A DNA stretch of 64,000 bases from Catellatospora sp. TT07R-123 (GTDB taxonomy: Bacteria > Actinomycetota > Actinomycetes > Mycobacteriales > Micromonosporaceae). The notes under the pieces are model-generated. The model saw nothing but the letters and a program-made list of their open reading frames with translations. It was not told the DNA's origin and did not search any database. Of the stretch, positions 1-64,000 are shown piece by piece. Numbering within the stretch: the stretch's first letter is position 1; each line of letters starts with the position of its first letter. A program made the translations under genes and the position numbers. The stretch covers positions 3,844,001 to 3,908,000 of the forward strand of contig NZ_BNEM01000002.1 of assembly GCF_018327705.1 (NCBI RefSeq), written 5' to 3'.

Positions 1-665
1 ACTACTTCGGCACCATGATGGTCCACACCGGGCGGGCCGACGCGATGGTCTCCGGCGCGGTGCACCCGACCGCCGACACCATCCGCCCCGCGTTCGAGAT
101 CATCAAGACGCAGCCGACCGTCTCGGTCGCCTCCAGCGTCTTCTTCATGTGCCTGGCCGACCACGTGCTCGTCTACGGCGACTGCGCGATCAACCCCGAC
201 CCGACCCCGGAGCAGCTCGCCGACATCGCGGTGTCGTCGGCGGAGACCGCGGCCCGGTTCGGCGTCGAGCCCCGGGTGGCGATGCTGTCCTACTCGACCG
301 GCGGCTCCGGCACCGGCGCCGAGGTGGACAAGGTGGCGCTGGCGACGAAGCTGGTCCGCGAGCGGCGCCCCGACCTGCCGGTGGAGGGCCCGATCCAGTA
401 CGACGCCGCCGTCGACCCGACCGTGGCCGCGACCAAGCTGCCCGGCAGCGAGGTGGCGGGCCGGGCCACGGTGCTGATCTTCCCCGACCTGAACACGGGC
501 AACAACACGTACAAGGCGGTGCAGCGCTCGGCGGGGGCGGTGGCGGTCGGCCCGGTGATGCAGGGCCTGCGCAAACCCGTCAACGACCTGTCGCGGGGCG
601 CCACGGTGCGCGACATCATCTCCACCGTGGCCATCACCGCGATCCAGTCGCAGGTGGCCCTGTGA
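1..665 (+). CDS. pta: phosphate acetyltransferase, C-terminal part (5' end outside window)
   Basis: This is the C-terminal 220 or so residues of phosphotransacetylase, which interconverts acetyl-CoA and acetyl phosphate in the cytoplasm. The reading frame is open to the left edge, so the N-terminal part lies outside. Family motifs are visible: [19 protein letters not shown] near the start, a central stretch [13 protein letters not shown], the substrate-loop-like [11 protein letters not shown], and the conserved ending region [18 protein letters not shown] followed by [17 protein letters not shown]. Its TGA stop overlaps the GTG start of the acetate kinase gene (GTGA), which is typical of translationally coupled pta-ackA operons. 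The full-length form could carry an N-terminal DRTGG/AAA domain as in other actinobacteria, but that cannot be seen here. Confidence 0.96.
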
Positions 666-1762
666 AGATCCTGGTGCTCAACTGCGGCTCCGCCTCGGTG
701 AAGTGGGGCCTGTTCGCCGACGGGGCCGCCGTCGACGGGGGCCTGATCGACCGGGTGACCAACCACGCGCAGGCGCTGCGCGAGCTGATGTTCGAGGTCG
801 ACTCCAGCGGACTGGACGCGGTCGGGCACCGGGTGGTGCACGGCGGGCTGCGCTTCACCACCCCGACGCTGCTGGACGACCAGGTGGTCGAGGCGGTCAC
901 CAAGCTGGTCCCGCTGGCCCCGCTGCACAACCCGATCAACCTGCTCGGCGTGCAGATGATGCGGCAGCTGCTGCCGGACGTCCCGCAGGTGGCGGTGTTC
1001 GACACCGCGTTCCACCGCACCATCGCCCCGGCGCAGTCGACGTACGCGATCGACGTCGAGGTGGCGCAGGAGAACGGGATCGCCCGCTACGGCTTCCACG
1101 GCACCTCCCACGCGTACGTGTCCCGGCGTACGGCGGCGCTGCTCGGCAAGGACCCGGCCGAGGTCAACGTGATCACGCTGCACCTGGGCAACGGCGCGAG
1201 CGCGTGCGCCGTACGCGGTGGGCTCAGTTTCGCCACCAGCATGGGCCTGTCCCCGCTGGAGGGCCTGGTGATGGGCACCCGCAGCGGCGACATCGACCCG
1301 GCCGCCGTGTTCCACCTGCACCGGCACGCCGGGATGGGCTTCGACGCGATCGAGGACCTGCTCAACCAGCGCAGCGGCCTCAAGGGCCTCTGCGGCGACA
1401 ACGACATGCGCGAGGTGCTGCGCCGCCGCGCCGAGGGCGAGGACCGGGCCGCGCTGGCCTTCGACGTGTACTGCGCACGGGCCACCGAGTACGTCGGGGC
1501 GTACTACGCGCTGCTGGGGCGCGTGGACGCGGTCACCTTCACCGCCGGGGTGGGCGAGAACGCCGCGCCCGTGCGCGCGGCCGTGCTGGCCGGGCTGGAG
1601 CGGCTGGGCATCGCGGTCGACCCGGCCCGCAACGAGGCGCCCGGCCGCGAGGAGCGGCTCATCTCCCCGGACGGCGGCGAGGTCGCCGTGTGCGTCGTGC
1701 CGACCGACGAGGAGTGCGAGATCGCCACCCAGACCGAGGCCGTGCTGGCCCGTACGCAGTAA
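662..1762 (+). CDS. ackA: acetate kinase
   Basis: Acetate kinase (366 residues) converts acetyl phosphate and ADP to acetate and ATP, completing the overflow pathway with the upstream pta. The GTG start at 662 gives the canonical N terminus [17 protein letters not shown], whose Asn and Ser bind phosphate. Further family motifs are [15 protein letters not shown], the [12 protein letters not shown] segment with the catalytic His, HLGNGAS, the [10 protein letters not shown] loop with the catalytic Asp, and [10 protein letters not shown] close to the end. It is somewhat shorter than the roughly 400-residue enterobacterial enzyme, as in other actinobacteria. The 4-bp overlap with pta fixes the start. 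A strong hairpin follows the stop directly. Confidence 0.97.
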
Positions 1763-1763
1763 A

Positions 1764-1792
1764 GGCGGCGGGCCGTGAATCGGCCCGCCGCC
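1764..1792. terminator. hairpin terminator between ackA and the LysM gene
   Basis: A perfect 11-bp GC stem (ggcggcgggcc and its complement) with a 7-base loop starts 2 bases after the ackA stop and is followed by gtgttt. It lies between two converging genes and can serve both. Confidence 0.8.
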
Positions 1793-1817
1793 GTGTTTCC
1801 AGTAGGGTCTCGCGGCA

Positions 1818-2243
1818 TCAGTCCGGGATCTTCAGCACCCAGCCGATGTCGATCTGGTTCGGGTCGGCGATGTTGTTCGCCTTGGCGATCTTCATGTACT
1901 GGCGCCCGTCGCCGTAGTAGTTGGCGGCGATGTCCCACAGCGTGTCCCCGGCCTTGACCCGGTAGGTGCGCTCCTGCGCCTGCTTGGCCTTGGTCGTGGC
2001 GGCGGCGGGCTTCGCCGCGGGTGCGGCGGCGGGCTTCGCGGGCGCGGCCGGCGCCTCGGCGACCGGGGGCGCCACCGGAGGCGGTGCGGGCGCGGCAGCG
2101 GGCGGAGGCGGGGCCGCGGGCGCCTCGGCGGCCGGCGGGGCCTCCTCCTTCTTCTTCTTGCCCCACTTGAAGGGGTTCATGAAGCCTGCGGCCTCTTGTT
2201 CGAGCTTCTCCAGCCCGCCTTCCTTGTCCTGCTCCTGCGACAT
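1818..2243 (-). CDS. LysM domain protein with Ala/Pro-rich linker
   Basis: The 141-residue product has a charged N terminus with a KWGKKKKEE run, a roughly 50-residue Ala/Pro-rich low-complexity linker, and a single C-terminal LysM domain over about the last 50 residues (TYRVKAGDTLWDIAANYYGD to GWVLKIPD). LysM modules bind peptidoglycan-type glycans. No signal peptide or membrane helix is visible, so the protein may be cytoplasmic or non-classically exported, as described for similar actinobacterial LysM proteins. The ATG at 2243 was chosen (MSQEQ) because a gggggtac run lies upstream; a start 30 bases further out is possible. Converges with ackA. Confidence 0.82.
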   Translation of the reverse strand: MSQEQDKEGGLEKLEQEAAGFMNPFKWGKKKKEEAPPAAEAPAAPPPPAAAPAPPPVAPPVAEAPAAPAKPAAAPAAKPAAATTKAKQAQERTYRVKAGDTLWDIAANYYGDGRQYMKIAKANNIADPNQIDIGWVLKIPD

Positions 2244-2385
2244 GCGAAGTACCCCCGTACTCGGGCTCGTCAAGCCGTACGAGCCTCACATTAGCGCTGG
2301 TCGGACGGTGCTTGGCGGGGTTCGGCGGATACGGGGGCGGCGGGGGCGCCGATCTGTATGGGGGCGGATGGGTCGCGAGATCACT

Positions 2386-2445
2386 GCAGTTTCGGGGAAG
2401 TTGCCGGAATCTTGGCTTGCGTTCGTGCACTTTCCCCGAAACTGC
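2386..2445. repeat. 60-bp palindromic repeat, copy 1
   Basis: First of four copies in the window. The right 19-base arm gcactttccccgaaactgc is identical to the other copies; the left arm has a local change (gggaagttgc for gggaaagtgc), so this is the most diverged copy. The 22-base centre keeps the ggaatcttggc word. The stretch 2244-2385, between the LysM start and this copy, shows nothing further that I recognise. Confidence 0.92.
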
Positions 2446-2520
2446 ACGATCGCTTCAGGCGGGTGGCTCTGTCGCGGATGGGCGCGATGACACCAGAGGG
2501 TGCCGTGAGCTGGTCCGGAG

Positions 2521-2549
2521 TTGCGGTCCTATTGCGACAAAGCTACATT
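2521..2549 (+). promoter_or_regulatory. possible sigma-70-type promoter for the small-protein pair
   Basis: TTGCGG (2521-2526), a 17-base spacer and TACATT (2544-2549) fit a housekeeping promoter. The word ctacattgatca around this -10 is repeated exactly in front of whiB1 near 9034-9045. A short palindrome gtcgacattgtcgac lies just downstream (about 2563-2577) and may be an operator. Confidence 0.4.
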
Positions 2550-2620
2550 GATCAGGTGACTACGTCGACATTGTCGACAACATGTCCTCGCCGTGGGGAC
2601 CCGATGCGAACGGAGAGATC

Positions 2621-2821
2621 GTGGCAATCACCGAGAGCGCGCCGTACCGGCTCCGGCTGGAGCTGCTGCCCGTGGGGCAGCTGCTCGACGTGACGTTCCG
2701 CAATGGCCTGGTCAAGCTGGGTCGGCTGGGCATCGCCAGCCGGCCGCTGAGCGAGCCGGGCGGCCCCGGCGAGGCCGACGCCCGGCTGGTGGTCCGGGGG
2801 CGGAAGGGGCCGCGACCATGA
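2621..2821 (+). CDS. hypothetical small protein, first gene of a two-gene unit
   Basis: A 66-residue product (VAITESAPYRLRLELLPVG...) that I do not recognise. It is rich in Arg and Leu, has no signal peptide or membrane segment and looks like a small soluble beta-rich protein. The GTG at 2621 is preceded by GGAGAG; an in-frame ATG at 2582 would add 13 residues but has no ribosome binding site. The stop overlaps the ATG of the next gene (ATGA), so the two are probably co-translated. Confidence 0.6.
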   Translation: MAITESAPYRLRLELLPVGQLLDVTFRNGLVKLGRLGIASRPLSEPGGPGEADARLVVRGRKGPRP

Positions 2822-2994
2822 GCGGGCGCTCGCCGTACCCCCGGGTCAGTCCGTGCGCGCACTGCGACCGCCCGGTGCTGCGCGACAACGACGACCGCTG
2901 GATCCACGCCGACCTGAGTTACGTGTGCCGGGACCGGTGGGGCGGCCTGACCGCCACCACCGCGGCCCCGGTGCAACCACGTCAGCGGCTGTGA
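2818..2994 (+). CDS. small CxxC protein, paralogue of 59869-60063
   Basis: A 58-residue protein beginning MSGRSPYPRVSPCAHC. A CAHC pair near residue 13-16, then WIHADLSYVC with a His and a third Cys, followed by RDRWGG, look like a small metal site, probably zinc. The product aligns closely with the 64-residue protein at 59869-60063: both have YPRVSPC, VLRDN, WIHA, LSY and CRD.WGG in the same order. Function unknown; the family name is not known to me. It overlaps the preceding gene by 4 bp and its 3' end overlaps the convergent oxidoreductase by 13 bp. Confidence 0.72.
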   Translation: MSGRSPYPRVSPCAHCDRPVLRDNDDRWIHADLSYVCRDRWGGLTATTAAPVQPRQRL

Positions 2995-3953
2995 TCGAGC
3001 ACGATCTTTCCGAACGCGTGCCCCGCCGCCAGCTCCTCGAACGCGGCACGCGCCTGCGAGAAGGCGTACACCCCGGCCACCACCGGGGTGATCTTCTTCG
3101 CCGCCATCAGGGCCAGCAGCGCGGCCAGCTCGTCGCGGGTGCCCATGGTGGACCCGACGATCTCCTGCTGGAGGAAGAACACCCGGCGCAGGTCCACGGT
3201 CGCCAGATGCCCCGACGTCGAACCTGACACCACGATCCGGCCGCCGGGCTTGGTGTTCTTGACCGAGTGGTCGAAGGTGGCCGCGCCGACCGTCTCGATC
3301 ACCACGTCCACGCGCTCGGGCAGGCGGTCACCGGTGGCCAGCGCGGTCGCGCCCAGGGCCTGCGCCTGCTCCCGCTTGGCCGCGTCGCGGCTGGTGGCGT
3401 ACACCCGCGCGCCGAGCGCCCGGCCCAGGACGATCGCCGCCGTGGCCACGCCGCCGCCCGCGCCCTGCACCAGCACGCTGTCGCCCTCGCGCAGCCGCCC
3501 CCGCGTGGTCAGCATCCGGTACGCCGTGAGCCACGCCGTCGGCACACACGCCGCGTCGGTCCAGCTCATACCCTCCGGCTTGGGCACCAGGTTGCGTCGC
3601 GGCACCGCGACCAGATCGGCCATCGTGCCCGGGTGCAGCTCCGACAGCAGGGTCCGCCGCGGGTCGAACGTCTCGTCGCCGCCGCCCGCCGCCGGATCGC
3701 CGATGACGGAGTGCACCACCACCTCGTTGCCGTCGGCGTCCACGCCCGCCGCGTCGTCGCCCAGGATCATCGGCAGCTTGTCCGCCGACAGCCCGACCCC
3801 CTTGAGCGACCAGAGGTCGTGGTGGTTCAGCGCGCTCGCGCGCACCTGGACGGTCGTCCACCCCTCCGGCACCTCGGGCTCCGGCCGCTCCCCCACGACC
3901 AGCCCCGCCAACGGATCATCCTCATTGATCGATTCCGCATAAACCGCACGCAT
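2982..3953 (-). CDS. zinc-free medium-chain dehydrogenase/reductase (quinone oxidoreductase-like)
   Basis: This 323-residue protein belongs to the MDR superfamily of NAD(P)H-dependent reductases. The N-terminal GroES-like half contains ALNHHDLWSLKGVG and GDDAAGV; the Rossmann half has GAGGGVATAAIVLGRALGA for nucleotide binding and ends with the usual AFEELAAGHAFGKIVL. The structural zinc Cys cluster and catalytic zinc ligands of alcohol dehydrogenases are absent, which fits quinone oxidoreductase or enoyl reductase subgroups. The ATG at 3953 gives the typical MRAVYAE start. Substrate cannot be inferred. It stands alone on the minus strand and converges with the small CxxC gene. Confidence 0.85.
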   Translation of the reverse strand: MRAVYAESINEDDPLAGLVVGERPEPEVPEGWTTVQVRASALNHHDLWSLKGVGLSADKLPMILGDDAAGVDADGNEVVVHSVIGDPAAGGGDETFDPRRTLLSELHPGTMADLVAVPRRNLVPKPEGMSWTDAACVPTAWLTAYRMLTTRGRLREGDSVLVQGAGGGVATAAIVLGRALGARVYATSRDAAKREQAQALGATALATGDRLPERVDVVIETVGAATFDHSVKNTKPGGRIVVSGSTSGHLATVDLRRVFFLQQEIVGSTMGTRDELAALLALMAAKKITPVVAGVYAFSQARAAFEELAAGHAFGKIVLDHSR

Positions 3954-4081
3954 ACCGCGACGCTAACAGCCCACCCGTGCCCGCCCGCCCCGCCCGCCAC
4001 CCGGGATCGGGCAAGCTGCCGGGCGATCGCGGGACATGCCGGCCAAGCCACGACCGAGCGCCCGCCGACCCACCCCGTTTC

Positions 4082-4152
4082 GTCATAGACGTTGGCCTAT
4101 CTCGTTGAGTTCGATCTTCGATCAGTCGATGTGATAGGCCAACGTCTATGAC
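4082..4152. repeat. 20-bp perfect inverted repeat with 31-base loop
   Basis: Arms gtcatagacgttggcctatc (4082-4101) and its exact complement (4133-4152) enclose a 31-base AT-richer loop. It lies in the 309-bp gene-free stretch 3954-4262, upstream of the oxidoreductase and downstream of the malic enzyme. It is too long and lacks a T-run for a standard terminator; an operator, a recombination site or a mobile-element remnant is possible. Apart from this and the adjoining tandem repeat the stretch shows nothing else that I recognise. Confidence 0.85.
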
Positions 4153-4163
4153 AAGTGGGCGCC

Positions 4164-4216
4164 GTGCGCCGGTAGGCGTTGACGTGCGCCGTTAGGCGTG
4201 CGCCGTCAGGCGTGAC
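4164..4216 (+). repeat. short degenerate tandem repeat
   Basis: Three head-to-tail copies of gtgcgccgktaggcgt-like units (4164-4183, 4184-4197, 4198-4216), the outer two followed by tgac. Lies directly beside the 20-bp inverted repeat. Confidence 0.7.
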
Positions 4217-4262
4217 GGGCGGGGTCTCGCGACGCGGGACGGGCGAGGTGGGCTGGGATGGG

Positions 4263-5447
4263 TCAGCGGGTGACGGCGTCGCGGTGGGCGGCGTCGGCTA
4301 CGGCCGCCGCCACGGCCGGGGCCACGCGCGGGTCCAGCGGGCTGGGCACGATCGCGTCGGGGCTCAGGTCGGCGGCGACCACGTCGGCGATGGCGATCGC
4401 CGCGGCCAGTTTCATCCCCTCGGTGATCCGGGTGGCGCGGGCCTCCAGCGCACCCCGGAAGATGCCCGGGAACGCGAGCACGTTGTTGATCTGGTTCGGA
4501 AAGTCGCTGCGCCCGGTCGCGACGATCGCGGCGTACCGCGCGGCGACCTCCGGGTGCACCTCGGGCGTCGGGTTGGCCAGCGCGAAGATCATGGCGCCCG
4601 GCGCCATCCCGGCGACCGCCTCCTCCGGGATCTGCCCGCCGGACACTCCGATCAGCACGTCGGCACCGGACAGCGCGGCGGCGATGTCGCCGCGCACCCC
4701 CTCAGCGTTCGTACGCTCGGCGAGCTCAGCTTTTGCCGAGCCCGCGACCAGGTCGGGCCGCCCCAGGTGGATCGCGCCGCGCGAGTCGCACACCACCAGC
4801 GCGGCCGGGTCGACCCCGCCCGCCATCAGCATCTTCGCCACCGCGACGCCTGCCGCGCCGGCGCCGGAGATGACCACGCGCAGGTCGCCGAGCTTGCGCT
4901 CGGTCAGCGTCGCGGCGTTGCGCAGGGCGGCGAACACCACCACGGCGGTGCCGTGCTGGTCGTCGTGGAACACGGGGATGTCCAGCGCCTCCACCAGCCG
5001 CCGCTCGATGTCGAAGCAGCGCGGCGCGGAGATGTCCTCCAGGTTGATGCCGCCGAAGCTCGGCGCGAGCGCCTTCACGATCGCCACGATCTCGTCGGGG
5101 TCCTGCGTGTCCAGGCAGACCGGCACCGCGTCGACCCCGCCGAACTGCTTGAACAGGACCGCCTTGCCCTCCATCACGGGCAGCGCGGCCTTGGGCCCGA
5201 TGTTGCCCAGGCCGAGTACGGCCGAACCGTCGGTGACGACCGCGACGGTGTGCCCCACCCAGGTGTAGTCGTACGCCAGCGACGGGTCCTGCGCGATCGC
5301 CTCACAGACGAGCGCGACACCCGGGGTGTACGCCAGGGACAGGTCTTCTCGAGTGGCCAGGGGCACGGTGCTGGCGACGACCATCTTGCCGCCTCGGTGC
5401 CGTTCGAACGCCGGATGCTCCACGGTGGACTCCCATAGTCTCAACAC
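4263..5447 (-). CDS. NAD(P)-dependent malic enzyme
   Basis: A 394-residue malic enzyme that decarboxylates malate to pyruvate with reduction of NAD(P), cytoplasmic. Visible motifs are LAYTPGVA with the catalytic Tyr, the VTDGSAVLGLGNIGP stretch, EGKAVLFKQFGGVDA with the catalytic Lys, the metal-binding HDDQHGTA segment, the Rossmann motif VISGAGAAGVAVAK and the conserved FALANPTPE. The length fits the short bacterial maeB/ytsJ type without the phosphotransacetylase-like fusion. It is transcribed alone, with a 133-bp gap to sodX on the same strand. Cofactor preference cannot be read from the sequence with certainty. Confidence 0.95.
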   Translation of the reverse strand: MLRLWESTVEHPAFERHRGGKMVVASTVPLATREDLSLAYTPGVALVCEAIAQDPSLAYDYTWVGHTVAVVTDGSAVLGLGNIGPKAALPVMEGKAVLFKQFGGVDAVPVCLDTQDPDEIVAIVKALAPSFGGINLEDISAPRCFDIERRLVEALDIPVFHDDQHGTAVVVFAALRNAATLTERKLGDLRVVISGAGAAGVAVAKMLMAGGVDPAALVVCDSRGAIHLGRPDLVAGSAKAELAERTNAEGVRGDIAAALSGADVLIGVSGGQIPEEAVAGMAPGAMIFALANPTPEVHPEVAARYAAIVATGRSDFPNQINNVLAFPGIFRGALEARATRITEGMKLAAAIAIADVVAADLSPDAIVPSPLDPRVAPAVAAAVADAAHRDAVTR

Positions 5448-5580
5448 ACGGGCCGGTCGAGATCAACGACGGGTCAGCGTTGACACGGCGCGGCGGAGTT
5501 CACGGGGTTCTCCCGAGGTCAGGAGTTTATTCCTGGTCGTATACATGATCAACGACCGGGGTGTCCGGTTGGCGGATTTT

Positions 5581-5898
5581 TCACACTCCCTTGCCCAGAC
5601 GCACCCGGGGACGGGGCCAGTAGCGCAGCACCACCCGGCCGACGACGTCGGCCACGCCGTACGCCCGGGAGTCGTCGGCGACCAGGTCGTTGTCGCCGCG
5701 AAGCCACCACCCGCCGTCGCGAGCCGACTCGGCCCGCTTGATTACCAGCAGGTCAGGCCGGGTACGGAAGCGTGCGATCACCACGTCGCCCGGCCGGACC
5801 GCCCGGCCGCCGCGACACACGAGCAGCATGTCGCCGTGCCGGAACGTGGGCACCATGGACGGTCCCCGCACGATGACGGGATACAGCGGCCAACGCAA
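5581..5898 (-). CDS. sodX: nickel superoxide dismutase maturation protease (S26 family)
   Basis: A 105-residue S26-type peptidase. The Ser of the Ser/Lys dyad is in RGPSMVPTFRHGD near residue 14, and the general-base Lys is in LLVIKRAES near residue 54; GDND and GRVV complete the fold. It is much shorter than ordinary signal peptidase I and has no clear transmembrane anchor. SodX proteins are encoded next to sodN and are thought to remove the N-terminal pro-sequence of Ni-SOD so that the new His1 can bind nickel. Here it is divergent from sodN with 78 bp between the starts, which strongly supports this role over a general signal peptidase. Confidence 0.9.
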   Translation of the reverse strand: MRWPLYPVIVRGPSMVPTFRHGDMLLVCRGGRAVRPGDVVIARFRTRPDLLVIKRAESARDGGWWLRGDNDLVADDSRAYGVADVVGRVVLRYWPRPRVRLGKGV

Positions 5899-5976
5899 TG
5901 TGTTCTCCTCACCGGTATAGGGTCGACCTGGGGATCATTGTCCCGTTCAGACCTACCGCATCTCATGGAGGACCTG

Positions 5977-6372
5977 ATGCAGTTCTTCAAGCCGCGCACG
6001 GTGGTCAGCGCGCACTGCGACCTGCCCTGCGGCGTGTACGACCCGGCGCAGGCCCGGATCGAGGCCGAGTCGATCAAGGCCATCTGCGAGAAGTACCAGG
6101 CCAACACCGACCCCGAGTTCCGTACCCGGGCGCTGGTGATCAAGGAGCAGCGGGCCGAGCTCGTCAAGCACCACCTGTGGGTGCTGTGGACCGACTACTT
6201 CAAGGCCCCGCACTTCGAGAAGTACCCGCAGCTGCACCAGCTGTTCAACGAGGCCACCAAGCTGGCCGGCGCGGGTGGCGCGAAGGGCCAGGCCGACCCG
6301 GCCGTGGCCGAGCAGCTGCTGGGCAAGATCGAGGAGATCTCCAAGATCTTCTGGGAGACCAAGCAGGCCTGA
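5977..6372 (+). CDS. sodN: nickel-containing superoxide dismutase
   Basis: Ni-SOD (131-residue precursor) converts superoxide to oxygen and hydrogen peroxide in the cytoplasm. Residues 13-18 HCDLPC followed by GVYDPAQARIEAES form the nickel hook: His1, Cys2 and Cys6 of the mature enzyme. The 12-residue leader MQFFKPRTVVSA must be cleaved before His1, the job assigned to sodX. The start at 5977 has GGAGG six bases upstream; an in-frame ATG at 5965 overlaps that site and is unlikely. The rest is the four-helix bundle with conserved LWVLWTDYFKAPHFEKYP. In Streptomyces sodN is nickel-induced through Nur; no Nur box was assigned here. Confidence 0.97.
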   Translation: MQFFKPRTVVSAHCDLPCGVYDPAQARIEAESIKAICEKYQANTDPEFRTRALVIKEQRAELVKHHLWVLWTDYFKAPHFEKYPQLHQLFNEATKLAGAGGAKGQADPAVAEQLLGKIEEISKIFWETKQA

Positions 6373-6383
6373 TCGCGGCCGAT

Positions 6384-6423
6384 CCTCCCGGTGTGCGGCC
6401 AGCGTGGGCGGCACACCGGGAGG
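6384..6423 (+). terminator. hairpin terminator after sodN
   Basis: Perfect 13-bp stem cctcccggtgtgc / gcacaccgggagg with a 14-base loop, starting 11 bases after the sodN stop. No T-run follows, as is common in actinobacteria. Confidence 0.7.
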
Positions 6424-6517
6424 CCGCGTACCGGCCGCGCGTGCGGGATTCAGCCCGCCGCAGAACGCGCGCAGGTGCCCGGCCATGAGCTAGGCTCCGC
6501 GCCGGGGGGTTGGCGAG

Positions 6518-6928
6518 GTGAGTCAGATTCTGCACAGTACGGCGGTGCCGCTCGCGGACAACGTCGTGGCGGTCACCGTGCCCGCTGACGGCGGCTGGCT
6601 CGGCATCCTGCGTACGGCCACGGCCGGGCTCGCGGCCCGACTGCGGTTCGCCGGCGACAAGATCGAAGATCTTCGCATCGCGGTCGACGAGGCCTGCGCG
6701 ATGCTGCTGGTCATCGCACCGTCCGGTGCCGACCTGCACTGCCGGTTCGAGATCGGCGAGGCGGAGCTGGGCGTGGTCGTCTCCGCCCCGGTCGACGGCC
6801 GCAAACGGCTGCCCGACGGCTCGGCCTTCGTCTGGAAGGTGCTCAACGGACTGACCTCGCGGGTCGAGGTCGAGCAGTCCGCCGATAGCGCCAGCATCCG
6901 ACTGGTCACCGAACTCCCCCACTCCTGA
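6518..6928 (+). CDS. RsbW-like anti-sigma regulatory factor (HATPase domain)
   Basis: A 136-residue GHKL ATPase-fold protein of the serine/threonine anti-sigma kinase type. The N-box region reads DLRIAVDEACAMLLV, with the conserved acidic VDEA instead of the usual NA-I; the C-terminal half has FVWKVLNGLTSRVEV. Such proteins bind sigma factors or phosphorylate anti-anti-sigma (STAS) partners in stress and development pathways. The start is a GTG at 6518 with GGCGAG upstream. No STAS partner or sigma gene is adjacent, so its target is unknown. Confidence 0.82.
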   Translation: MSQILHSTAVPLADNVVAVTVPADGGWLGILRTATAGLAARLRFAGDKIEDLRIAVDEACAMLLVIAPSGADLHCRFEIGEAELGVVVSAPVDGRKRLPDGSAFVWKVLNGLTSRVEVEQSADSASIRLVTELPHS

Positions 6929-6989
6929 CCCGCCACGGCCGGGCGGCGCGCTCACGCCCCGTGCTGCGGCAGCCCACGCCGCGCCCGCC

Positions 6990-7172
6990 GATGATCGCCG
7001 TTCTCGGCCACAAACTGTGGCTGGAACGCACCCCGTGACCTCAAACGGCGATCATCGCCAGAAGATCACGGGTTCCGGGCAGGAAGAACCTCGGGCGCCG
7101 CTGGCCATGGAGTCGATCAGGAAGTTGTGCACGCGACACGCCGTCGAACACGGCCATAAGTTCATGATCAAC
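6990..7172. repeat. dispersed repeat family 2, copy A
   Basis: The segment has two parts. The first (6990-7056) is bounded by a 13-bp inverted repeat gatgatcgccgtt / aacggcgatcatc with cacaaa-tg--gct-ga-cgca inside, which aligns with copy C near 48051-48090. The second, about 7133-7169, is the core cgtcgaacacggccataag followed by ttcatgatc, found also at 24161-24199 (reverse orientation) and 48131-48170. It fills most of the 377-bp gene-free stretch 6929-7305. Confidence 0.85.
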
Positions 7173-7212
7173 GGTGAGGGGCGGGGCGGCCCCGGCGACG
7201 GGGCGGGAGGGG

Positions 7213-7292
7213 CGGCGGCTACCGGCCGGGCGGGCTACCCGCCGGCCGAGCGGGCTACCCGCCGGGCGGGGCGGGCTACCGGCCGGGGCGGG
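7213..7292. repeat. GC-rich tandem repeat of about 20 bp
   Basis: Four imperfect head-to-tail units built on cgggctaccsgccgg (starting about 7216, 7231, 7251 and 7272). Lies just downstream of the membrane protein gene on the minus strand; could fold strongly. Confidence 0.65.
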
Positions 7293-7305
7293 AGGGTGGG
7301 TGGGG

Positions 7306-7701
7306 TTACCAGCCGAGGGTGCGGGTGGTGGCGGGGGCCAGGACGCAGGCGATGACGCCGCCGGAGACGGCCAGGACGGTCCAGCCGAGCAGGGGCTGAC
7401 CACCGGTGATCATGAAGTAGGCCGGGGCGAGCAGGAGCAGCTCCAGGGCCAGTACCGGGCCTCGGGCGCGGGGGCTCCGGCGCAGCAGGAGGCGGGCACC
7501 CACGCCGAGCCAGGCCGCGATCGCCACCGCGAACACCGTCACACCCGCCGCGATGCGCATGTCGGTCGCCTCGGCGGTCAGGTCCGCGTACAGGAGCACG
7601 CCCGCGACCACCGTCACCGCCAGGGCCTGCAGCACCAGCAGGGCCACCGCGCCCAGCAGGGACGCGGGAAGCCGGGTCGTGGTCGAGCCGGAGTCGGACA
7701 T
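7306..7701 (-). CDS. small integral membrane protein, function unknown
   Basis: The 131-residue product has four predicted membrane spans (about residues 15-40, 48-72, 82-101 and 103-123) separated by short loops, with an Arg-rich RRSPRARG loop between the second and third helix suggesting a cytoplasmic face. N terminus MSDSGSTTTRLP is polar and without a cleavable signal. I do not recognise the family. It stands alone. Confidence 0.68.
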   Translation of the reverse strand: MSDSGSTTTRLPASLLGAVALLVLQALAVTVVAGVLLYADLTAEATDMRIAAGVTVFAVAIAAWLGVGARLLLRRSPRARGPVLALELLLLAPAYFMITGGQPLLGWTVLAVSGGVIACVLAPATTRTLGW

Positions 7702-7792
7702 GGTTCCCCTTTCGCTCCCGAGACCCTAGCGCGCCATCCCCGCCCGCTCCCCCTCCGCCCAAGCACGCCCTACCGCCCCGCGGCGCCGTCGG

Positions 7793-7852
7793 GCAGTTTC
7801 GGGGAAAGTGCGGGAATCTTGGCCCGGACGGCCGCACTTTCCCCGAAACTGC
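7793..7852. repeat. 60-bp palindromic repeat, copy 2
   Basis: Arms gcagtttcggggaaagtgc and gcactttccccgaaactgc are perfect 19-bp complements; the 22-base centre begins gggaatcttggc. It lies in the 295-bp gap 7702-7996 upstream of the lipid kinase gene; the remaining bases there are plain GC-rich sequence. Confidence 0.95.
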
Positions 7853-7996
7853 ACCCGTGCACACCGTTCGAGGCGCAGGGAGCGCGCTGGGAGCGCGCCG
7901 GGCGGGCCGGGCGCGCGGGGCCGCGGCGCGAGCGGTGGGTCACGGAGTGCGGACCAGGGGTTAGGGCAGGTGGGCCGGACCGGTACATTGCCGGGC

Positions 7997-8941
7997 ATGC
8001 GAGGTCTGCTCGTCGTGAACCCGAAGGCCACCACCACCAGCGCGCGCACGCGGGACGTGCTCGCCGACGCGCTGCGCAGCCGGATGGACCTGACCATGGG
8101 CTACACCCGGCGCCGGGGGCACGGGTTCGACCTGGCCCGCGACGCCGCGACGGCGGGCATGGACGTGGTGGTCGCCCTGGGCGGGGACGGCACCGTCAAC
8201 GAGGTCGTGAACGGCCTGATGGCCGCGGAGCGCGGCGAACAGACCCCGGCCCTGGCCGTGGTGCCCGGCGGATCCACCAACGTGTTCGTGCGCGCGCTGG
8301 GCCTGCCGCGCACCCCGGTCGACGCGACGGCCGTGATCCTGCACGCGCTGCGCGAGGGCCGGCACCGCCGGGTCGGGCTGGGCCGGGCCGACGACCGCTA
8401 CTTCACCTTCTGCGCCGGGATCGGGCTGGACGCCGCCGTGGTGCGCCGGGTGGAGCAGGCCCGCCGCAAGGGCCGCCGCTCGACGCCGGGGTTGTATCTG
8501 CGCTCGACGCTGGGCCAGTACTTCTTCGATCCGGGCCGCCGCCGGCCGGGGCTGACGCTGGCCGAGCCGGGCGAGGAGAGCGAGGCCGGGCTCGCGAACG
8601 TGATCGTGCAGAACACCGCGCCGTGGACGTATCTGGGCGAGCGCCCGATCCACGCCAGCGCCCGCGCGTCGTTCGACACGGGGCTCGATGTACTGGCGCT
8701 GCGGGGCCTCCACCTGCCCAGCACCCTTCATACGGTCACCCAGATGCTGTCCCGTCAGCCGGACGATCCCGCCGAACGATCAGACATGGACGGCGACAAG
8801 GTGATGATCCGGCACGACCTGGCGGAATTCGAGGTCCGTTGCGACACGCCGCAGGCGTTCCAGCTCGACGGCGATTATCTCGGTGAGCGCGAAAAGGTGA
8901 AATTCACCTCGGTGCCCGGGGCCCTGCGCGTAATCTGCTAA
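7997..8941 (+). CDS. diacylglycerol/lipid kinase family protein
   Basis: A 314-residue cytoplasmic or peripheral kinase of the DAGK catalytic family, which phosphorylates diacylglycerol, sphingosine or related lipids. The N-terminal domain has LLVVNPKATTTS and the nucleotide-binding signature ALGGDGTVNEVVNGL, followed by PGGSTNVFVRALGLP; the C-terminal beta domain includes TFCAGIGLDAAVVRRVE, NTAPWTYLGERP and FQLDGDYLGE. The ATG at 7997 places MRGLLVVNPKA at the N terminus as in relatives. It stands upstream of whiB1 in many actinobacteria, as it does here. Lipid substrate is not determinable. Confidence 0.93.
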   Translation: MRGLLVVNPKATTTSARTRDVLADALRSRMDLTMGYTRRRGHGFDLARDAATAGMDVVVALGGDGTVNEVVNGLMAAERGEQTPALAVVPGGSTNVFVRALGLPRTPVDATAVILHALREGRHRRVGLGRADDRYFTFCAGIGLDAAVVRRVEQARRKGRRSTPGLYLRSTLGQYFFDPGRRRPGLTLAEPGEESEAGLANVIVQNTAPWTYLGERPIHASARASFDTGLDVLALRGLHLPSTLHTVTQMLSRQPDDPAERSDMDGDKVMIRHDLAEFEVRCDTPQAFQLDGDYLGEREKVKFTSVPGALRVIC

Positions 8942-9011
8942 GAAGCGCCGCGACACGGGGATCCGCCGCGCATCTGTGTCGATGGGCACACGTGACACAC
9001 ACTGGAAACAC

Positions 9012-9040
9012 TGGCGACGCCTAACCGGCGGTACTACATT
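9012..9040 (+). promoter_or_regulatory. possible promoter upstream of whiB1
   Basis: TGGCGA, 17 bases, TACATT, with the word ctacattgatca identical to the one at 2543-2554. The -35 is weak. It lies in the 411-bp gene-free region 8942-9352, which also holds a TTGACA element and no other structure that I can name. Confidence 0.3.
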
Positions 9041-9143
9041 GATCACTGACTGTCGCTAGTCGGGGTCTGGGGTCACGCCCGGTGATCTGGACAAATCGGT
9101 CGTGAGCTTGCTCACCCGTCTGTCCTAATTTCGAGCACCCCCC

Positions 9144-9172
9144 TTGACATCGCGGGAGTTCGTGAAAGCATT
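9144..9172 (+). promoter_or_regulatory. possible promoter upstream of whiB1 with consensus -35
   Basis: TTGACA at 9144-9149 is a perfect -35 hexamer; 17 bases later AGCATT is only a poor -10. The long leader (about 170 bases) to the start codon fits the long untranslated regions reported for whiB genes. Confidence 0.35.
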
Positions 9173-9352
9173 CACAAGCGTACCGAGCGCTGAATCTGTT
9201 GCCCGTATACGCGCCGCCGGTTTCGGTAGCGGTCAGTGATGACTGGATCGCATCCAAATCGCCTCACGCGCGTTCGCATACAGAGAAGCCCGCAACGTAC
9301 CAACAAGCCTCAGCATGTCCCACTGCCATCACCAGCAAGGAGTGTTTCCGCC

Positions 9353-9607
9353 ATGGACTGGCGCCACCATTCAGTCTGCCGTGACGAAGACCCGGAGCTG
9401 TTCTTCCCGATCGGGACGTCTGGCCCCGCTCTTCTTCAGGTCGAGCAGGCCAAGGCGGTGTGCCGTCGTTGCCCCGTCGTCGACGAGTGCCTGAAGTGGG
9501 CGCTGGAGACGGGCCAGGACGCCGGCGTCTGGGGCGGGATGAGCGAAGAGGAGCGGCGCGCTGTCAAGCGCCGTGGCGGCCTTCGGGTCCGCGCACACTC
9601 TCTCTGA
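9353..9607 (+). CDS. whiB1: WhiB1/WblE-type iron-sulfur transcription factor
   Basis: An 84-residue WhiB protein, the same length as mycobacterial WhiB1 and near identical in pattern. It starts MDWRHHSVCRDEDPELFFP. The four cluster ligands are C9, C37, C40 and C46, and the GVWGG turn is at 58-62, followed by a basic tail RRAVKRRGG for DNA contact. WhiB1 holds an oxygen-tolerant, NO-sensitive 4Fe-4S cluster and contacts region 4 of the primary sigma factor. The ATG at 9353 was chosen by this alignment. A stem-loop with a T-run follows. Confidence 0.97.
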   Translation: MDWRHHSVCRDEDPELFFPIGTSGPALLQVEQAKAVCRRCPVVDECLKWALETGQDAGVWGGMSEEERRAVKRRGGLRVRAHSL

Positions 9608-9651
9608 GCAACAACCCGCAACACCGCTCGCACCACCGCCACAAAACGTAG

Positions 9652-9685
9652 AAAGCCCCGATGAGCATTGTTGCTCCGGGGCTTT
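9652..9685 (+). terminator. rho-independent terminator after whiB1
   Basis: Stem aaagccccg / cggggcttt with a 16-base loop, followed by tacgt; the last stem bases supply the T-run. One of the few classical terminators in the window. Confidence 0.85.
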
Positions 9686-9755
9686 TACGTTGCCCGGCCA
9701 ACTCACGCACGGTATCGGGAGAGTGGCACTGAGCGCAAATCGTTGGAAACGGCCC

Positions 9756-10511
9756 TCAGGCGGCCGTCAGCGCGAGCTGCGGTGCCGCGGCATCCGCTGC
9801 TGCCAGCACAAGCCGTACGAGCTCTCTGGCCGCCCCCAGCGGCGCCGCCGCCCCCACGGCGCCCGCCTGTAGCGCATCGGACATCACCGTGTCGTACAGC
9901 CGACCGGGCGCGAGGAAGTACGCCGCGGCGGCCACCCGCCGCGCTCCCGCCGCCCGCAGTGCGGCGACCGCGTCGGCCCCGCCCGGACCGCCCGCGCTGG
10001 CGTACGCCACCTCGCACGGCACCCCGAGCCGCCGCCCCAGCTCCGCCGCGACCCCGGCCACGGTGGCCCGGCCGGAGGCGACGCTGGTGCCCGCCGCGGC
10101 CAGCACCACCGCGTCGTATTCCGGACACGCCTCGCGCAGCCGCCGCACCAGCCCGGCCAGCAGCGGCTCCGACACCGTGCCGAGGGTGTCCGCGATCGCG
10201 CAGTCGAAGCCCGCGACCTGGGCCGGCAGATCCACCCGGCCGTGGTAGGCGCGGGTCAGCAGCACCGGCACCACGATCGGGGCGGGGGCACCGCCGGCGC
10301 GCAGCGCCGACAGCACCTGGGCCGGGGTCGGCTCGGCCAGTTCGAGGAAGGCCGAGCGCACGTCCAGCCCGGGGCGCGCCGCGGCGACCCCGCGCGCCAG
10401 CGCCCGGGTGGACGCCTGCGCGCGCGGATCGCGCGAGCCGTGCGCCACCAGCACCAGCGGGATCGGCTCCCCCGCCGGCGCCAGCGGATGGATCATGACC
10501 TCACGCGGCAT
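9756..10511 (-). CDS. sirohydrochlorin chelatase (CbiX/SirB family)
   Basis: A 251-residue class II chelatase that would insert Fe2+ into sirohydrochlorin to make siroheme, the cofactor of the sulfite reductase encoded upstream. The N-terminal half has the signature LVLVAHGSRDPRAQ with the metal-binding His, and VVPVLLTRAYHGRVDLP with a second His. The C-terminal half repeats the fold in a degenerate form (VVLAAAGTSVASG, AYFLAPGRLYDTV). Last gene of the sulfur operon; its start at 10511 overlaps the cysH end by 11 bp, and an alternative ATG at 10496 would abolish the overlap. A cobalt-specific role in B12 synthesis is less likely given the context. Confidence 0.9.
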   Translation of the reverse strand: MPREVMIHPLAPAGEPIPLVLVAHGSRDPRAQASTRALARGVAAARPGLDVRSAFLELAEPTPAQVLSALRAGGAPAPIVVPVLLTRAYHGRVDLPAQVAGFDCAIADTLGTVSEPLLAGLVRRLREACPEYDAVVLAAAGTSVASGRATVAGVAAELGRRLGVPCEVAYASAGGPGGADAVAALRAAGARRVAAAAYFLAPGRLYDTVMSDALQAGAVGAAAPLGAARELVRLVLAAADAAAPQLALTAA

Positions 10512-11211
10512 GCAGGCCGCATTCGGTCTTGTCGAACATGGCCCAGCGCCCGGCGCGGGCGTCCTCGCCCGGCTCGACGCGGCGGGTGCACGGCCAGCAG
10601 CCGACCGAGCCGTAACCCTGGTTGAGCAGCTGGTTGACCGGCACGTCGTGGGCGGCGATGTAGTCGTCGACGTCGGCCTGGGTCCAGTTGGCCAGCGGGT
10701 TGACCTTGACCTTGCCGCGGGCGTGCTCGAAGTGCACCACGGGCGTGTTCGCCCGGCTGGGCGACTCGTCGCGGCGCAGGCCGGCGCCCCAGGCCTCGTA
10801 CTCGGCCAGCGCCTGCTCCAGCGGCCGCACCTTGCGCAGGTAGCAGCAGGAGTCCGGGTCGCGGGAGTACAGGTGGGGGCCGTACTGCTCGTCCTGCTCG
10901 GCCAGGGACAGCTCCGGGCGCACCGTGCGCACCGTCACCGGGATGGTGCGCGAGGCGATGTCGCGCACCCGCAGCGTCTCGCCGAAGTGCAGTCCGGTGT
11001 CCAGGAAGACCACCTCGATCCCGGGCACGACCCGCCCCGCGACGTGCGCGAGCACCGCGTCGGCGAACGAGCTGGTGATGCAGAAGCGGGCTCCGAAGGT
11101 GGCGGCGGCCCAACCGATGATCTCCTCGGTCGGGGCGCCCTCCAGCTCCTTGCCCGCGCGGGTGGCGAGCTCGATCAGTTCCTCGGTGGTGCGACGCGCC
11201 TGCACGGTCAC
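10501..11211 (-). CDS. cysH: adenylyl-sulfate (APS) reductase, thioredoxin-dependent
   Basis: A 236-residue assimilatory reductase that makes sulfite from adenylyl sulfate. The paired DPDSCCYLRKVRPL and the later GSVGCWPCTRRV give the CC...CxxC pattern that binds a 4Fe-4S cluster; enzymes with it reduce APS, while those without it reduce PAPS. The catalytic Cys is in the C-terminal KTECGLH. The P-loop-like region reads FCITSSFADAVL. The GTG at 11211 overlaps the stop of the zinc-ribbon gene (GTGA) and has GGGAGGGAG upstream. No cysC (APS kinase) is nearby, consistent with an APS route. Product sulfite goes to the sulfite reductase of the same operon. Confidence 0.93.
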   Translation of the reverse strand: MTVQARRTTEELIELATRAGKELEGAPTEEIIGWAAATFGARFCITSSFADAVLAHVAGRVVPGIEVVFLDTGLHFGETLRVRDIASRTIPVTVRTVRPELSLAEQDEQYGPHLYSRDPDSCCYLRKVRPLEQALAEYEAWGAGLRRDESPSRANTPVVHFEHARGKVKVNPLANWTQADVDDYIAAHDVPVNQLLNQGYGSVGCWPCTRRVEPGEDARAGRWAMFDKTECGLHAA

Positions 11212-11405
11212 GGCGTCTCCCTCCCCAGCAGGCCCAACATCTTCAGCGCGAACACCCGTCGGCAGGCCCGGCACTCCCACTGCCCGTGCGTCGAGGGCGC
11301 GGGCTCGTCGTCGTCTGTCTCCGGGCCCGCGTGCGGCCGCAGGAACTGCTCCTCGCCGCAGAACGGGCAGTAGTACGGCACCGCGCGTTGAGCACCCTCG
11401 CTCAT
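11208..11405 (-). CDS. small zinc-ribbon protein of the sulfur assimilation operon
   Basis: A 65-residue protein starting MSEGAQRAVPYYCPFCGEE and containing a second pair WECRACRRVF, so CxxC...CxxC as in a zinc ribbon or rubredoxin-like knuckle. It overlaps the sulfite reductase stop by ATGA and the cysH start by GTGA, so the three are translated together. Similar small proteins occur between the same two genes in other actinobacteria, but their job is unknown to me; an electron-transfer, cluster-delivery or regulatory role are all conceivable. ATG at 11405 is the only start with a sensible N terminus. Confidence 0.82.
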   Translation of the reverse strand: MSEGAQRAVPYYCPFCGEEQFLRPHAGPETDDDEPAPSTHGQWECRACRRVFALKMLGLLGRETP

Positions 11406-13108
11406 CGAAGTTCCTCTTCGTCCACGCGAAGCACCCATTCGGCGAACGGCTCGGTCGCGTCCTTGCGGCCGTCGAGGTACCGGCGCACCAGGCGCTCGGC
11501 GTACTCGGGCAGTTCGTCGGCGGTGGTCTTGAGGCCGCGCAGCTTGCGGCCGAAGTTCGGGTTCTGGCCCTGCGCCATGCTCAGCGCACCGCCCAGGTGC
11601 ACCTGGAAGCCCTCGACCATCTCGCCGTTCGGGCCCGGGACCAGCTGGCCCTTGAGCCCGATGTCGGCGACCTGGGTGCGGGCGCAGGCGTTCGGGCAGC
11701 CGTTGACGTTGATCGAGACCGAGCCGTCGATCCGGCCGAACACCTGCTCCAGGTGCGCCACGGTCCTGGCCGCGGTCGCCTTGGTCTCGACGATGGCCAG
11801 CTTGCAGAACTCGATGCCGGTGCAGGCCATCGTGTCGCGCCGGAAGCTCGACGGCCGGGCCTGGAGCCCGATCGCGTCCAGCGCCGCGACCAGCGACTCC
11901 ACCTGCTCCTCGGCGACGTCGAGGACGAGCAGCTTCTGGTACGGCGTCAGCCGCACCCGCCCCGACCCGTGCGCCTCGGCGATGTCGGCGACCTGCGCCA
12001 GCACCGTGCCACTGACCCGCCCGGCCACGGCGGCGACGCCGACGTAGAACTTCCCGTCGCGCTGGCGGTGCACGCCGATGTGGTCGATGGCGTGCTCGGG
12101 CAGCACCGGCGCCGGACCGTCGACGAGCTTGCGGCCGAGGAACTCGTCCTCCAGGATCTGGCGGAACTTCTCCACGCCCCAGTCGGCGATCAGGAACTTG
12201 ATCCGGGCCCGGGCGCGCAGGCGGCGGTAGCCGTAGTCGCGGAACAGGCGGGCGACCGCCGCGTACACCTCGGCGACCTCGTGCAGCGGGATCCAGGCGC
12301 CCAGGCGCTGGGCCAGCATCGGGTTGGTGGACAGGCCGCCACCGACCCACAGGTCGAAGCCGGGGCCGTGCTCCGGGTGCACGACGCCGAGGAACGAGAT
12401 GTCGTTGGCCTCGTACGGCACGTCGGCCAGCCAGGAGACCACGGACTTGAACTTGCGCGGCAGGTTGGACAGCGCCGGGTCGCCGATGTACTTCTCGACG
12501 ATCTCCTGGATGGCCGGGGTGCCGTCGAGCACCTCGTCGGCACTGACGCCCGCCACCGGGCTGCCCATGACCACGCGCGGGGTGTCGCCGCAGGCCTCGG
12601 TGCTGGACAGGCCGACCGCCTCGATCTCCCGCCAGATCGCCGGCACGTCCTCGATCCGCACCCAGTGCAGCTGGACGTTCTGGCGGTCGGTGATGTCGGC
12701 GGTGTCCCGGCCGTACTTGATCGACACGTTCGCGACCGCGCGCAGCTGGGCCAGGTCGAGCTGACCGCCGTCGATGCGGACGCGCATCATGAAGTATTCG
12801 TCGTCGAGCTCGTGCGGCTCCAGGACCGCGGTGCGCCCGCCGTCGATGCCGGGCTTGCGCTGGGTGTAGAGCCCCCACCAGCGGAGCCGGCCGCGCAGGT
12901 CGGCCGGGTCGATCGAGTCGAAGCCGCGGTGGGCGTAGATGTTCTCGACGCGGGCGCGCACGTTGAGCCCGTTGTCGTCCTTCTTCGTGCGCTCATTGGG
13001 GTTGAGGGGCTCGCGGTGGCCCAGCGCCCACTGACCCTCTCCGCGCGGCTTGCGCGCAGCCCGGCCCGGGGTGGTGGCTGCCGGCGTGCTTGCTGCTGGT
13101 GCTGCCAT
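11402..13108 (-). CDS. ferredoxin-dependent sulfite reductase
   Basis: A 568-residue siroheme and 4Fe-4S enzyme reducing sulfite to sulfide with electrons from ferredoxin. The cluster and siroheme ligands are visible as TACTGIEFCK (C-x5-C) and NGCPNACARTQ (C-x3-C) in the last third; the two-fold ferrite-reductase repeats include DITDRQNVQLHWV and GVHRQRDGKFYVGV. Its close relative is mycobacterial SirA/NirA; nitrite reduction is a possible alternative, but the neighbours (cysH, chelatase, leader peptide) favour sulfite. The ATG at 13108 has AGGAGG eight bases upstream; an upstream in-frame start at 13171 lacks one. Confidence 0.93.
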   Translation of the reverse strand: MAAPAASTPAATTPGRAARKPRGEGQWALGHREPLNPNERTKKDDNGLNVRARVENIYAHRGFDSIDPADLRGRLRWWGLYTQRKPGIDGGRTAVLEPHELDDEYFMMRVRIDGGQLDLAQLRAVANVSIKYGRDTADITDRQNVQLHWVRIEDVPAIWREIEAVGLSSTEACGDTPRVVMGSPVAGVSADEVLDGTPAIQEIVEKYIGDPALSNLPRKFKSVVSWLADVPYEANDISFLGVVHPEHGPGFDLWVGGGLSTNPMLAQRLGAWIPLHEVAEVYAAVARLFRDYGYRRLRARARIKFLIADWGVEKFRQILEDEFLGRKLVDGPAPVLPEHAIDHIGVHRQRDGKFYVGVAAVAGRVSGTVLAQVADIAEAHGSGRVRLTPYQKLLVLDVAEEQVESLVAALDAIGLQARPSSFRRDTMACTGIEFCKLAIVETKATAARTVAHLEQVFGRIDGSVSINVNGCPNACARTQVADIGLKGQLVPGPNGEMVEGFQVHLGGALSMAQGQNPNFGRKLRGLKTTADELPEYAERLVRRYLDGRKDATEPFAEWVLRVDEEELR

Positions 13109-13208
13109 CGCAGCGTCCTCCTGTGATCGGCTAGAGCGAGGACGCGCCCTGCGCGCCGCTCCGCGGATCACGCGGATTCAAGCATGTGGATGCTTCGGCG
13201 CGGGGGTC

Positions 13209-13245
13209 GCGCCCGGTTTCAAGAAAGAGAAAACGGACCGGGCGC
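13209..13245 (-). promoter_or_regulatory. hairpin after the leader peptide, possible attenuator
   Basis: On the minus strand a 9-bp stem gcgcccggt / accgggcgc with a 19-base loop begins at the base after the leader stop codon. A ribosome held near the end of the leader would prevent it from forming. A shorter aagcat / atgctt stem lies further downstream. Confidence 0.5.
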
Positions 13246-13347
13246 TCAGCCGGCCGGACAGATGGCGCTGCGGACGCGGCCGAAGTCGATGTGGCGGCGG
13301 GCGGTGAGCCCGAGCCCCATCAGGCGGCGGCTGGCAGCGGGAGTCAT
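13246..13347 (-). CDS. putative cysteine-responsive leader peptide of the sulfur operon
   Basis: A 33-codon ORF lying 138 bp upstream of the sulfite reductase start. It begins MTPAASRRLMGLG and ends with the block TARRHIDFGRVRSAICPAG. The RRHIDxxRVxSAxC block matches the leader peptides found in front of sulfur-metabolism operons in actinobacteria, where a C-terminal Cys codon senses charged tRNA-Cys. Here the Cys codon (TGT) is fourth from the end. The peptide is too short and basic to be an enzyme. ATG at 13347; no strong SD is obvious. Confidence 0.78.
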   Translation of the reverse strand: MTPAASRRLMGLGLTARRHIDFGRVRSAICPAG

Positions 13348-13501
13348 GCAGTCACTCTCTCACGGCCGCCGACCCCGTGCCAATCATCGTCGGCGCGACG
13401 TCCCACATACTGACGCGCACGTGACGCAGATCGCTCCCGCCACGCGGGCATCACCGGCCCCGGCGGCGCCCGTCGTTAAAGGCTCGTGAACGGCGGCGCG
13501 C

Positions 13502-15028
13502 TCAGCGCTCGCGCCGGGCCAGCGGGACGGTCAGGACCGCCTCGGTGCCGCCGCCCTCGCGGTTGCGCAGCTCGATGCTGCCGCGCAGCTCGCCGGTGGT
13601 GAGCGTACGGATGATCTGGAGCCCGAGCCGCTTGTTCGCGGTCGGGTCGAAGTCCTCGGGCAGCCCGCGGCCGTTGTCGGCCACCACCACCCGCAGCTCC
13701 CGGCGGGCCCGCTCCACGTGCACCACCACCTCGGCGCCGCTGGGCACACTGCCCCCGACCGCCTCGAACCCGTGCTCGACCGCGTTGAGCAGCAGCTCGT
13801 TGAGCACCATCACCAGGGGGGTGGCGATCTCGGCGGGCAGCACGCCGAAGGTGCCGTCCCGGCGCGTGCGCACCGGCGACTCCGGCGACGCCACCTCGGC
13901 CGCCGCGTTGGCCACCCGGTCCACGATCCCGTCGAACTCGACCGCCTCGTCGGCCGACATCGCCAGCGTCTCGTGCACCAGCGCGATCGAGGCGACCCGG
14001 CGCACCGACTCCTCCAGCGCGGCCCGCGCCTCGGGCAGGGTCACCCGCCGGGCCTGCAACCGCAGCAGCGCCGCCACCGTCTGGAGGTTGTTCTTGACCC
14101 GGTGGTGGATCTCGCGGATGGTCGCGTCCTTGGTGATCAGCGCGCGGTCGCGCCGCTTCACCTCGGTGATGTCGCGCACCAGCACCAGCGCGCCGATCGG
14201 CACCCCGGCGGGCATCAGCGGCAGCGCGCGGCTGAGCACGGTGGCCGTACGCGCCTCGATCTCCTTGCGCGGCGGCGCGTCCCCGCGCAGCGCGCCGAGG
14301 ATGCGGTTGCTGGCCTCCGAACCCTCCAGCGGGTCCTCGGCGAGCCGGTTGAACAGCGCGGCCAGGTCCTCGCCGACCAGGTGGGCCGAGAAGCCCAGGC
14401 GCCGGATCGCCGACTGCGCGTTGGGCGAGGCGTACGTGACCTTGCCGCTGCCGTCCAGCCGGATCAGGCCGTCGCCGACGCGCGGGGCCGACGTGGTCTC
14501 CCCCGCGTGCCGGGTTGCCGGGAACGTGCCGTCGGCGATCATCTGGGCCAGGTCGTCGGCGGTGGTCAGGTAGTTCAGTTCGAGCTGGCTCGGGGTGCGG
14601 GCGGTGGAGAGGTTGGTGTCGCGGCCGACGACGGCCATGACGTCGCCCGCCTCGCCGTCGGCGCTGCGGCGGCGCACCGGGATGGCCTCGTGGCGGGCGG
14701 GGGTGTCGCCGTACCAGACCGGGTCGCCCTCGCGCCAGATCCGGCCCTGCTCGCGCGCCACCGCCAGGTGGGCCACCTCGGCACCGTGCGAGATCCGGCC
14801 GACCTGGTCGTCCTGGTATGCCGTGGGTGCCGTGGTCGGGCGCACCTGCGCGACGCACAGGAACGCGGGCGACCCGGCCGCGTGGTTGTCCACCGGCACC
14901 CACAGCAGCAGATCCGCGAAGGACAGGTCGGAGATCAGCTGCCAGTCCCCGGCGAGCCGGTGCAGATGATCGATATCGGCCGGTCCCAGGGAGGTGTGCT
15001 CCTCCACCAGCTCACGCAGTGTCGACAC
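13502..15028 (-). CDS. sensor histidine kinase of the PdtaS / HisKA_2 type
   Basis: A 508-residue soluble kinase with no membrane segments. The N-terminal ~150 residues form a GAF-like sensor, followed by a PAS domain (about 165-285, including IRLDGSGKVTYASPNAQSAI), then a HisKA_2 dimerisation segment ATIREIHHRVKNNLQTVAAL with the phosphoacceptor His, and a HATPase with NELLLNAVEHGF, DNGRGLPEDF and GLQIIRTL. This layout is that of mycobacterial PdtaS, whose partner PdtaR is an RNA-binding antiterminator. No response regulator is adjacent, as in mycobacteria where the pair is split. Stands alone with 64 bp to the SIS gene on the same strand. Confidence 0.92.
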   Translation of the reverse strand: MSTLRELVEEHTSLGPADIDHLHRLAGDWQLISDLSFADLLLWVPVDNHAAGSPAFLCVAQVRPTTAPTAYQDDQVGRISHGAEVAHLAVAREQGRIWREGDPVWYGDTPARHEAIPVRRRSADGEAGDVMAVVGRDTNLSTARTPSQLELNYLTTADDLAQMIADGTFPATRHAGETTSAPRVGDGLIRLDGSGKVTYASPNAQSAIRRLGFSAHLVGEDLAALFNRLAEDPLEGSEASNRILGALRGDAPPRKEIEARTATVLSRALPLMPAGVPIGALVLVRDITEVKRRDRALITKDATIREIHHRVKNNLQTVAALLRLQARRVTLPEARAALEESVRRVASIALVHETLAMSADEAVEFDGIVDRVANAAAEVASPESPVRTRRDGTFGVLPAEIATPLVMVLNELLLNAVEHGFEAVGGSVPSGAEVVVHVERARRELRVVVADNGRGLPEDFDPTANKRLGLQIIRTLTTGELRGSIELRNREGGGTEAVLTVPLARRER

Positions 15029-15092
15029 GAGTGAAGCCTCTCATGCCCGCACCCTGCGGCGACGCCGAGCCGGGAACGGCTCAGCCCCGGCA

Positions 15093-16160
15093 TCAGAGCG
15101 TGGTGGTGACCTTCTTCAGCCCGCGCGGGGCGTCCGGGTCGTTGCCCCGGGCCAGCGCCAGCTCCATGACCAGCTGCTGCACCGGCAGGATCTCCAGCAG
15201 CGGGGCGTAGCGCTCGTCCACGGCGGGCACCGGCAGCTGCGCGTGCGCCCCGGCGACCTGCTCGGGGCCGACCGCGACCACGTCGGCACTGCGCTCGTCG
15301 AGCCGGGCCAGCACGTCGCGCATGGCCTGCCCGCCGGGGCCGTTGCCGACGAACGCCAGCACCGGCACGTCGGGCTGGGTCATCGCCAGCGGGCCGTGCA
15401 GCAGGTCCGCGCCGGAGAACGCCAGCGCGGGCAGGTACGAGGTCTCCATGAGCTTCAGCGCCGCCTCGCGCGCCGACGGGTACGCGTAGCCGCGGCCGGT
15501 GGTCACCATCCGCGCGGCGAACCGGTAGCGGGCCGCGAGCTCGGCGGCGGTGGGGTCGGCGAGGGTCTGCGCGGCCAGCTCGGGCAGGGCGGCCAGGGCG
15601 GCCTGCTCCTCGGCGGGCAGCGTGCCGCCGCCGCGGATGCCCTCGACCAGCTGGAGCAGCGCGAACAGCTCCGCGGTGTACGTCTTGGTCGCCGCCACGG
15701 CGCGCTCGTGCCCGGCGGCCACGTCGATCGACAGCTCGGCGGTCTGCGCCAGCACCGAGTCGGGCGCGTTGGTGACGGCCAGCGTGAGCGCCCCGGCCTC
15801 GCGGGCCACGCGGACGACCTCGGTGAGGTCGGGCGAGCCGCCGCTCTGGGAGACGCCGACGACCAGCGCGTGCGACAGGTCGGGGCGGGCGCCGAAGAGG
15901 GTGATCGCGCTCGGCGAGGCGAGCCCGGCGGGCAGGCCGAGACGGATCTCGGTGAGGTACGACCCGTACAGCGCGGCGTGGTCGGAGGTGCCGCGGGCCA
16001 CGAACACCACGTGCTTGGGCTGGCGCTGCGCGATCACCTTGGCGACCTGCGCGATGGCACCGGCGTGGGCCGGCTCCAGCAGACCCGCCATCACCTGCGG
16101 CTGCTCGGCGATGTCGGTCGCCATCCCGTTCCCGCGCTCCACCATGTCCATCCCCACCAT
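15093..16160 (-). CDS. SIS-domain sugar-phosphate isomerase/deaminase-like protein
   Basis: A protein of about 355 residues with two SIS domains like the isomerase half of glucosamine-6-phosphate synthase, but without the N-terminal glutaminase. Motifs include FVARGTSDHAALYGSYL, VGVSQSGGSPD (phosphosugar-binding Ser-rich loop), ATKTYTAELFAL, TTGRGYAYPSAREAALKLME and the C-terminal LKKVTTTL, close to the KSVTVE-type end of GlmS. It could be a glucosamine-6-phosphate deaminase or act on another aminosugar phosphate. Starts at 16160, 16151 and 16124 are all possible; none has a decisive ribosome site. The upstream gap has the word tgcgcagt twice and tgcgcgca once. Confidence 0.85.
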   Translation of the reverse strand: MVGMDMVERGNGMATDIAEQPQVMAGLLEPAHAGAIAQVAKVIAQRQPKHVVFVARGTSDHAALYGSYLTEIRLGLPAGLASPSAITLFGARPDLSHALVVGVSQSGGSPDLTEVVRVAREAGALTLAVTNAPDSVLAQTAELSIDVAAGHERAVAATKTYTAELFALLQLVEGIRGGGTLPAEEQAALAALPELAAQTLADPTAAELAARYRFAARMVTTGRGYAYPSAREAALKLMETSYLPALAFSGADLLHGPLAMTQPDVPVLAFVGNGPGGQAMRDVLARLDERSADVVAVGPEQVAGAHAQLPVPAVDERYAPLLEILPVQQLVMELALARGNDPDAPRGLKKVTTTL

Positions 16161-16327
16161 TCTCCGTCGCGCATCGGGGCGGTTCCACCGCACTGCGCAG
16201 TCGCCGCTCAGTTCGTGCGCAGTCTTGCACGATTACGCCCGCAAGGGCAACACTGCGCGCACTAATGAGCAGGCTCACACATCGGCGCTCATTGCTCTAG
16301 CCTGTCTGCCATCGAGGGGAGGAACCC

Positions 16328-17899
16328 ATGTCGGACGGCGTCGACGACCCGCACCAGGAGGCGCTGGGCGAACTCGCCCTCGCCGCCCTGGCCTGGGACG
16401 AGCAGGACTTCGAGCACGCCGCGAACCACCTGTGCGCGGCCCTGGCCCACGAGCCGACCCTTCCCGAGGCGCACGAGCTGCTGGCCCGGCTGGCCGCGCG
16501 CGACGACGACGGCGGCGTCGCCCTGTTCCGGCCCGGACGGCGCGCGTTCATCGGGCAGGTCGTGGCGTACGCGCACGTGCTGGCCCGGCGCGGGGACGTC
16601 GTCGACGCCCTGTCGCTGCTGGCCCAGGCCACCGCGCACGACCCCTCCCGGCCCTGGGCCGACGTCGCCTGGGTGCACGCGGTGGACCCGGGCCGGATCA
16701 ACCCCGAGCACCTGGTCGGCGTGCTGCTGACCGTGCTCGGCGCGCTGCCCGACCCGGCCCCCGCGCCGGTCGCCGCGGCCAACCGCGCCTACCTCGTGCT
16801 GGCCGAACGGGCGCTGACCGCGTTCCCGCGCGCGGCGCTGCTGCACGGGGCGGCCTCCGGGGTGGCCCGGCGGATGGGCGCGGTGCCGCTGGCGCTGCGC
16901 TGGGCCGAGCGCGGGGCGTACCTGGAGTCGGGCAAGCTCACCGAGATGTGGCGGGCCAACGCGCTGCGCGCGGACGGGCAGCTCGACGCGGCCGTGGCGG
17001 CGATGCGGGCGGCGCAGCGGCACGACCCCGACGACCTGGCCGTCACCTCCGACCTGGCCATCTGGCTGACCGAGGCGGGGCGGCCCGACGAGGGCCTGCG
17101 GCTGATCGAGGCGGCGGTGCGGCGCGACCCGACGTACGACTGCGCCGTGCACACCGCACACCGGCTGCGGTTCCTGGCCGACGGCGACCCCGGCCACCTG
17201 GTGGCGCTGGCCGACTTCATGCGCGCCCAGCCCTCGGGCAGCCACGAGCACCTCGACCTCGACGAGTGCTGCGAGGCGCTGCCGTGGCTCGGCTACGTCC
17301 CGCCGCCGACCGGCGCGCCGTCCGGCCCGGCCGCCCCGTTGCGCGGCGGCGGCGAGCTCGACGCGCTGCTCGACCTCGACTGGGGGCCACCGCCCTCGCG
17401 ATACGACCTGGCGATCCGGCTGTCGTCGCTGCGCACCGAGGACCTGCTGGCCGTGCTGCACGCCGCCGAGGGCGGGGACGCGGGCGCCCGGCGGCGGCAG
17501 CTGTGGTGCTGCCTCGGGCTGCTGCACCACCGCACCGGCGAGCCGTGGGCCACCTCGACCCGCCGCCGCACGCTGGTCGACCTGGCGTTCGGCCCGGCCG
17601 ACGGCGCCGCCGAGGCGGCACTGTACGCCCTGGCCACCGCCGCGTGGGTGGATCCGGACTGCCGGGCCGACGTGGCCGAGCTGGTCGCGGCGCGCTTCGA
17701 CGCGGCCGCCTCCGCCGAGGGCGGCGCGACGGTGGCGCAGCTCGCCTTCATCACGCCGGGACTGGACGAGGCGGTCCGGACCCGGGTCTGGGCCGTCTGC
17801 GCCGGGCACTGGCCCCGGCCGTACACCCCGATGGCGCACCGGGCACTGCCCGCGCCGCCGCGGCGCTCCTGGTTGGACCGCCTCCTGCGCCGCCCCTGA
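16328..17899 (+). CDS. TPR-repeat protein, function unknown
   Basis: A 523-residue soluble protein made largely of helical tetratricopeptide-like repeats: the N-terminal 120 residues (ALAALAWDEQDFEHAANHL, AHVLARRGDVVDALSLLAQ) and the middle (ANALRADGQLDAAVAAMRAA, AIWLTEAGRPDEGLRLIE). The C-terminal 170 residues are helical with several Cys and His (LWCCLGLLHHRTG) and a basic end SWLDRLLRRP. It has no signal peptide. TPR proteins act as scaffolds; the partner is unknown. A GAGG motif precedes the ATG at 16328. It is divergent from the SIS gene and followed by a bidirectional terminator. Confidence 0.78.
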   Translation: MSDGVDDPHQEALGELALAALAWDEQDFEHAANHLCAALAHEPTLPEAHELLARLAARDDDGGVALFRPGRRAFIGQVVAYAHVLARRGDVVDALSLLAQATAHDPSRPWADVAWVHAVDPGRINPEHLVGVLLTVLGALPDPAPAPVAAANRAYLVLAERALTAFPRAALLHGAASGVARRMGAVPLALRWAERGAYLESGKLTEMWRANALRADGQLDAAVAAMRAAQRHDPDDLAVTSDLAIWLTEAGRPDEGLRLIEAAVRRDPTYDCAVHTAHRLRFLADGDPGHLVALADFMRAQPSGSHEHLDLDECCEALPWLGYVPPPTGAPSGPAAPLRGGGELDALLDLDWGPPPSRYDLAIRLSSLRTEDLLAVLHAAEGGDAGARRRQLWCCLGLLHHRTGEPWATSTRRRTLVDLAFGPADGAAEAALYALATAAWVDPDCRADVAELVAARFDAAASAEGGATVAQLAFITPGLDEAVRTRVWAVCAGHWPRPYTPMAHRALPAPPRRSWLDRLLRRP

Positions 17900-17911
17900 C
17901 CCCGGACAGGC

Positions 17912-17947
17912 GGCAGCCCCGGCGACAGGCGGGTCGCCGGGGCTGCC
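17912..17947. terminator. bidirectional hairpin terminator
   Basis: 14-bp perfect stem ggcagccccggcga / tcgccggggctgcc with an 8-base loop between the converging TPR and MFS genes. Confidence 0.8.
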
Positions 17948-17960
17948 AGGTCTTGCGGGA

Positions 17961-19559
17961 TCAGTCGATGGCGACCAGCGGGCGCAGCTCGGCCTCGCCC
18001 TCGGCACCCTCGGCGGCAGGCTCGGCGCCGCGCAGCGGCACCTCCTTGATGAACCAGGCCGCGACCGGGACCAGGATCGCGAAGCCCAGCGCCCACCAGA
18101 ACAGGCCCGAGGTCGCGAACGAGATGCCGTGGATCACGATCTGCTTGACCGCCGGCGGCAGGGCGTCGAGCTGGGTCGGCTGGAGCGCACCGATGTTGAT
18201 GCTGCCCATCGAGCTGCCCGCGCCGGCCGGGACGTTGGCGGCGATGTCGTCCTTCAGGCGGTTGATGAACACCGCGCCGAACAGCGACACACCGAACGAG
18301 CCGCCGATGGAGCGGACGAACGTCGCGGTCGAGCTGGAGACGCCCAGGTCCTTGCGGTCGACGCTGTTCTGCGCGATCAGCATGGTGGTCTGCATCAGGA
18401 AGCCCATGCCGATGCCCAGGAGCAGGATGTAGATCGACGACTCGGTCCGGCTGGTGTCGGTGTCCAGGCGGGTGAGCAGGAACATCGAGACCGCGAGCAC
18501 CACGCCGCCGAGGATCGGGAAGATCCGGTACTTGCCGGTCTTGGTGATGGTGCGGCCCGCGACGACCGAGGTCACCATCATGCCCGCCATCATCGGCAGC
18601 AGCAGCAGGCCGCTGTTGGTCGCCGAGGCGCCCTGGACGGTCTGCATGTACAGCGGCAGGAAGGAGATCGCGCCGAACATCGCGAAGCCGACCATGAAGC
18701 CGATGATCGAGACCAGGCTGAAGTTGCGGTTGCGGAAGATGCCCAGCGGCAGGATCGGCTCCGGAACCCGGGTCTGGGTCCACAGGAAGACGCCCAGCAG
18801 CAGCACGCCCGCGACGGCCAGCCCGATGATCTCCTTCGAGCCCCACGCGTACTTGGAGCCGCCCCAGGTGGTGATCAGGACGAGCGCGGTCACGCCGACG
18901 CTGAGCAGCGCGGCGCCGATCCAGTCGATGCGGTGCTCGGTGCGGTACTTCGGCAGGTGCAGGGTGGTGGCCAGCACGAACAGGCCGACGCCGCCGAGGG
19001 GCAGGTTGATGTAGAAGGCCCAGCGCCAGTCGGCGTGGTCGGTGATGAAGCCGCCGATGAACGGGCCCGCGATCATCGCGACACCCATGATCGCGGCCAT
19101 CATGCCCTGGTACTTGCCGCGCTCGCGCGGGGGCACGAGGTCACCGATGATCGCCATCGCGCCGACCATCAGACCGCCGCCGCCGAGGCCCTGCAGCGCC
19201 CGGAAGGCGATCAGCTGGGTCATGCCCGAGGCCGGGTCGATCTCGCCCGCGGCGCCCGACAGGGCCGAGCCGATCAGGAAGATCACGATCGAGGTCAGGA
19301 AGATGGTCTTGCGGCCGTACAGGTCGCCGAGCTTGCCCCAGATCGGGGTCGAGATGGTGGTGCCGAGCACGTACGCCGTGACCACCCAGGAGAGCTTGTC
19401 CAGGCCGCCCAGCTCGCCGACGATCCGCGGCATCGCGGTACCGACGATCATGTTGTCGAGCATCGCCAGCAGGATGGCGAGCATCAGACCGGGCAGCACG
19501 ACCTTGAGGTTCGGCTTGGGGATTGTCGGGGATGACGCCCGATCTAGGACTTCGGTCAC
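17961..19559 (-). CDS. 14-helix MFS drug exporter (DHA2, EmrB/QacA type)
   Basis: A 532-residue integral membrane protein with about 14 spans, expected to pump drugs out with proton exchange. Motif A is present as GKLGDLYGRKTIFL; motif C-like AGPFIGGFI and the DHA2-typical LDNMIVGTAMPRI in helix 1, with an Asp in the membrane, are visible. The C terminus is a short cytoplasmic tail rich in Ala and Glu. It is divergent from a TetR gene with repeated sequence elements between them, the standard arrangement for an efflux pump under ligand-responsive repression. Confidence 0.93.
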   Translation of the reverse strand: MTEVLDRASSPTIPKPNLKVVLPGLMLAILLAMLDNMIVGTAMPRIVGELGGLDKLSWVVTAYVLGTTISTPIWGKLGDLYGRKTIFLTSIVIFLIGSALSGAAGEIDPASGMTQLIAFRALQGLGGGGLMVGAMAIIGDLVPPRERGKYQGMMAAIMGVAMIAGPFIGGFITDHADWRWAFYINLPLGGVGLFVLATTLHLPKYRTEHRIDWIGAALLSVGVTALVLITTWGGSKYAWGSKEIIGLAVAGVLLLGVFLWTQTRVPEPILPLGIFRNRNFSLVSIIGFMVGFAMFGAISFLPLYMQTVQGASATNSGLLLLPMMAGMMVTSVVAGRTITKTGKYRIFPILGGVVLAVSMFLLTRLDTDTSRTESSIYILLLGIGMGFLMQTTMLIAQNSVDRKDLGVSSSTATFVRSIGGSFGVSLFGAVFINRLKDDIAANVPAGAGSSMGSINIGALQPTQLDALPPAVKQIVIHGISFATSGLFWWALGFAILVPVAAWFIKEVPLRGAEPAAEGAEGEAELRPLVAID

Positions 19560-19590
19560 GGGGGAGGCTCCGCTTCTGATTACCGGCTTG

Positions 19591-19652
19591 CTTACTTGCC
19601 GCCCGGCTAGATAATTTACTAGCCGTACGGTAAGTTACTTACTTGCCGCCCG
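19591..19652. promoter_or_regulatory. probable TetR operator region between exporter and repressor
   Basis: The 150-bp divergent gap contains the direct repeat cttacttgccgcccg at 19591-19605 and 19638-19652 (47 bp apart) and an inverted repeat ggctag / ctagcc at 19605-19624 with an AT-rich centre. The area is much richer in A+T than its surroundings, as expected for overlapping divergent promoters. Confidence 0.6.
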
Positions 19653-19709
19653 TCAAGCTAGTAACGCGGGAGGATGAGAAGTGTGGTCCACCCGACAACG
19701 GAGCCAGCG

Positions 19710-20300
19710 ATGAACCCTGCAGAGCACCGCGCCGAGAGCCGGCCGGACACCCGGGCCCGCATCCAGGCCGTCGCGCTCGAACTGTTCACCGAGCACGGCT
19801 ACGATGCCACGTCCCTGCGCGAGATCGCCGAGCGCCTCGGCGTGACGAAGGCCGCACTCTACTACCACTTCAAGAGCAAAGAAGAGATCGTCGACAGCTT
19901 CAGCGCCGACCACTTCGAGAAGATCAAAGAGATCGTGGCCTGGGGCCAGCAGCAGGAGCGCACCCCGCAGTTCCGGCGCGAGTTCCTCCAGCGCTACGCC
20001 GACCAGCTCTACCGGGGCCAGCACCACCAGATCATGAAGTTCTTCCACCAGAACCAGCCGGCGATCAAGCACACCCAGAACGGCGCGCGCATGCGCGAGG
20101 TGTTCATCCAGGTCATCGACCTGCTCGCCGACCCGGCCACGGCCAGCCCGACCGACCGGCTGCGCGCCGGCCTGGCGGTGATGTCGCTGCACGCGAGCTG
20201 GCTGCTGCTGGAGAACGAGCAGATCACCGACGACCAGCGCCAGGAGGCGTCCGTCGAGGTCGCGCTGGACCTGATCGACCGCGCGGGTCAGAGCGGATAG
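19710..20300 (+). CDS. TetR family transcriptional regulator
   Basis: A 196-residue repressor. The N-terminal helix-turn-helix lies at about residues 15-60: RIQAVALELFTEHGYDATSLREIAERLGVTKAALYYHFKSKEE (read here in parts), the classical TetR pattern ending in ALYYHFKSK. The C-terminal helical ligand domain is less conserved. The ATG at 19710 has GGAG at the right distance; an upstream in-frame ATG at 19674 lies inside the operator region. Most likely represses the divergent exporter and itself. Its last codons overlap the convergent acetyltransferase by 13 bp. Confidence 0.9.
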   Translation: MNPAEHRAESRPDTRARIQAVALELFTEHGYDATSLREIAERLGVTKAALYYHFKSKEEIVDSFSADHFEKIKEIVAWGQQQERTPQFRREFLQRYADQLYRGQHHQIMKFFHQNQPAIKHTQNGARMREVFIQVIDLLADPATASPTDRLRAGLAVMSLHASWLLLENEQITDDQRQEASVEVALDLIDRAGQSG

Positions 20301-20788
20301 CGCAGCCCGAGCAGGGTCACCCCGGGCAGCGGCGACCAGTCGCGCTCGGGGAACCGCTCGAAGCCCAGGCGCTCGTAGAGGCGCTGGGCGTCGCGCGCGA
20401 AGTCGCGCACGCAGATGACGACGGTGGCGCAGCCCGCCTCGGCGGCCCGGTCCAGGCAGGCGCGCACCAGCGCCTCGCCGACCCCGCGGCCCTGCGCCGA
20501 CGGCGTGACCGCCAGCATCCGGAACTCGGCCTCCCCCGCCTTGGAGACCTCCGCCAGCGGGGTGCCCGCCAGCACGAACGTGACCGCGCCCAGCACCCGG
20601 CCGGTCGCGGCGTCCGCCGCCACCAGCAGCGCGCCCAGGTCGGCACGGGCGCCCGCGTCGAGCAGGTGCGCCTCGTACGGGTGCCCCTCGCGGGTCTGCC
20701 CGTCACCCCGGTACGCGGCGACGGACAGCTCGCCGATCTCGTCCAGGTCGGCGGGGACGGCCGACCGGACGACGATCCCGGCCGTCAT
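20288..20788 (-). CDS. GNAT family N-acetyltransferase
   Basis: A 166-residue acetyltransferase of the GNAT fold. The acetyl-CoA binding motif A is seen as MLAVTPSAQGRGVGEALVRA (Q/R-x-x-G-x-G), preceded by a beta strand AEFRMLAV and followed by VVICVRDFARDAQRLYERLGFERF, the typical motif B end. Substrate unknown. It overlaps the upstream biotinyl carrier gene by ATGA, so the two are likely co-transcribed. Confidence 0.88.
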   Translation of the reverse strand: MTAGIVVRSAVPADLDEIGELSVAAYRGDGQTREGHPYEAHLLDAGARADLGALLVAADAATGRVLGAVTFVLAGTPLAEVSKAGEAEFRMLAVTPSAQGRGVGEALVRACLDRAAEAGCATVVICVRDFARDAQRLYERLGFERFPERDWSPLPGVTLLGLRYPL

Positions 20789-21000
20789 TCGATGACGGCG
20801 ATCAGGTCGCCCTCCTGGACGACGTCGCCCTCGTTCACGGCGATCTTGGAAACGACGCCGTCGGACTCGGTGATGACGGGGATCTCCATCTTCATCGACT
20901 CGAGGATGACCAGGGTGTCGCCGTCGGAGACCTCGTCACCGGCAGCCGCCACGACCTTCCACACGTTCGCCACCATCTCGGCCCGGATCTCCTCGGCCAT
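20785..21000 (-). CDS. biotin/lipoyl-binding carrier protein
   Basis: A 71-residue single-domain biotinyl carrier. The biotinylation site is LESMKMEIPV with Lys37 as the modified residue; the flanking half-barrel repeats (AEMVANVWKVVAAAGDEV and DGVVSKIAVNEGDVVQEGD) are complete. Free-standing proteins of this kind may serve as the carrier of an acyl-CoA carboxylase. GGAAGGGG precedes the ATG at 21000. Translationally coupled to the downstream acetyltransferase. No carboxylase or ligase gene is adjacent. Confidence 0.9.
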   Translation of the reverse strand: MAEEIRAEMVANVWKVVAAAGDEVSDGDTLVILESMKMEIPVITESDGVVSKIAVNEGDVVQEGDLIAVIE

Positions 21001-21125
21001 CGCCTGCCCCTTCCTCGCTGAAGTAAGACGTCCGTATCCAATCACGGAGCGCCGGAACACGGACGGCCAACCGGCGCATAGGATTTCGACGGACATGCAC
21101 CCGTCAGGGAGAAGAGGTGTCGACC

Positions 21126-21200
21126 ATGGGCAAGCGCGCACGTAAGAAGAGGCAGCGCAAGGGCTCGAAGGCCAACCACGGCAAGCGACCCAACAGCTAA
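21126..21200 (+). CDS. large ribosomal subunit protein bL37
   Basis: A 24-residue, extremely basic peptide: it begins MGKRARKKRQRKGS and ends KANHGKRPNS. This matches the actinobacterial ribosomal protein bL37 first seen in mycobacterial ribosome structures, in length, in the GKR-KKR start and in the ANHGKRPN end. It is too small for most gene finders. A GAGAAGAGG run lies about ten bases before the ATG. It is not in an operon with other ribosomal genes; the MoxR gene follows 33 bp downstream. Confidence 0.88.
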   Translation: MGKRARKKRQRKGSKANHGKRPNS

Positions 21201-21233
21201 TCCTGTTGCCGGGGTGCACGGCGGGGCGGAGCA

Positions 21234-22304
21234 TTGCCCGTCGTGCACTCCGCGCTCACCGTCACCCCCGCCCGGCTGCCCGACCTGCTGCTGCACGTCG
21301 CGGTGGTCCGGCCCGTGTTCGTCTGGGGCGCCCCCGGCATCGGCAAGAGCTCCCTGGTCCGCGCCTTCGCCGAATCCCTCGGGCTGCCCTGCGTCACCCT
21401 CGTCGGGACCCAGCTCGCCGCCGAGGACCTGATCGGCGTGCCCGAGCTGCGCGACGGCCGCAGCCGCTTCGCGCCGCCGGAGTCGATCGCGCGCACCGAG
21501 CCCTACTGCCTGTTCCTGGACGAGCTGAACGCGTCCAGCCCCGAGGTGCAGAAGGCCTTCTACTCGCTGATCCTGGACCGCCGCATCGGCTCGTACGAGC
21601 TGCCGGCCGGTTCGATCGTGATCGGAGCGGGTAACCGCGCCACCGACAACGCCCTCGCCCGGCCGATGGCGTCGGCCCTGGTCAACCGCCTGATCCACGT
21701 GCACCTGCGGGCCTCGGCGACCGACTGGCTGGCCTGGGCCGCCGAATCCGCCATCCACCCGTGGGTGCTGGACTACCTGACCCAGCGGCCCGACCACCTG
21801 TGGACCCAGCCGCCCAAGACCGAGGAGCCGTTCTCCAGCCCGCGCTCCTGGCACATGCTGTCCGACGCGCTCACCTCGTACGGCGAGGGGGTCGAGGAGG
21901 AGACGCTGCGGCTGCTGGCCGGGGGCACCCTCACCGCGGCGCACGCGTCGGGCTTCTGCGCGTACGTGAAGACCGTGCGCCACCGGTACGGCCTCGACGC
22001 GATCATCCGGGGCGAGGCGTCCTGGCCCCGCGCGGTCACCGACCGCGACCTGCTCTACTTCTTCGCCGAGACGTTCCGGGCCCGCCTGGTCAAGGAGCTG
22101 CCCGCCAGCCGTGAGCACGCCTCCCGCGCGGTACGCGACTTCGCGGTGCGCGCCAAGGGGCTGCTGGTCGAACTGGCCGAGATCTCGCTGGAGTGCGCGC
22201 AGCTCGTGGTGGCCGCCGACGACGAGGGCCGGCCGGTGCTGCCCGCGTGGTTCCTGGTCGAGGTCACCCGCGACCTGCCGCGCCTGGTCGCGGCCCGGGT
22301 GTGA
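21234..22304 (+). CDS. MoxR-type AAA+ ATPase
   Basis: A 356-residue AAA+ protein. The Walker A motif is FVWGAPGIGKSSLVRAF (about residues 29-45), Walker B is CLFLDELNASS, and sensor-type sequences VIGAGNRATDNALARPMAS follow. The C-terminal 150 residues form a helical lid. MoxR ATPases act as chaperones or activators together with VWA-domain partners. The partner gene begins 7 bp downstream. The start is taken as TTG at 21234, with GGCGGAG upstream; a GTG at 21243 is an alternative. Confidence 0.9.
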   Translation: MPVVHSALTVTPARLPDLLLHVAVVRPVFVWGAPGIGKSSLVRAFAESLGLPCVTLVGTQLAAEDLIGVPELRDGRSRFAPPESIARTEPYCLFLDELNASSPEVQKAFYSLILDRRIGSYELPAGSIVIGAGNRATDNALARPMASALVNRLIHVHLRASATDWLAWAAESAIHPWVLDYLTQRPDHLWTQPPKTEEPFSSPRSWHMLSDALTSYGEGVEEETLRLLAGGTLTAAHASGFCAYVKTVRHRYGLDAIIRGEASWPRAVTDRDLLYFFAETFRARLVKELPASREHASRAVRDFAVRAKGLLVELAEISLECAQLVVAADDEGRPVLPAWFLVEVTRDLPRLVAARV

Positions 22305-22311
22305 CCGCCCG

Positions 22312-24153
22312 GTGAGACGCCGTCCCCCGCCGAAGGCCGACCCGAACACGGAGGCCTACACCGAGGCGGTCCAGACCGTGAGCAACCTGCCGATGTTCCG
22401 CCCGATGAGCTCCGGCGGGCTGGGCTGGCGGCGCAGCATCCGTACGCACTGGGCGCCGGACGAGGAGCTGGGCCGGGCCCGCGGCTTCGCCCGGGTCGAC
22501 CCGGACGGGCGGATCACGGTCAACAGCGCCGCGCGCGCCACCGCCGAGGAGTGGACCTGGATCCTCACCCACTGCGTGCTGCACCTGGGCTTCGGCCACC
22601 TGGAGCCGGGGCGCCGCACCGACCGGGCCGCCCAGGCCGCGGCCTGCGTGGCGGTGGCCCGCTTCCAGCAGCAGCTGCGGCTCGGCAAGCCGCCGTTCGC
22701 GGTCCCGGCCGAGCTGCCCGGCGGTGACGAGGAGCGGATGGCGCAGCTGTGGCGCGACACCGCCGTCCCCGCGGATCTCGGCGCGCTGGGCTGCGGCGGC
22801 ACCGGGTCCGACCAGGATCCGGCCGGCGTCGTGCCCGAGGACGGGCCGCGCGCCGGGCGGACCGCCGGGCCGCCGCCGCTGACCTGGCCGGAGCTGTTCG
22901 CCGTCGGGCTGGCCGCCGCGGCCACCGAGGCGGTGCGCGCGTCAGGCGACCTGCGCACCCGCCCCGACGGCGAGCTCGACCCCGACAGCCCGTGGGAGAA
23001 GGCGCGCAGCTGGTTCGTCTCGTCGTACCCGCTGCTGGGAGCCCTCGCCGCCGGTTTCCGGATCGTGGCCGACGTGGAGCTCGCCCGCGCCTGGCAGATC
23101 TCCGTCGCGGCGATCGACGCGACCGCCGGGGAGATCTACGTCAACCCGCTGAACAAGCTGTCCGAGCCGCAGTGCCGGTTCGTGCTGGCGCACGAGATGC
23201 TGCACGCGGCGCTGCGCCACGGCGAGCGCACCGGCCCGCGCGACCCGTACCTGTGGAACGTCGCCACCGACTTCGTCATCAACGGCTGGCTGGTCGAGAT
23301 GGGCGTCGGCGAGGTGCCCGACGACCTGCTCCACGACCCGGCGCTCAAGGGCAAGTCCAGCGAGCAGGTGTACGACGAGATCACCACCAACCTGCGCCGC
23401 TACCGCAAGCTGGCCACCCTGCGCGGACGCGGCCTCGGCGACATCCTGAACCGCCCGGCCCCGGGCGCCGGGGAGGCCCGGCACGCGGGCGACCTCGACG
23501 ACTTCTACCGCCGCGCGCTGTGCACCGGCCTGTCGTACCACGAGCAGGGCCGGCGCGGGCTGCTGCCCGCCGGGCTGGTCGCCGAGATCCGGGTGCTGGA
23601 CAACCCGCCCCCGCCCTGGGACGTGCAGCTGGCGCAGTGGTTCGACCGGTACTTCACCCCGCTGGAGCCGGTGCGCACGTACGCCCGCCCGTCGCGGCGC
23701 CAGGCCTCGGCGCCGGACATCCCCCGGCCGGGGCGGTACTACCCCGAGCAGCTGGAGCGGCAGCGCACCTTCGGGGTCGTGCTGGACACCTCCGGCTCGA
23801 TGAGCGCCGAGCTGATGGGCCGGGCGCTGGGCGCGATCGCGTCGTACGCCCTGGCCCGCGACGTGCCCGCGGCCCGGGTCGTGTTCTGCGACGCGGCCGC
23901 CTACGACGCGGGCTACCTGCCGGTCGAGGAGATCGCCGGCCGGGTCCACGTACGCGGCCGCGGCGGCACCGAGCTCCAACCCGGCATCCGCGTCCTCGAA
24001 CGCGCCGACGACTTCCCCGCCGACGGCCCCATCCTGATCATCACCGACGGCGAGTGCGACGTCCTGCGCGTCCGCCGCGAACACGCCTACCTGATGCCCG
24101 CCCACGCCCGCCTCCCCTTCACCCCCCGCGGCCCCGTCTTCGCCCTGCGCTGA
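22312..24153 (+). CDS. VWA-domain protein with putative metallopeptidase domain (DUF2201-like)
   Basis: A 613-residue soluble protein. Residues about 20-450 contain a metallopeptidase-like region whose motif VLAHEMLHAALRHGERTG gives HExxH plus a downstream His. It is preceded by FVLA and followed by WNVATDFVINGWLVEMGVG. The last 130 residues form a VWA domain with the MIDAS DTSGSMS motif and LIITDGECD. This is the architecture of the DUF2201/VWA-like family found beside MoxR. The GTG at 22312 sits 7 bp after the MoxR stop; no clear SD, so coupling is likely. Substrate is unknown. Confidence 0.87.
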   Translation: MRRRPPPKADPNTEAYTEAVQTVSNLPMFRPMSSGGLGWRRSIRTHWAPDEELGRARGFARVDPDGRITVNSAARATAEEWTWILTHCVLHLGFGHLEPGRRTDRAAQAAACVAVARFQQQLRLGKPPFAVPAELPGGDEERMAQLWRDTAVPADLGALGCGGTGSDQDPAGVVPEDGPRAGRTAGPPPLTWPELFAVGLAAAATEAVRASGDLRTRPDGELDPDSPWEKARSWFVSSYPLLGALAAGFRIVADVELARAWQISVAAIDATAGEIYVNPLNKLSEPQCRFVLAHEMLHAALRHGERTGPRDPYLWNVATDFVINGWLVEMGVGEVPDDLLHDPALKGKSSEQVYDEITTNLRRYRKLATLRGRGLGDILNRPAPGAGEARHAGDLDDFYRRALCTGLSYHEQGRRGLLPAGLVAEIRVLDNPPPPWDVQLAQWFDRYFTPLEPVRTYARPSRRQASAPDIPRPGRYYPEQLERQRTFGVVLDTSGSMSAELMGRALGAIASYALARDVPAARVVFCDAAAYDAGYLPVEEIAGRVHVRGRGGTELQPGIRVLERADDFPADGPILIITDGECDVLRVRREHAYLMPAHARLPFTPRGPVFALR

Positions 24154-24160
24154 CCGGCCC

Positions 24161-24199
24161 GTCGATCATGAACTTATGGCCGTGTTCGACGGTGTGTCC
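24161..24199 (-). repeat. dispersed repeat family 2, copy B
   Basis: Read on the minus strand this is acaccgtcgaacacggccat followed by aagttcatgatcgac, almost identical to 7133-7172 and 48131-48170. It fills the gap between the VWA gene and the convergent downstream gene and lies 7 bp after the VWA stop. Confidence 0.9.
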
Positions 24200-24216
24200 C
24201 CACCCCGGCACCGTGA

Positions 24217-25356
24217 TCACCAGGCCAGGGGGGTGAGCGCGGCGGGGAAGGCGGTGGTGGAGACGACCAGGGCGTCGGTGGTGGTAGCGGGTAGGGGGTG
24301 GGGGGTCAGGGCGGCGGCGGCCAGGTCGGCCAGGTACACGCCGTACGAGACGGTGCGGCCCTGCCGGTCGGTCACCCGCTGCTCGATCACCATCTCGGTC
24401 GCCGAGCGGGCCGACAGCACCCGGACCGACCACGTCTGGCCGGGCGACAGCCGCGGTCCGCGCACCGTGACGGTTCCGCGACCGAGCCGCTGGGTGCCCG
24501 GCTCGTAGTAGGCCAGGTCGACCTGCCCCCGCCCGTTGCGCACCACGGCGGACCGGCCCGGCGCCGCCGCACCCGCGTCGAGCCACTGCGGCCGGTCGGA
24601 CCCGCCGGAGTCGGGCCCGCTCATCGAGCGCTGCCCGCCTTCGCCGTCGAAGACGACGTACGTCGTGCCGCGCACGATCGTGACCACCACCCCGTGGGTC
24701 ACCTGGTCGAGGTACGTCGCGGCCACCAGGTCGTCGCCCCAGAAGGCCAGGCTGTACCCGTACCGCCCCGGCGACCGGGTCAGCTCGACCGGCGTCGTCC
24801 GCAGCGAGCCGGCCTCGACGACCAGCGCGTCGGTGTACCGGTCCGCCGCGGGCGGCACCGCGAAGCGGCTGCCGTCGGCCGACCACACCGGGGTGCCCGG
24901 CGACGTGAACGGCAGCTCGACGCGGCGCACCACCCGGTCGGCCAGGCCCATCACCCCGAGCGCCCGGCCGTCGGTCACGGTCGCGCTGCCCAGCCCCGGC
25001 GCGACCGAGGTGACCGCCCAGCCGTGCTCGACCCGGGCGTACTCCCCCCGGGCCGGGTCCAGCAGCCACCAGTCGCCGGCCTGATCGGCGTACGCGGCGA
25101 CCAGGCTGCGCGGCGGCCCGGCGCTCGGCGACGCGGCGACACTGGCCGCCACGTCGGGCGCCGTCCGGGCGTGCCGCAGCAGGTACGCCGGGGCCAGCAC
25201 CGCCAGCACCGCGAGCACCACCGCGGCCGCGCTCACCCGGCGCACGATCCGGCGGCGGCGCACCCCCGCCAGGGCGCGCGAGCCGAGATCCACCGCCTGG
25301 CCCCGGTCGGCCAGCGCGCCGAGGCCACGGCGCAGCTCGTCGTCGAGGTCGATCAC
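24217..25356 (-). CDS. membrane-anchored protein encoded behind a SigE-family sigma factor
   Basis: A 379-residue protein with an N-terminal cytoplasmic segment of about 37 residues (VIDLDDELRRGLGALADRG, Arg-rich end), one membrane span at about 38-58 (VSAAAVVLAVLAVLAPAYLL) and a large extracytoplasmic part with beta-propeller-like strands (DWWLLDPARGEY, PVWSADGSRFAVPP). This topology and its GTGA overlap with the sigma gene suggest a partner that senses or restrains the sigma factor, but no zinc anti-sigma motif is present, so the role is inferred from position. Confidence 0.75.
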   Translation of the reverse strand: MIDLDDELRRGLGALADRGQAVDLGSRALAGVRRRRIVRRVSAAAVVLAVLAVLAPAYLLRHARTAPDVAASVAASPSAGPPRSLVAAYADQAGDWWLLDPARGEYARVEHGWAVTSVAPGLGSATVTDGRALGVMGLADRVVRRVELPFTSPGTPVWSADGSRFAVPPAADRYTDALVVEAGSLRTTPVELTRSPGRYGYSLAFWGDDLVAATYLDQVTHGVVVTIVRGTTYVVFDGEGGQRSMSGPDSGGSDRPQWLDAGAAAPGRSAVVRNGRGQVDLAYYEPGTQRLGRGTVTVRGPRLSPGQTWSVRVLSARSATEMVIEQRVTDRQGRTVSYGVYLADLAAAALTPHPLPATTTDALVVSTTAFPAALTPLAW

Positions 25357-25865
25357 CGCGCACCGTCCTTCGGTCGTACCTCCAGGAATGGGCCGCAGGC
25401 GGCGCGCAGCTGCGCCATCGCCCGGGACGCCTGGCTGCTCACGGTCTTGACCGAGCAGCCGAGCAGCGCCGCCACCTCCGCCTCGCTGCGGTCCTCTAGA
25501 TAGCGCAGCACCAGCACGGCGCGCTGGCGCGGCGCCAGCGTCCGCAGCGCCCCGGCGAGCGCCCGCCGCAGCACCACGAGCTGAGCGGGATCGTCGGTGA
25601 TGTCCAGATCCGGCAGCACCGCCACCGGCACCTCCCGCCACCGGCGCCGCCGCCACCAGGACACGTACTCGTGGTACATGACCCGGCGCACGTACCCGTC
25701 CGGGTCCTCGACCCGGTGCCAGCGCGTGACCAGCCGCTCCAGTGCGGTCTGCAGCAGGTCCTCGGCGGCATGCTGCGCCCCGGTCAGCGCGAACGCGACC
25801 CGGAAAAGCTCCGGGGTCGCCCGCGCCACGAACGCGCGGAACTCCTGTTCGACATCGGGTCCCAC
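25353..25865 (-). CDS. SigE-family ECF RNA polymerase sigma factor
   Basis: A 170-residue ECF sigma factor of the actinobacterial SigE subfamily. Region 2 begins FRAFVARATPELFRVAFALTG and includes AEDLLQTALERLVTRW and YVRRVMYHEYVSWWRRRRW; region 4 is RALAGALRTLAPRQRAVLVL then LEDRSEAEVAALLGCSVKTV. The size and the SWWRRRRWRE block are characteristic. The ATG at 25865 gives the usual short MGPDVEQEF N terminus. Regulates unknown genes; co-transcribed with the downstream membrane protein. Confidence 0.93.
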   Translation of the reverse strand: MGPDVEQEFRAFVARATPELFRVAFALTGAQHAAEDLLQTALERLVTRWHRVEDPDGYVRRVMYHEYVSWWRRRRWREVPVAVLPDLDITDDPAQLVVLRRALAGALRTLAPRQRAVLVLRYLEDRSEAEVAALLGCSVKTVSSQASRAMAQLRAACGPFLEVRPKDGAR

Positions 25866-25955
25866 CCGCCACCTCCACTACACAGGAGGCTCCGGCGGCG
25901 CCCGACCCTGCATGCCCGCGCTGTTCGTTACCCAGCCGTGACCCGGAGCACGAAA

Positions 25956-25979
25956 AGAGCCGCCCGTGCGGGCGGCTCT
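25956..25979 (-). terminator. hairpin terminator after rsrA
   Basis: Perfect 10-bp stem agagccgccc / gggcggctct with a 4-base loop, 22 bases after the rsrA stop, followed on the minus strand by tttcg. Confidence 0.8.
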
Positions 25980-26001
25980 CTCGACATCAGGGGGTACGGC
26001 C

Positions 26002-26277
26002 TCAGCCGGGCTCGCGGGCGGTCTCGTGCTCGACGACCAGCTCGGACAGCTTCGCGCGCAGCCGCTCCTTGAGCTCGCTCGGCGCCTGCTCCTGCCCGCA
26101 GCAGCGGTTGACCAGCGCCTTGACCTCCTGCTCGATGCCGAACTCGCGCAGGCAGGGGGAGCACTCATCGAGGTGCTGCTTGATCACGAAGCGGCGGTCG
26201 TCGCTGCACTCCAGGTCGAGGTAGAGATATACCTCCGTGAGCACCTCGCGGCAGTCGCCGCCCTCATGGTCGCTCAT
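26002..26277 (-). CDS. rsrA: zinc-binding redox-sensing anti-sigma factor RsrA
   Basis: A 91-residue ZAS anti-sigma factor that binds and inactivates SigR until disulfide stress oxidises it. The zinc site is complete: C9, H35, C39 and C42 (HLDECSPC), the same spacing as Streptomyces RsrA C11-H37-C41-C44. Additional Cys at 24, 59 and 60 are present. It overlaps the sigR stop by ATGA. The thiol switch releases zinc and the sigma factor; mycothiol and thioredoxin genes would be the regulon. Confidence 0.95.
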
Positions 26278-27107
26278 GACGCCTCCCGAGCGTGCTGACC
26301 CGTGAAGCCGCGCTCGGCGGCGTAGTCCTCCAGGAGGTTACGCAGATTCCGTCGACCGCGGTGCAGCCGCGACATCACGGTGCCGATCGGCGTGCCCATG
26401 ATGTCGGCGATCTCCTTGTAGGAGAAGCCTTCCACGTCGGCGAGGTAGACCGCCAGCCGGAACTCCTCCGGCAGCGACTGCAGGGCTTCCTTCACGTCAC
26501 TGTCGGGCAGCCGGTCCAGCGCCTCGGTCTCGGCCGAGCGCAGACCGGACGAGGTGTGGGACTCCGCCTCGGCCAGCTGCCAGTCGGTGATCTCGTCCGT
26601 CGGCGCCTGGATGGGCTGGCGCTGCTTCTTGCGGTACGAGTTGATGAAGGTGTTCGTGAGGATGCGGTAGAGCCACGCCTTGAGGTTCGTGCCGTCCTCG
26701 AACTGGTGGAACGCGGCGAACGCCTTGAGGAACGTCTCCTGGAGCAGGTCCTCGGCGTCGGCCGGGTTGCGCGTCATGCGCAGCGCCGCCGCGTAGAGCT
26801 GGTCGAGGAAGGGCATCGCGTCCCGCTCGAAGCGGGCACGGCGCTCTTCTACGCTGTCGGTGCTGGTCAACCGCGAAACCACCTTCTGCAGTTTCTTCGG
26901 CTGCGGCTCCTCCACGACGGGCCGCTGCGCTGAGGCTGACTCTACCGATGACAGCTGCACCCGGGGCGCGGGCACGGCGGTAATACCGCTGACCGCGTCG
27001 GAGTCGAGCAGCGCGGGCCACTGCGGCGCGGAGAGCAGGTTCTCCACCGCGCGCAGGACCGGATCGTCGTTCGACCGTGCCAGGCAGCGTGTACCGGTTC
27101 GCACCAT
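26274..27107 (-). CDS. sigR: disulfide-stress ECF sigma factor SigR (with long N-terminal extension)
   Basis: An ECF sigma factor of 277 residues as read from the ATG at 27107. Regions 2 and 4 (about 95-270) are near-canonical: [60 protein letters not shown], and [20 protein letters not shown] with [14 protein letters not shown]. The first ~85 residues are unlike the rest and may be an extension like that of the unstable SigR-prime isoform of Streptomyces; an internal GTG start near [14 protein letters not shown] would give a shorter, about 200-residue protein. A SigR-type promoter lies upstream. Confidence 0.94.
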
Positions 27108-27158
27108 CGACCACCTCTCGCCCTGGAGCCGGCGTGCGCCGGCTTACCCGCGGGGTGC

Positions 27159-27185
27159 AACACCGGTCGTCGGCTCCCGCATTCC
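27159..27185 (-). promoter_or_regulatory. SigR-type autoregulatory promoter
   Basis: On the minus strand GGAAT (27185-27181), 19 bases, GTT (27161-27159). SigR promoters follow GGAAT-N18/19-GTT. The implied start site lies about 45 bases before the ATG at 27107, and the element is in the only gap upstream of sigR. Confidence 0.7.
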
Positions 27186-27240
27186 GGACGGCCGCGCACG
27201 GGTGGCGCCCGTCACGTGGACCCGGCCGGACGGCCGCGGC

Positions 27241-27861
27241 TCAGCGCGCCCAGCCGTGGGCGCGCAGGAACGCGACCACCGCCCCGGCCGCCGCGTGCGG
27301 GGCCTGGCGCAGGTCGTGCCGCTCCCCGACAAGTACAACGATCTCCACCCCCGGGGTGGCACCAGGCACCCCGAACGGGTCACGATCACCGTTGACGACC
27401 AGTGTCGGCAGCCCGGTCAGCAGCTCGGCGGCGCGGCTGCGCTCCGGCCTGCCCGGCGGGTGCAGCGGGAACGCCAGGGCGACGATCCCGGCCGCGCCGA
27501 CCTCGGCGGCGGTCCGGCAGGCCACCCGGGCCCCGCTGGAGCGCCCGCCGACGAGCACCGGCACGCGTCCGGCCTGCGCGGTGAGCACCTCCAGCACCGC
27601 GCGCCACGCCTCGTCCAGGTGTCCGGCCGGGGGCGGGGTGCGCCGTCCGGCGACGCGGTAGGGCTGGGTGACCAGCGCCACGGCGACGCCCGCGGCCAGC
27701 GCGCCGTCACGTACGGCGGTCAGGTCTGGGGCGTCCACGCTGCCGCCCGCCCCGTGCCCGAGCACGAGCAGCGAGGCGGGGACGGCGCGGCTGCCCGGCA
27801 CGGTCAGGTCGACCCGTGCCGGGCCGCGTTCGGTCTCGATGGTCTGGGTGCCGTTGCGCAC
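27241..27861 (-). CDS. alpha/beta hydrolase (KANL3/Tex30-like)
   Basis: A 206-residue alpha/beta hydrolase-fold protein. The beta-strand ASLLVLGHGAGGSVDAPDL carries the oxyanion HG motif; the nucleophile elbow is VLVGGRSSGARVACR with Ser; the acid is likely in LVVNGDRDPFGVP and the His in VGERHDLRQ. Substrate unknown. The start GTG at 27861 lies 8 bp after the stop of the WhiB gene, so they share a transcript. Confidence 0.83.
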   Translation of the reverse strand: MRNGTQTIETERGPARVDLTVPGSRAVPASLLVLGHGAGGSVDAPDLTAVRDGALAAGVAVALVTQPYRVAGRRTPPPAGHLDEAWRAVLEVLTAQAGRVPVLVGGRSSGARVACRTAAEVGAAGIVALAFPLHPPGRPERSRAAELLTGLPTLVVNGDRDPFGVPGATPGVEIVVLVGERHDLRQAPHAAAGAVVAFLRAHGWAR

Positions 27862-27868
27862 CCGACGA

Positions 27869-28393
27869 TCATGCGGCGTGAGCGTGCTCCCTGGCCAGCA
27901 GCGGCACGCCGTGACGGGCGTCCCGCTCGGCCTCGCCGAGGGTGACCAGGGCCAGTTCGGCCCGGCTCTGCGTCGGGATCCGCCGGGTCGTGGCGGCACG
28001 GCGCGGCGGCTGCAACTGCCCGGCCGATACCACCAGCTCCGGTTGAGGGCCGAAGGCGACGAACTGCGTCTCCTCCGCCGACTCCTCGGTGCGCCAGGCG
28101 ACGAGCATCGCCCGGCGCTCCCGCGCGGTCGTGCCGCCCCAGACCCCGTGGCAGTCCCCGACGCTGAGCGCCCAGGCCAGACACGCCCCGGACACCGGGC
28201 AACGACCGCACAGCTGCACTGCTGTGTCGGCCGCCTCCAGCGGCGCCGGGAAGAAGGTCTCCGGATCGGCGGCCTGGCACGCACCTCTGGTCCGCCAGGC
28301 ATTGTCGTGACGTTCCCGCACCGCGCGCATCAGACGCGGATCGCGGCGCGCGGCCGCGATTTCATGCGGGCGTGGAACCCGCGCCCGGGTCAT
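27869..28393 (-). CDS. WhiB-family transcription factor with long C-terminal tail
   Basis: A 174-residue WhiB-like protein, twice the length of WhiB1. The cluster ligands are C39, C62, C65 and C71 with a GVWGG turn at 83-87; C81 lies between them as a possible extra thiol. The first 38 residues are basic (RARVPRPHEIAAARRD). The 80-residue tail (EETQFVAFGPQPELVV, QLQPPRRAATTRR) is unlike other WhiB tails. The ATG at 28393 has GGAGGTGGG upstream. A short palindrome cccatcg / cgatggg is just upstream. Co-transcribed with the hydrolase. Confidence 0.88.
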   Translation of the reverse strand: MTRARVPRPHEIAAARRDPRLMRAVRERHDNAWRTRGACQAADPETFFPAPLEAADTAVQLCGRCPVSGACLAWALSVGDCHGVWGGTTARERRAMLVAWRTEESAEETQFVAFGPQPELVVSAGQLQPPRRAATTRRIPTQSRAELALVTLGEAERDARHGVPLLAREHAHAA

Positions 28394-28570
28394 TCCACCC
28401 ACCTCCCCCGTGGGTCGGTCCCATCGCCAGCTGACGATGGGATCCGGCTGAATGTCGTTGACGCTAAGACAACCGCGCCACACGACGCTGTGTCTTACCG
28501 CACAGCGGGGAGTCCAGACAAGGGTTTACCCGCAAATTCGTGACGCAAACTGTCACGATCCGCCGCAAAA

Positions 28571-29248
28571 TCAGAACAGCGCTGCCGGTTCGGCCGGTCC
28601 CACCAGCCGTTGAGTCAATCCAGGGCCGTCGTTGCGGACGTCGCCCACGGCCGGACCGACGGGACGGATCTCCACCGTGGACACCAGTTCCGGGCCGGGC
28701 GGGGCCAGCAGGTCGGCGTCGGCCGGGCCGGCCAGCCAGGCCGCCCAGTCCGCCGGGGCCAGCAGCAGCGGCATCCGGTCGTGCACCGAGGCCAGCGCAC
28801 CCTGGGCCGCCGTGGTGATGATGGTGCAGCTCAGGCCGAACTTCCCGGCCGTCCACAGCCCCGCGAGGGCCAGCCCGTCCCCGTGCGTCATGTAGTAGGC
28901 CTGCTTGCCCTCGGGGGTGCGGGTCCACTCGTACCAGCCGTCGGCGGGCACGATGCACCGCTTGGCCGCGAACGACGGCCCGAACGCCCGCGAGGACGCC
29001 AGCGTCTCCGACCGGGCATTGATCATCTTAAAACCGGTGCGCGGGTCGTCGGCCCACGGCGGCAGGAAGCCCCAGCGCGCCACGCTCAGCACCCGGCCGC
29101 CGCGCGAGGCCGAGACGCGCACGATCGGCGCGGGATCGGTCGGGGCCAGGTTGTAGTCGGGGGCCAGCCCGCCGGCCGTGTCGTCCTCGGCCTGGAACAG
29201 CCGGGACAGATCCACCGCCGTACGCGTCGTCGCATAGCGCCCGCACAT
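28571..29248 (-). CDS. SRAP domain abasic-site response protein (YedK/HMCES)
   Basis: A 225-residue SRAP protein that crosslinks to abasic sites in single-stranded DNA through its N-terminal Cys. It begins MCGRYATTR, with Cys2 as the catalytic residue after removal of Met. Other fixed parts are NARSET, RCIVPADGWYEW (conserved Glu/Asn environment) and SVHDRMPLLLAP with the His. It starts at 29248, 43 bp from the divergent aroA. Confidence 0.94.
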   Translation of the reverse strand: MCGRYATTRTAVDLSRLFQAEDDTAGGLAPDYNLAPTDPAPIVRVSASRGGRVLSVARWGFLPPWADDPRTGFKMINARSETLASSRAFGPSFAAKRCIVPADGWYEWTRTPEGKQAYYMTHGDGLALAGLWTAGKFGLSCTIITTAAQGALASVHDRMPLLLAPADWAAWLAGPADADLLAPPGPELVSTVEIRPVGPAVGDVRNDGPGLTQRLVGPAEPAALF

Positions 29249-29291
29249 GCCGCTCACCTTACGCCTGGGTGGATCAGGCAGACTGGAGGGC

Positions 29292-30575
29292 GTGAGCAGA
29301 CCACTACAGCCGTGGGCCGCGCCCACCGCCACCGGCCCCGTGAACTCGGTGGTCCGGCTGCCCGGATCGAAGTCCATCACCGCCCGCGCGCTGGTGCTGT
29401 CTGCCGTCGCGATGGGCCCCTCGACCCTGCTCGCCCCGCTGCGGGCCCGCGACACCGAACTGATGGCGGCCGGGCTGCGCGCGCTCGGCTCCCATGTGAA
29501 CACCGCCGACGAGCAGCGCTGGGAGGTCCGGCCGCGTCCGCTCATCGGACCGGCGCACGTCGACGTCGGCCTGGCCGGCACGGTGATGCGCTTCGTGCCG
29601 CCGCTGGCCGCGCTGGCCAACGGCCCGGTCACCTTCGACGGCGACCCCCGCGCCCGGCAGCGCCCGCTCGGCCCGCTGCTCAAGGCGCTGCGCGAGCTCG
29701 GCGCGACCATCGAGGCGTCCAGCATCGACGGCCTGCCGCTGACCGTGCACGGCAAGGGCCGCCTGCGCGGTGGCGAGGTGAACGTGGACGCCTCGCTGTC
29801 CAGCCAGCTCATCTCCGGCCTGCTGCTGGCCGCCGCCGACTTCGACGAGGGCATCACCGTGCGCCACGTCGGCACCAACCCCGTGCCCAGCGCCCCGCAC
29901 CTGCGGATGACGGTGCAGATGCTGCGCGCCGCGGGCGCCGGTGTCGACGACGCCACCCCGAACGTCTGGCACGTCGCCCCGGGCCGCCTGAGCGGCCGGG
30001 CCTGGCAGGTCGAGCCCGACCTGTCCGGGGCCGCGCCGTTCTTCGCCGCCGCGCTGGTCACCGGCGGCAGCGTCACCCTGGCCGGCTGGCCGCGCAGCAG
30101 CGTGCAGCCGGTGGAGAAGGTGCGCCAGCTGCTCACCCAGCTCGGTGGCGCGCTCACCCTGTCCGAGCACGGCCTGACCGTCGCGGGCACCGGCGTGATC
30201 AACGGCATCGACGCGGATCTCTCAGATGTGGGCGAACTCACACCCGTCGTCGCCGCCCTCGCCGTGCTGGCCGAGGGGCCGTCGGTGCTGCGCGGCGTCG
30301 GCCACATCCGCACCCACGAGACGGACCGGCTGGCGGCCCTGGCCCGCGAGCTCACCGCGCTGGGCGCCCGCGTCACCGAGACCGAGGACGGCCTGGAGAT
30401 CACCCCGGCGCCGCTGACCGGCACCCACTTCGAGACCTACGACGACCACCGGATGGCGCACGCCGCCGCGGTCATCGGTCTGCGGGTGCCGGGCGTGCAG
30501 CTGTCCGACGTGGCGTGTACCGCCAAGACGCTGCCCGAATTCGCGGCACTATGGGGCGAGTTGGCCGGGCAGTGA
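29292..30575 (+). CDS. aroA: 3-phosphoshikimate 1-carboxyvinyltransferase (EPSP synthase)
   Basis: A 427-residue cytoplasmic enzyme of the shikimate pathway joining PEP to shikimate-3-phosphate. LPGSKSITARALVLSA near the N terminus and LAGTVMRFVPPLAALANG are the substrate-binding loops; SAPHLRMT, DLSGAAPFFAAALVTGG and HIRTHETDRLAALARELTALG are further fixed motifs. The GTG at 29292 follows TGGAGGG; an upstream ATG at 29247 would overlap the SRAP start codon. First gene of an aroA-rsgA unit (10-bp gap), a common actinobacterial arrangement near sigR. Confidence 0.96.
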   Translation: MSRPLQPWAAPTATGPVNSVVRLPGSKSITARALVLSAVAMGPSTLLAPLRARDTELMAAGLRALGSHVNTADEQRWEVRPRPLIGPAHVDVGLAGTVMRFVPPLAALANGPVTFDGDPRARQRPLGPLLKALRELGATIEASSIDGLPLTVHGKGRLRGGEVNVDASLSSQLISGLLLAAADFDEGITVRHVGTNPVPSAPHLRMTVQMLRAAGAGVDDATPNVWHVAPGRLSGRAWQVEPDLSGAAPFFAAALVTGGSVTLAGWPRSSVQPVEKVRQLLTQLGGALTLSEHGLTVAGTGVINGIDADLSDVGELTPVVAALAVLAEGPSVLRGVGHIRTHETDRLAALARELTALGARVTETEDGLEITPAPLTGTHFETYDDHRMAHAAAVIGLRVPGVQLSDVACTAKTLPEFAALWGELAGQ

Positions 30576-30585
30576 GGGCAGGCAG

Positions 30586-31620
30586 TTGAAACGCAAGCGG
30601 GAGTACGACGAGGACGACGTGCGGGTGCGGGCCACCCGCTCGTCCCGTCCCCGCACCCGGACCAGGCCGACGCACTCCGACGCGGTGACCGGGTTCGTGG
30701 TCGCGGTCGACCGCGGCCGCTACACCTGCGTGGTCGCGGGCGACCGCAAGGGCGAGACGTTCGAGGTGACCGCGATGCGCGCCCGCGAGCTGGGGCGCAA
30801 GTCGGTGGTGGTCGGCGACGAGGTGGCGCTGGTCGGCGACGTCAGCGGCGACGTGGGCAGCCTGGCCCGGATCGTACGGATCGAGGAGCGGCGCTCGGTG
30901 CTGCGCCGCACCGCCGACGACGACGAGAACACCGCCGAGGGCCGGATCGAGCGGGTGGTGGTGGCCAACGCCGACCAGCTCGTCATCGTCAGTGCGCTGG
31001 CCGACCCGCCGCCGCGCGAGGGCTTCATCGACCGCTGCCTGGTCGCCGCGTACGCCGCCGACATCGAGCCGCTGCTGTGCCTGACCAAGGCCGATCTCGG
31101 CGGCCCCGAGCAGGTCGTCTCCTACTACTCCGAGCTCGACCTCGACTACGTGCTGTGCCGGCCTGACAGTGACCTGGCCGAGCTGCGCGAGCGCCTGTCC
31201 GGTCGCGTCTCGGTGCTGGTCGGGCACTCCGGCGTGGGCAAGTCGACGCTGGTCAACCGGCTCATTCCGGGCACCGGGCGGGCCGTCGGCGTGGTCAGCG
31301 CGATCGGCAAGGGCCGGCACACCTCGACCAGCGCCGTCGCGCTGCGGCTGCCGGACCGCAAGGAGTCCTGGATCATCGACACCCCGGGCGTACGCAGCTT
31401 CGGCCTGGCCCTGGTCTCCTCCGACGACCTGCTGCACGGCTTCCCCGACCTGGTCGAGGGCACCGTCGACTGCCCGCCGAACTGCGAGCACACCGGCGGC
31501 GAGTGCGTGCTGGACGCCTGGGTGGGGCAGGGGCGCGCCGACGCGCGGCGGCTGGCGTCGTTCCGGCGGCTGCTGGCCTCGCGGGCCGGTGACGCCGACC
31601 CCGGTCAGACGTCGACGTAG
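30586..31620 (+). CDS. rsgA: small ribosomal subunit biogenesis GTPase RsgA
   Basis: A 344-residue circularly permuted GTPase that checks maturing 30S subunits. It has an N-terminal OB fold (ARELGRKSVVVGDEVALVGD), the permuted GTPase motifs LTKADLGG (G4), VLVGHSGVGKSTLVNRLIPG (G1) and IDTPGVRSFGLA (G3), and a C-terminal zinc knuckle CPPNCEHTGGEC. The start is a TTG at 30586 with GAGGGCAGG upstream; no ATG or GTG fits the N terminus. Overlaps the convergent DUF2087 gene by 16 bp. Confidence 0.95.
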   Translation: MKRKREYDEDDVRVRATRSSRPRTRTRPTHSDAVTGFVVAVDRGRYTCVVAGDRKGETFEVTAMRARELGRKSVVVGDEVALVGDVSGDVGSLARIVRIEERRSVLRRTADDDENTAEGRIERVVVANADQLVIVSALADPPPREGFIDRCLVAAYAADIEPLLCLTKADLGGPEQVVSYYSELDLDYVLCRPDSDLAELRERLSGRVSVLVGHSGVGKSTLVNRLIPGTGRAVGVVSAIGKGRHTSTSAVALRLPDRKESWIIDTPGVRSFGLALVSSDDLLHGFPDLVEGTVDCPPNCEHTGGECVLDAWVGQGRADARRLASFRRLLASRAGDADPGQTST

Positions 31621-31883
31621 CCGCCGGTGCGCCAGTACACGCCGTCCTCGCGCGCCATCAGGCCGGTGTCGATGAGGTAGCGGCGCAGCGACACCCAGTC
31701 GTGCTCGTAGAACGCGCGCAGCACCGCGTCGACCTCGCGCTCGGTGAGCCGTACGCCCGGTTCGAACGCGCACACCACGTGTTCGAGCAGCAGCCGCCGC
31801 TTGCCCGCGCGGGCGGGCATGCTGCGGATGCGCCCCGACTCGTCCAGGAAGGGCGCGAGGACCCGGTCGGTGTCGGTACTCAT
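31605..31883 (-). CDS. DUF2087 domain protein
   Basis: A 92-residue protein fully covered by DUF2087 (FLDESGRIRSMPARAGKRRLLLE, then RLTEREVDAVLRAFYEHDWVSLRRYLID and DTGLMAREDGVYWRTG). The fold is helical and resembles winged-helix pieces; some family members are fused to transcription regulators. No function known. Its last bases overlap rsgA tail to tail. Confidence 0.85.
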   Translation of the reverse strand: MSTDTDRVLAPFLDESGRIRSMPARAGKRRLLLEHVVCAFEPGVRLTEREVDAVLRAFYEHDWVSLRRYLIDTGLMAREDGVYWRTGGYVDV

Positions 31884-31963
31884 GCCGACGAAACTACCCG
31901 GCTGGTCCAGCCGGTATTCGCACCCGATACCGGGCGATAGCGGAGATCCGATAAATTCTCGGC

Positions 31964-32767
31964 ATGGCCCGCTACTCGGACGACCTCGGCGTCGCCCACG
32001 CGCTGGCGGACACCGCCGACTCGATCTCCATGTCGCGCTTCCGCAAGACAGACCTGCACGTCGAGTCGAAGCCCGATCTGACCCCGGTCAGCGAGGCCGA
32101 CACCGCCGTGGAGAAGGCGCTGCGGTCCACCCTGGCCCGCATCCGGCCGCGCGACGGCGTGCTGGGCGAGGAATTCGGGATCACCGGGGCCACCAGCAAC
32201 CGGCAGTGGGTCATCGATCCGATCGACGGCACGAAGAACTACATCCGCGGGGTGCCGATCTGGGCCACGCTGATCGCGCTGATGGAGGGGGACGAGCCGG
32301 TCGTCGGCCTGGTCTCGGCACCCGCGCTGAACCGGCGCTGGTGGGCCGCGCGCGGGCTGGGCGCGTTCGCGGGCCGGCACCAGGCCGCGGCCACCCCGAT
32401 CCGCGTCTCCGGCGTGCGCCGCCTGGCCGACGCGAGCTTCTGCTACTCCGAGCTCGACGGCTGGGAGCAGACCGGCCGCCTGGCGTCGGTGCTGGACCTG
32501 ATGCGCAAGACCTGGCGCAGCCGGGCGTACGGCGACTTCTACGGCTACATGCTGCTGGCCGAGGGCGCCGTCGACATCATGATCGAACCTGAGCTGATGC
32601 TGTGGGACATCGCCGCGCTGGTGCCGATCATCACCGAGGCGGGCGGCACGTTCACCGACCTGTCCGGACGGCCCGGTGCGGGCGGCGGCTCCGCCATCGC
32701 GACGAACGGGCAGTTACACACGGATGTCCTGGAAAAGCTGAGTCCAGCAGGTCTTCGCGCTCTGTAG
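31964..32767 (+). CDS. hisN: histidinol-phosphatase, inositol monophosphatase family
   Basis: A 267-residue metal-dependent phosphatase for the penultimate step of histidine synthesis. Metal motifs are LTPVSEADTAVEKAL, GEEFG, the classical WVIDPIDGTKNYIRG and the second-metal Asp in MLWDIAALVPI followed by EAGG. The actinobacterial HisN enzymes are of this family, and the aroA-rsgA-hisN order supports the assignment over inositol phosphatase. ATG at 31964; no clear operon partner downstream. Confidence 0.93.
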   Translation: MARYSDDLGVAHALADTADSISMSRFRKTDLHVESKPDLTPVSEADTAVEKALRSTLARIRPRDGVLGEEFGITGATSNRQWVIDPIDGTKNYIRGVPIWATLIALMEGDEPVVGLVSAPALNRRWWAARGLGAFAGRHQAAATPIRVSGVRRLADASFCYSELDGWEQTGRLASVLDLMRKTWRSRAYGDFYGYMLLAEGAVDIMIEPELMLWDIAALVPIITEAGGTFTDLSGRPGAGGGSAIATNGQLHTDVLEKLSPAGLRAL

Positions 32768-32839
32768 TCAACCTCATTCACTCGGTTATCTGGCCGCCGG
32801 GTGGGGCGCACCCGACCCCTAAGGGTCTAAGCTGCGTTG

Positions 32840-34282
32840 GTGGTGTCCTCTGGCTGGTGGTTCCTGGTGGCGATGATCGCCGCGTACGGCATCGCCAACC
32901 TGTTGCAGTCCATGGCGGCAACACGCACAGCGACGACTGACAACCTGGACCCCGGCCTGCTGCTGCGGCTCTTCGGCAACAAGACGTACCTGCTCGGGCT
33001 CGGCTGCCAGATCCTCGGCTTCTTCCTGGCCCTCGGGGCGCGGCGCGACCTGCCGCTGTTCCTGGTCCAGTCGGCCGTCACGGCCGGGTTGTGCGTCACC
33101 GCGTTCTGCGGCGTCGTGCTGCTCAAGTGGAAGCTGCCGCTGGCCGAGATCTCCCTGCTCACGCTGGTCGTCGCGGGCATCGGCATGCTCGCCGCGTCGG
33201 CCAAGCCCGGCCACGCCGAACCGCTCGACGCCAAGGGCATCATCTCGCTCGTCGTCGCCCTGGCCGCGATCGCGGCGGTCAGCGTCGTCGCGGGCAAGGT
33301 CAAGGGCGTGCTCGGCTCGGTGGTGCTCGGCTCGCTCGCCGGGCTCTGCTTCGCCTCCGCCGCCATCGCGGCCCGGCCGCTGGCCTCGGCGCAGAACATC
33401 GTCGAGTTCGGCCTCAACCCCCTGCTGTATCTGGTCATCGCGCACTCGCTCACCGGCCAGCTGCTGCTCGGCCTGGCCATGCAGCGCGGCTCGACCAACG
33501 CCGCCGTCGCCGCGATGGACGCCGCGGGCGCGGTGCCGGCCGCCGCGATCGGCATGCTGCTGCTGGGCGACCAGATCCGCAGCGGCATGGTGTGGGTCGC
33601 GGCCCTCGGCTTCGTGCTCACCCTCGGCGCGGTCATCGCGCTGACCAGGTTCGCCGAGCCGCAACACGACCTGGTCGCCGAACCGGTCCCTTTACCCGTA
33701 CGCCGCACCTCCGCCTCCGTGCCCGGCCTGCCGCCGCATCCGGCCCGCGGCGTGTTCCAGGTCCCCGGCGCCTCGCAGACGGTCCAGCGCTCCGGCGACG
33801 AGGAGGCTGACGTCGCGGCGCCGACCGCCCAGCCCGTCGCGCCGGTGCAGCCGGTCCCGGCGACCCAGCCGATCCCCGTGCCGCAGCCCGCGCCGAGCTG
33901 GTCCCCGGCCACCCACGGCTACGCCACCCAGGGCTTCGCCCCGGCGGCCGCGTTCGGCTCCGCCGCCGACTACGCCCCCGCCTCGAACGGCCACCACCCG
34001 GCCCCGACCGGCGCCTACGCCCCCGCCCAGGCCAACGGCCACCCCGCCCCGGCCACCCCCGGCAACGGCCACAGCACCCCGAACGGCCACGGCGGCAACG
34101 GACACGGCACCCCGAACGGCCACGGCGGCAACGGGCACAGCGGCCAGCACGGCTACGGCACCCCCGGCGGATTCGGCGCCGGGCACGAGCCGGGCACCGG
34201 CCAGGCCCCCGCGCCCCAGGTCCCGGGCCAGCCCCACCCCCCGGTCGCCTTCCCGGTCACCGGCCGCCCCGCCCACTCCTGA
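32840..34282 (+). CDS. DMT/EamA-like multi-span membrane protein with His/Gly/Pro-rich tail
   Basis: A ~480-residue protein. The first ~285 residues hold about nine or ten membrane helices in the drug/metabolite transporter pattern (two repeated bundles, glycine zipper YLLGLGCQILGFFLAL, GMLLLGDQIRSGMVW near the end). The last ~195 residues are a cytoplasmic or external low-complexity tail rich in Pro, Ala, Asn, Gly and His, with a two-copy 11-residue repeat (TPNGHGGNGHG). The start is uncertain: TTG 32837, GTG 32840 and GTG 32843 are all in frame. Substrate unknown. Confidence 0.8.
   Translation: MVSSGWWFLVAMIAAYGIANLLQSMAATRTATTDNLDPGLLLRLFGNKTYLLGLGCQILGFFLALGARRDLPLFLVQSAVTAGLCVTAFCGVVLLKWKLPLAEISLLTLVVAGIGMLAASAKPGHAEPLDAKGIISLVVALAAIAAVSVVAGKVKGVLGSVVLGSLAGLCFASAAIAARPLASAQNIVEFGLNPLLYLVIAHSLTGQLLLGLAMQRGSTNAAVAAMDAAGAVPAAAIGMLLLGDQIRSGMVWVAALGFVLTLGAVIALTRFAEPQHDLVAEPVPLPVRRTSASVPGLPPHPARGVFQVPGASQTVQRSGDEEADVAAPTAQPVAPVQPVPATQPIPVPQPAPSWSPATHGYATQGFAPAAAFGSAADYAPASNGHHPAPTGAYAPAQANGHPAPATPGNGHSTPNGHGGNGHGTPNGHGGNGHSGQHGYGTPGGFGAGHEPGTGQAPAPQVPGQPHPPVAFPVTGRPAHS
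34075..34140 (+). repeat. in-frame tandem repeat of 33 bp
   Basis: Two direct copies (34075-34107 and 34108-34140) differing at only two positions, encoding TPNGHGGNGHG and TPNGHGGNGHS in the tail of the transporter gene. Unit number may vary between strains. Confidence 0.85.
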
Positions 34283-34325
34283 AACCCGCGAGCGCCGCCG
34301 GCCCGAACTGGCTACGGTCACCCGC

Positions 34326-34697
34326 GTGAACAGTCCAGCCCAGCGGGTCGATCGAGCCGACGTCCGGGAGACCGACGACGACCTCACCCTGATCCTCGGC
34401 GCGGGCGGCGTCCACGTCCTGCAACTGCGGCTGCGCTACGCCGACATGACCGACGAACTGATCAACCCGGCCGGCCGCACCGCCGTGAACGCCGCAGGCG
34501 CGTGGTCCCTCGTCGGCCGGACGCTCTCCCTCGAAGTGAGCATGCGCGCCGCCCCCGCACTCGGCCTCCCCCGCCATCACCAACTACACCTGGACCTACC
34601 CGACGACCAGCTCACCAAGGTCGCCGACGCCCTCCTGGAGATCCTCCACTCGGAATGCTTCCTCCTGGACATCCCCACCCGCCACCAACGCTCCTGA
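34326..34697 (+). CDS. hypothetical protein
   Basis: A 123-residue soluble protein with no signal peptide or membrane span. It has a mixed alpha/beta look (DLTLILGAGGVHVLQLRLRY, then LVGRTLSLEVSMRAAP, and a terminal helix KVADALLEILHSECFLLD). I do not recognise it. GTG start at 34326. Separated by 43 bp from the transporter gene on the same strand, so probably in the same transcript. Confidence 0.7.
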   Translation: MNSPAQRVDRADVRETDDDLTLILGAGGVHVLQLRLRYADMTDELINPAGRTAVNAAGAWSLVGRTLSLEVSMRAAPALGLPRHHQLHLDLPDDQLTKVADALLEILHSECFLLDIPTRHQRS

Positions 34698-34711
34698 CCC
34701 GCCGCTCAAGC

Positions 34712-34790
34712 CGCGAAGATCAGCGATTCCGGTCAGAACACGGCCTCACGCTTCACGTTCTGACCGCAGATCGCGATCACGGACTTCCAC
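34712..34790. repeat. dispersed repeat family 2, partial copy D
   Basis: gaagatcagcgattccgg at the left, an 8-bp stem ggtcagaa / ttctgacc inside, and tgaccgcagatcgcgatcac at the right resemble the left part of copy C (tgaagatcgccgttt ... tgaccgcaacccgcgatcac). The cgtcgaacacggcc core is missing. Confidence 0.55.
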
Positions 34791-34906
34791 CCCAACCACC
34801 CACCCACCCCTACCCGAGAAAATTTCGCCCCCCCCCCGGGGCAAGGTTCGGTGGTGCCGGGGCCGTCATCCCAGTGGTGTCACTCAGACCACGGGGAGGT
34901 ACGGCG

Positions 34907-36181
34907 ATGGCGACCACGTCGCGCCGCAAGTCGAGCACGTCAGTTCCCAGGCAGCGCAACCTCGCCAAGCATGGCGTCGATCCCACGGAGGCCGCCGCCG
35001 ACCAGCCCGCCGACCGGCCGGGCGAGCGCGGGCGCCGCCCGAGATCACGGCGCCGGAAGCTGTCGATCTGGTCGCGGATCGCGATCGCGTTCGGCGCGGT
35101 GGTGCTGATGGCCGCGGGCGGCGCGCTGATCGCGCTGCACTCGGTGGTGAGCACGCTGCAGGACAGCATCCAGGTCGTCGACGTGCTCGACGACGCGGCC
35201 AAGGCCCCGGCCGGGCCGGGCGGCAAGGCGTTCGACGGCCCGATCGACCTGCTGCTGCTCGGCATCGACACCCGGGCCACCCAGGAGCACGACGACGCCC
35301 GCGCGGACACGATCCTGCTGGTGCACATCCCGGCCACGCACGACCAGGCGTACCTGATGTCGATCCCGCGCGACACCCGGGTCACCATCCCGGACGCCCC
35401 GAACGGCATGAAGTCGATCTCGGACAAGGTCAACGGCGCGTTCGCGCGCGGCGCGATGAAGGGCGGCGGCTGGGCGGGCGGCCTGGCGCTGACCGCCCGG
35501 ACCGTGAAGAACCTGACCGGCATCGAGTTCGACGGGGCCGCCGTGATCGACTTCAGCGGCTTCAAGAAGGTGATCGAGACGCTGGGCTCGGTGAACCTGT
35601 GCGTCGAGGCGGACACGAAGTCGTCGCACTACTTCGTGCTCAAGCCGGGCGGGAAGCCGACGTACGTCAGCGGGTCGGGCAACGACGGGCTGCCGGTGGA
35701 GAAGCGGCTCGGCATCAACGGCAAGCAGTACGTGCACAAGAAGGGCTGCCGCGACATGCAGGCGTGGGAGGCGCTGGACTTCGCGCGCATCCGCAAGGGC
35801 GCCGCCGACAAACAGGGCGACTACTCGCGCCAGCGCCACCAGCAGCAGCTCATCAAGGCGATGCTGAAGAAGGCGTCGTCGGGCGGCGTCCTCACCGACA
35901 TCGGCAAGATCAATGATCTGCTGCGGGCGGTCGGCCAGTCGATGCTGCTGTCACTGCGGGGCATCACCCTGGTCGACTTCCTGTTCACCATGAAGGACCT
36001 GGCCGGATCCGACCTGGTGCTGCTGAAGACCAACGGCGGCGCGTACAACAGTTTCAAGGTCAACGGGCAGAGCTTCGAGCGCCTGGACGAGCTCACCCTG
36101 CAGATGTTCAAGGCGGCCAAGAACGACGCACTCGGCCAGTTCGCCGCGAAGCACCCGGAGTTCGTCAACAACGAGAAGTAG
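34907..36181 (+). CDS. LytR-CpsA-Psr (LCP) family cell wall polymer ligase
   Basis: A 424-residue membrane-anchored protein. The basic N terminus of about 45 residues (RRPRSRRRK) precedes one membrane span (RIAIAFGAVVLMAAGGALI), then the extracytoplasmic LCP domain with IDLLLLGIDTR, ADTILLVHIP, MSIPRDTRVTIP and the late MQAWEALDFARIRKG. LCP enzymes attach wall polymers to peptidoglycan from undecaprenyl-pyrophosphate intermediates. ATG at 34907 follows GGGGAGG. Its 3' end is antisense to the tail of the GH42 gene, with the GH42 reading frame extending 231 bp into it. A run of ten C precedes the start region (34828-34837). Confidence 0.93.
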   Translation: MATTSRRKSSTSVPRQRNLAKHGVDPTEAAADQPADRPGERGRRPRSRRRKLSIWSRIAIAFGAVVLMAAGGALIALHSVVSTLQDSIQVVDVLDDAAKAPAGPGGKAFDGPIDLLLLGIDTRATQEHDDARADTILLVHIPATHDQAYLMSIPRDTRVTIPDAPNGMKSISDKVNGAFARGAMKGGGWAGGLALTARTVKNLTGIEFDGAAVIDFSGFKKVIETLGSVNLCVEADTKSSHYFVLKPGGKPTYVSGSGNDGLPVEKRLGINGKQYVHKKGCRDMQAWEALDFARIRKGAADKQGDYSRQRHQQQLIKAMLKKASSGGVLTDIGKINDLLRAVGQSMLLSLRGITLVDFLFTMKDLAGSDLVLLKTNGGAYNSFKVNGQSFERLDELTLQMFKAAKNDALGQFAAKHPEFVNNEK

Positions 36182-38029
36182 CCCGGCGGCGTCGAAGACC
36201 CACAGGAGGCCGTCCGCGCGGACGGCCTCCACGCCGTCGGGCAGGCCGGGCACGACCGGCGGGACGCCCGCGTCGGCGCAGGCGGCGCCGAGCCAGTCGG
36301 CCAGGCCCGCGTCGTCGAGCTCGCAGGACAGGTAGCGGGCCGACCCGGTGCCGGTGGCGCGGCTGGTGGCGGCGGGGCGCCCGTCGGGATAGCGCGCGGT
36401 CACCTCGGCGCCGGGCGCCGACAGCCACTCGGTCCAGCCGCGCGCCACCGCCGCCTCGCTCCAGGCCGCGTTCAGCACCTGCAACCGCCCCGGCGGCAGC
36501 GGGTCGAACTCCTCCACCACGAGGCCCAGCAGTTCGCGCAGCGCCCCCGGGTATCCGCCGAGCCGCACCCCCGCGTTCGCGTCTACCAGCCCCGACAGGT
36601 ACGTCACCAGCAGCTGCCCGCCCTCGTGCGCGAACCGCGCCAGCTTCGCCGCCGACGCGTCGTCCACCAGGTACGCCGCGGGCACCACCAGCACCCGGTA
36701 GCCGGACAGGTCCGCTCCGGGCGGCACCACGTCCACGGCGTACCCCCGCCGCCGCAGCAGGTCGTGGCAGCGCCGCACCGCGGCCTCGTAGTCGACCGGC
36801 GCGGGCAGGTGCGCGGCCTGCACCGCCCACCAGCACTGCTCGTCGAACCACACCGCCACCTCGGCCTGCGGCCCGGCCTGCGCGGCGGGTTCGGGCAGGG
36901 CGGCGAGCACCGCGCCGAGCGCGGCCGCCTCGCGGAAGATCCGGCTGTCGGGGCCGCCGTGGCCGACCAGCGCGGTGTGCCACTGCTCGGCGCCGCCGGC
37001 GCTCGCCCGCCACTGGAAGTACAGCGCCCCGGCCGACCCGCGCGCGATGTGGCCGAGCGCGAGCCGCTCCAGCAGGCCGGGCGGCTTGCGCCGCTGCACG
37101 CCGCCCTCGGTCACGTGCGCGGGCGCGTGCTCCATCAGCAGCCAGCGGCCGCCGTGCCCGGCCGCGCGCGACCAGCCCCGGGCCAGGTCGGCGGCCCACG
37201 CGCTCTCGGCCACGGCGGTGTCCAGGCCGGACGGGTAGTGGTCGATCGCGACCAGGTCGACCTCGGCGGCCCACCGGGCGTGGTCGACCGGCACCCAGCC
37301 GCCGAGCACGAAGTTCGTGGTGACGACCGCGTCCGGCGCCTCGGCCTTGATCAGGTCCCGCTGCCGGGTGTACGCGGTGAGCATGCTGTCGGACACGAAC
37401 CGCCGGTAGTCCAGCTCGTGCGCCGGGTTGCCGAGGTACTGCGTGGCGCGCGGCGGCAGCACCTGGGCCCAGTCGGTGTACTCCTGGCTCCAGAAGGCCG
37501 TGGTCCACGCGTCGTTGAGCGCGTCGAGGCCGCCGTGGCGCTCGCGCAGCCAGCCCCGGAACGCCTCGGCGCAGTGGTCGCAGAAGCACCAGGTGCCGTA
37601 CTCGTTGTGCACGTGCCACAGGCGCACGGCCGGGTGGCCGGCGTAGCGGCGGGCCAGCTGCTGCGCGATCGCCTCGCTCGCCTGCCGGTAGGCGGGGGCG
37701 TTGACGCAGTACGTGTCGCGCGACCCGTGCACCAGCCGGACGCCGTCGCGGCGCTGGGCCAGCGCGTCGGGGTGGGCGACGGTGAACCACGGCGGCGGGG
37801 ACGCGCTCGGGGTGGCCAGCGCGACGCCGACGCCCGCCGCGTGCAGGTCGTCGAGCACCCGGTCCAGCCAGCCGAGGTGGTAGCGCCCCGGTTCGGGCTC
37901 CAGCCGCGACCAGGCGAAGACGCCGACGGTGACCAGGTTGACCCCGGCCGCGCGCATCAGCGCCAGATCCTCGGCGCGCACCTGGTCAGACCACTGCTCC
38001 GGGTTGTAGTCGCCGCCGAACAGGTACAC
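35951..38029 (-). CDS. GH42 beta-galactosidase with truncated, aberrant C terminus
   Basis: A GH42 enzyme removing beta-galactosyl residues. The TIM barrel is complete from MYLFGGDYNPEQW; HVHNEYGTWCFCDHC carries the acid/base Glu and LLMEHAP the nucleophile Glu. The trimerisation domain (VLVVPAAYLVDD, GGQLLVTYLSGLVD) follows. The C-terminal beta domain stops after about residue 615 at LLWVFDAAG; the remaining ~77 residues (from LLLVVDELRV) are encoded antisense to the LCP gene and are unlike any GH42. The family's usual end (asn-his, DLLTG) is missing, so the frame is probably truncated by a rearrangement that joined it to the LCP gene. No signal peptide: cytoplasmic. Confidence 0.88.
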   Translation of the reverse strand: MYLFGGDYNPEQWSDQVRAEDLALMRAAGVNLVTVGVFAWSRLEPEPGRYHLGWLDRVLDDLHAAGVGVALATPSASPPPWFTVAHPDALAQRRDGVRLVHGSRDTYCVNAPAYRQASEAIAQQLARRYAGHPAVRLWHVHNEYGTWCFCDHCAEAFRGWLRERHGGLDALNDAWTTAFWSQEYTDWAQVLPPRATQYLGNPAHELDYRRFVSDSMLTAYTRQRDLIKAEAPDAVVTTNFVLGGWVPVDHARWAAEVDLVAIDHYPSGLDTAVAESAWAADLARGWSRAAGHGGRWLLMEHAPAHVTEGGVQRRKPPGLLERLALGHIARGSAGALYFQWRASAGGAEQWHTALVGHGGPDSRIFREAAALGAVLAALPEPAAQAGPQAEVAVWFDEQCWWAVQAAHLPAPVDYEAAVRRCHDLLRRRGYAVDVVPPGADLSGYRVLVVPAAYLVDDASAAKLARFAHEGGQLLVTYLSGLVDANAGVRLGGYPGALRELLGLVVEEFDPLPPGRLQVLNAAWSEAAVARGWTEWLSAPGAEVTARYPDGRPAATSRATGTGSARYLSCELDDAGLADWLGAACADAGVPPVVPGLPDGVEAVRADGLLWVFDAAGLLLVVDELRVLRGELAECVVLGRLEHLQGELVQALEALPVDLETVVRAAVGLQQHQVGSGQVLHGEQEVDQGDAPQ

Positions 38030-38038
38030 CGCTCCCCC

Positions 38039-38132
38039 TTTGTTTGGAACGCAGCCAAATTAGGGGAGCCTCCGCGCGGCGTCAACCGGGCGCGGTTGAC
38101 GTTTGTTTGGCTACACGGAAAACTAAATTTAG
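38039..38132. promoter_or_regulatory. divergent regulatory region with TTTGTTTGG motifs (probable ROK/XylR-type operators)
   Basis: In the 182-bp gap between GH42 and GH31 the word TTTGTTTGG occurs at 38039-38047 and 38102-38110; the second continues to a TAAATTTAG end at 38124-38132. The 31-base block 38102-38132 aligns with the reverse complement of 46664-46694, in front of the ABC importer and ROK gene, sharing TTTGTTT at one end and TAAATnTAG at the other. The local A+T content is high. Confidence 0.55.
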
Positions 38133-38211
38133 CTAGGCCGGGCCGGTCCGCACTGGCCGTTGCCGCCCCGTCGCCGTTTCCCGCGCCCGCCGACCGTCCG
38201 AGGAGCCGACC

Positions 38212-40581
38212 ATGCCTTTTCGCCCGCCGCTGGTGGCGCACGAGTACTTCTCCGCCGACCCGCCCGAGCTGCCGCGCCGCTCCCCCGGCGAACCCGGACC
38301 CGAGGCGGTCGTGCGCGCCGAGCTGACCGGCAAGGACTCGACCGGGGTGACCCTGCGGGCGTACACCGCGACCGGAACCGCCCTGCACCTCCAGCTCAGC
38401 GCCGCCGGTGAGGGCATCCTGCGGGTACGGCTGAGCGACGACCCCGCCGCGCGCACCCGCTCCGCGCGGGTGCTGCCGCTGACCCAGCCCGACCCCGGCG
38501 CGGTGGCCACCGTGGTGGCCGCCGACAACAGCATCAGCGTCACCGCCGGCGCGCTCACCGCCCATGCGGTGCTCAGCCCCTGGTCACTGTCCTTCCAGGA
38601 CACGGTAACCGGGCGCGAGCTGCTGCGCAGCGACCCGGGCCTGGTCGACATCTCGGGACGGCTGCGCAACCTGCCCCTGGGCTGCTCGCGCGTGGACGGC
38701 CGGATCGTGGCGTACCACGAAAGTTTCACGCTGCCCGCCGACGAGGTGCTGACCGGAACGGGCGAGCGCTTCACCGCGCTGAACCTGCGCGGGCAGCGGC
38801 CGGTGATGTGGAACTTCGACGCCTTCGGCAGCGAGTCCGACCGGGCGTACAAGAACGTGCCGTTCTACCAGTCCAGCCGCGGCTACGGCCTGGTCGTCGA
38901 CTCCGGCCTGCCCGTCGAGTACGACTTCGGCGCCGCCACCGGCAGCGTCACCCAGCTGCTCGTCCCCGACGACGCGCTCGACTACTACGTCCTGGCCGGG
39001 CCGACCCCGGCGGCGGTGCTGGACCGGTTCGACGCGCTCACCTGCCGCCCGCAGTGCCCGCCGAAGTGGGCCTTCGGCTCCTGGATCTCGTCGGGCTTCT
39101 GCCGCGACAGCCAGGAGCAGGTGCTCGCCCGCGCGGCCACCATCCGCGCACACGGCATCCCCTGCGACGTGCTGCACCTGGACACCTACTGGCAGCCCGA
39201 CGGCCGGTGGTCGGAGCTGCGCTGGGACCCCGAGACCTTCCCCGACCCCGAGGGCATGCTGGCCACCCTGCACGAGCAGGGCTTCCGGGTCTGCGTATGG
39301 ATGAACCCGTACCTGTCGCACCACTCCGACCGGTTCACCGAGGCGGCCGAGCGCGGCTTCCTGCTGCGCCGGGCCGACGGCGAGGTGTACGTCGCCGACT
39401 CCTGGCACGGGTCGTTCCCGCCCGGCGGCATCGTCGACTTCACCAACCCCGAGGCGGTCGCCTGGTTCCAGGACCTGCTGCGGCCGATCGCCCGGCAGGG
39501 CGTGGACGTGTTCAAGACCGACTTCGCCGAGGGCGTGCCCGCCGACGCGGTGGCCCACAACGGCATGACCGGCACCGAGCTGCACAACGTGTACTCGCTG
39601 CTCTACAACGACGCCGTGATGGCGGTGACCCGCGAGGTGCACGGGCACGGCATGGTCTGGGCACGCTCGTCGTACCTCGGCGGCCAGCGGCACGCGGCGC
39701 AGTGGGGCGGGGACACGATGTGCTCGTACCCGGCGCTGGCGTCCTCGCTCAACGGCGGGCTGGCGCACGGCATGTCGGGGGTGCCGTACTGGTCGCACGA
39801 CAGCGGCGGCTTCTGCGGCACGCCCAGCGACGACCTCTACCTGCGCTGGGCCCAGTTCGGCGCGCTGTCGCCGCTGCTGCGCTTCCACGGCACCACCACC
39901 CGCGAGCCGTGGCGGTTCCCGGCCGTCGAGGCGGCCACCATCGAGGCGCTGAAGCTGCGCTACCGGCTGCTGCCGTACCTGTACTCGGCGGCGCTGCGGG
40001 CGCAGGCGACCGGTGAGCCGATCATGCGGGCGCTCGCCGTCGACTCCCCCGCCGACCCGGCCTCGTGGCGCGCCGAGCACCAGTACCGGCTCGGCGCGGA
40101 CCTGCTGGTCGCCCCGATGATCAGCGAGACGCAGCGGCGCGACGTGTACCTGCCGCCGTCTGGCAGTGGCGGCTGGGTGTGCTGGTGGACCGGCGAGGTC
40201 TACCCCGACACCACCACCATGGCCGTCGCCCCGGCCCTGGACCGCGTCCCCCTGTACGTCCGCCGCCACGCCCTGATCCCCACCACCGACCCGGCCGAGC
40301 ACGTGGCCGACGGACCGTGGCAGCGGGTGACCCTGCTGAGCTTCGGCGGGGGCGACGCGACCTGCGAACTCCTCGACGACGATTACGCAAGCACTGTCAT
40401 CGCGCACCGGTCGGGGGATACTCTCGCGGTGACGATCGTGGGGCCTGCCCGCCTGCACGCGATCGCCTTCCCCGACACAGCCGGGTGCACCCCGCCTGCC
40501 ACGGTGCTCGTCAACGGTGTCGAGGCACCGCTGAGCACGGTGGACGGGCTGCTCACGGCATCCCTCGCCCCGGGAGACTGA
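38212..40581 (+). CDS. GH31 alpha-xylosidase/alpha-glucosidase
   Basis: A 789-residue GH31 enzyme, without a signal peptide, likely releasing xylose from xyloglucan oligosaccharides (YicI-like). The N-terminal beta-sandwich is followed by the barrel with [15 protein letters not shown], the nucleophile in [13 protein letters not shown], and the acid region [20 protein letters not shown] ending in YWSHDSGGF. The C-terminal beta domains are present. Next to xylB (4-bp gap), an alpha-xylosidase is favoured over an alpha-glucosidase. ATG at 38212 after a GGAGCCG site. Confidence 0.92.
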
Positions 40582-40585
40582 AACC

Positions 40586-41980
40586 ATGACACTGGTCGCC
40601 GGTGTCGACTCGTCGACGCAGTCCTGCAAGGTCGTCGTACGCGACGCCGACACCGGCGCGCTGGTGCGCCAGGGCCGCGCGGCCCACCCCGACGGCACCA
40701 GCTGCCCACCCGACGCGTGGTGGGCGGCGCTGCAGACCGCGATCGCCGACGCCGGCGGCCTCGCCGACGTCGCGGCGATCTCGGTCGGCGGGCAGCAGCA
40801 CGGCATGGTCTGCCTCGACGACTCCGGCGCCGTCGTCCGCGACGCGCTGCTGTGGAACGACACCCGCTCCGCGGGCGACGCCGCCGACCTCGTCACCGAG
40901 CTCGGCGGCGGCCAGGCCTGGGCCGACGCCGTCGGCAGCGTCCCGGTCGCGTCGTTCACCGTCACCAAGCTGCGCTGGCTGGCCCGCAACGAGGCCGCCA
41001 ACGCCGCCCGCACCGCCGCCGTGTGCCTGCCGCACGACTGGCTGACCTGGCAGCTCGCCGGCGCCCGGAGCCTGGACGCGCTGGCCACCGACCGCAGCGA
41101 CGCCTCCGGCACCGGCTACTGGTCCCCGGCCACCGGCGAATACCGCCGCGACCTGCTGAAGCTCGCCCTCGGCAAGGACGTGCTGCTGCCGCGCGTGCTC
41201 GGACCCGCCGACCGGGCGGGCACCACCCCGGCCGGGCAGGCGCTCGGGCCCGGCGCCGGTGACAACGCGGCCGCCGCGCTGGGCGCCGGCGCCGCCCCCG
41301 GCGACGTCATCGTCTCCATCGGCACCTCCGGCACGGTCTTCTCCGTCGCCGCGGCCCCCGCCGCCGACCCGACCGGCGCGGTCGCCGGGTTCGCCGACGC
41401 CAGCGGCCACTTCCTGCCGCTGGTCTGCACCCTCAACGCCGCGCGCGTGCTGGACTCGGCCGCCGCGATGCTGCGCGTCGACCACGCCGAGCTGTCCCGG
41501 CTGGCGCTGACCGCACCGGCGGGCAGCGACGGGCTCGTGCTGGTGCCGTACCTGGAGGGTGAGCGCACCCCGAACAAGCCCGACGCCACCGGCAGCCTGC
41601 ACGGCCTCACGCTGGGCAGCTCCACCGCCGCGCACCTGGCCCGCGCCGCGGTCGAGGGCCTGCTCTGCGCGCTGGCCGACGGCCTCGACGCGCTGCGCGC
41701 CCAGGGTGCGCAGGTCGAGCGGGTCATCCTGGTCGGCGGCGGCGCCCGCTCCGAGGCGCTGCGCCAGATCGCCCCGACCGTGTTCGGCTGCCCGGTGCTG
41801 GTCCCGCCGCCCGGCGAGTACGTCGCCGACGGCGCCGCCCGCCAGGCAGCCTGGATCACCACCGGCGTCCAGCCCGCGTGGGAGCTCGACGGCCTCACCC
41901 GCTACGACGCCGACCCGGTCCCCGCCGTCCGCGCCCGCTACGCCGACGCCCGCGACCACACCCTCACCCGGTCGGCCTGA
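40586..41980 (+). CDS. xylB: xylulokinase
   Basis: A 464-residue FGGY-family kinase turning D-xylulose into xylulose-5-phosphate. The N-terminal ATPase loop is [13 protein letters not shown], the substrate part [13 protein letters not shown] and [12 protein letters not shown], the second domain [17 protein letters not shown], and [13 protein letters not shown] then [17 protein letters not shown]. It sits 4 bp after the alpha-xylosidase stop, so they form an operon for using xylose from side chains. No xylose isomerase is present in the window. Confidence 0.94.
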
Positions 41981-41992
41981 CCACCTCTGCCC

Positions 41993-42042
41993 GTAGCTCA
42001 CACGTGTGGGGTTGTAGCTACAACCCCACACGTGTGAGCTAC
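41993..42042. repeat. perfect 50-bp palindrome
   Basis: From gtagctcacacgtgtggggt at the left end to its exact complement at the right end; the centre is ttgtagctacaa, so there is no loop. It begins 12 bases after the xylB stop. A DNA cruciform, operator or transcription end are possible; no T-run follows. Confidence 0.95.
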
Positions 42043-42065
42043 CACCGCATCCACTCTCCCGAGCT

Positions 42066-42106
42066 CTCGCGCGCCCGCGGCCACCGGAAGGCTGCGGGCG
42101 CGCGAG
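42066..42106 (+). terminator. hairpin terminator after xylB
   Basis: 13-bp stem ctcgcgcgcccgc / gcgggcgcgcgag with a 15-base loop, between xylB and the next gene. Together with the 50-bp palindrome it fills the gap 41981-42176. Confidence 0.65.
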
Positions 42107-42176
42107 TATCGCGACCTGCGGCGGACTGGTGAAGTCGCCGATGCGAGGGCGGTCCGGCGGCGGCGACACTGCGCCG

Positions 42177-42941
42177 ATGCAGACCTTCACCTCGTACGAC
42201 GGCACGTCCATCGCCTATCGCGTCTGGGAGGCGGCCGGCGACGCGCCGACCGTCGTCCTGCACCACGGCTTCGCCTCCTCGGCGACGGGCAACTGGGTGG
42301 TGACCGGGGTCGTGGACGCGCTCACCGCCGCCGGGCGCCGGGTGGTCGCCGTCGACGCGCGCGGGCACGGCGACTCGCAGAAGCACCACGACCCGGCGTA
42401 CTACGGCGAGAACGCCATGGCGCGCGACCTGGCCGCCCTGTTCGACCTGCTCGGGCTGGACCGGGTGGACCTGGTCGGCTACTCGATGGGCGGGGTCGTC
42501 GCGCTGGTCACGGCGGCGGCCGACCCGCGCGTACGCCGCCTGGTCGTCGGCGGGATCGGCGCCAGCGCCGCCGAGCAGGGCGGGGTGGACCGCGACGCGC
42601 TGCCCGGCGCGGCGCTGATCGAGGCGCTGCTGACCGACGACCCCGGCACCGTCACCGACGAGCGGGCGCTGGGGTTCCGGATGTTCGCCGAGGCGACCGG
42701 GGCCGACCGGCGCAGCCTGGCGGCGCAGGCGCGCGCGAGTCGCCATACCCCCATCGGGATGGACCGGATCGGGGTGCCGGCGCTGGTGCTGGCCGGGGCG
42801 GACGACTGGCTGGCGACGCGGCCGCACGTGCTGTCGTCGGCGCTGCCCGACGGCCGGTGCAAGGTGCTGGCCGGGGACCACCTGACGGTGGTGCGCAACC
42901 CGGAGTTCGCCGCCGCGATCGTGTCGTTCCTCGCCGGCTGA
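42177..42941 (+). CDS. alpha/beta hydrolase
   Basis: A 254-residue hydrolase of the classical fold. LHHGFASSATGNW is the oxyanion strand, the nucleophile elbow is LVGYSMGGVVALV with Ser, the acid Asp is in LVLAGADDWLAT and the His in LAGDHLTVVRNPEF. Similar enzymes hydrolyse esters or epoxides; substrate unknown. ATG 42177 gives MQTFTSYDGTSIAYRVWE; the open frame extends upstream without a ribosome site. It does not obviously belong to the sugar operons on either side. A very strong hairpin follows its stop. Confidence 0.87.
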   Translation: MQTFTSYDGTSIAYRVWEAAGDAPTVVLHHGFASSATGNWVVTGVVDALTAAGRRVVAVDARGHGDSQKHHDPAYYGENAMARDLAALFDLLGLDRVDLVGYSMGGVVALVTAAADPRVRRLVVGGIGASAAEQGGVDRDALPGAALIEALLTDDPGTVTDERALGFRMFAEATGADRRSLAAQARASRHTPIGMDRIGVPALVLAGADDWLATRPHVLSSALPDGRCKVLAGDHLTVVRNPEFAAAIVSFLAG

Positions 42942-42985
42942 GGTGGGGAAGGGCACCTTCGCCGACGAAGGTGCCCTTCCCCACC
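42942..42985. terminator. bidirectional 20-bp-stem terminator
   Basis: Perfect 20-bp stem starting ggtggggaagggcaccttcg with a 4-base loop, starting directly behind the hydrolase stop and ending 6 bases from the ABC permease stop. It shares the aagggcacctt core with the terminator at 56678-56725. Confidence 0.88.
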
Positions 42986-42991
42986 GCACGG

Positions 42992-43909
42992 TCAGCCCTT
43001 GATCGCTCCGGCGATGACGCCCTTGGTGAAGTGGCGCTGGATGAACGGGTACACGATCACGATCGGGATCAGCACCACGATCACGACCGCCATCTTCACG
43101 GCCAGGCTCGGCGGGGCGTTGAACCCGATCGCGGGCGGCGACCCGATGCCCGCCGGGCTCTGCCCGGCCAGGATGTACGCCTGGAGCACCTGCTGCGCGA
43201 CGTGGTCCTCAGAGTTGTTCAGGTACAGCACCGCGTTGAAGTACATGTTCCAGTAGCCGACGGCGTAGAACAGGCCCACCACGGCGACGACCGCCTTGGA
43301 CAGCGGCAGCACGATCCGCCCGAGGATCGCCCACTCGCCCGCGCCGTCGATGCGGGCGCTGTCGAGCAGCTCGGCGGGGATGCCCATGAAGAACTGGCGC
43401 ACCACCACCAGGTTGAACGCGTTGACCGCGGCGGGCAGGATCAGCGCCCAGTGCGAGTCCTTCAGCCCGAGGCTGGTCACCAGCAGGTAGCTGGGGATCA
43501 GGCCCGGCCCGACCAGGAACGTGATCAGGAAGAACAGCAGCAGCGGCCGGTGCCACAGGCTGCCCGGCCGGGACAGGCCGTACGCGGCGAGCACGGTGCA
43601 GCCCAGGCTGAGCGCGGTGCCGACCAGGGTGACCAGCGTGCTGCGCCACACCGCCCCGGACACCTCGCCCCGCGTGAAGATCAGTACGTACGCCGAGACG
43701 TCGAAGTCGCGGGGCCAGAACACCATCCCGCCCGCGTCCGCGATCGCCTTCTTCGACGCGAAGCTGGTGACCAGCACCGACCACATCGGAATGAGCACGG
43801 CCAGCACGACCGCGCTGAGCACCGCACCCTTGAGCAGCCGGCCGACCAGCGTCGGGGGCTCCTCCCAGGCGGCGCGCTCGGAGCGGCGCGACTTGGTGAA
43901 CAGGCTCAT
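42992..43909 (-). CDS. carbohydrate ABC transporter permease (MalG/YtcP type)
   Basis: A 305-residue inner-membrane permease with six spans. The EAA loop for the ATPase contact reads GIPAELLDSARIDGAGEWAI in the fourth cytoplasmic loop, and a typical end PFIQRHFTKGVIAGAIKG. It is the second permease of a three-gene importer. Its ATG at 43909 overlaps the preceding permease stop (ATGA). No ATPase gene is in the operon, as is usual for actinobacterial CUT1 importers that share MsiK. Confidence 0.93.
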   Translation of the reverse strand: MSLFTKSRRSERAAWEEPPTLVGRLLKGAVLSAVVLAVLIPMWSVLVTSFASKKAIADAGGMVFWPRDFDVSAYVLIFTRGEVSGAVWRSTLVTLVGTALSLGCTVLAAYGLSRPGSLWHRPLLLFFLITFLVGPGLIPSYLLVTSLGLKDSHWALILPAAVNAFNLVVVRQFFMGIPAELLDSARIDGAGEWAILGRIVLPLSKAVVAVVGLFYAVGYWNMYFNAVLYLNNSEDHVAQQVLQAYILAGQSPAGIGSPPAIGFNAPPSLAVKMAVVIVVLIPIVIVYPFIQRHFTKGVIAGAIKG

Positions 43910-44922
43910 GATCGGGTGAACACCCCCTGCCCGCCGAAGCGGTGCGCGAGCCGGTTGGCGATCAGGATCAGCACCAGGCCGATGGCGGCCTTGAACAGGC
44001 CGGCCGCGGCGCCGACGCCGTAGTCCTGGGTCACCAGGCCCAGGTAGTACACGTAGGTGTCGAGCACCTCGGCCGCCTGCCGCCCGACCGCGTTGCGCTG
44101 CAGGATGAACTGCTCGAAGCCGACCGACAGCGAGTTGCCCAGCTGGAGGATCAGCAGCAGGATGACGACCGGCCGCAGGCCGGGCAGGGTCACGTGCCAC
44201 AGCCGCCGCCAGCGGCCGGCGCCGTCGGAGGCGGCCGCCTCGTACAGGCTCTGGTCGATCGAGGTGAGCGCGGCCAGGAACACGATGGTGCCCCAGCCGA
44301 CGTCCTTCCACAGCGACTCGGTGCTGACCAGCACGATGAACGTGTGCGGGTCGGTCATCACGTCCCACGGCTGCACGCCGTGGTCGCGCAGCACCTGCGC
44401 CAGCAGGCCCGCACCGCCCAGCATCTGCACGAAGAACGTGACCACCAGCACCCAGCTGAAGAAGTGCGGCAGGTAGACCACGGTCTGGATGAACGAGCGC
44501 AGCCGCCGCGACACCACGCTGTTGAGCAGGATCGCCAGCGCGATCGGCAGCGGGAAGAAGAACACCAGCTGGAACGAGGTGATCGCCAGCGTGTTGCGCA
44601 GCGCGTCCCAGAACTGCGAGTCGCGGAACAGCTCGGCGAAGTTGGTGAAGCCGATCCACGGGCTGTTGGCGATCGCCTCGACCGCGGTGTCGCCGGACCA
44701 CTGGTCGTAGTCCTTGAAGGCCACGACGTTGCCCAGCGTGGGGAGGTAGTGGAACACCAGCAGCAGCAGCGCCGCGGGCGCCGTCATCAGCAGCAGGGTC
44801 CGGTCGCGCCGCCAGCGGGCGGCGAAGGAGCTGCGGCGGCGCGGGGTCGCCCGCGCCGCCTCAGCCGGGGGTACGGGAAGGGGCCGGGCCTGCACAGACC
44901 CGGCCGCCTCTGTAGTGCTCAC
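43906..44922 (-). CDS. carbohydrate ABC transporter permease (LplB/UgpA type)
   Basis: A 338-residue permease with six spans, preceded by a basic cytoplasmic N terminus (RATPRRRSSFAARWRRD). The EAA loop is SIDQSLYEAAASDGAGRWRR. Features such as the KDYDQW segment near the first loop resemble the LplB/YteP subgroup that works with lipoproteins of the LplA/YtcQ type. GTG start at 44922, 10 bp after the binding protein stop. Confidence 0.93.
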   Translation of the reverse strand: MSTTEAAGSVQARPLPVPPAEAARATPRRRSSFAARWRRDRTLLLMTAPAALLLLVFHYLPTLGNVVAFKDYDQWSGDTAVEAIANSPWIGFTNFAELFRDSQFWDALRNTLAITSFQLVFFFPLPIALAILLNSVVSRRLRSFIQTVVYLPHFFSWVLVVTFFVQMLGGAGLLAQVLRDHGVQPWDVMTDPHTFIVLVSTESLWKDVGWGTIVFLAALTSIDQSLYEAAASDGAGRWRRLWHVTLPGLRPVVILLLILQLGNSLSVGFEQFILQRNAVGRQAAEVLDTYVYYLGLVTQDYGVGAAAGLFKAAIGLVLILIANRLAHRFGGQGVFTRS

Positions 44923-44932
44923 TGCTCAGCCC

Positions 44933-46600
44933 TCATCGGCCCGCGTCGCTCAGCGCCTTCGCCATGAAGGCCCGGCCGTCCTCGCCGCCGCCGTCACGCC
45001 ACTCCTTGAGCACCGTGTCGAGGTCGGACAGCGGACGGCGCCCCCGGACGATGTCCGTGATCTTGTCCTCGGTCGGCTGCTTCACCTTCACATAACCCGC
45101 CGGCATCTCCAGCTTGATCCCGCGCCACGGGTCCACCTCGATGTGCTGGACGGCGGCGTTCCCCCAGTTGATCAGGTCGGTGACGAAGCCGGGAACCCGC
45201 GCGTCGAACTTGATGGTCGGCGCGGTGCCCGCCAGGAACCGGAACTGGTCGGCCTTCTCCTTGCCGAGCAGGTCGTTTCCGGCCGGCCAGCCGTCGGCGC
45301 CCTTGGTGAAGTGGGTGCCCTCGACGCCGTACTCGATGAGCTGGAACTCCTTGGTGCCCAGCGGCGCCGCGATGTAGTTCAGCACGCGCAGGATCTCCTC
45401 GGTCTTCTCCTTGCCGAGGCCCTTCTTGACGAAGGTGAAGAAGATCGGGTCGCCCGAGCCGTGCACCAGCGGCTTGCCGCCGTCGGCGGCGAAGAACGGC
45501 ACCGGCTGCATGTTGAAGGCCGGGGTCACCTTCTGCTGCTCGGCCTGCATGCCGAGCCAGGCGCCCACCCCGTCCTGGATCATCACGATCTTGCCGCCGC
45601 TGAACAGCAGCTTCGCGTCGGCACCCTTGCTGGCGACGACCTCGGGGTGGACCAGTCCGTCCTTGAAGATCTTGACCAGGAACTCCAGCGCGGCCTTGAA
45701 CTCCTCGGTCTCGTACTTGAACTCGACCTTGCCGCCCTTGCTGCGCCAGCCCTCCTTCGCGCCCGGCACCCGGAAGATCATCTCAACCATGGCCTGGATG
45801 TCGTTGAAGGCCCACACGCCCTTGTCGGCGTTGGTGACCGCCTTGCCGAACGCGTACAGCTCGTCGGCGGTCTTCGGGATCGTCGCCCCGAGCCCGTCGG
45901 TGAGGTCCTTGCGGTAGAACAGCGCCCACGGGTACGGGCCGTCGGTCGGCCACGGCACCGCCATCAGCCGCTGGTTCCACACCGCGTTCGACCAGGCCAC
46001 CGTCGGCAGGTTCGCCAGCATCGCGTACGGCAGCGCCTTGTCACCGGACAGGTGGTCGGTCAGGTCCTCGAACAGCGCCTTGGCCGCGTCCGAGAAGTTG
46101 GGGATCTTGCCGATCTCCCAGCTCGGGATGCACAGCACGTCGGGGATGTCCCGGGCGCCCATGATGGTGTTGAGCTTGTCGGCGTACGTGTTGCCGTCCT
46201 GGATGCCCGGCGTGACGATCGCGCCCAGCTCCGTGTTGATCGCGTCGACGTACGCGTTCTGGCCCGGCCCCTTCGGCACGGTCCCCCAGTACGGCGTCAT
46301 CGTGGTGATGGTGCTGCCGCGACCGGGCTTGTCGGTGATCGCCCCGACCAGGTTCGCCGGGTACTTCGTGAAGCCGTTGGCGACCGGCGAGGTGCCCTTG
46401 ATGTCGGGCTGCACCAGGTCGAGCGGCTTGAACTTGGGCAGCACGGCCGACAGCTTGTCGACCTCCGCCGCCGAGCCGGTGTCGGCCGCCTTCTCGGTGC
46501 AGCCGGCCAGAGCGCCGCCGCTGGCGGCGGCGACCGCTCCCAACCCCACCAGGGTGAGGAACGTCCGCCGGTTCGCCGTGCCCGGGAGGGGGTGGTCCAC
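44933..46600 (-). CDS. extracellular sugar-binding lipoprotein of the ABC importer
   Basis: A 555-residue solute-binding protein of the large LplA/YtcQ-type group. The N terminus NRRTFLTLVGLGAVAAASGG is Tat-like with an RR pair, and LAGC puts the lipid-modified Cys at residue 34. The domain then follows with WPTDGPYPWALFYRKDL, GGKIVMIQDGVGAWLG and other aromatic-rich segments for glycan binding. Probably captures plant oligosaccharides. GTG start with GGGAG upstream. First gene of the operon; ROK repressor divergent. Confidence 0.93.
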   Translation of the reverse strand: MDHPLPGTANRRTFLTLVGLGAVAAASGGALAGCTEKAADTGSAAEVDKLSAVLPKFKPLDLVQPDIKGTSPVANGFTKYPANLVGAITDKPGRGSTITTMTPYWGTVPKGPGQNAYVDAINTELGAIVTPGIQDGNTYADKLNTIMGARDIPDVLCIPSWEIGKIPNFSDAAKALFEDLTDHLSGDKALPYAMLANLPTVAWSNAVWNQRLMAVPWPTDGPYPWALFYRKDLTDGLGATIPKTADELYAFGKAVTNADKGVWAFNDIQAMVEMIFRVPGAKEGWRSKGGKVEFKYETEEFKAALEFLVKIFKDGLVHPEVVASKGADAKLLFSGGKIVMIQDGVGAWLGMQAEQQKVTPAFNMQPVPFFAADGGKPLVHGSGDPIFFTFVKKGLGKEKTEEILRVLNYIAAPLGTKEFQLIEYGVEGTHFTKGADGWPAGNDLLGKEKADQFRFLAGTAPTIKFDARVPGFVTDLINWGNAAVQHIEVDPWRGIKLEMPAGYVKVKQPTEDKITDIVRGRRPLSDLDTVLKEWRDGGGEDGRAFMAKALSDAGR

Positions 46601-46663
46601 GGCGTACTCCCTTCGTCGAAATTCAGGATCAGGGCAAAGTCGCCCCGCTGGGCTCGGGGCGGG

Positions 46664-46694
46664 CTACATTTAATTCGTCTGGCGACTAAACAAA
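46664..46694 (-). promoter_or_regulatory. probable ROK operator shared with the GH42/GH31 region
   Basis: Read on the minus strand this block starts TTTGTTTAG and ends TAAATGTAG, matching 38102-38132 in both ends and length (31 bases). It lies in the 200-bp gap between the binding protein and the ROK gene. Confidence 0.5.
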
Positions 46695-46705
46695 TTAGCG
46701 GAAGG

Positions 46706-46733
46706 TGGCAGCGCTTACAAGGGAGCGCTTCCA
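46706..46733. promoter_or_regulatory. two adjoining LacI-type boxes
   Basis: TGGCAGCGCTTACA (46706-46719) and AGGGAGCGCTTCCA (46720-46733) abut head to tail. The second resembles the CebR box TGGGAGCGCTCCCA and is nearly the same as the box in front of GH9 (53638-53651). They lie in front of the ABC operon and the ROK gene. Confidence 0.65.
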
Positions 46734-46800
46734 TGCGGGCGGCGAACGCCGGTCATACGGCATGATGGTGCGACTACCGCAGCGAGTCCGGAGGGCACAC

Positions 46801-48021
46801 GTGATCACGATGCAGCGGGGGCCGCAGCCGGCGGACTTCGCCGACGTGAGGGCCACCAACCTCGCCGTCGTGCTGCGCTACGTGCGTGGCAACGCGCCCT
46901 GCTCCCGTGCGGAGATAGCCGCTGCCACCGGCTTGAACAAGGCCACGGTGTCCAGCCTCGTCGCCGACCTGATCGAGCGGCGGCTGCTGCGGGAGACGGG
47001 CCTGACCGAGCACCGCATCGGCCGCCCGGCCACCATGCTGATGCTCGACGGCTCACCATACGCCGCGATCGGCATCGAGGTGAATGCCGACTATCTGACC
47101 GCCGTCGCCATCGACCTCGGCGGCACCCAGGTGCTCTCCTGGCGCCGGTCCTTCCCCGGCCTGGCCGCGAGCCCCGCCCAGGCCGCCACCGCCATCGCCG
47201 CGCTGGGCCGCCGCGCCGTCAACCGCGTGGTCAAGGACGGCCGCCGCGTGCTCGGGCTGACCGTCGGCGTGCCCGGCCTGGTCGACGCCGACGGCGTCGT
47301 CACCCTCGCCCGCAACCTGGGCTGGCGCGACGTCAACCTGCGCGGGGCGCTCACCCGGGCCCTCGGCGACCCCGACTTCCCGGTCCGCGTCGACAACGAC
47401 GCCAACCTCGCCGTGCTGGCCGAATCGCGGTACGGCGCCCACGCCGGCACCGGCAACCTCGTCTACCTCACCGGCGAGGTCGGCATCGGCGCCGGGATCA
47501 TCGCCGACGGCCGCCTGCTGCGGGGGCACCGCGGCTTCCCCGGCGAGATCGGGCACATCAGCCTCGACCCCAACGGCCCCGCCTGCCCGTGCGGGCGCCG
47601 CGGCTGCCTGGAGGCGGTCGCCGGGATCGCGGCCATCGTGTCCCGGGTCATCCCCGAGGCGACCAGCGACGGCGAGCTCACCGACCTCCAGCCCGAGATC
47701 GACGAGGTGGTGCGGCGGGCCCGCGCCAACGACCCGGCCGCGCTGGCGGCCCTCACCGAGGTCGGCCACGGCCTGGGCCAGGGCGTGTCGATGATCGCCG
47801 ACCTGCTCGACCCCGAGGTGATCGTCCTCGGCGGCTACTTCGTCCCGCTCGCCCCGTGGCTCCTGCCCGCCGTCGAAGCCGAGCTCGCCTCCCGCCGGAT
47901 CGCCCCCGACCTGGGCAGCCCCCAGGTCACGGCCTCCATCCTCGACCACGGCGCAGCCGCCACCGGCGGCGCCGCCACCGTCCTCGACCACGTCGACGAA
48001 GGCCACCTCCCCACCCCCTGA
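46801..48021 (+). CDS. ROK-family transcriptional repressor
   Basis: A 406-residue regulator: N-terminal winged helix (NLAVVLRYVRGNAPCSRAEI, then AAATGLNKATVSSLVADLIE) and a C-terminal ROK kinase-like domain with IGIEVNADYLTAVAIDLGG, the VDNDANLAVLAESRYGAHAG block and the zinc motif GHISLDPNGPACPCGRRGCL (C-x-C-x4-C). The loss of the catalytic DxGxT loop is typical of repressors. GTG at 46801 has GGAGGG at good distance; an in-frame ATG at 46810 is also possible. Divergent from the sugar importer, which it probably controls. Confidence 0.93.
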   Translation: MITMQRGPQPADFADVRATNLAVVLRYVRGNAPCSRAEIAAATGLNKATVSSLVADLIERRLLRETGLTEHRIGRPATMLMLDGSPYAAIGIEVNADYLTAVAIDLGGTQVLSWRRSFPGLAASPAQAATAIAALGRRAVNRVVKDGRRVLGLTVGVPGLVDADGVVTLARNLGWRDVNLRGALTRALGDPDFPVRVDNDANLAVLAESRYGAHAGTGNLVYLTGEVGIGAGIIADGRLLRGHRGFPGEIGHISLDPNGPACPCGRRGCLEAVAGIAAIVSRVIPEATSDGELTDLQPEIDEVVRRARANDPAALAALTEVGHGLGQGVSMIADLLDPEVIVLGGYFVPLAPWLLPAVEAELASRRIAPDLGSPQVTASILDHGAAATGGAATVLDHVDEGHLPTP

Positions 48022-48049
48022 GCCCCACCCTCCCCGCCGCCGAACCCTG

Positions 48050-48170
48050 AAGATCGCCGTTTCGGGGCACAAAGTGCTGCTTGAGCGCAGGTTTTGACCG
48101 CAACCCGCGATCACCCCCGAGATCGCCCGACGACACTCCGTCGAACACGGCCATAAGTTCATGATCGACG
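48050..48170. repeat. dispersed repeat family 2, copy C
   Basis: Starts gaagatcgccgtttcgggg, continues through a cacaaagtgctgcttgagcg segment like that of copy A, then tgaccgcaacccgcgatcac as in copy D, and ends with the tccgtcgaacacggccataag core (48138-48157 and on). It fills half of the 240-bp gap behind the ROK gene. Confidence 0.85.
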
Positions 48171-48261
48171 GGAAAGGCGGGGCGGTGGCGGTGCGGATGG
48201 GGGTCGCGGGTCGTTGAAAGGGTGTAAATCGGAAATAAACCGTTAATGGAGTGCGGCGGGT

Positions 48262-49278
48262 ATGGGCAACGAGCGGCCGGTCTTCGTCGTGGGCTGTCCC
48301 CGCTCCGGGACCACGATGCTGCAGCTCATGCTGCACGCCCACCCCCGGATCGCGATTCCGCCGGAGACGCGCTTCCTGCTGCGCGCGTACGCCGACCGGG
48401 CGCGGTACGGCGACCTCGCCGACCCCGCCAACCGCCGCCGCCTCGCCGAGTGGATCACCACCGGCAAGACCTCCTTCGCCGACCTCGGCCTGGACCCCGC
48501 CGCGACGGTCGAGGAGATCGCCGCCGCCGCGCCGACCCTGGGCAGCGCCCTGGGCACGGTCTTCCAGGCGTACGCCCGGCGGTTCGGCAAGGCCCGGTGG
48601 GGGGACAAGCGGCCCGCGTACCTCAACAACCTGGACGTGGTGCGGCGGCTGTTCCCGGACGCGCAGATCGTCAACATCGTGCGCGACGGCCGCGACTGCA
48701 TCGCCTCGATCCGCGAGACCCCCTGGTACGACAAGGACGTCTGCCACGCGATCTCCGACTGGGCGCGGGCGATGGACAGTTCGGCCCGTGCCCGGCGCAT
48801 CCTGCCCGCCGACTCCTATCACGAGCTGCGCTACGAGGAGCTGGTGGCCGAGCCGGAGCAGGTGCTGCGGCAGCTGTGCGCGTTCCTCGGCGAGCCGTAC
48901 GACCCGGCGATGGCCGAGCCCGCCCGCGTCGCGGAGGTGGCCGTGCCCAGCCGCAAGAGCTGGCACCGGCTCACCCGGGAACCGGTGACCAGCCAGCGGG
49001 TCGGCAGCTGGCGGGAGCGGCTCCAGCCGTGGGAGATCGCGCTGTGCGAGGCGGTGGCGGGCAGGCATCTGGCCGCGCAGGGCTACCAGCTGTCGGTGGG
49101 CATCCCGTCGGTGTGGCACGGGCCGGCCCTGGCGCACCGGCTGCACTATCCGCTGCGGGACGCGCCACGGTGGACGCTGCCCACCCGACGACTCGCCACT
49201 GAGCTGCGTGAACGTTTCGCCGAGCCGGAGTCGTTGGCCTATCAGGCGCCGGGAGCCGCGCCGGTCCTTTCCCGATGA
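48262..49278 (+). CDS. sulfotransferase family protein
   Basis: A 338-residue sulfotransferase. The PAPS 5'-phosphosulfate loop reads VVGCPRSGTTMLQLML at the N terminus and the 3'-phosphate loop is IVNIVRDGRDCIASI, both well conserved; ELRYEELVAEPEQVLRQLCAF is the usual C-terminal helix. It transfers a sulfo group to an unknown acceptor, perhaps a glycan, lipid or natural product. It lies between sugar operons without a partner gene. ATG 48262. Confidence 0.9.
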   Translation: MGNERPVFVVGCPRSGTTMLQLMLHAHPRIAIPPETRFLLRAYADRARYGDLADPANRRRLAEWITTGKTSFADLGLDPAATVEEIAAAAPTLGSALGTVFQAYARRFGKARWGDKRPAYLNNLDVVRRLFPDAQIVNIVRDGRDCIASIRETPWYDKDVCHAISDWARAMDSSARARRILPADSYHELRYEELVAEPEQVLRQLCAFLGEPYDPAMAEPARVAEVAVPSRKSWHRLTREPVTSQRVGSWRERLQPWEIALCEAVAGRHLAAQGYQLSVGIPSVWHGPALAHRLHYPLRDAPRWTLPTRRLATELRERFAEPESLAYQAPGAAPVLSR

Positions 49279-49386
49279 CGGTCGCGCCGGGGCCCTTGAC
49301 GGCACGGGCGCCCGCGCGGTAAACCTCAGGGACTCTGTTCGAAACATCTCGGCAACCGTGTCGGACAGGGTTTCTTTCGCACCGTC

Positions 49387-49402
49387 GTCGAAGCGCTTCG
49401 AC
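49387..49402. promoter_or_regulatory. LacI-type operator, first of two in front of GH3
   Basis: GTCGAAGCGCTTCGAC, a 16-bp perfect palindrome. The second copy is 73 bp downstream, so both lie on about the same face of the DNA after seven turns. The 328-bp gap 49279-49606 contains these and no other structure I recognise. Confidence 0.75.
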
Positions 49403-49458
49403 ATCACTCGCAGCAGGTGACCGTGCCCGCCTCCACCGGGCGACCCACCCGCCGCGTA

Positions 49459-49476
49459 CGTCGAAGCGCTTCGACG
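49459..49476. promoter_or_regulatory. LacI-type operator, second of two in front of GH3
   Basis: CGTCGAAGCGCTTCGACG, an 18-bp perfect palindrome containing the same 16-bp core. Confidence 0.75.
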
Positions 49477-49606
49477 AGCCGGTGACGGGAGCGAGCACGC
49501 GCACCACCGCACACCCACTCCACGGACCCGATCCCCCACTCCGGCGGCCCGCCCTCCCGGCCGCCACAGCAATTTCCGACCGTCCGCCCAGACGAAGGAA
49601 AAACCG

Positions 49607-52474
49607 ATGAACTTCCGCGACCCGCGGCTTCCCCTGCCCGAACGCGTCGCCGACCTGCGGCGACAGCTCACCCTGGCCGAGCGGATCAGCCTGCTGCACC
49701 AGCACCAGCCCCCGATCGCCCGCCTGGACGTCGGCGGCTTCCGCACCGGCACCGAAGCCCTGCACGGCCTGGCCTGGCTCGGCGAGGCGACCGTCTTCCC
49801 CCAGGCCGTGGGCCTGGGCGCCACCTGGGACCCGGACCTGGTCCGCCGCGTCGGCTCGGCCGTCGGCGACGAGGTGCGCGCCAGCCACCACAAGGACCCG
49901 TCCCGGGCCGGGCTCAACGTGTGGGCGCCGGTGGTCAACCCGCTGCGCGACCCGCGCTGGGGCCGCAACGAGGAGGGGTACAGCGAGGACGCCTGGCTGA
50001 CCGGGCTGCTGGGCCGGGCGTACGCCCAGGGCCTGCGCGGCGACCACCCGACCCTGCTCAAGACCGCCCCGACGCTCAAGCACTTCCTCGGCTACAACAA
50101 CGAGAACGACCGCTGCACCAGCAGCAGCAACCTCGGCCCCCGGGTGCTGCACGAGTACGAGCTGCCCGCGTACCGCCCGGCCCTGGCCGACGGTGCCGCG
50201 GTGGCCGTGATGGCGTCGTACAACCTGGTCAACGGCCGTCCGGCGCACGTCACCCCGCTCATCAACGACGAGCTGCGGTCGTGGACCCAGGACGAGATCC
50301 TGCTGGTCTCGGACGCGTACGCGCCGAGCAACCTGGCCGACCCGGCGCAGCAGGCCTACTTCCCCGACCACGCGGCCGGCCACGCGGCCGCGCTGCGGGC
50401 CGGGGTGGACAGCTTCACCGACGCCGACGACCGCTCGCACGTGACCGTCGAGCGCATCACCGAGGCGCTGGAGCGCGGCCTGATCACCGAGGCCGACGTC
50501 GACCGGGCCGTGGACCGGGCGCTGACGATCCGCATGCGGCTGGGCGAGTTCGACCCGGCCGGGACCAACCCGTTCGCGCAGACCACGCCGGACACCATCA
50601 GCGACCCGGCGCACCGGGAGCTGGCCCGCGAGGCCGCCCGCAAGTCGATGGTGCTGCTCAAGCAGGAGTGCCAGCTGCTGCCGCTGGACGCCGGCAGCGT
50701 CGGCCGGGTCGCGGTGATCGGCCCGCTGGGCGACCAGCTCATGACCGACTGGTACAGCGGCACGCTGCCCTACCGGGTCACGGCGCGCGACGGGCTGGTC
50801 GCACGCCTGGGCGCGGACCGGGTGGACTTCGCCGAGGGAGCCGACCGGATCGCCCTCGCCCTGGCCGGCGGCGGCTACCTGGTCGCGGGTGCGACAGCGG
50901 GGGCGCTGACCCGCGCCGAGACCGACCCGCACGGCTTCGACGTCTTCGACTGGGGCAGCCACCCCGGCCGCGGCGGGCATCCGGGCAGCGTGCTGGCGCT
51001 GCGGGCGGTCGCCAACGGCGCCCACCTGACGGTACGCGACAACGCCCTGGTCAACGACGCCCCCGGCCCGCACGGCTGGGAGGTGCACGAGACGTTCCGC
51101 CTGGTCGAGCACGCCGACGGCACCCTGTCCCTGCACCACGAGCTGTCCCGGTCGTACGTCGCGTTCGCCGCGGACGGCACCGCCGTGGTCGGCGCCGACG
51201 CCGAGCACGCCGCCCGGATCGTGCCCGAGCTGCGCCGCAGCGGGGCCGAGCAGGCCGCGCTGGTGGCCGCCGAGGCCGACGCGGTGATCGTGGTGCTGGG
51301 CAACCACCCGCTGGTCAACGGCCGGGAGACCGAGGACCGGGAGAACCTGTTCCTGCCCCCGGCCGCCGACGCGCTGCTGCGCGCCGTGTACGCCGCCAAC
51401 CAGCGCACCGCCCTGGTCCTGACCAGCAGCTATCCGTACGCGATCACGTGGGCCGACGTGCACCTGCCCGCGATCATCTGGAGCAGCCACGGCGGCCAGG
51501 AGTTCGGGCACGCGCTGGCCGACGTCCTCTTCGGCGACGAGGACCCGGCCGGGCGGCTGCCGCAGACCTGGTACCGCAGCCACTGCGAGCTGCCGGACCT
51601 GTTCGACTACGACATCATCACCAACGACGCCACCTACCTGTACTACCGCGGCACCCCGCTCTACCCGCTCGGCCACGGCCTGAGCTGGGCCGAGTTCGAG
51701 TACGGCGCGGTCACCCTGCACAGCGGCGACCAGGCCGCCGACACGGTCGAGCCCGACGCGGTGATCAGTGTCCGGGTCGAGGTGGCCAACGTCGGCGACC
51801 GGCCCGGCGAGGAGGTGGTGCAGCTGTACACGCACCAGCAGCGCTCGCGGGTCAAACAGCCGCTGCGGCAGTTGCGGGGGTTCGCCCGGGTGCGGCTGGA
51901 GCCGGGCGAGCGGGCCGTGGTCAGCATCCCGCTGCGCGTGTCGGAGCTGGCGTTCTGGGACGTCACCACCGGCCGCCCGGTGGTGGAGGCGGCCCGGCAC
52001 AAGGTGATGGTGGGCCGCTCGGCGACCGACATCCGCGGCTGCGCCACGCTGACCGTACGCGGGGAGCGGATCGGCCCGCGCCGGCCGCGCCCGGTCGGCG
52101 GCGGTGTCGGCGCGGTGCGCGCGGTCGACCACGACGAGGCGTGCGGCATCGCCCTGGTGGACACCGCGCCCGAGCGGGGCGACTCGGTCAGCGCGGTGCA
52201 CGCGGGCGGCTGGGTGGCGTTCGGCCCGACCGACCTGTCCGGCCGCACCGCGGTCGCGATCGGCGTGGCCGGGGCGGCGGGCCGGGTGGTGCTGCGCGCC
52301 GACGACCCGCTCGACGGCGACGTGCTGGCCGAGGTGGTCGCACCGGGCTCCGACCGGTACGCCTACACCTCGCCGACCTGTACGCTGACCGCCCCGGCGC
52401 AGGCCGGCCCGGTCGATCTGTACCTGGTCTGCGACGCACCGGGCATCATCGTGGACGAGCTTCGATTCTCATGA
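49607..52474 (+). CDS. GH3 beta-glucosidase/beta-xylosidase with CBM6-like C-terminal module
   Basis: A 955-residue GH3 enzyme of plant-polymer type, without a signal peptide. The (a/b)8 domain spans about 1-330 (LNVWAPVVNPLRDPRWGRNE, KHFLGYNNENDR, and nucleophile Asp in ILLVSDAYAPS). The C domain is at about 345-650 with an inserted segment (450-570) around DWGSHPG and DGTLSLHHELSRSYV, then VVLGNHPLVNGRETEDREN. A fibronectin-III-like domain follows (VEVANVGDRPGEEVVQLYTH), and the last 130 residues (HAGGWVAFGPTDLSG to VDLYLVCDAPG) look like CBM6. Likely cleaves beta-xylosyl or beta-glucosyl oligomers inside the cell. Followed by a LacI regulator. Confidence 0.9.
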   Translation: MNFRDPRLPLPERVADLRRQLTLAERISLLHQHQPPIARLDVGGFRTGTEALHGLAWLGEATVFPQAVGLGATWDPDLVRRVGSAVGDEVRASHHKDPSRAGLNVWAPVVNPLRDPRWGRNEEGYSEDAWLTGLLGRAYAQGLRGDHPTLLKTAPTLKHFLGYNNENDRCTSSSNLGPRVLHEYELPAYRPALADGAAVAVMASYNLVNGRPAHVTPLINDELRSWTQDEILLVSDAYAPSNLADPAQQAYFPDHAAGHAAALRAGVDSFTDADDRSHVTVERITEALERGLITEADVDRAVDRALTIRMRLGEFDPAGTNPFAQTTPDTISDPAHRELAREAARKSMVLLKQECQLLPLDAGSVGRVAVIGPLGDQLMTDWYSGTLPYRVTARDGLVARLGADRVDFAEGADRIALALAGGGYLVAGATAGALTRAETDPHGFDVFDWGSHPGRGGHPGSVLALRAVANGAHLTVRDNALVNDAPGPHGWEVHETFRLVEHADGTLSLHHELSRSYVAFAADGTAVVGADAEHAARIVPELRRSGAEQAALVAAEADAVIVVLGNHPLVNGRETEDRENLFLPPAADALLRAVYAANQRTALVLTSSYPYAITWADVHLPAIIWSSHGGQEFGHALADVLFGDEDPAGRLPQTWYRSHCELPDLFDYDIITNDATYLYYRGTPLYPLGHGLSWAEFEYGAVTLHSGDQAADTVEPDAVISVRVEVANVGDRPGEEVVQLYTHQQRSRVKQPLRQLRGFARVRLEPGERAVVSIPLRVSELAFWDVTTGRPVVEAARHKVMVGRSATDIRGCATLTVRGERIGPRRPRPVGGGVGAVRAVDHDEACGIALVDTAPERGDSVSAVHAGGWVAFGPTDLSGRTAVAIGVAGAAGRVVLRADDPLDGDVLAEVVAPGSDRYAYTSPTCTLTAPAQAGPVDLYLVCDAPGIIVDELRFS

Positions 52475-52538
52475 GCGAGCGCACCGAGCGAATCCTGCGG
52501 CACAGCGCATGAGCAGGCGCACCGAGGGCGGGGAGGCG

Positions 52539-53585
52539 ATGCGGAGGATGGCCAGCCGGCGCCCCGTGCAGCGCGAAGGCGTGGTGACCATCGCCGACGT
52601 GGCCAGGCACGCGGGCGTGTCGACGAGCACCGTGTCGTACGTGCTGAGCGGCAAGCGGGCCATCTCCGCCACCACCAGTGCCCGGGTGCACGCCAGCATC
52701 CGGGCGCTGGGCTTCCACCCGCACGCGGGCGCCCGTTCCCTGGCCAGCAAGCGGTCCAGCGTGATCGCGCTGGTGCTGCCGCTGCGCCAGGGCATGCACC
52801 TGCCGGTGCTGATGCAGTTCGCCACCGCGGTGGTGACCAGCGCCCGCACGTACCACCACGACGTGCTGCTGGTCACCGCCGACGAGGGCCCGGCCGGGCT
52901 GCGCCGGGTCGCGGCCGGGGCCCTGGTCGACGGCCTGGTGCTGATGGACGTGGAGATGCACGACCCGCGCGTGCCGACGCTGCGCGAGCTGGAGCGGCCC
53001 AGTGTCCTGATCGGCCTGCCCGCCGACGCCGACGGTCTGACCTGTGTGGACCTGGACTTCCACGCGGCCGGGGCGGTGTGCGTGGAGCACCTGGCCGCAC
53101 TGGGGCACCGCGAGGTCGCGCTGCTGGGCGCCCCGCGCGTGGTGTACGAGCGCGACACCGGCTACGCCCACCGCACCCGCGACGGCTTCACCGACGCGGC
53201 ACGGCGGCTGGGGCTGACCGCGCACGCCCAGCCGTGCGAGGAGCACTCCGACGCGGTCACCGCCGAGCTGACCGCGCTGCTGGCGCGGCATCCGGACCTG
53301 ACCGGGCTGGTGGTGCACAACGAGGCCGCGGTGATGCACGTGCTGAGCACGCTGCGCGCGCTGGGCCGCCGGGTGCCCGAGGACGTGTCGGTGGTGGCGA
53401 TCTGCCCGGACGAGCTGGCCGAGCGCTGCTCGCCGACGCTGAGCTCGGTGCAGATCCCGGCCGAGGACGTGGGCCGCCAGGCGGTGGACCTGCTGATGCG
53501 CAAGATGGACGCCGAGGCGGTGCCGGACGCGACGCTGCTGTCCCCGGCGCTCACGGCGCGTACCAGCACCGCTGCACGGATGTGA
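52539..53585 (+). CDS. LacI-family transcriptional regulator
   Basis: A regulator of about 348 residues. The helix-turn-helix is VTIADVARHAGVSTSTVSYVL followed by the hinge SGKRAISATT... of the CebR/LacI kind; the periplasmic-binding-protein-like core ends with SPTLSSVQIPAEDVGRQAVDLL. ATG at 52539 is preceded by GGGGAGG at a short distance; 52509 and 52548 are alternatives. Likely binds the palindromes in front of GH3 and possibly those with the GAGCGCTT core before GH9 and the importer. Confidence 0.92.
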   Translation: MRRMASRRPVQREGVVTIADVARHAGVSTSTVSYVLSGKRAISATTSARVHASIRALGFHPHAGARSLASKRSSVIALVLPLRQGMHLPVLMQFATAVVTSARTYHHDVLLVTADEGPAGLRRVAAGALVDGLVLMDVEMHDPRVPTLRELERPSVLIGLPADADGLTCVDLDFHAAGAVCVEHLAALGHREVALLGAPRVVYERDTGYAHRTRDGFTDAARRLGLTAHAQPCEEHSDAVTAELTALLARHPDLTGLVVHNEAAVMHVLSTLRALGRRVPEDVSVVAICPDELAERCSPTLSSVQIPAEDVGRQAVDLLMRKMDAEAVPDATLLSPALTARTSTAARM

Positions 53586-53630
53586 AATCAGGGCTTTACG
53601 CGATGGCAATGGCGGGGTTAAATCGGAGGC

Positions 53631-53658
53631 ACATCAATGGGAGCGCTTCCATTGATGT
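53631..53658. promoter_or_regulatory. extended LacI/CebR-type operator in front of GH9
   Basis: A 28-bp palindrome with one mismatch: arms acatcaatgg / ccattgatgt around GAGCGCTT. Its centre TGGGAGCGCTTCCA (53638-53651) is close to the Streptomyces CebR box TGGGAGCGCTCCCA. Confidence 0.75.
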
Positions 53659-53703
53659 GTACACATCAGAACGCTCGCCCTGACACCCACCGCACGGCCG
53701 TGA

Positions 53704-56670
<2,967 letters not shown>

Positions 56671-56677
56671 CACAGTA

Positions 56678-56725
56678 AAGAAGGGCACCTTCTCATCGCT
56701 TTGCGATGGAGAGGGTGCCCTTCTT
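56678..56725. terminator. bidirectional hairpin terminator with aagggcacc core
   Basis: A long stem, 12 bp aagaagggcacc / ggtgcccttctt plus an inner stem of nine pairs with one bulge, between GH9 and the convergent regulator. It shares the core of the terminator at 42942-42985. Confidence 0.85.
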
Positions 56726-57711
56726 CATTCCTGGGGCGGTTGCTGGTCGAGCCAGCCGCGGCGGGCCGACTCGACGCCCGCCTGGAAGCGGCTCGCGGCG
56801 CCCAGCCGCTCGGTCAGGCCCGTCATCATGCGCTGCACGCTGCGCACCGACACGGCGAGCTTGCGCGCCGCCGACTCGTCGGTATGCCCGTCGGCCAGCA
56901 GCCGGATCAGCGCGAGCTCGTTCGGGCTCAGGTCGTGCTCGTCACGCGGCATGGCCTGCCCGAACGGCGTGCCGGTCGTCCAGAGGTGCTCGAACAGCGC
57001 CACCAACCCCGCCACCACGCCGGGCTGGCGCAGTTCCAGCGCACCGGCCCGCGTACGGTGCGGGTCGATCGGCACGAGCGCCACCTCCCGATCGATGATC
57101 ACCAGCCGCATCGGCAGCGTCGGCACGGTCCGGCTCTGGGAGCCCATCGACATCATCCAGCGGGCGTGCGCGAGCGTCCCCGGATCGTTGCGGACGCTGT
57201 CCAGGTACAGGTTGCGGATCCGCACACCCCGTTCCAGGGCGATCTGGTTGAGCGGCTTCTCCGCGTCGATGTCATCCGGCCGCTGCGCGCCTCCGGTGCT
57301 GAACGAGAGGCACTCGAAGCGCGTCAGCTCCTGCAGTTCGACCAGGCGCTCGCGCACCGCCTCGATGCCCTCCAGCCGCCGCCCCTCGTCCTGGCGTTCG
57401 GCCTCGGCGTGCACGGCGGCGATGCTGTTGATCGCGGCACGGGTGGCCTCGATCTCCCGCTGCCGCGCCACGACGTCGGCCTCCGCCTTGGCCAGCAGCG
57501 CCAGCAGCCCGGCCTGCGGCCGCACCGGCCGCAGCGCCTCTCCGGTCACGCGCAGCAGGGCCAGGTCGGCCAGGGTGGTCAAGGCGGCCCGCACGACGTC
57601 GGCCTCGATCGACAACCGCTGGGCGATCTCCGCGACGCCGAGCCCAGGCTGATCGAGCATGCAGCGGTAGACGCGTTCGTCCGTATCGGACAGACCGAGT
57701 GCACCCAGCAT
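56725..57711 (-). CDS. LuxR-type helix-turn-helix regulator with TrmB-like N terminus
   Basis: A 328-residue regulator. The N-terminal winged helix (LSDTDERVYRCMLDQPGLG, then VAEIAQRLSIEADVVRAALT) resembles TrmB; the middle contains a helical segment and a small sensor-like domain (RLVIIDREVALVPIDP); the C-terminal LuxR helix-turn-helix is LSPNELALIRLLADGHTD followed by KLAVSVRSVQRMMTGLTERL. Many actinobacterial examples exist without known ligands. ATG 57711. Target genes unknown. The 287-bp gap 57712-57998 upstream of it shows nothing that I recognise. Confidence 0.87.
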   Translation of the reverse strand: MLGALGLSDTDERVYRCMLDQPGLGVAEIAQRLSIEADVVRAALTTLADLALLRVTGEALRPVRPQAGLLALLAKAEADVVARQREIEATRAAINSIAAVHAEAERQDEGRRLEGIEAVRERLVELQELTRFECLSFSTGGAQRPDDIDAEKPLNQIALERGVRIRNLYLDSVRNDPGTLAHARWMMSMGSQSRTVPTLPMRLVIIDREVALVPIDPHRTRAGALELRQPGVVAGLVALFEHLWTTGTPFGQAMPRDEHDLSPNELALIRLLADGHTDESAARKLAVSVRSVQRMMTGLTERLGAASRFQAGVESARRGWLDQQPPQE

Positions 57712-57998
57712 CGATTCCTCCCCCTGCGGTCGCGTGATCCATTATGCCGCCGGACGCGAACGCGCCACGCCGCGGCGATTCCGGGTGGCACGAACCCGCC
57801 GGGCGGGTTCGCGCCAGGCCGCAGGTGCTGACTTCAGCCCGGCAGCCCGGCATGCTCGATACACAGGCGAGCTCACGCCACAGATCCCCGACAACGCCCA
57901 GCGAGGCAGAAGGCGCAAATACATCGTCATGTATCGATTAATTGAGATCGCGTACGCGGCCGCCGACTCCCGGACCCGGACCGGCTCGGGAGGCTCCG

Positions 57999-58295
57999 AT
58001 GCTGCTGGCGATCATCCGGATCGCACCGCTGGCCGGGCCGGCCGGCGTCGACCCGCAGGCCGTGCACGACCTGGTGTGGCGGCATCGCGCGGCGGCCGAC
58101 CGGCTCGAACTGCTGCACGTCAGAGGCAACGCCACCGGCCTGCACCTGGCGGGCTTCCTGCTCGCCCCGAGCGCCGCCGCCGCGTACGACAGCCTGCGGC
58201 GCCTGGTCGAGCGGTCGCTGACGGCCGCCCCTGAGCTGAGGCTCTGGCGCGTCGTCTACCCCTATACGCGGGCCGGACCCGCGGATCGGTCGTGA
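57999..58295 (+). CDS. hypothetical protein
   Basis: A 98-residue soluble protein starting MLLAIIRIAPLAGPAG. It is rich in Ala, Leu and Arg, with two helices (RHRAAADRLELLHVRG, AAAYDSLRRLVERSL) and short strands. I do not recognise it. ATG at 57999 preceded by GGGAGG at six bases, the best ribosome site of the area. It ends inside an inverted repeat and lies convergent to the XRE regulator. Confidence 0.65.
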   Translation: MLLAIIRIAPLAGPAGVDPQAVHDLVWRHRAAADRLELLHVRGNATGLHLAGFLLAPSAAAAYDSLRRLVERSLTAAPELRLWRVVYPYTRAGPADRS

Positions 58296-58338
58296 ACCGG
58301 TGCACCGCAAGTCAAACGGGGGTGGTGCACCGGTTCAC
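58292..58338. repeat. 15-bp inverted repeat overlapping the end of the hypothetical gene
   Basis: gtgaaccggtgcacc (58292-58306) and its complement (58324-58338) with a 17-base loop; includes the stop codon of the small gene. Perhaps its terminator. Confidence 0.75.
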
Positions 58339-58363
58339 CCGTCACGTTCCGGCCCGGAAACAC

Positions 58364-58398
58364 CGCACGGGGGTGCGGCTGAGCCGTGCCCCCGTGCG
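58364..58398 (-). terminator. hairpin terminator of the XRE regulator
   Basis: cgcacgggggtgcggct / agccgtgcccccgtgcg with two non-Watson-Crick positions and a one-base loop centre, eight bases after the regulator stop. Confidence 0.6.
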
Positions 58399-58405
58399 CC
58401 TGCGG

Positions 58406-59632
58406 CTAGGCCGCCTCGGCCAGTGCGGTCAGGTCCGCGGCGAGCATGCCGCGACCCAGCCGGTCCGCTTCCGTGACCATCAACCGGAGATCGGCGGCGA
58501 CCCGCCGCGAACGGACCCCGACGGCGTCCGAGATCGCCCGGTGCGCCTGCTCCGCCGCGATGTCGAACTCCCCCGCCCGCAGATGCAGAACCGCGAGCCG
58601 GGTCCGGCAGCGCAACCCTGTCCGGGTGCGCCCGGAACCGAGCCCGGCCAGCGCCCGGCTCAACCGCTCCCTGGCTCGGACGTCGTCTCCCAGCTCGAAC
58701 AGGGCCAGGCCGAGGGCGCTGTCGTGGTGCCCCGGCGACAGGGTGATGCGGTGCGCCCAGTCGGGCTTGTCAGCGGTATCGGTGCCGAGGGCCGCCTCCT
58801 CCGACAGTGCCACGTGCCGCAGCCCGGCGTCGCGCATCCCCGCCGATCCACAGTGACGGGCGCAGACCGCGTGCAGGTTGGCGCGCTCGGCCGGGCTGAC
58901 CCGCTCGTCGCCCAGCGCCATCCGCAGCACGTCCACTCCGTCGGCGGGGCGGCCGGTGTCGGCCAGCAGTGTGGACAGGTCGAGCATGACGTGCGCGCGC
59001 AGGTCCCGGTCGGCGCCCCGCGCCGCCTCGTCGAGCGCGAACGTGAGCACGCGCGCGGCGGCGTCGGTCTCGCCGATGTCATACAGCGACCAGCCGAAGC
59101 GGTCGGCCAGCAGCCCGACTCCTGACGAGAGGCGGGTCCGCGTCGCCTCGGCCATGGGCTGTCCGAGCAGGCCGACCGCCCAGTCGAGGGTGCCCCGCGC
59201 GAGCGCGGCTGCGGCAGAACCGCCGTGCGCCAGGTCCAGCCGCATGTAGAGGTCGGCGGCCGCCTCCACCGCGGCGGCCTCCGCAGCGCCTACCGAGGCG
59301 GGCAGGCGGGTCGTGACCCCGTCGAGCAGTTGCAGCAGCGGTTGCGCCGACGCGGCTCCCACGGACGCGGCGGCGACCGCGCCGAGCAGGTCGCGCCTTC
59401 TCATGTCGTCCAGGTTAGGCACGGGAGCCGTTGCGGCGACAGGGTCGACCGTTGCAGCAACGCTGATGCCGAGCGCTCGACCGTAGTCACGGACCAGCGC
59501 GGCGTTGACCGGATAGAGGCCCCGCTCGACCCGGCTCAGGTAGCTCTTGCTGCGGCCGATCCGTCGCGCGAACGTGCCGAGGGTGAGCTGACGCGCTTCC
59601 CGGGCGTTGCGCAGATCCATTCCAGTGATCAT
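58406..59632 (-). CDS. XRE-family helix-turn-helix regulator with TPR-like C-terminal domain
   Basis: A 408-residue regulator. The N-terminal HTH reads ARQLTLGTFARRIGRSKSYL followed by SRVERGLYPVN; the middle has a twin RR segment MRRRDLLGAVAAASVGAASA that looks like a membrane or Tat-like element but is internal. The C-terminal 250 residues are helical repeats (DVLRMALGDERVSPAERANL, LGLALFELGDDVRARERLSR). Such proteins occur widely in Streptomyces and relatives, mostly with unknown roles. ATG at 59632 with GGAGGGC upstream; a second ATG at 59620 is possible. Confidence 0.84.
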   Translation of the reverse strand: MITGMDLRNAREARQLTLGTFARRIGRSKSYLSRVERGLYPVNAALVRDYGRALGISVAATVDPVAATAPVPNLDDMRRRDLLGAVAAASVGAASAQPLLQLLDGVTTRLPASVGAAEAAAVEAAADLYMRLDLAHGGSAAAALARGTLDWAVGLLGQPMAEATRTRLSSGVGLLADRFGWSLYDIGETDAAARVLTFALDEAARGADRDLRAHVMLDLSTLLADTGRPADGVDVLRMALGDERVSPAERANLHAVCARHCGSAGMRDAGLRHVALSEEAALGTDTADKPDWAHRITLSPGHHDSALGLALFELGDDVRARERLSRALAGLGSGRTRTGLRCRTRLAVLHLRAGEFDIAAEQAHRAISDAVGVRSRRVAADLRLMVTEADRLGRGMLAADLTALAEAA

Positions 59633-59868
59633 GGTGGCGCCCTCCGCTGTTGGCGCAACGGTGGTTGGGTCAACGTACAACGGCGACCGGCGGCGCGATC
59701 GCGGGTGATGCTTCTTCCGGCTTTCCGACCAGGCCGAGTGCCGTGATTTCGTACACATTAGACGAACATCCCGTCCTGCCGCCTGCCTGTCGGATCGCCC
59801 GCCGGAGCGGGCCCATGGCCTCGCAACCACCCGCTCCGGCGCACGGCCGTCACAGACAGGAGCTCGGG

Positions 59869-60063
59869 ATGACGTCGTCGACCTACCCCCGCGTCTCACC
59901 CTGCCGGCACTGCCGCGTGCCGGTGCTGCGCGACAACAGTGGGACGTGGATCCACGCCAGCCTCTCCTACACCTGCCGCGACCCCTGGGGCGGCGTCACG
60001 GACACCACCGCCACACCAGCCACCCCACCAACCCTCGACCACCGCCACCGCACGGACACGTGA
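59869..60063 (+). CDS. small CxxC protein, paralogue of 2818-2994
   Basis: A 64-residue protein, MTSSTYPRVSPCRHCRVP at the N terminus, with CRHC, WIHASLSYTC and RDPWGGV as in the protein at 2818-2994. The C-terminal tail is rich in Thr and Pro (TPATPPTLDHRH). ATG 59869 has an ACAGGAG site. It stands alone on the plus strand. A 60-bp repeat starts 16 bases after its stop. Likely zinc-binding; function unknown. Confidence 0.75.
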   Translation: MTSSTYPRVSPCRHCRVPVLRDNSGTWIHASLSYTCRDPWGGVTDTTATPATPPTLDHRHRTDT

Positions 60064-60079
60064 CACGTGAGGCCATGCT

Positions 60080-60139
60080 GCAGTTTCGGGGAAAGTGCTG
60101 GAATCTTGGCCGGGATTCGTGCACTTTCCCCGAAACTGC
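60080..60139. repeat. 60-bp palindromic repeat, copy 3
   Basis: Perfect 19-bp arms gcagtttcggggaaagtgc and complement, centre tggaatcttggccgggattc followed by gt. It lies between the small CxxC gene and the phosphatase gene. Confidence 0.95.
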
Positions 60140-60164
60140 GGCATGACGCTGAAGGGAGATCGCG

Positions 60165-60818
60165 ATGACAGCGTGGTTGATCAGGCACGCGGAGAGCGTG
60201 GCCAACTCGGGCGGGGCGACGGACCATCCGGTGACGATCCCCCTCACCGAACGGGGCAGGGCGCAGGCAGACCACCTCGCCGCGGCGCTCCCCGGGCCGC
60301 CCGCCCTCATCGTCACCTCGGGCTACCTGAGGACGAAACAGACCGCGGCCCCCACCCGCGACCGGTTCCCCGACGTCGCACATGAGGAATGGCCGGTGCA
60401 GGAGTTCAGCTACCTGGCGAGCCTGCACGGCCGACCGACGACGGCGGCGCAGCGCCGACCGATGGTGGACGAGTACTGGCGCCGGGCCGACCCCCACCAG
60501 GTCGACGGCCCTGACGCGGAATCCTTCGCCGACCTGCTCGACCGGGCCCGGTCCCTCCTCGGACGGCTGCACCGGCGTCCGGACGCACCGGTCGCCGTGT
60601 TCACCCACGGCGTCTTCATGCGCGCGGTGCTGTGGGCCCACCTCACCGAACCGGCCGAGCCCACCCCGGCGCAGATGCGCCGGTTCCGGGCCTTCTCACT
60701 GGCGTTCACCGTGCCCAACACGGCCGTCGTCAACCTCCGCCTGGACGGCGACGGCGGCGGCACCTTCCGCCTCGGCGAGGTCCCCCACCTCCCCGCCACC
60801 CTCATCACGGGCGACTGA
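60165..60818 (+). CDS. histidine phosphatase family protein
   Basis: A 217-residue enzyme of the phosphoglycerate-mutase-like superfamily. The phosphohistidine loop is LIRHAESVANSGG with the RHA(E) motif; ERGRAQADHL, SGYLRTKQTA and VFTHGVFMRAVL (second His) complete the site. Substrate unknown. GAAGGGAGA precedes the ATG at 60165. The gene is bracketed by repeat copies 3 and 4. Confidence 0.9.
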   Translation: MTAWLIRHAESVANSGGATDHPVTIPLTERGRAQADHLAAALPGPPALIVTSGYLRTKQTAAPTRDRFPDVAHEEWPVQEFSYLASLHGRPTTAAQRRPMVDEYWRRADPHQVDGPDAESFADLLDRARSLLGRLHRRPDAPVAVFTHGVFMRAVLWAHLTEPAEPTPAQMRRFRAFSLAFTVPNTAVVNLRLDGDGGGTFRLGEVPHLPATLITGD

Positions 60819-60855
60819 CCCACCTCCTCTCCGCCCGCACCCCCTCAAGATCGGT

Positions 60856-60915
60856 GCAGTTTCGGGGAAAGTGCTGGAATCTTGGCCGGAATTCGTGCAC
60901 TTTCCCCGAAACTGC
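60856..60915. repeat. 60-bp palindromic repeat, copy 4
   Basis: Arms identical to copy 3; the centre differs at one position (ggaattc for gggattc). 37 bases after the phosphatase stop. The matching can be extended one or two bases each side (gtgcag...ctgcac). Confidence 0.95.
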
Positions 60916-60936
60916 ACGATGCCGCGGGGCAAAGCT

Positions 60937-60970
60937 CGCGGGGGTACGGGCCGAAGCCCGTACCCCCGCG
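60937..60970. terminator. strong hairpin, probable bidirectional terminator
   Basis: 14-bp perfect stem cgcgggggtacggg / cccgtacccccgcg with a 6-base loop between the phosphatase and GH48 genes, which converge. Confidence 0.75.
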
Positions 60971-61037
60971 TCCCCACCTGCGAGAGGGGATTGCCGGTCC
61001 CGGCGGCCCGCCCGCCGGAGCAGGCTGCCGGGACCTT

Positions 61038-61057
61038 GCCCGGCCGTCAGGCCGGGC
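61038..61057 (-). terminator. hairpin directly after the GH48 gene
   Basis: 8-bp stem gcccggcc / ggccgggc with a 4-base loop, 7 bases beyond the GH48 stop on the minus strand. Confidence 0.6.
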
Positions 61058-61064
61058 TGCTCAC

Positions 61065-64000
61065 TCAGCCGTTCGGGAACAACGCCGCGAAGTCGGCGAA
61101 GGCCATCGCCACGTCGCTCTGCGCCCAGAACCGGTGGTAGTTGAACTGCGGAGCAGCGCCACCGCCGAGGTAGGTCTGCACCTTCGCCCAGTCGGGGTCC
61201 TGCTTGTACCAGGAGCGGATGTCGATGAACGACTTCCCGGCGGCGATGGTGTCGCCGTTGGGCATGCGCCCGGTCCAGGTCGACGGGATGTAGATGCCCT
61301 GGCCCGTGCTGGCGTTGTACGGGTCGTCGAACCGCGCGTAGTCCGTGCGGGTCTCCGTGGTCGACACGCCCTTGGCCTCGGCCTTGGTGTACAGCGCGTC
61401 GATCAGCGCCTTGCCGGTGGCCTTGGCCGCGGTGCTGCCGGACTTGGCCGCGTAGTACAGCAGGGTGCGGGCCAGCGAGGCGGCGACGCCGACGTCCTGG
61501 CCGGTGCTGGTGACGGTCACGTGCAGGCCGGTGTTGGTCGCCGGGCTGGTGGGGTTCCAGGTCGCCGGGGCGCCGGACCAGCCCAGCTCGGACGGGACGG
61601 CGAAGTTCGAGCCGCTGGCGGTGGTGTTGGCCAGCGCCCACGGCACCCACTTGTCCAGCAGCGCCTTGGCCTTGGCGTTGCCGGTCGCGTAGTACAGCTC
61701 CGCCATGCGCTCCATCGACCACACCTGCATGCCGAACCACTGGTTCGACGGCGGGTCGTGGTAGACCGGCTTCTCGTCGTAGAACATGCCGTAGAAGGTC
61801 GGCGTGCCCGCCGGGGGCTGCGCGTACGAGCCGGCCCAGCTGTTGGTCGCGCCGCCGGCGATGCCGCCCTCGGCCGACTGGAGCCACTGGTAGAACTCCA
61901 GCTGACGGGTGAGGCTGGTGCTCCAGTCCGCGTTGGCGGTCGGCGACAGCGGCTTGAGGCCGGTGACGTTCGACAGCGCGTACGCCGCGAGCGGGTTCTG
62001 GTACCCGAAGTGGTTGAAGCTGGAACCGATCCGCCACGACCACGCCGAGTTCAGGCCGCCGCCCCAGGCGTAGTACCAGGACAGCAGGTAGTGCTCGGAG
62101 TCACGGCCGGTGCCCGCGGCGCAGGTGCTGGCGCCGACGCAGTTGCCGATCTTCTTGAAGTACTTGTCGAACATGGCGTAGCGCAGGTAGTCGCCCATCT
62201 TCGCCGCCTTGGCGATGGTGGACGCGACCTGAGCCTGCTTGCCCTGCTCGGTCGACCAGGTCAGCGCCCAGTACGCGGCCTCGATGGCACGCGCGTCGGC
62301 GTCGGGGGCGTTGGTGTACTTCCACTGCGCGGCCGGGGCGCTCGACTCCTTGACGAACAGGTCGAGGTAGCCGTTCGAACCGCCGTAGTTGAGGTTGTCG
62401 CAGCTCGGCTGCGGGACGGTCTCCCACACCGACTCCTGCGGACCCCGCTGGAAGGTGTTGATGTACGCCGGGCGCGTGGTGCCGTTGCCGCAGCGGCCGA
62501 AGCCGTACTTGTTGTCGACGTCGAGCAGCCAGTGCATGCCGTAGATCGAGCCGGTGCCGTAGGTGCTCTGCAGCTCGCTGCGCAGCGGGTCGACACCGAC
62601 GGGGATGCTCGGCTCCAGCGGCGACGGGTACTCCGCCGGCGTGAGGTGCTCGGCGGCGTACTGCGGGGTGCCGGCCACGCCCGCGTTGGGCTGGTCGGTC
62701 GCCGACGGGATGATGTACTGCTCCATCACGGTCCAGGCCTGGTTGAACTTGGTCCAGTCCTGCGTGAAGCGGCCGTAGTAGGCCTCCAGCCACAGCCAGT
62801 AGCTGAACGCCTCGGACGTCGTCTCGTGACCGTAGTCGGGCGCCTCGACGATCAGCGTCTCGATCGAGTGGTACGGCACGCCCTCGGGCGAGAAGTACCC
62901 GTTCGCGACACTCTTGATCTTGTTGTACTGCTCCAGGAAGCGCTGCGTGTAGACGTTGACCTCGTCGTCGGCCTCGGTCGCGGTCACCACGCCCGGGTCG
63001 TACCCGGTGGCGCTGGCGGTGATCGTCGCCGAGCCGTTGGCGTTGTCGGCGTCCTGCGCGGCGGCCAGGGTCACCGACTGCTCGGTGCCCCAGTTCGCCG
63101 AGGTGAACGTCAGCGTCGCGCCGGTCGACACCGTCAGGTCGGTGTCACCGGCGGTGCGGGCCACGGCCACGGTCACGTTGGCGGTCGGCGCGGCCGACAG
63201 CTTCACCTTGAACGTGTTCGTGCTGCCCTCGGTCACGCTGACCGCCGCCGTGCTCGCACCGTTGACCAGCACCTTCGGCGCGGTCGACGGGTCGACGACG
63301 ACGGTGGTGTTCGCGGTCGCGGACGCGCCCTGGTTGTCGGTCGCCTTCGCCTGGAACACGTACGTCCCCGCGGGCAGCGCCGACACGTCCCACGTGTACG
63401 GCGCGGCGGTGTCCGAGCCCAGCAGCAGGCCGTCGCGGTAGAACTCGACCTTCGCCACCGAACCCGGGGCGGTGTCGGCCGCGTTCGCCGCGATCGTGAA
63501 CGAGGCGGGCGCGGTGTAGTGGGTGTTGTTGGCCGGGGCGGTGATGCTCACCGTCGGGGCCGGGTTCGCGCCCGTGCACGCGGTGCCGTTGACGCTGAAC
63601 GACGTCGGGCTGGTGTACGTGCCGCTCCAGCGGCCGTTGTAGCCGATGCCGGTGCTGCCGCCGGTGCCGATGCTGCCGTTGTAGTTCAGGTTGGTGCCGG
63701 TCACGTTCTGGCCGGACTGCGCCCAGTTCGCCGACCAGCCCGGCAGGGTGACCGACTGGCCGGAGGGCAGCGCGTACGTCAGCGACCAGCTGCTCCACGC
63801 GTCGCCGAGGTTCTTCAGCGTGATGTTGGCGGTGAAGCCGCCGGTGCCGGGGCCCTCGGTCCAGGGGCTCGCGGTGTATACGACCTCGCAGGCGACGGCG
63901 GCGTGAGCCGGGGTCGCCGCGACGGCCAGGCCGCCCATGACGACCACAGCGGCGGTCACGACCGCGCTGGACCTGCGGAAGATTCTGTGGCGGGACCGCC
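61065..64000 (-). CDS. secreted GH48 cellobiohydrolase with N-terminal CBM2 (5' end outside window)
   Basis: A processive exo-cellulase of at least 978 visible residues. The reading frame is open to the right edge: an Arg-rich n-region followed by VVVMGGLAVAATPAHAA is the signal peptide, so only a few codons are missing. Modules in order: CBM2 (about 63890-63580, CEVVYTASPWTEGPGTGGF onward), a bacterial Ig-like module (about 63575-63290, PTVSITAPANNTHYTAP), a Calx-beta-like module (about 63280-62960) and the GH48 domain to the end (EAPDYGHETTSEAFSYWLWL with the acid Glu, MHWLLDVDNKYGFG). Works with GH9 on crystalline cellulose. Confidence 0.96.
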   Translation of the reverse strand, partial: RSRHRIFRRSSAVVTAAVVVMGGLAVAATPAHAAVACEVVYTASPWTEGPGTGGFTANITLKNLGDAWSSWSLTYALPSGQSVTLPGWSANWAQSGQNVTGTNLNYNGSIGTGGSTGIGYNGRWSGTYTSPTSFSVNGTACTGANPAPTVSITAPANNTHYTAPASFTIAANAADTAPGSVAKVEFYRDGLLLGSDTAAPYTWDVSALPAGTYVFQAKATDNQGASATANTTVVVDPSTAPKVLVNGASTAAVSVTEGSTNTFKVKLSAAPTANVTVAVARTAGDTDLTVSTGATLTFTSANWGTEQSVTLAAAQDADNANGSATITASATGYDPGVVTATEADDEVNVYTQRFLEQYNKIKSVANGYFSPEGVPYHSIETLIVEAPDYGHETTSEAFSYWLWLEAYYGRFTQDWTKFNQAWTVMEQYIIPSATDQPNAGVAGTPQYAAEHLTPAEYPSPLEPSIPVGVDPLRSELQSTYGTGSIYGMHWLLDVDNKYGFGRCGNGTTRPAYINTFQRGPQESVWETVPQPSCDNLNYGGSNGYLDLFVKESSAPAAQWKYTNAPDADARAIEAAYWALTWSTEQGKQAQVASTIAKAAKMGDYLRYAMFDKYFKKIGNCVGASTCAAGTGRDSEHYLLSWYYAWGGGLNSAWSWRIGSSFNHFGYQNPLAAYALSNVTGLKPLSPTANADWSTSLTRQLEFYQWLQSAEGGIAGGATNSWAGSYAQPPAGTPTFYGMFYDEKPVYHDPPSNQWFGMQVWSMERMAELYYATGNAKAKALLDKWVPWALANTTASGSNFAVPSELGWSGAPATWNPTSPATNTGLHVTVTSTGQDVGVAASLARTLLYYAAKSGSTAAKATGKALIDALYTKAEAKGVSTTETRTDYARFDDPYNASTGQGIYIPSTWTGRMPNGDTIAAGKSFIDIRSWYKQDPDWAKVQTYLGGGAAPQFNYHRFWAQSDVAMAFADFAALFPNG

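Follow-up and report, generated by a model that had tools for sequence, protein, structure and literature searches.

F1, a REPIN-like family of 60-bp inverted palindromic doublets in Catellatospora

Related repeat systems

Among very small repeats, REPINs are the standard example of dependence on a single domesticated transposase. They are inverted doublets with conserved ends, separated by a spacer constrained in its length and in its hairpin formation, according to the portion of the primary account on which we draw (PMC3116915). The 60-bp element family described here, which we term F1, matches what that portion states for Pseudomonas fluorescens SBW25 in several respects: two inverted and highly conserved ends overlapping REP palindromes; a less conserved spacer under constraint in both length and hairpin formation, with compensatory changes; and an extragenic location, with REP doublets numbering in the hundreds in SBW25 (PMC3116915). 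It differs from the SBW25 elements, as far as they are covered there, in that no RAYT or other Y1 gene was found in the genomes richest in F1 and no GTAG tag was seen, and in having one single spacing with few singlets in the host genome, hereafter G000 (9/231 units unpaired, six of them from three IS-split copies), and more in its congener G005 (5/17 lone units beside doublets).

Two further systems bear comparison. The CGTC-tagged REPs likewise form dimers without a dedicated transposase; the relevant part of their description places them in Proteobacteria, Chlorobi, Bacteroidetes, Spirochaetes and Thermotogae, does not mention Actinobacteria, and describes them as short-looped with a CGTC tag that is unpaired, whereas the edges of F1 read CGT...ACG and bear no tag of this kind (PMC3733652). 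Repeated intergenic stem-loops, as presented in the section cited, are like F1 concentrated at the 3' ends of coding sequences, chiefly in convergent gaps, and some constitute repeat families; the exact doublet geometry, the polar loop and the exchange of families at sister-species sites have no match in that section (PMC1590033).

F1 copies in the window

The window, i.e. the whole 64,000-nucleotide stretch of Catellatospora sp. TT07R-123 analysed here, contains four F1 copies (Table 1), and the original prediction of repeats of exactly 60 bp in one orientation at these positions was confirmed. Its 19-base arms are borne out by an arm search with up to three mismatches, which returned eight matches in the window against a chance mean of 0.01; the left arm of copy 1 carries two mismatches. 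Four matches to GGAATCTTGGC (at most one mismatch) occur in the window, with a chance mean of 0.46. All four copies fold far better than shuffled sequence (z -5.3 to -10.1), and Rfam gave no match in the window at the gathering score. The centre motif, predicted to be always kept, is indeed retained among the four copies but varies genome-wide. The shared orientation similarly holds for these four but is not a rule of the genome: among the 94 elements, out of 112, whose polarity is clear, the two directions stand at 33:14 on this contig (C2; p 0.008) and 25:22 on the other (C1), and a strand rule was accordingly rejected as not general.

Table 1. Positions of the F1 copies in the window.
Feature	Positions	Strand	Parts
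F1 copy 1	2386..2445	+	arms 2386-2404, 2427-2445; 22-nt centre 2405-2426
F1 copy 2	7793..7852	+	arms 7793-7811, 7834-7852
F1 copy 3	60080..60139	+	arms 60080-60098, 60121-60139
F1 copy 4	60856..60915	+	arms 60856-60874, 60897-60915

Genes were called with a simple codon model of our own, and by these calls copies 1-3 are classed as divergent and copy 4 lies in a convergent gap. The class of copy 1 depends on a weak 66-aa ORF that has no Pfam match. Copy 2 is flanked by a 131-aa ORF on the minus strand and a DAGK_cat gene on the plus strand, the start of which is uncertain, as its first residue is already the beginning of the Pfam match. A stretch of 25 bp separates the end of copy 3 from the downstream ATG of the His_Phos_1 gene (60165-60818), and copy 4 lies between that plus-strand gene and a GH48 gene on the minus strand.

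Partners in the same gap were sought in the congeners G009 and G005 at up to six mismatches over both arms, or up to nine in a relaxed set; the search covered arms without insertions or deletions and would miss strongly decayed partners. Copy 1 has partners in both genomes at the relaxed threshold only, the one in G009 with six mismatches in one arm and none in the other. Copy 2 has a G009 partner with one and two mismatches in its arms, and a G005 partner at the relaxed threshold only. The DNA of copy 3 has no counterpart at that site in the compared stretches of either genome. The partner of copy 4 lies at C1:548493 of G009, and none was seen in the sequence inspected there in G005.

Copy number and distribution

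The host genome encodes 406 arm units at up to one mismatch, corresponding to about 200 F1 elements, and includes 129 exact doublets; a 31-mer search gave 94+91 matches, some of which represent both strands of one element. These units are remarkably uniform: among 231 found at up to two mismatches, 204 have none, 24 have one and three have two. The unit is present in all 11 genus genomes searched (31-551 matches each), with wide differences in copy number between sister species. Taken with gain and loss at matching sister-species sites, these counts uphold the prediction of a dispersed REP/BIME-type family. The predicted intergenic bias is equally clear, only 6 of 112 examined copies lying within called genes.

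Beyond the genus, the exact doublet was recovered in 1 of 394 class genomes, the host itself, and a diverged form occurs chiefly in one other genus. A covariance-model survey reached E 1e-4 or better in 148 of 354 genomes, with at most 15 candidates scored per genome; it indicates range rather than copy number, and some of its matches may be unrelated hairpins. Plasmid and phage collections and viral contigs gave no F1 match, and one scan of a genome contig collection returned a single record, Catellatospora sp. KI3. In the part of the host genome assumed to be far from dnaA, 1 of 75 copies was found against 18 expected, together with three further exact doublets without the full box (see below). 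Old copies inherited with core genes are a better fit to this scarcity than active spread.

Architecture of the F1 element

The 19-bp arms are palindromes in their own right (GCASTTTC-SSS-GAAASTGC), with S positions varying between G and C. In counts that did not presuppose any spacing, neighbouring units less than 150 bp apart across 830 kb of G000 were spaced by 41 bp in 110/110 cases at up to two mismatches and in 111/112 at up to three; the same spacing holds in continuous stretches (24/24 in G000, 31/31 in G009) and in 6/6 cases in G005. Three loci of genus g4 (L075, L077 and L090) keep the 41-bp register with a different inner stem. In almost all G000 elements the left arm has GGG at its centre and the right arm CCC (columns with 111-112 of 112); a few copies in other genomes deviate.

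Counted across related copies, compensated double changes in the stem number six in 160 elements, against a shuffled mean of 0.7, and none of 2000 shuffles reached six. At the inner S pair 16:45 the two bases frequently do not pair (G-G in 42 and C-C in 24 of the 160), and 41 of 81 changed non-S stem pairs are broken. The ATCTTGG box occupies only one side of the loop. As the set of 112 elements had been picked mostly by a box-containing 31-mer, a second test of this polarity used 58 unselected elements: at 8/9 letters the box is present in one half in 43, in both in none and in neither in 15 (Fisher 3.7e-6); at 7/9 letters four have it in both halves (Fisher 8e-4); and at 9/9 letters the respective counts are 30, 0 and 28 (Fisher 0.011). 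Polarity shows no association with transcription (27:18, and 11:9 in the unselected set).

The flanks are GC-rich (0.75), and no palindromic extension into them stood out; by inspection, the ends tend toward CGT...ACG. Decay of F1 exists, in the form of the lone G005 units and of a G000 copy at C1:4457189, one arm of which is by inspection short of one base. Given the inverted doublet, the compensated stem changes and the one-sided loop box, F1 is an inverted, polar REP doublet and hence REPIN-like.

Conservation and turnover between sister species

In 20 same-gap pairs from G000 and G009, differences affect 37/680 non-S arm sites, 151/440 loop sites and 422/700 flank sites, with 14154/70900 four-fold sites differing across 290 genes of the two genomes. 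Between species, then, the arms are conserved and the loop and flanks are not, and it is the arm sequence that is conserved, beyond pairing alone. These same-gap pairs need not all be single insertions: their loop identity is 14.5 of 22, only a slight excess over the 12.9 obtained by random pairing (p 0.0014).

Turnover is evident at sites where one species has F1 and another lacks it, and no clean empty/filled junction was seen among the sister-species sites compared. A different palindrome (score at least 14) is present, as a raw count, at 8/15 partner sites. The occupant of one gap changes with the species: F1, F4, F5 or none of the listed families.

Mobility and gene context

We regard F1 as probably a non-autonomous REPIN-like family, mobilised in trans by an enzyme other than a RAYT, whose copies survive best at gene ends. 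The reading draws on the copy number, fixed geometry, conserved arms, one-sided box, excess of compensated changes, convergent bias, turnover, and the lack of a detected Y1 transposase in the richest genomes. A single strand of the element, with its two inverted 19-bp palindromic units starting 41 bp apart, can form a 19-bp stem that is followed by an internal mismatch, then by a short GAATC/GATTC stem and finally by a polar loop exposing one ATCTTGG box. Under the proposed mechanism, the enzyme supplied in trans would copy this folded strand into gaps, and copies would persist preferentially at the ends of genes, since long hairpins may be harmless or useful there. A family with REPIN anatomy, fixed spacing, about 200 copies and no RAYT found raises the question of what else copies genomic hairpins, and the 11 sister genomes let its birth, loss and replacement be traced site by site.

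A less probable, still tentative alternative is that F1 serves mainly to terminate transcription or as a hairpin at mRNA ends, in many cases in both directions, and is selected at gene 3' ends, with hairpin families being interchangeable. Such a role, also raised in the original prediction, would account for the clear convergent-gap bias: the 105 classed copies comprise 41 convergent, 45 tandem and 19 divergent cases, as against 88, 237 and 122 in 447 reference gaps of at least 60 bp, and the preference recurs in unselected stretches of G000 (Fisher 0.0015) and G009 (Fisher 0.0021). In tandem gaps F1 lies at a median of 45 bp from the upstream stop and 121 bp from the downstream start. Other strong palindromes are also frequent in convergent gaps (25/57 in G000, 28/65 in G009) and rare in divergent ones (3/77 and 2/89; 0 in shuffled controls), and both the species-dependent occupancy of one gap by F1, F4, F5 or none and the conservation of the arms at same-gap sites also speak for it.

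Against this stand the 19 divergent copies, the independence of polarity from transcription, the retention of arm sequence rather than pairing alone, and the GC-rich flanks, with 0/112 copies having at least five T in the eight bases past the stem on either strand. The discriminating test was mutual exclusion with other hairpins, which was not supported: the apparent deficit in convergent gaps (9/25 with F1 against 60/70) disappears once the windows are matched for length (9 observed, mean 5.7). Another hairpin is present in 9/25 convergent F1 gaps, and a second one in 11/76 hairpin gaps without F1. Tandem gaps show no clear difference either (5/21 with F1 against a mean of 5.7; 1 against 3.6 at the strictest score). 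A separate terminator consensus scan, limited to loops of 3-8, is blind to hairpins whose centre measures 22 nt and was left unused. A terminator role for F1 is possible.

The mobilising enzyme and insertion traces

The proposal of a RAYT/Y1-type helper found no backing: PF01797, the Y1/RAYT-type transposase, has no match in G000, G005 and G009, the three genomes richest in F1, nor in G002 and G007. Nine Y1 loci exist in other members of the genus, and none carries the F1 unit. Two of the six Y1-bearing genomes, G004 and G008, were classified, and their Y1 genes are of the IS200/IS605 type, that of G008 having an additional REP_Tyr_transpos match far below the cut-off. By eye, each of these two genes adjoins an ORF resembling tnpB. 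As for the suggested target duplications, none stood out in 146 pairs of fast-evolving flanks, the best of 1008 combinations reaching three against 0.23 expected. Counting against REPIN-like mobility are the failure to find a mobilising enzyme, a target duplication or a clean empty/filled junction; the frequently unpaired 16:45, the 41/81 broken pairs, the scarcity far from dnaA and the decay also count against a REPIN-like reading.

These results bear on a further alternative, a conventional REP/RAYT family in which the clade has lost the RAYT while copies persist without it. The REPIN-like anatomy is compatible with such a history, and E. coli genomes lacking a RAYT still hold REPINs according to the part of the study cited (PMC8049555); nevertheless, we consider it improbable in view of the missing PF01797 matches in the richest genomes, the absence of the unit from all nine genus Y1 loci, and the lack of a conserved GTAG or CGTC tag by inspection of flanks with ends tending to CGT...ACG. 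In particular, no GTAG-type unpaired tag was seen in the flanks of 112 elements by inspection and column counts.

Equally improbable is a paired DNA-binding site, in which the 8-3-8 palindrome would be a dimer operator and 41 bp, about four helical turns, would put two dimers of a nucleoid protein, gyrase or regulator on one face: the internally palindromic arms, the G/C variation at S positions, as symmetric base contacts would allow, and the 41-bp register, kept even at the g4 loci with another inner stem, favour it, but the GGG-left/CCC-right centres in G000 are needless for a symmetric operator pair, the excess compensated changes and one-sided box point to a folded single strand, and copy number varies widely between sister species.

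Other hairpin families and IS30-type elements

Other hairpin families can take the same sites as F1 in sister species. One may speculate, at rather long odds, that a non-RAYT system in Micromonosporaceae mobilises single-stranded hairpins and spreads unrelated families of near-constant length (F1, F2, F4 and others). Gene 3' ends would then act as interchangeable sockets in which, from one sister species to the next, one family takes the place of another, and IS30-type elements would have specialised in the loops of individual families.

Specific insertion of insertion sequences into palindromic repeats, with REPs as their targets, is documented in the portion of the work cited (PMC1525189). 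Compared with these, the two IS30-type elements seen here were each encountered only within the loop of a different hairpin family, in 3/3 copies each, and their ends differ from those of F1.

Architecture and distribution of the F1 repeat

The 60-bp repeat, F1, comprises two inverted 19-bp palindromic arms (units), together a doublet, around a 22-nt centre: it has the anatomy of a REPIN minus the RAYT, the Y1-type transposase that normally copies REPINs. We consider it probably a non-autonomous hairpin repeat that is copied by a putative enzyme. In searches of open-licence PMC papers we recognised none describing the family. The four 60-bp copies that the original prediction placed in the window were recovered as described, except that the left arm of copy 1 carries two changes.

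The window corresponds to C2:3844001-3908000 of the host genome (G000; 9.17 Mb in two contigs, C1 and C2). In 830 kb of that genome there are 231 units with at most two mismatches: 204 are perfect, 24 have a single mismatch and three have two. Counted without assuming any distance, the spacing between neighbours less than 150 bp apart is 41 in all 110 cases; with units of up to three mismatches it is 41 in 111 of 112, the remaining one being 19. The same 41-bp spacing holds in continuous stretches of G000 (24/24) and of two congeners, G009 (31/31) and G005 (6/6), which contain zero, three and five lone units, respectively. Nine G000 units have no partner at 41 bp: six are halves of three copies cut by one and the same insertion sequence, and for another (C1:4457189) the partner arm is, by eye, one base short. 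The arm centres read GGG on the left and CCC on the right, in 111-112 of the 112 G000 elements per column.

F1 is, as predicted, a dispersed family. The unit has 406 matches in G000 (at most one mismatch) and occurs in all 11 genus genomes, with 31 to 551 matches each; exact doublets in G000 number 129. A 31-mer arm-plus-box pattern gives 94 forward and 91 reverse matches in G000 (at most three mismatches), part of which are both strands of one element. Family-wide, 77 of 354 genomes contain the unit, which is sparse outside the genus (0 to 8 matches per genome); the reversed control gave one match in each of three genomes. Among 394 class genomes only G000 has the exact doublet. When the collection of named genomes was scanned with a near-complete pattern, Catellatospora sp. 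KI3 (Micromonosporaceae) was the sole match. A relative that has diverged and has a different inner stem (TGCCTC...GAGGCA) occurs in other parts of the family, mainly in genus g4, and is alignable with F1 over the same 60 columns, two of its rows having a one-base shift; a covariance model with both forms as input matches in 148 of 354 family genomes.

Genomic placement

The 112 G000 elements lie in convergent (41), tandem (45) and divergent (19) gaps, with one at an edge and only six within a called gene, which bears out the anticipated intergenic bias; the 447 reference gaps of at least 60 bp are 88 convergent, 237 tandem and 122 divergent. In unselected stretches of G000 and G009, F1 occupies 11/57 and 14/65 convergent, 6/167 and 15/179 tandem, and 7/77 and 5/89 divergent gaps (convergent versus rest, Fisher 0.0015 and 0.0021). 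Other strong palindromes are near-absent from divergent gaps (3/77 and 2/89), an avoidance that F1 does not share, and a T-tract follows the stem on either strand in none of the 112 copies. Set beside this placement, a terminator or mRNA-end function as the main cause of F1 persistence is a tentative alternative, and one compatible with the hairpin-repeat reading.

With dnaA at C1:4.57 Mb, and assuming that C2 leads away from it starting at its high end, the region presumed most distant from dnaA contains one of 75 31-mer matches (at most one mismatch) versus 18 expected; three exact doublets whose box is incomplete are located in this region as well.

Mobility and associated insertion sequences

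PF01797 (Y1_Tnp) is present in six of the 11 genus genomes and has no match in G000, G002, G005, G007 or G009; none of the nine Y1 loci of the genus carries an F1 unit. The proposed RAYT/Y1 helper was not found in G000 or in the two other genomes richest in copies, G005 and G009. The Y1 genes examined (G004, G008) are IS200/IS605 transposases, the adjoining ORF looking like tnpB by eye. Of the suggested target duplications, none was prominent among 146 flank pairs. That F1 is an ordinary RAYT family whose RAYT has since been lost, which its REPIN-like anatomy brings to mind, appears unlikely beside these searches.

A genome search found three full copies of an IS30-family element (NF033563, ~1.18 kb), all inside F1 loops. 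With this element as query, another IS30-like one was recovered that shares 70% identity with it over 0.74 kb; this second element occupies three places, each between the two arms of a palindrome of another family, F4.

Coordinates of insertions, palindromes and F1-less gaps
Feature	Genome	Position	Remark
IS30-family element in F1 loop	G000	C1:2362546, C1:3823989, C2:1357496	loci L143, L161, L112
Second IS30-like element in F4	G000	C2:3726399, C1:2398462, C1:1750943	
Palindrome in F1-less gap	G009	C1:323290, 495243, 531510, 569851, 586278, 626484, 641263, 677967	score at least 14
Short or empty F1-less gap	G009	C1:368880, 470507, 509048	
Short or empty F1-less gap	G000	C2:4037344	
F2 copy	G000	C2:3684616	also other places
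F4 member	G000	window 4082-4152	

Stem, loop and constraint

Across 17 non-S stem pairs (S, G or C) of 160 elements from three genomes there are six compensated double changes versus a shuffled mean of 0.7, with at least six in 0 of 2000 shuffles; the other changes are 33 single ones to G-T, 41 pair-breaking and one non-pairing double change. The S pair 16:45 is frequently unpaired. The loop box GAATCTTGG, at 8/9 letters, is on one half of 43 of 58 unselected elements, on both halves of none and absent from 15 (Fisher 3.7e-6); at 7/9 letters it is on both halves in four. Such a one-sided box is what a single-strand reading of the loop would need, and it is improbable that F1 is instead a double-stranded protein-binding site.

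G000 C2:3646000-4128000 and G009 C1:284001-820000 are mostly collinear at ~91% identity, with 24 and 34 F1 elements, respectively, in the collinear stretches. In 20 same-gap pairs, differences affect 37/680 non-S (5.4%) and 26/80 S positions of the arms, 151/440 loop positions (80/180 in the loop core) and 422/700 flank positions (ungapped comparison); in 290 aligned genes, four-fold sites differ at 20.0% and codon positions 1+2 at 4.5%. By these arm and loop rates relative to gene sites, the arms evolve like protein-changing positions and the loops faster than silent ones. Should some same-gap pairs stem from separate insertions, recent copying would account for part of this contrast.

Turnover of hairpin families

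In a flank search seven of 58 elements had no collinear partner site; direct comparison later put G000 3664042 and 3904856 beside G009 302872 and 548493. At 15 sites F1 is present in G000 or G009 alone: in eight the other species' gap holds a strong palindrome, and in seven it has none so strong, some gaps being short or empty. One gap across the 11 species is occupied by F1 in G000, G009 and G005, by F4 in G007, G006, G001 and G004, by a further family, F5, in G003, by an unclassified palindrome in G010 and by none in G008 and G002. Exact pattern matches of F2 (GTTGCCGGGCAATCGGG, ~55 bp) number 63 in G000, 25 in G005, seven in G009 and zero in the eight other genus genomes; those of F4 (CATAGACGTTGGCCTATC) number 48 in G000, zero in G005 and 68 in G006. 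Because of this site turnover and these copy differences, hairpin change is a general trait of the genus, F1 being the largest palindrome family in the compared stretch.

The right border, versus G009, of a ~4.2-kb segment (window 56667-60855) lies at F1 copy 4. This segment houses the histidine-phosphatase gene and copy 3, and nothing equivalent to it occupies that site in the compared G009 and G005 stretches. Window 41993-42042 is a 50-bp palindrome whose perfect arms adjoin directly (GTAGCTCACACGTGTGGGGTTGTAG...), in a gap where G009 and G005 have F1. Some F2 copies, like some F1 copies, are flanked by CAAGATC/GATCTTG, and inspection of G009 C1:290735 suggests an F5-type palindrome with an F1 element nested in its loop.
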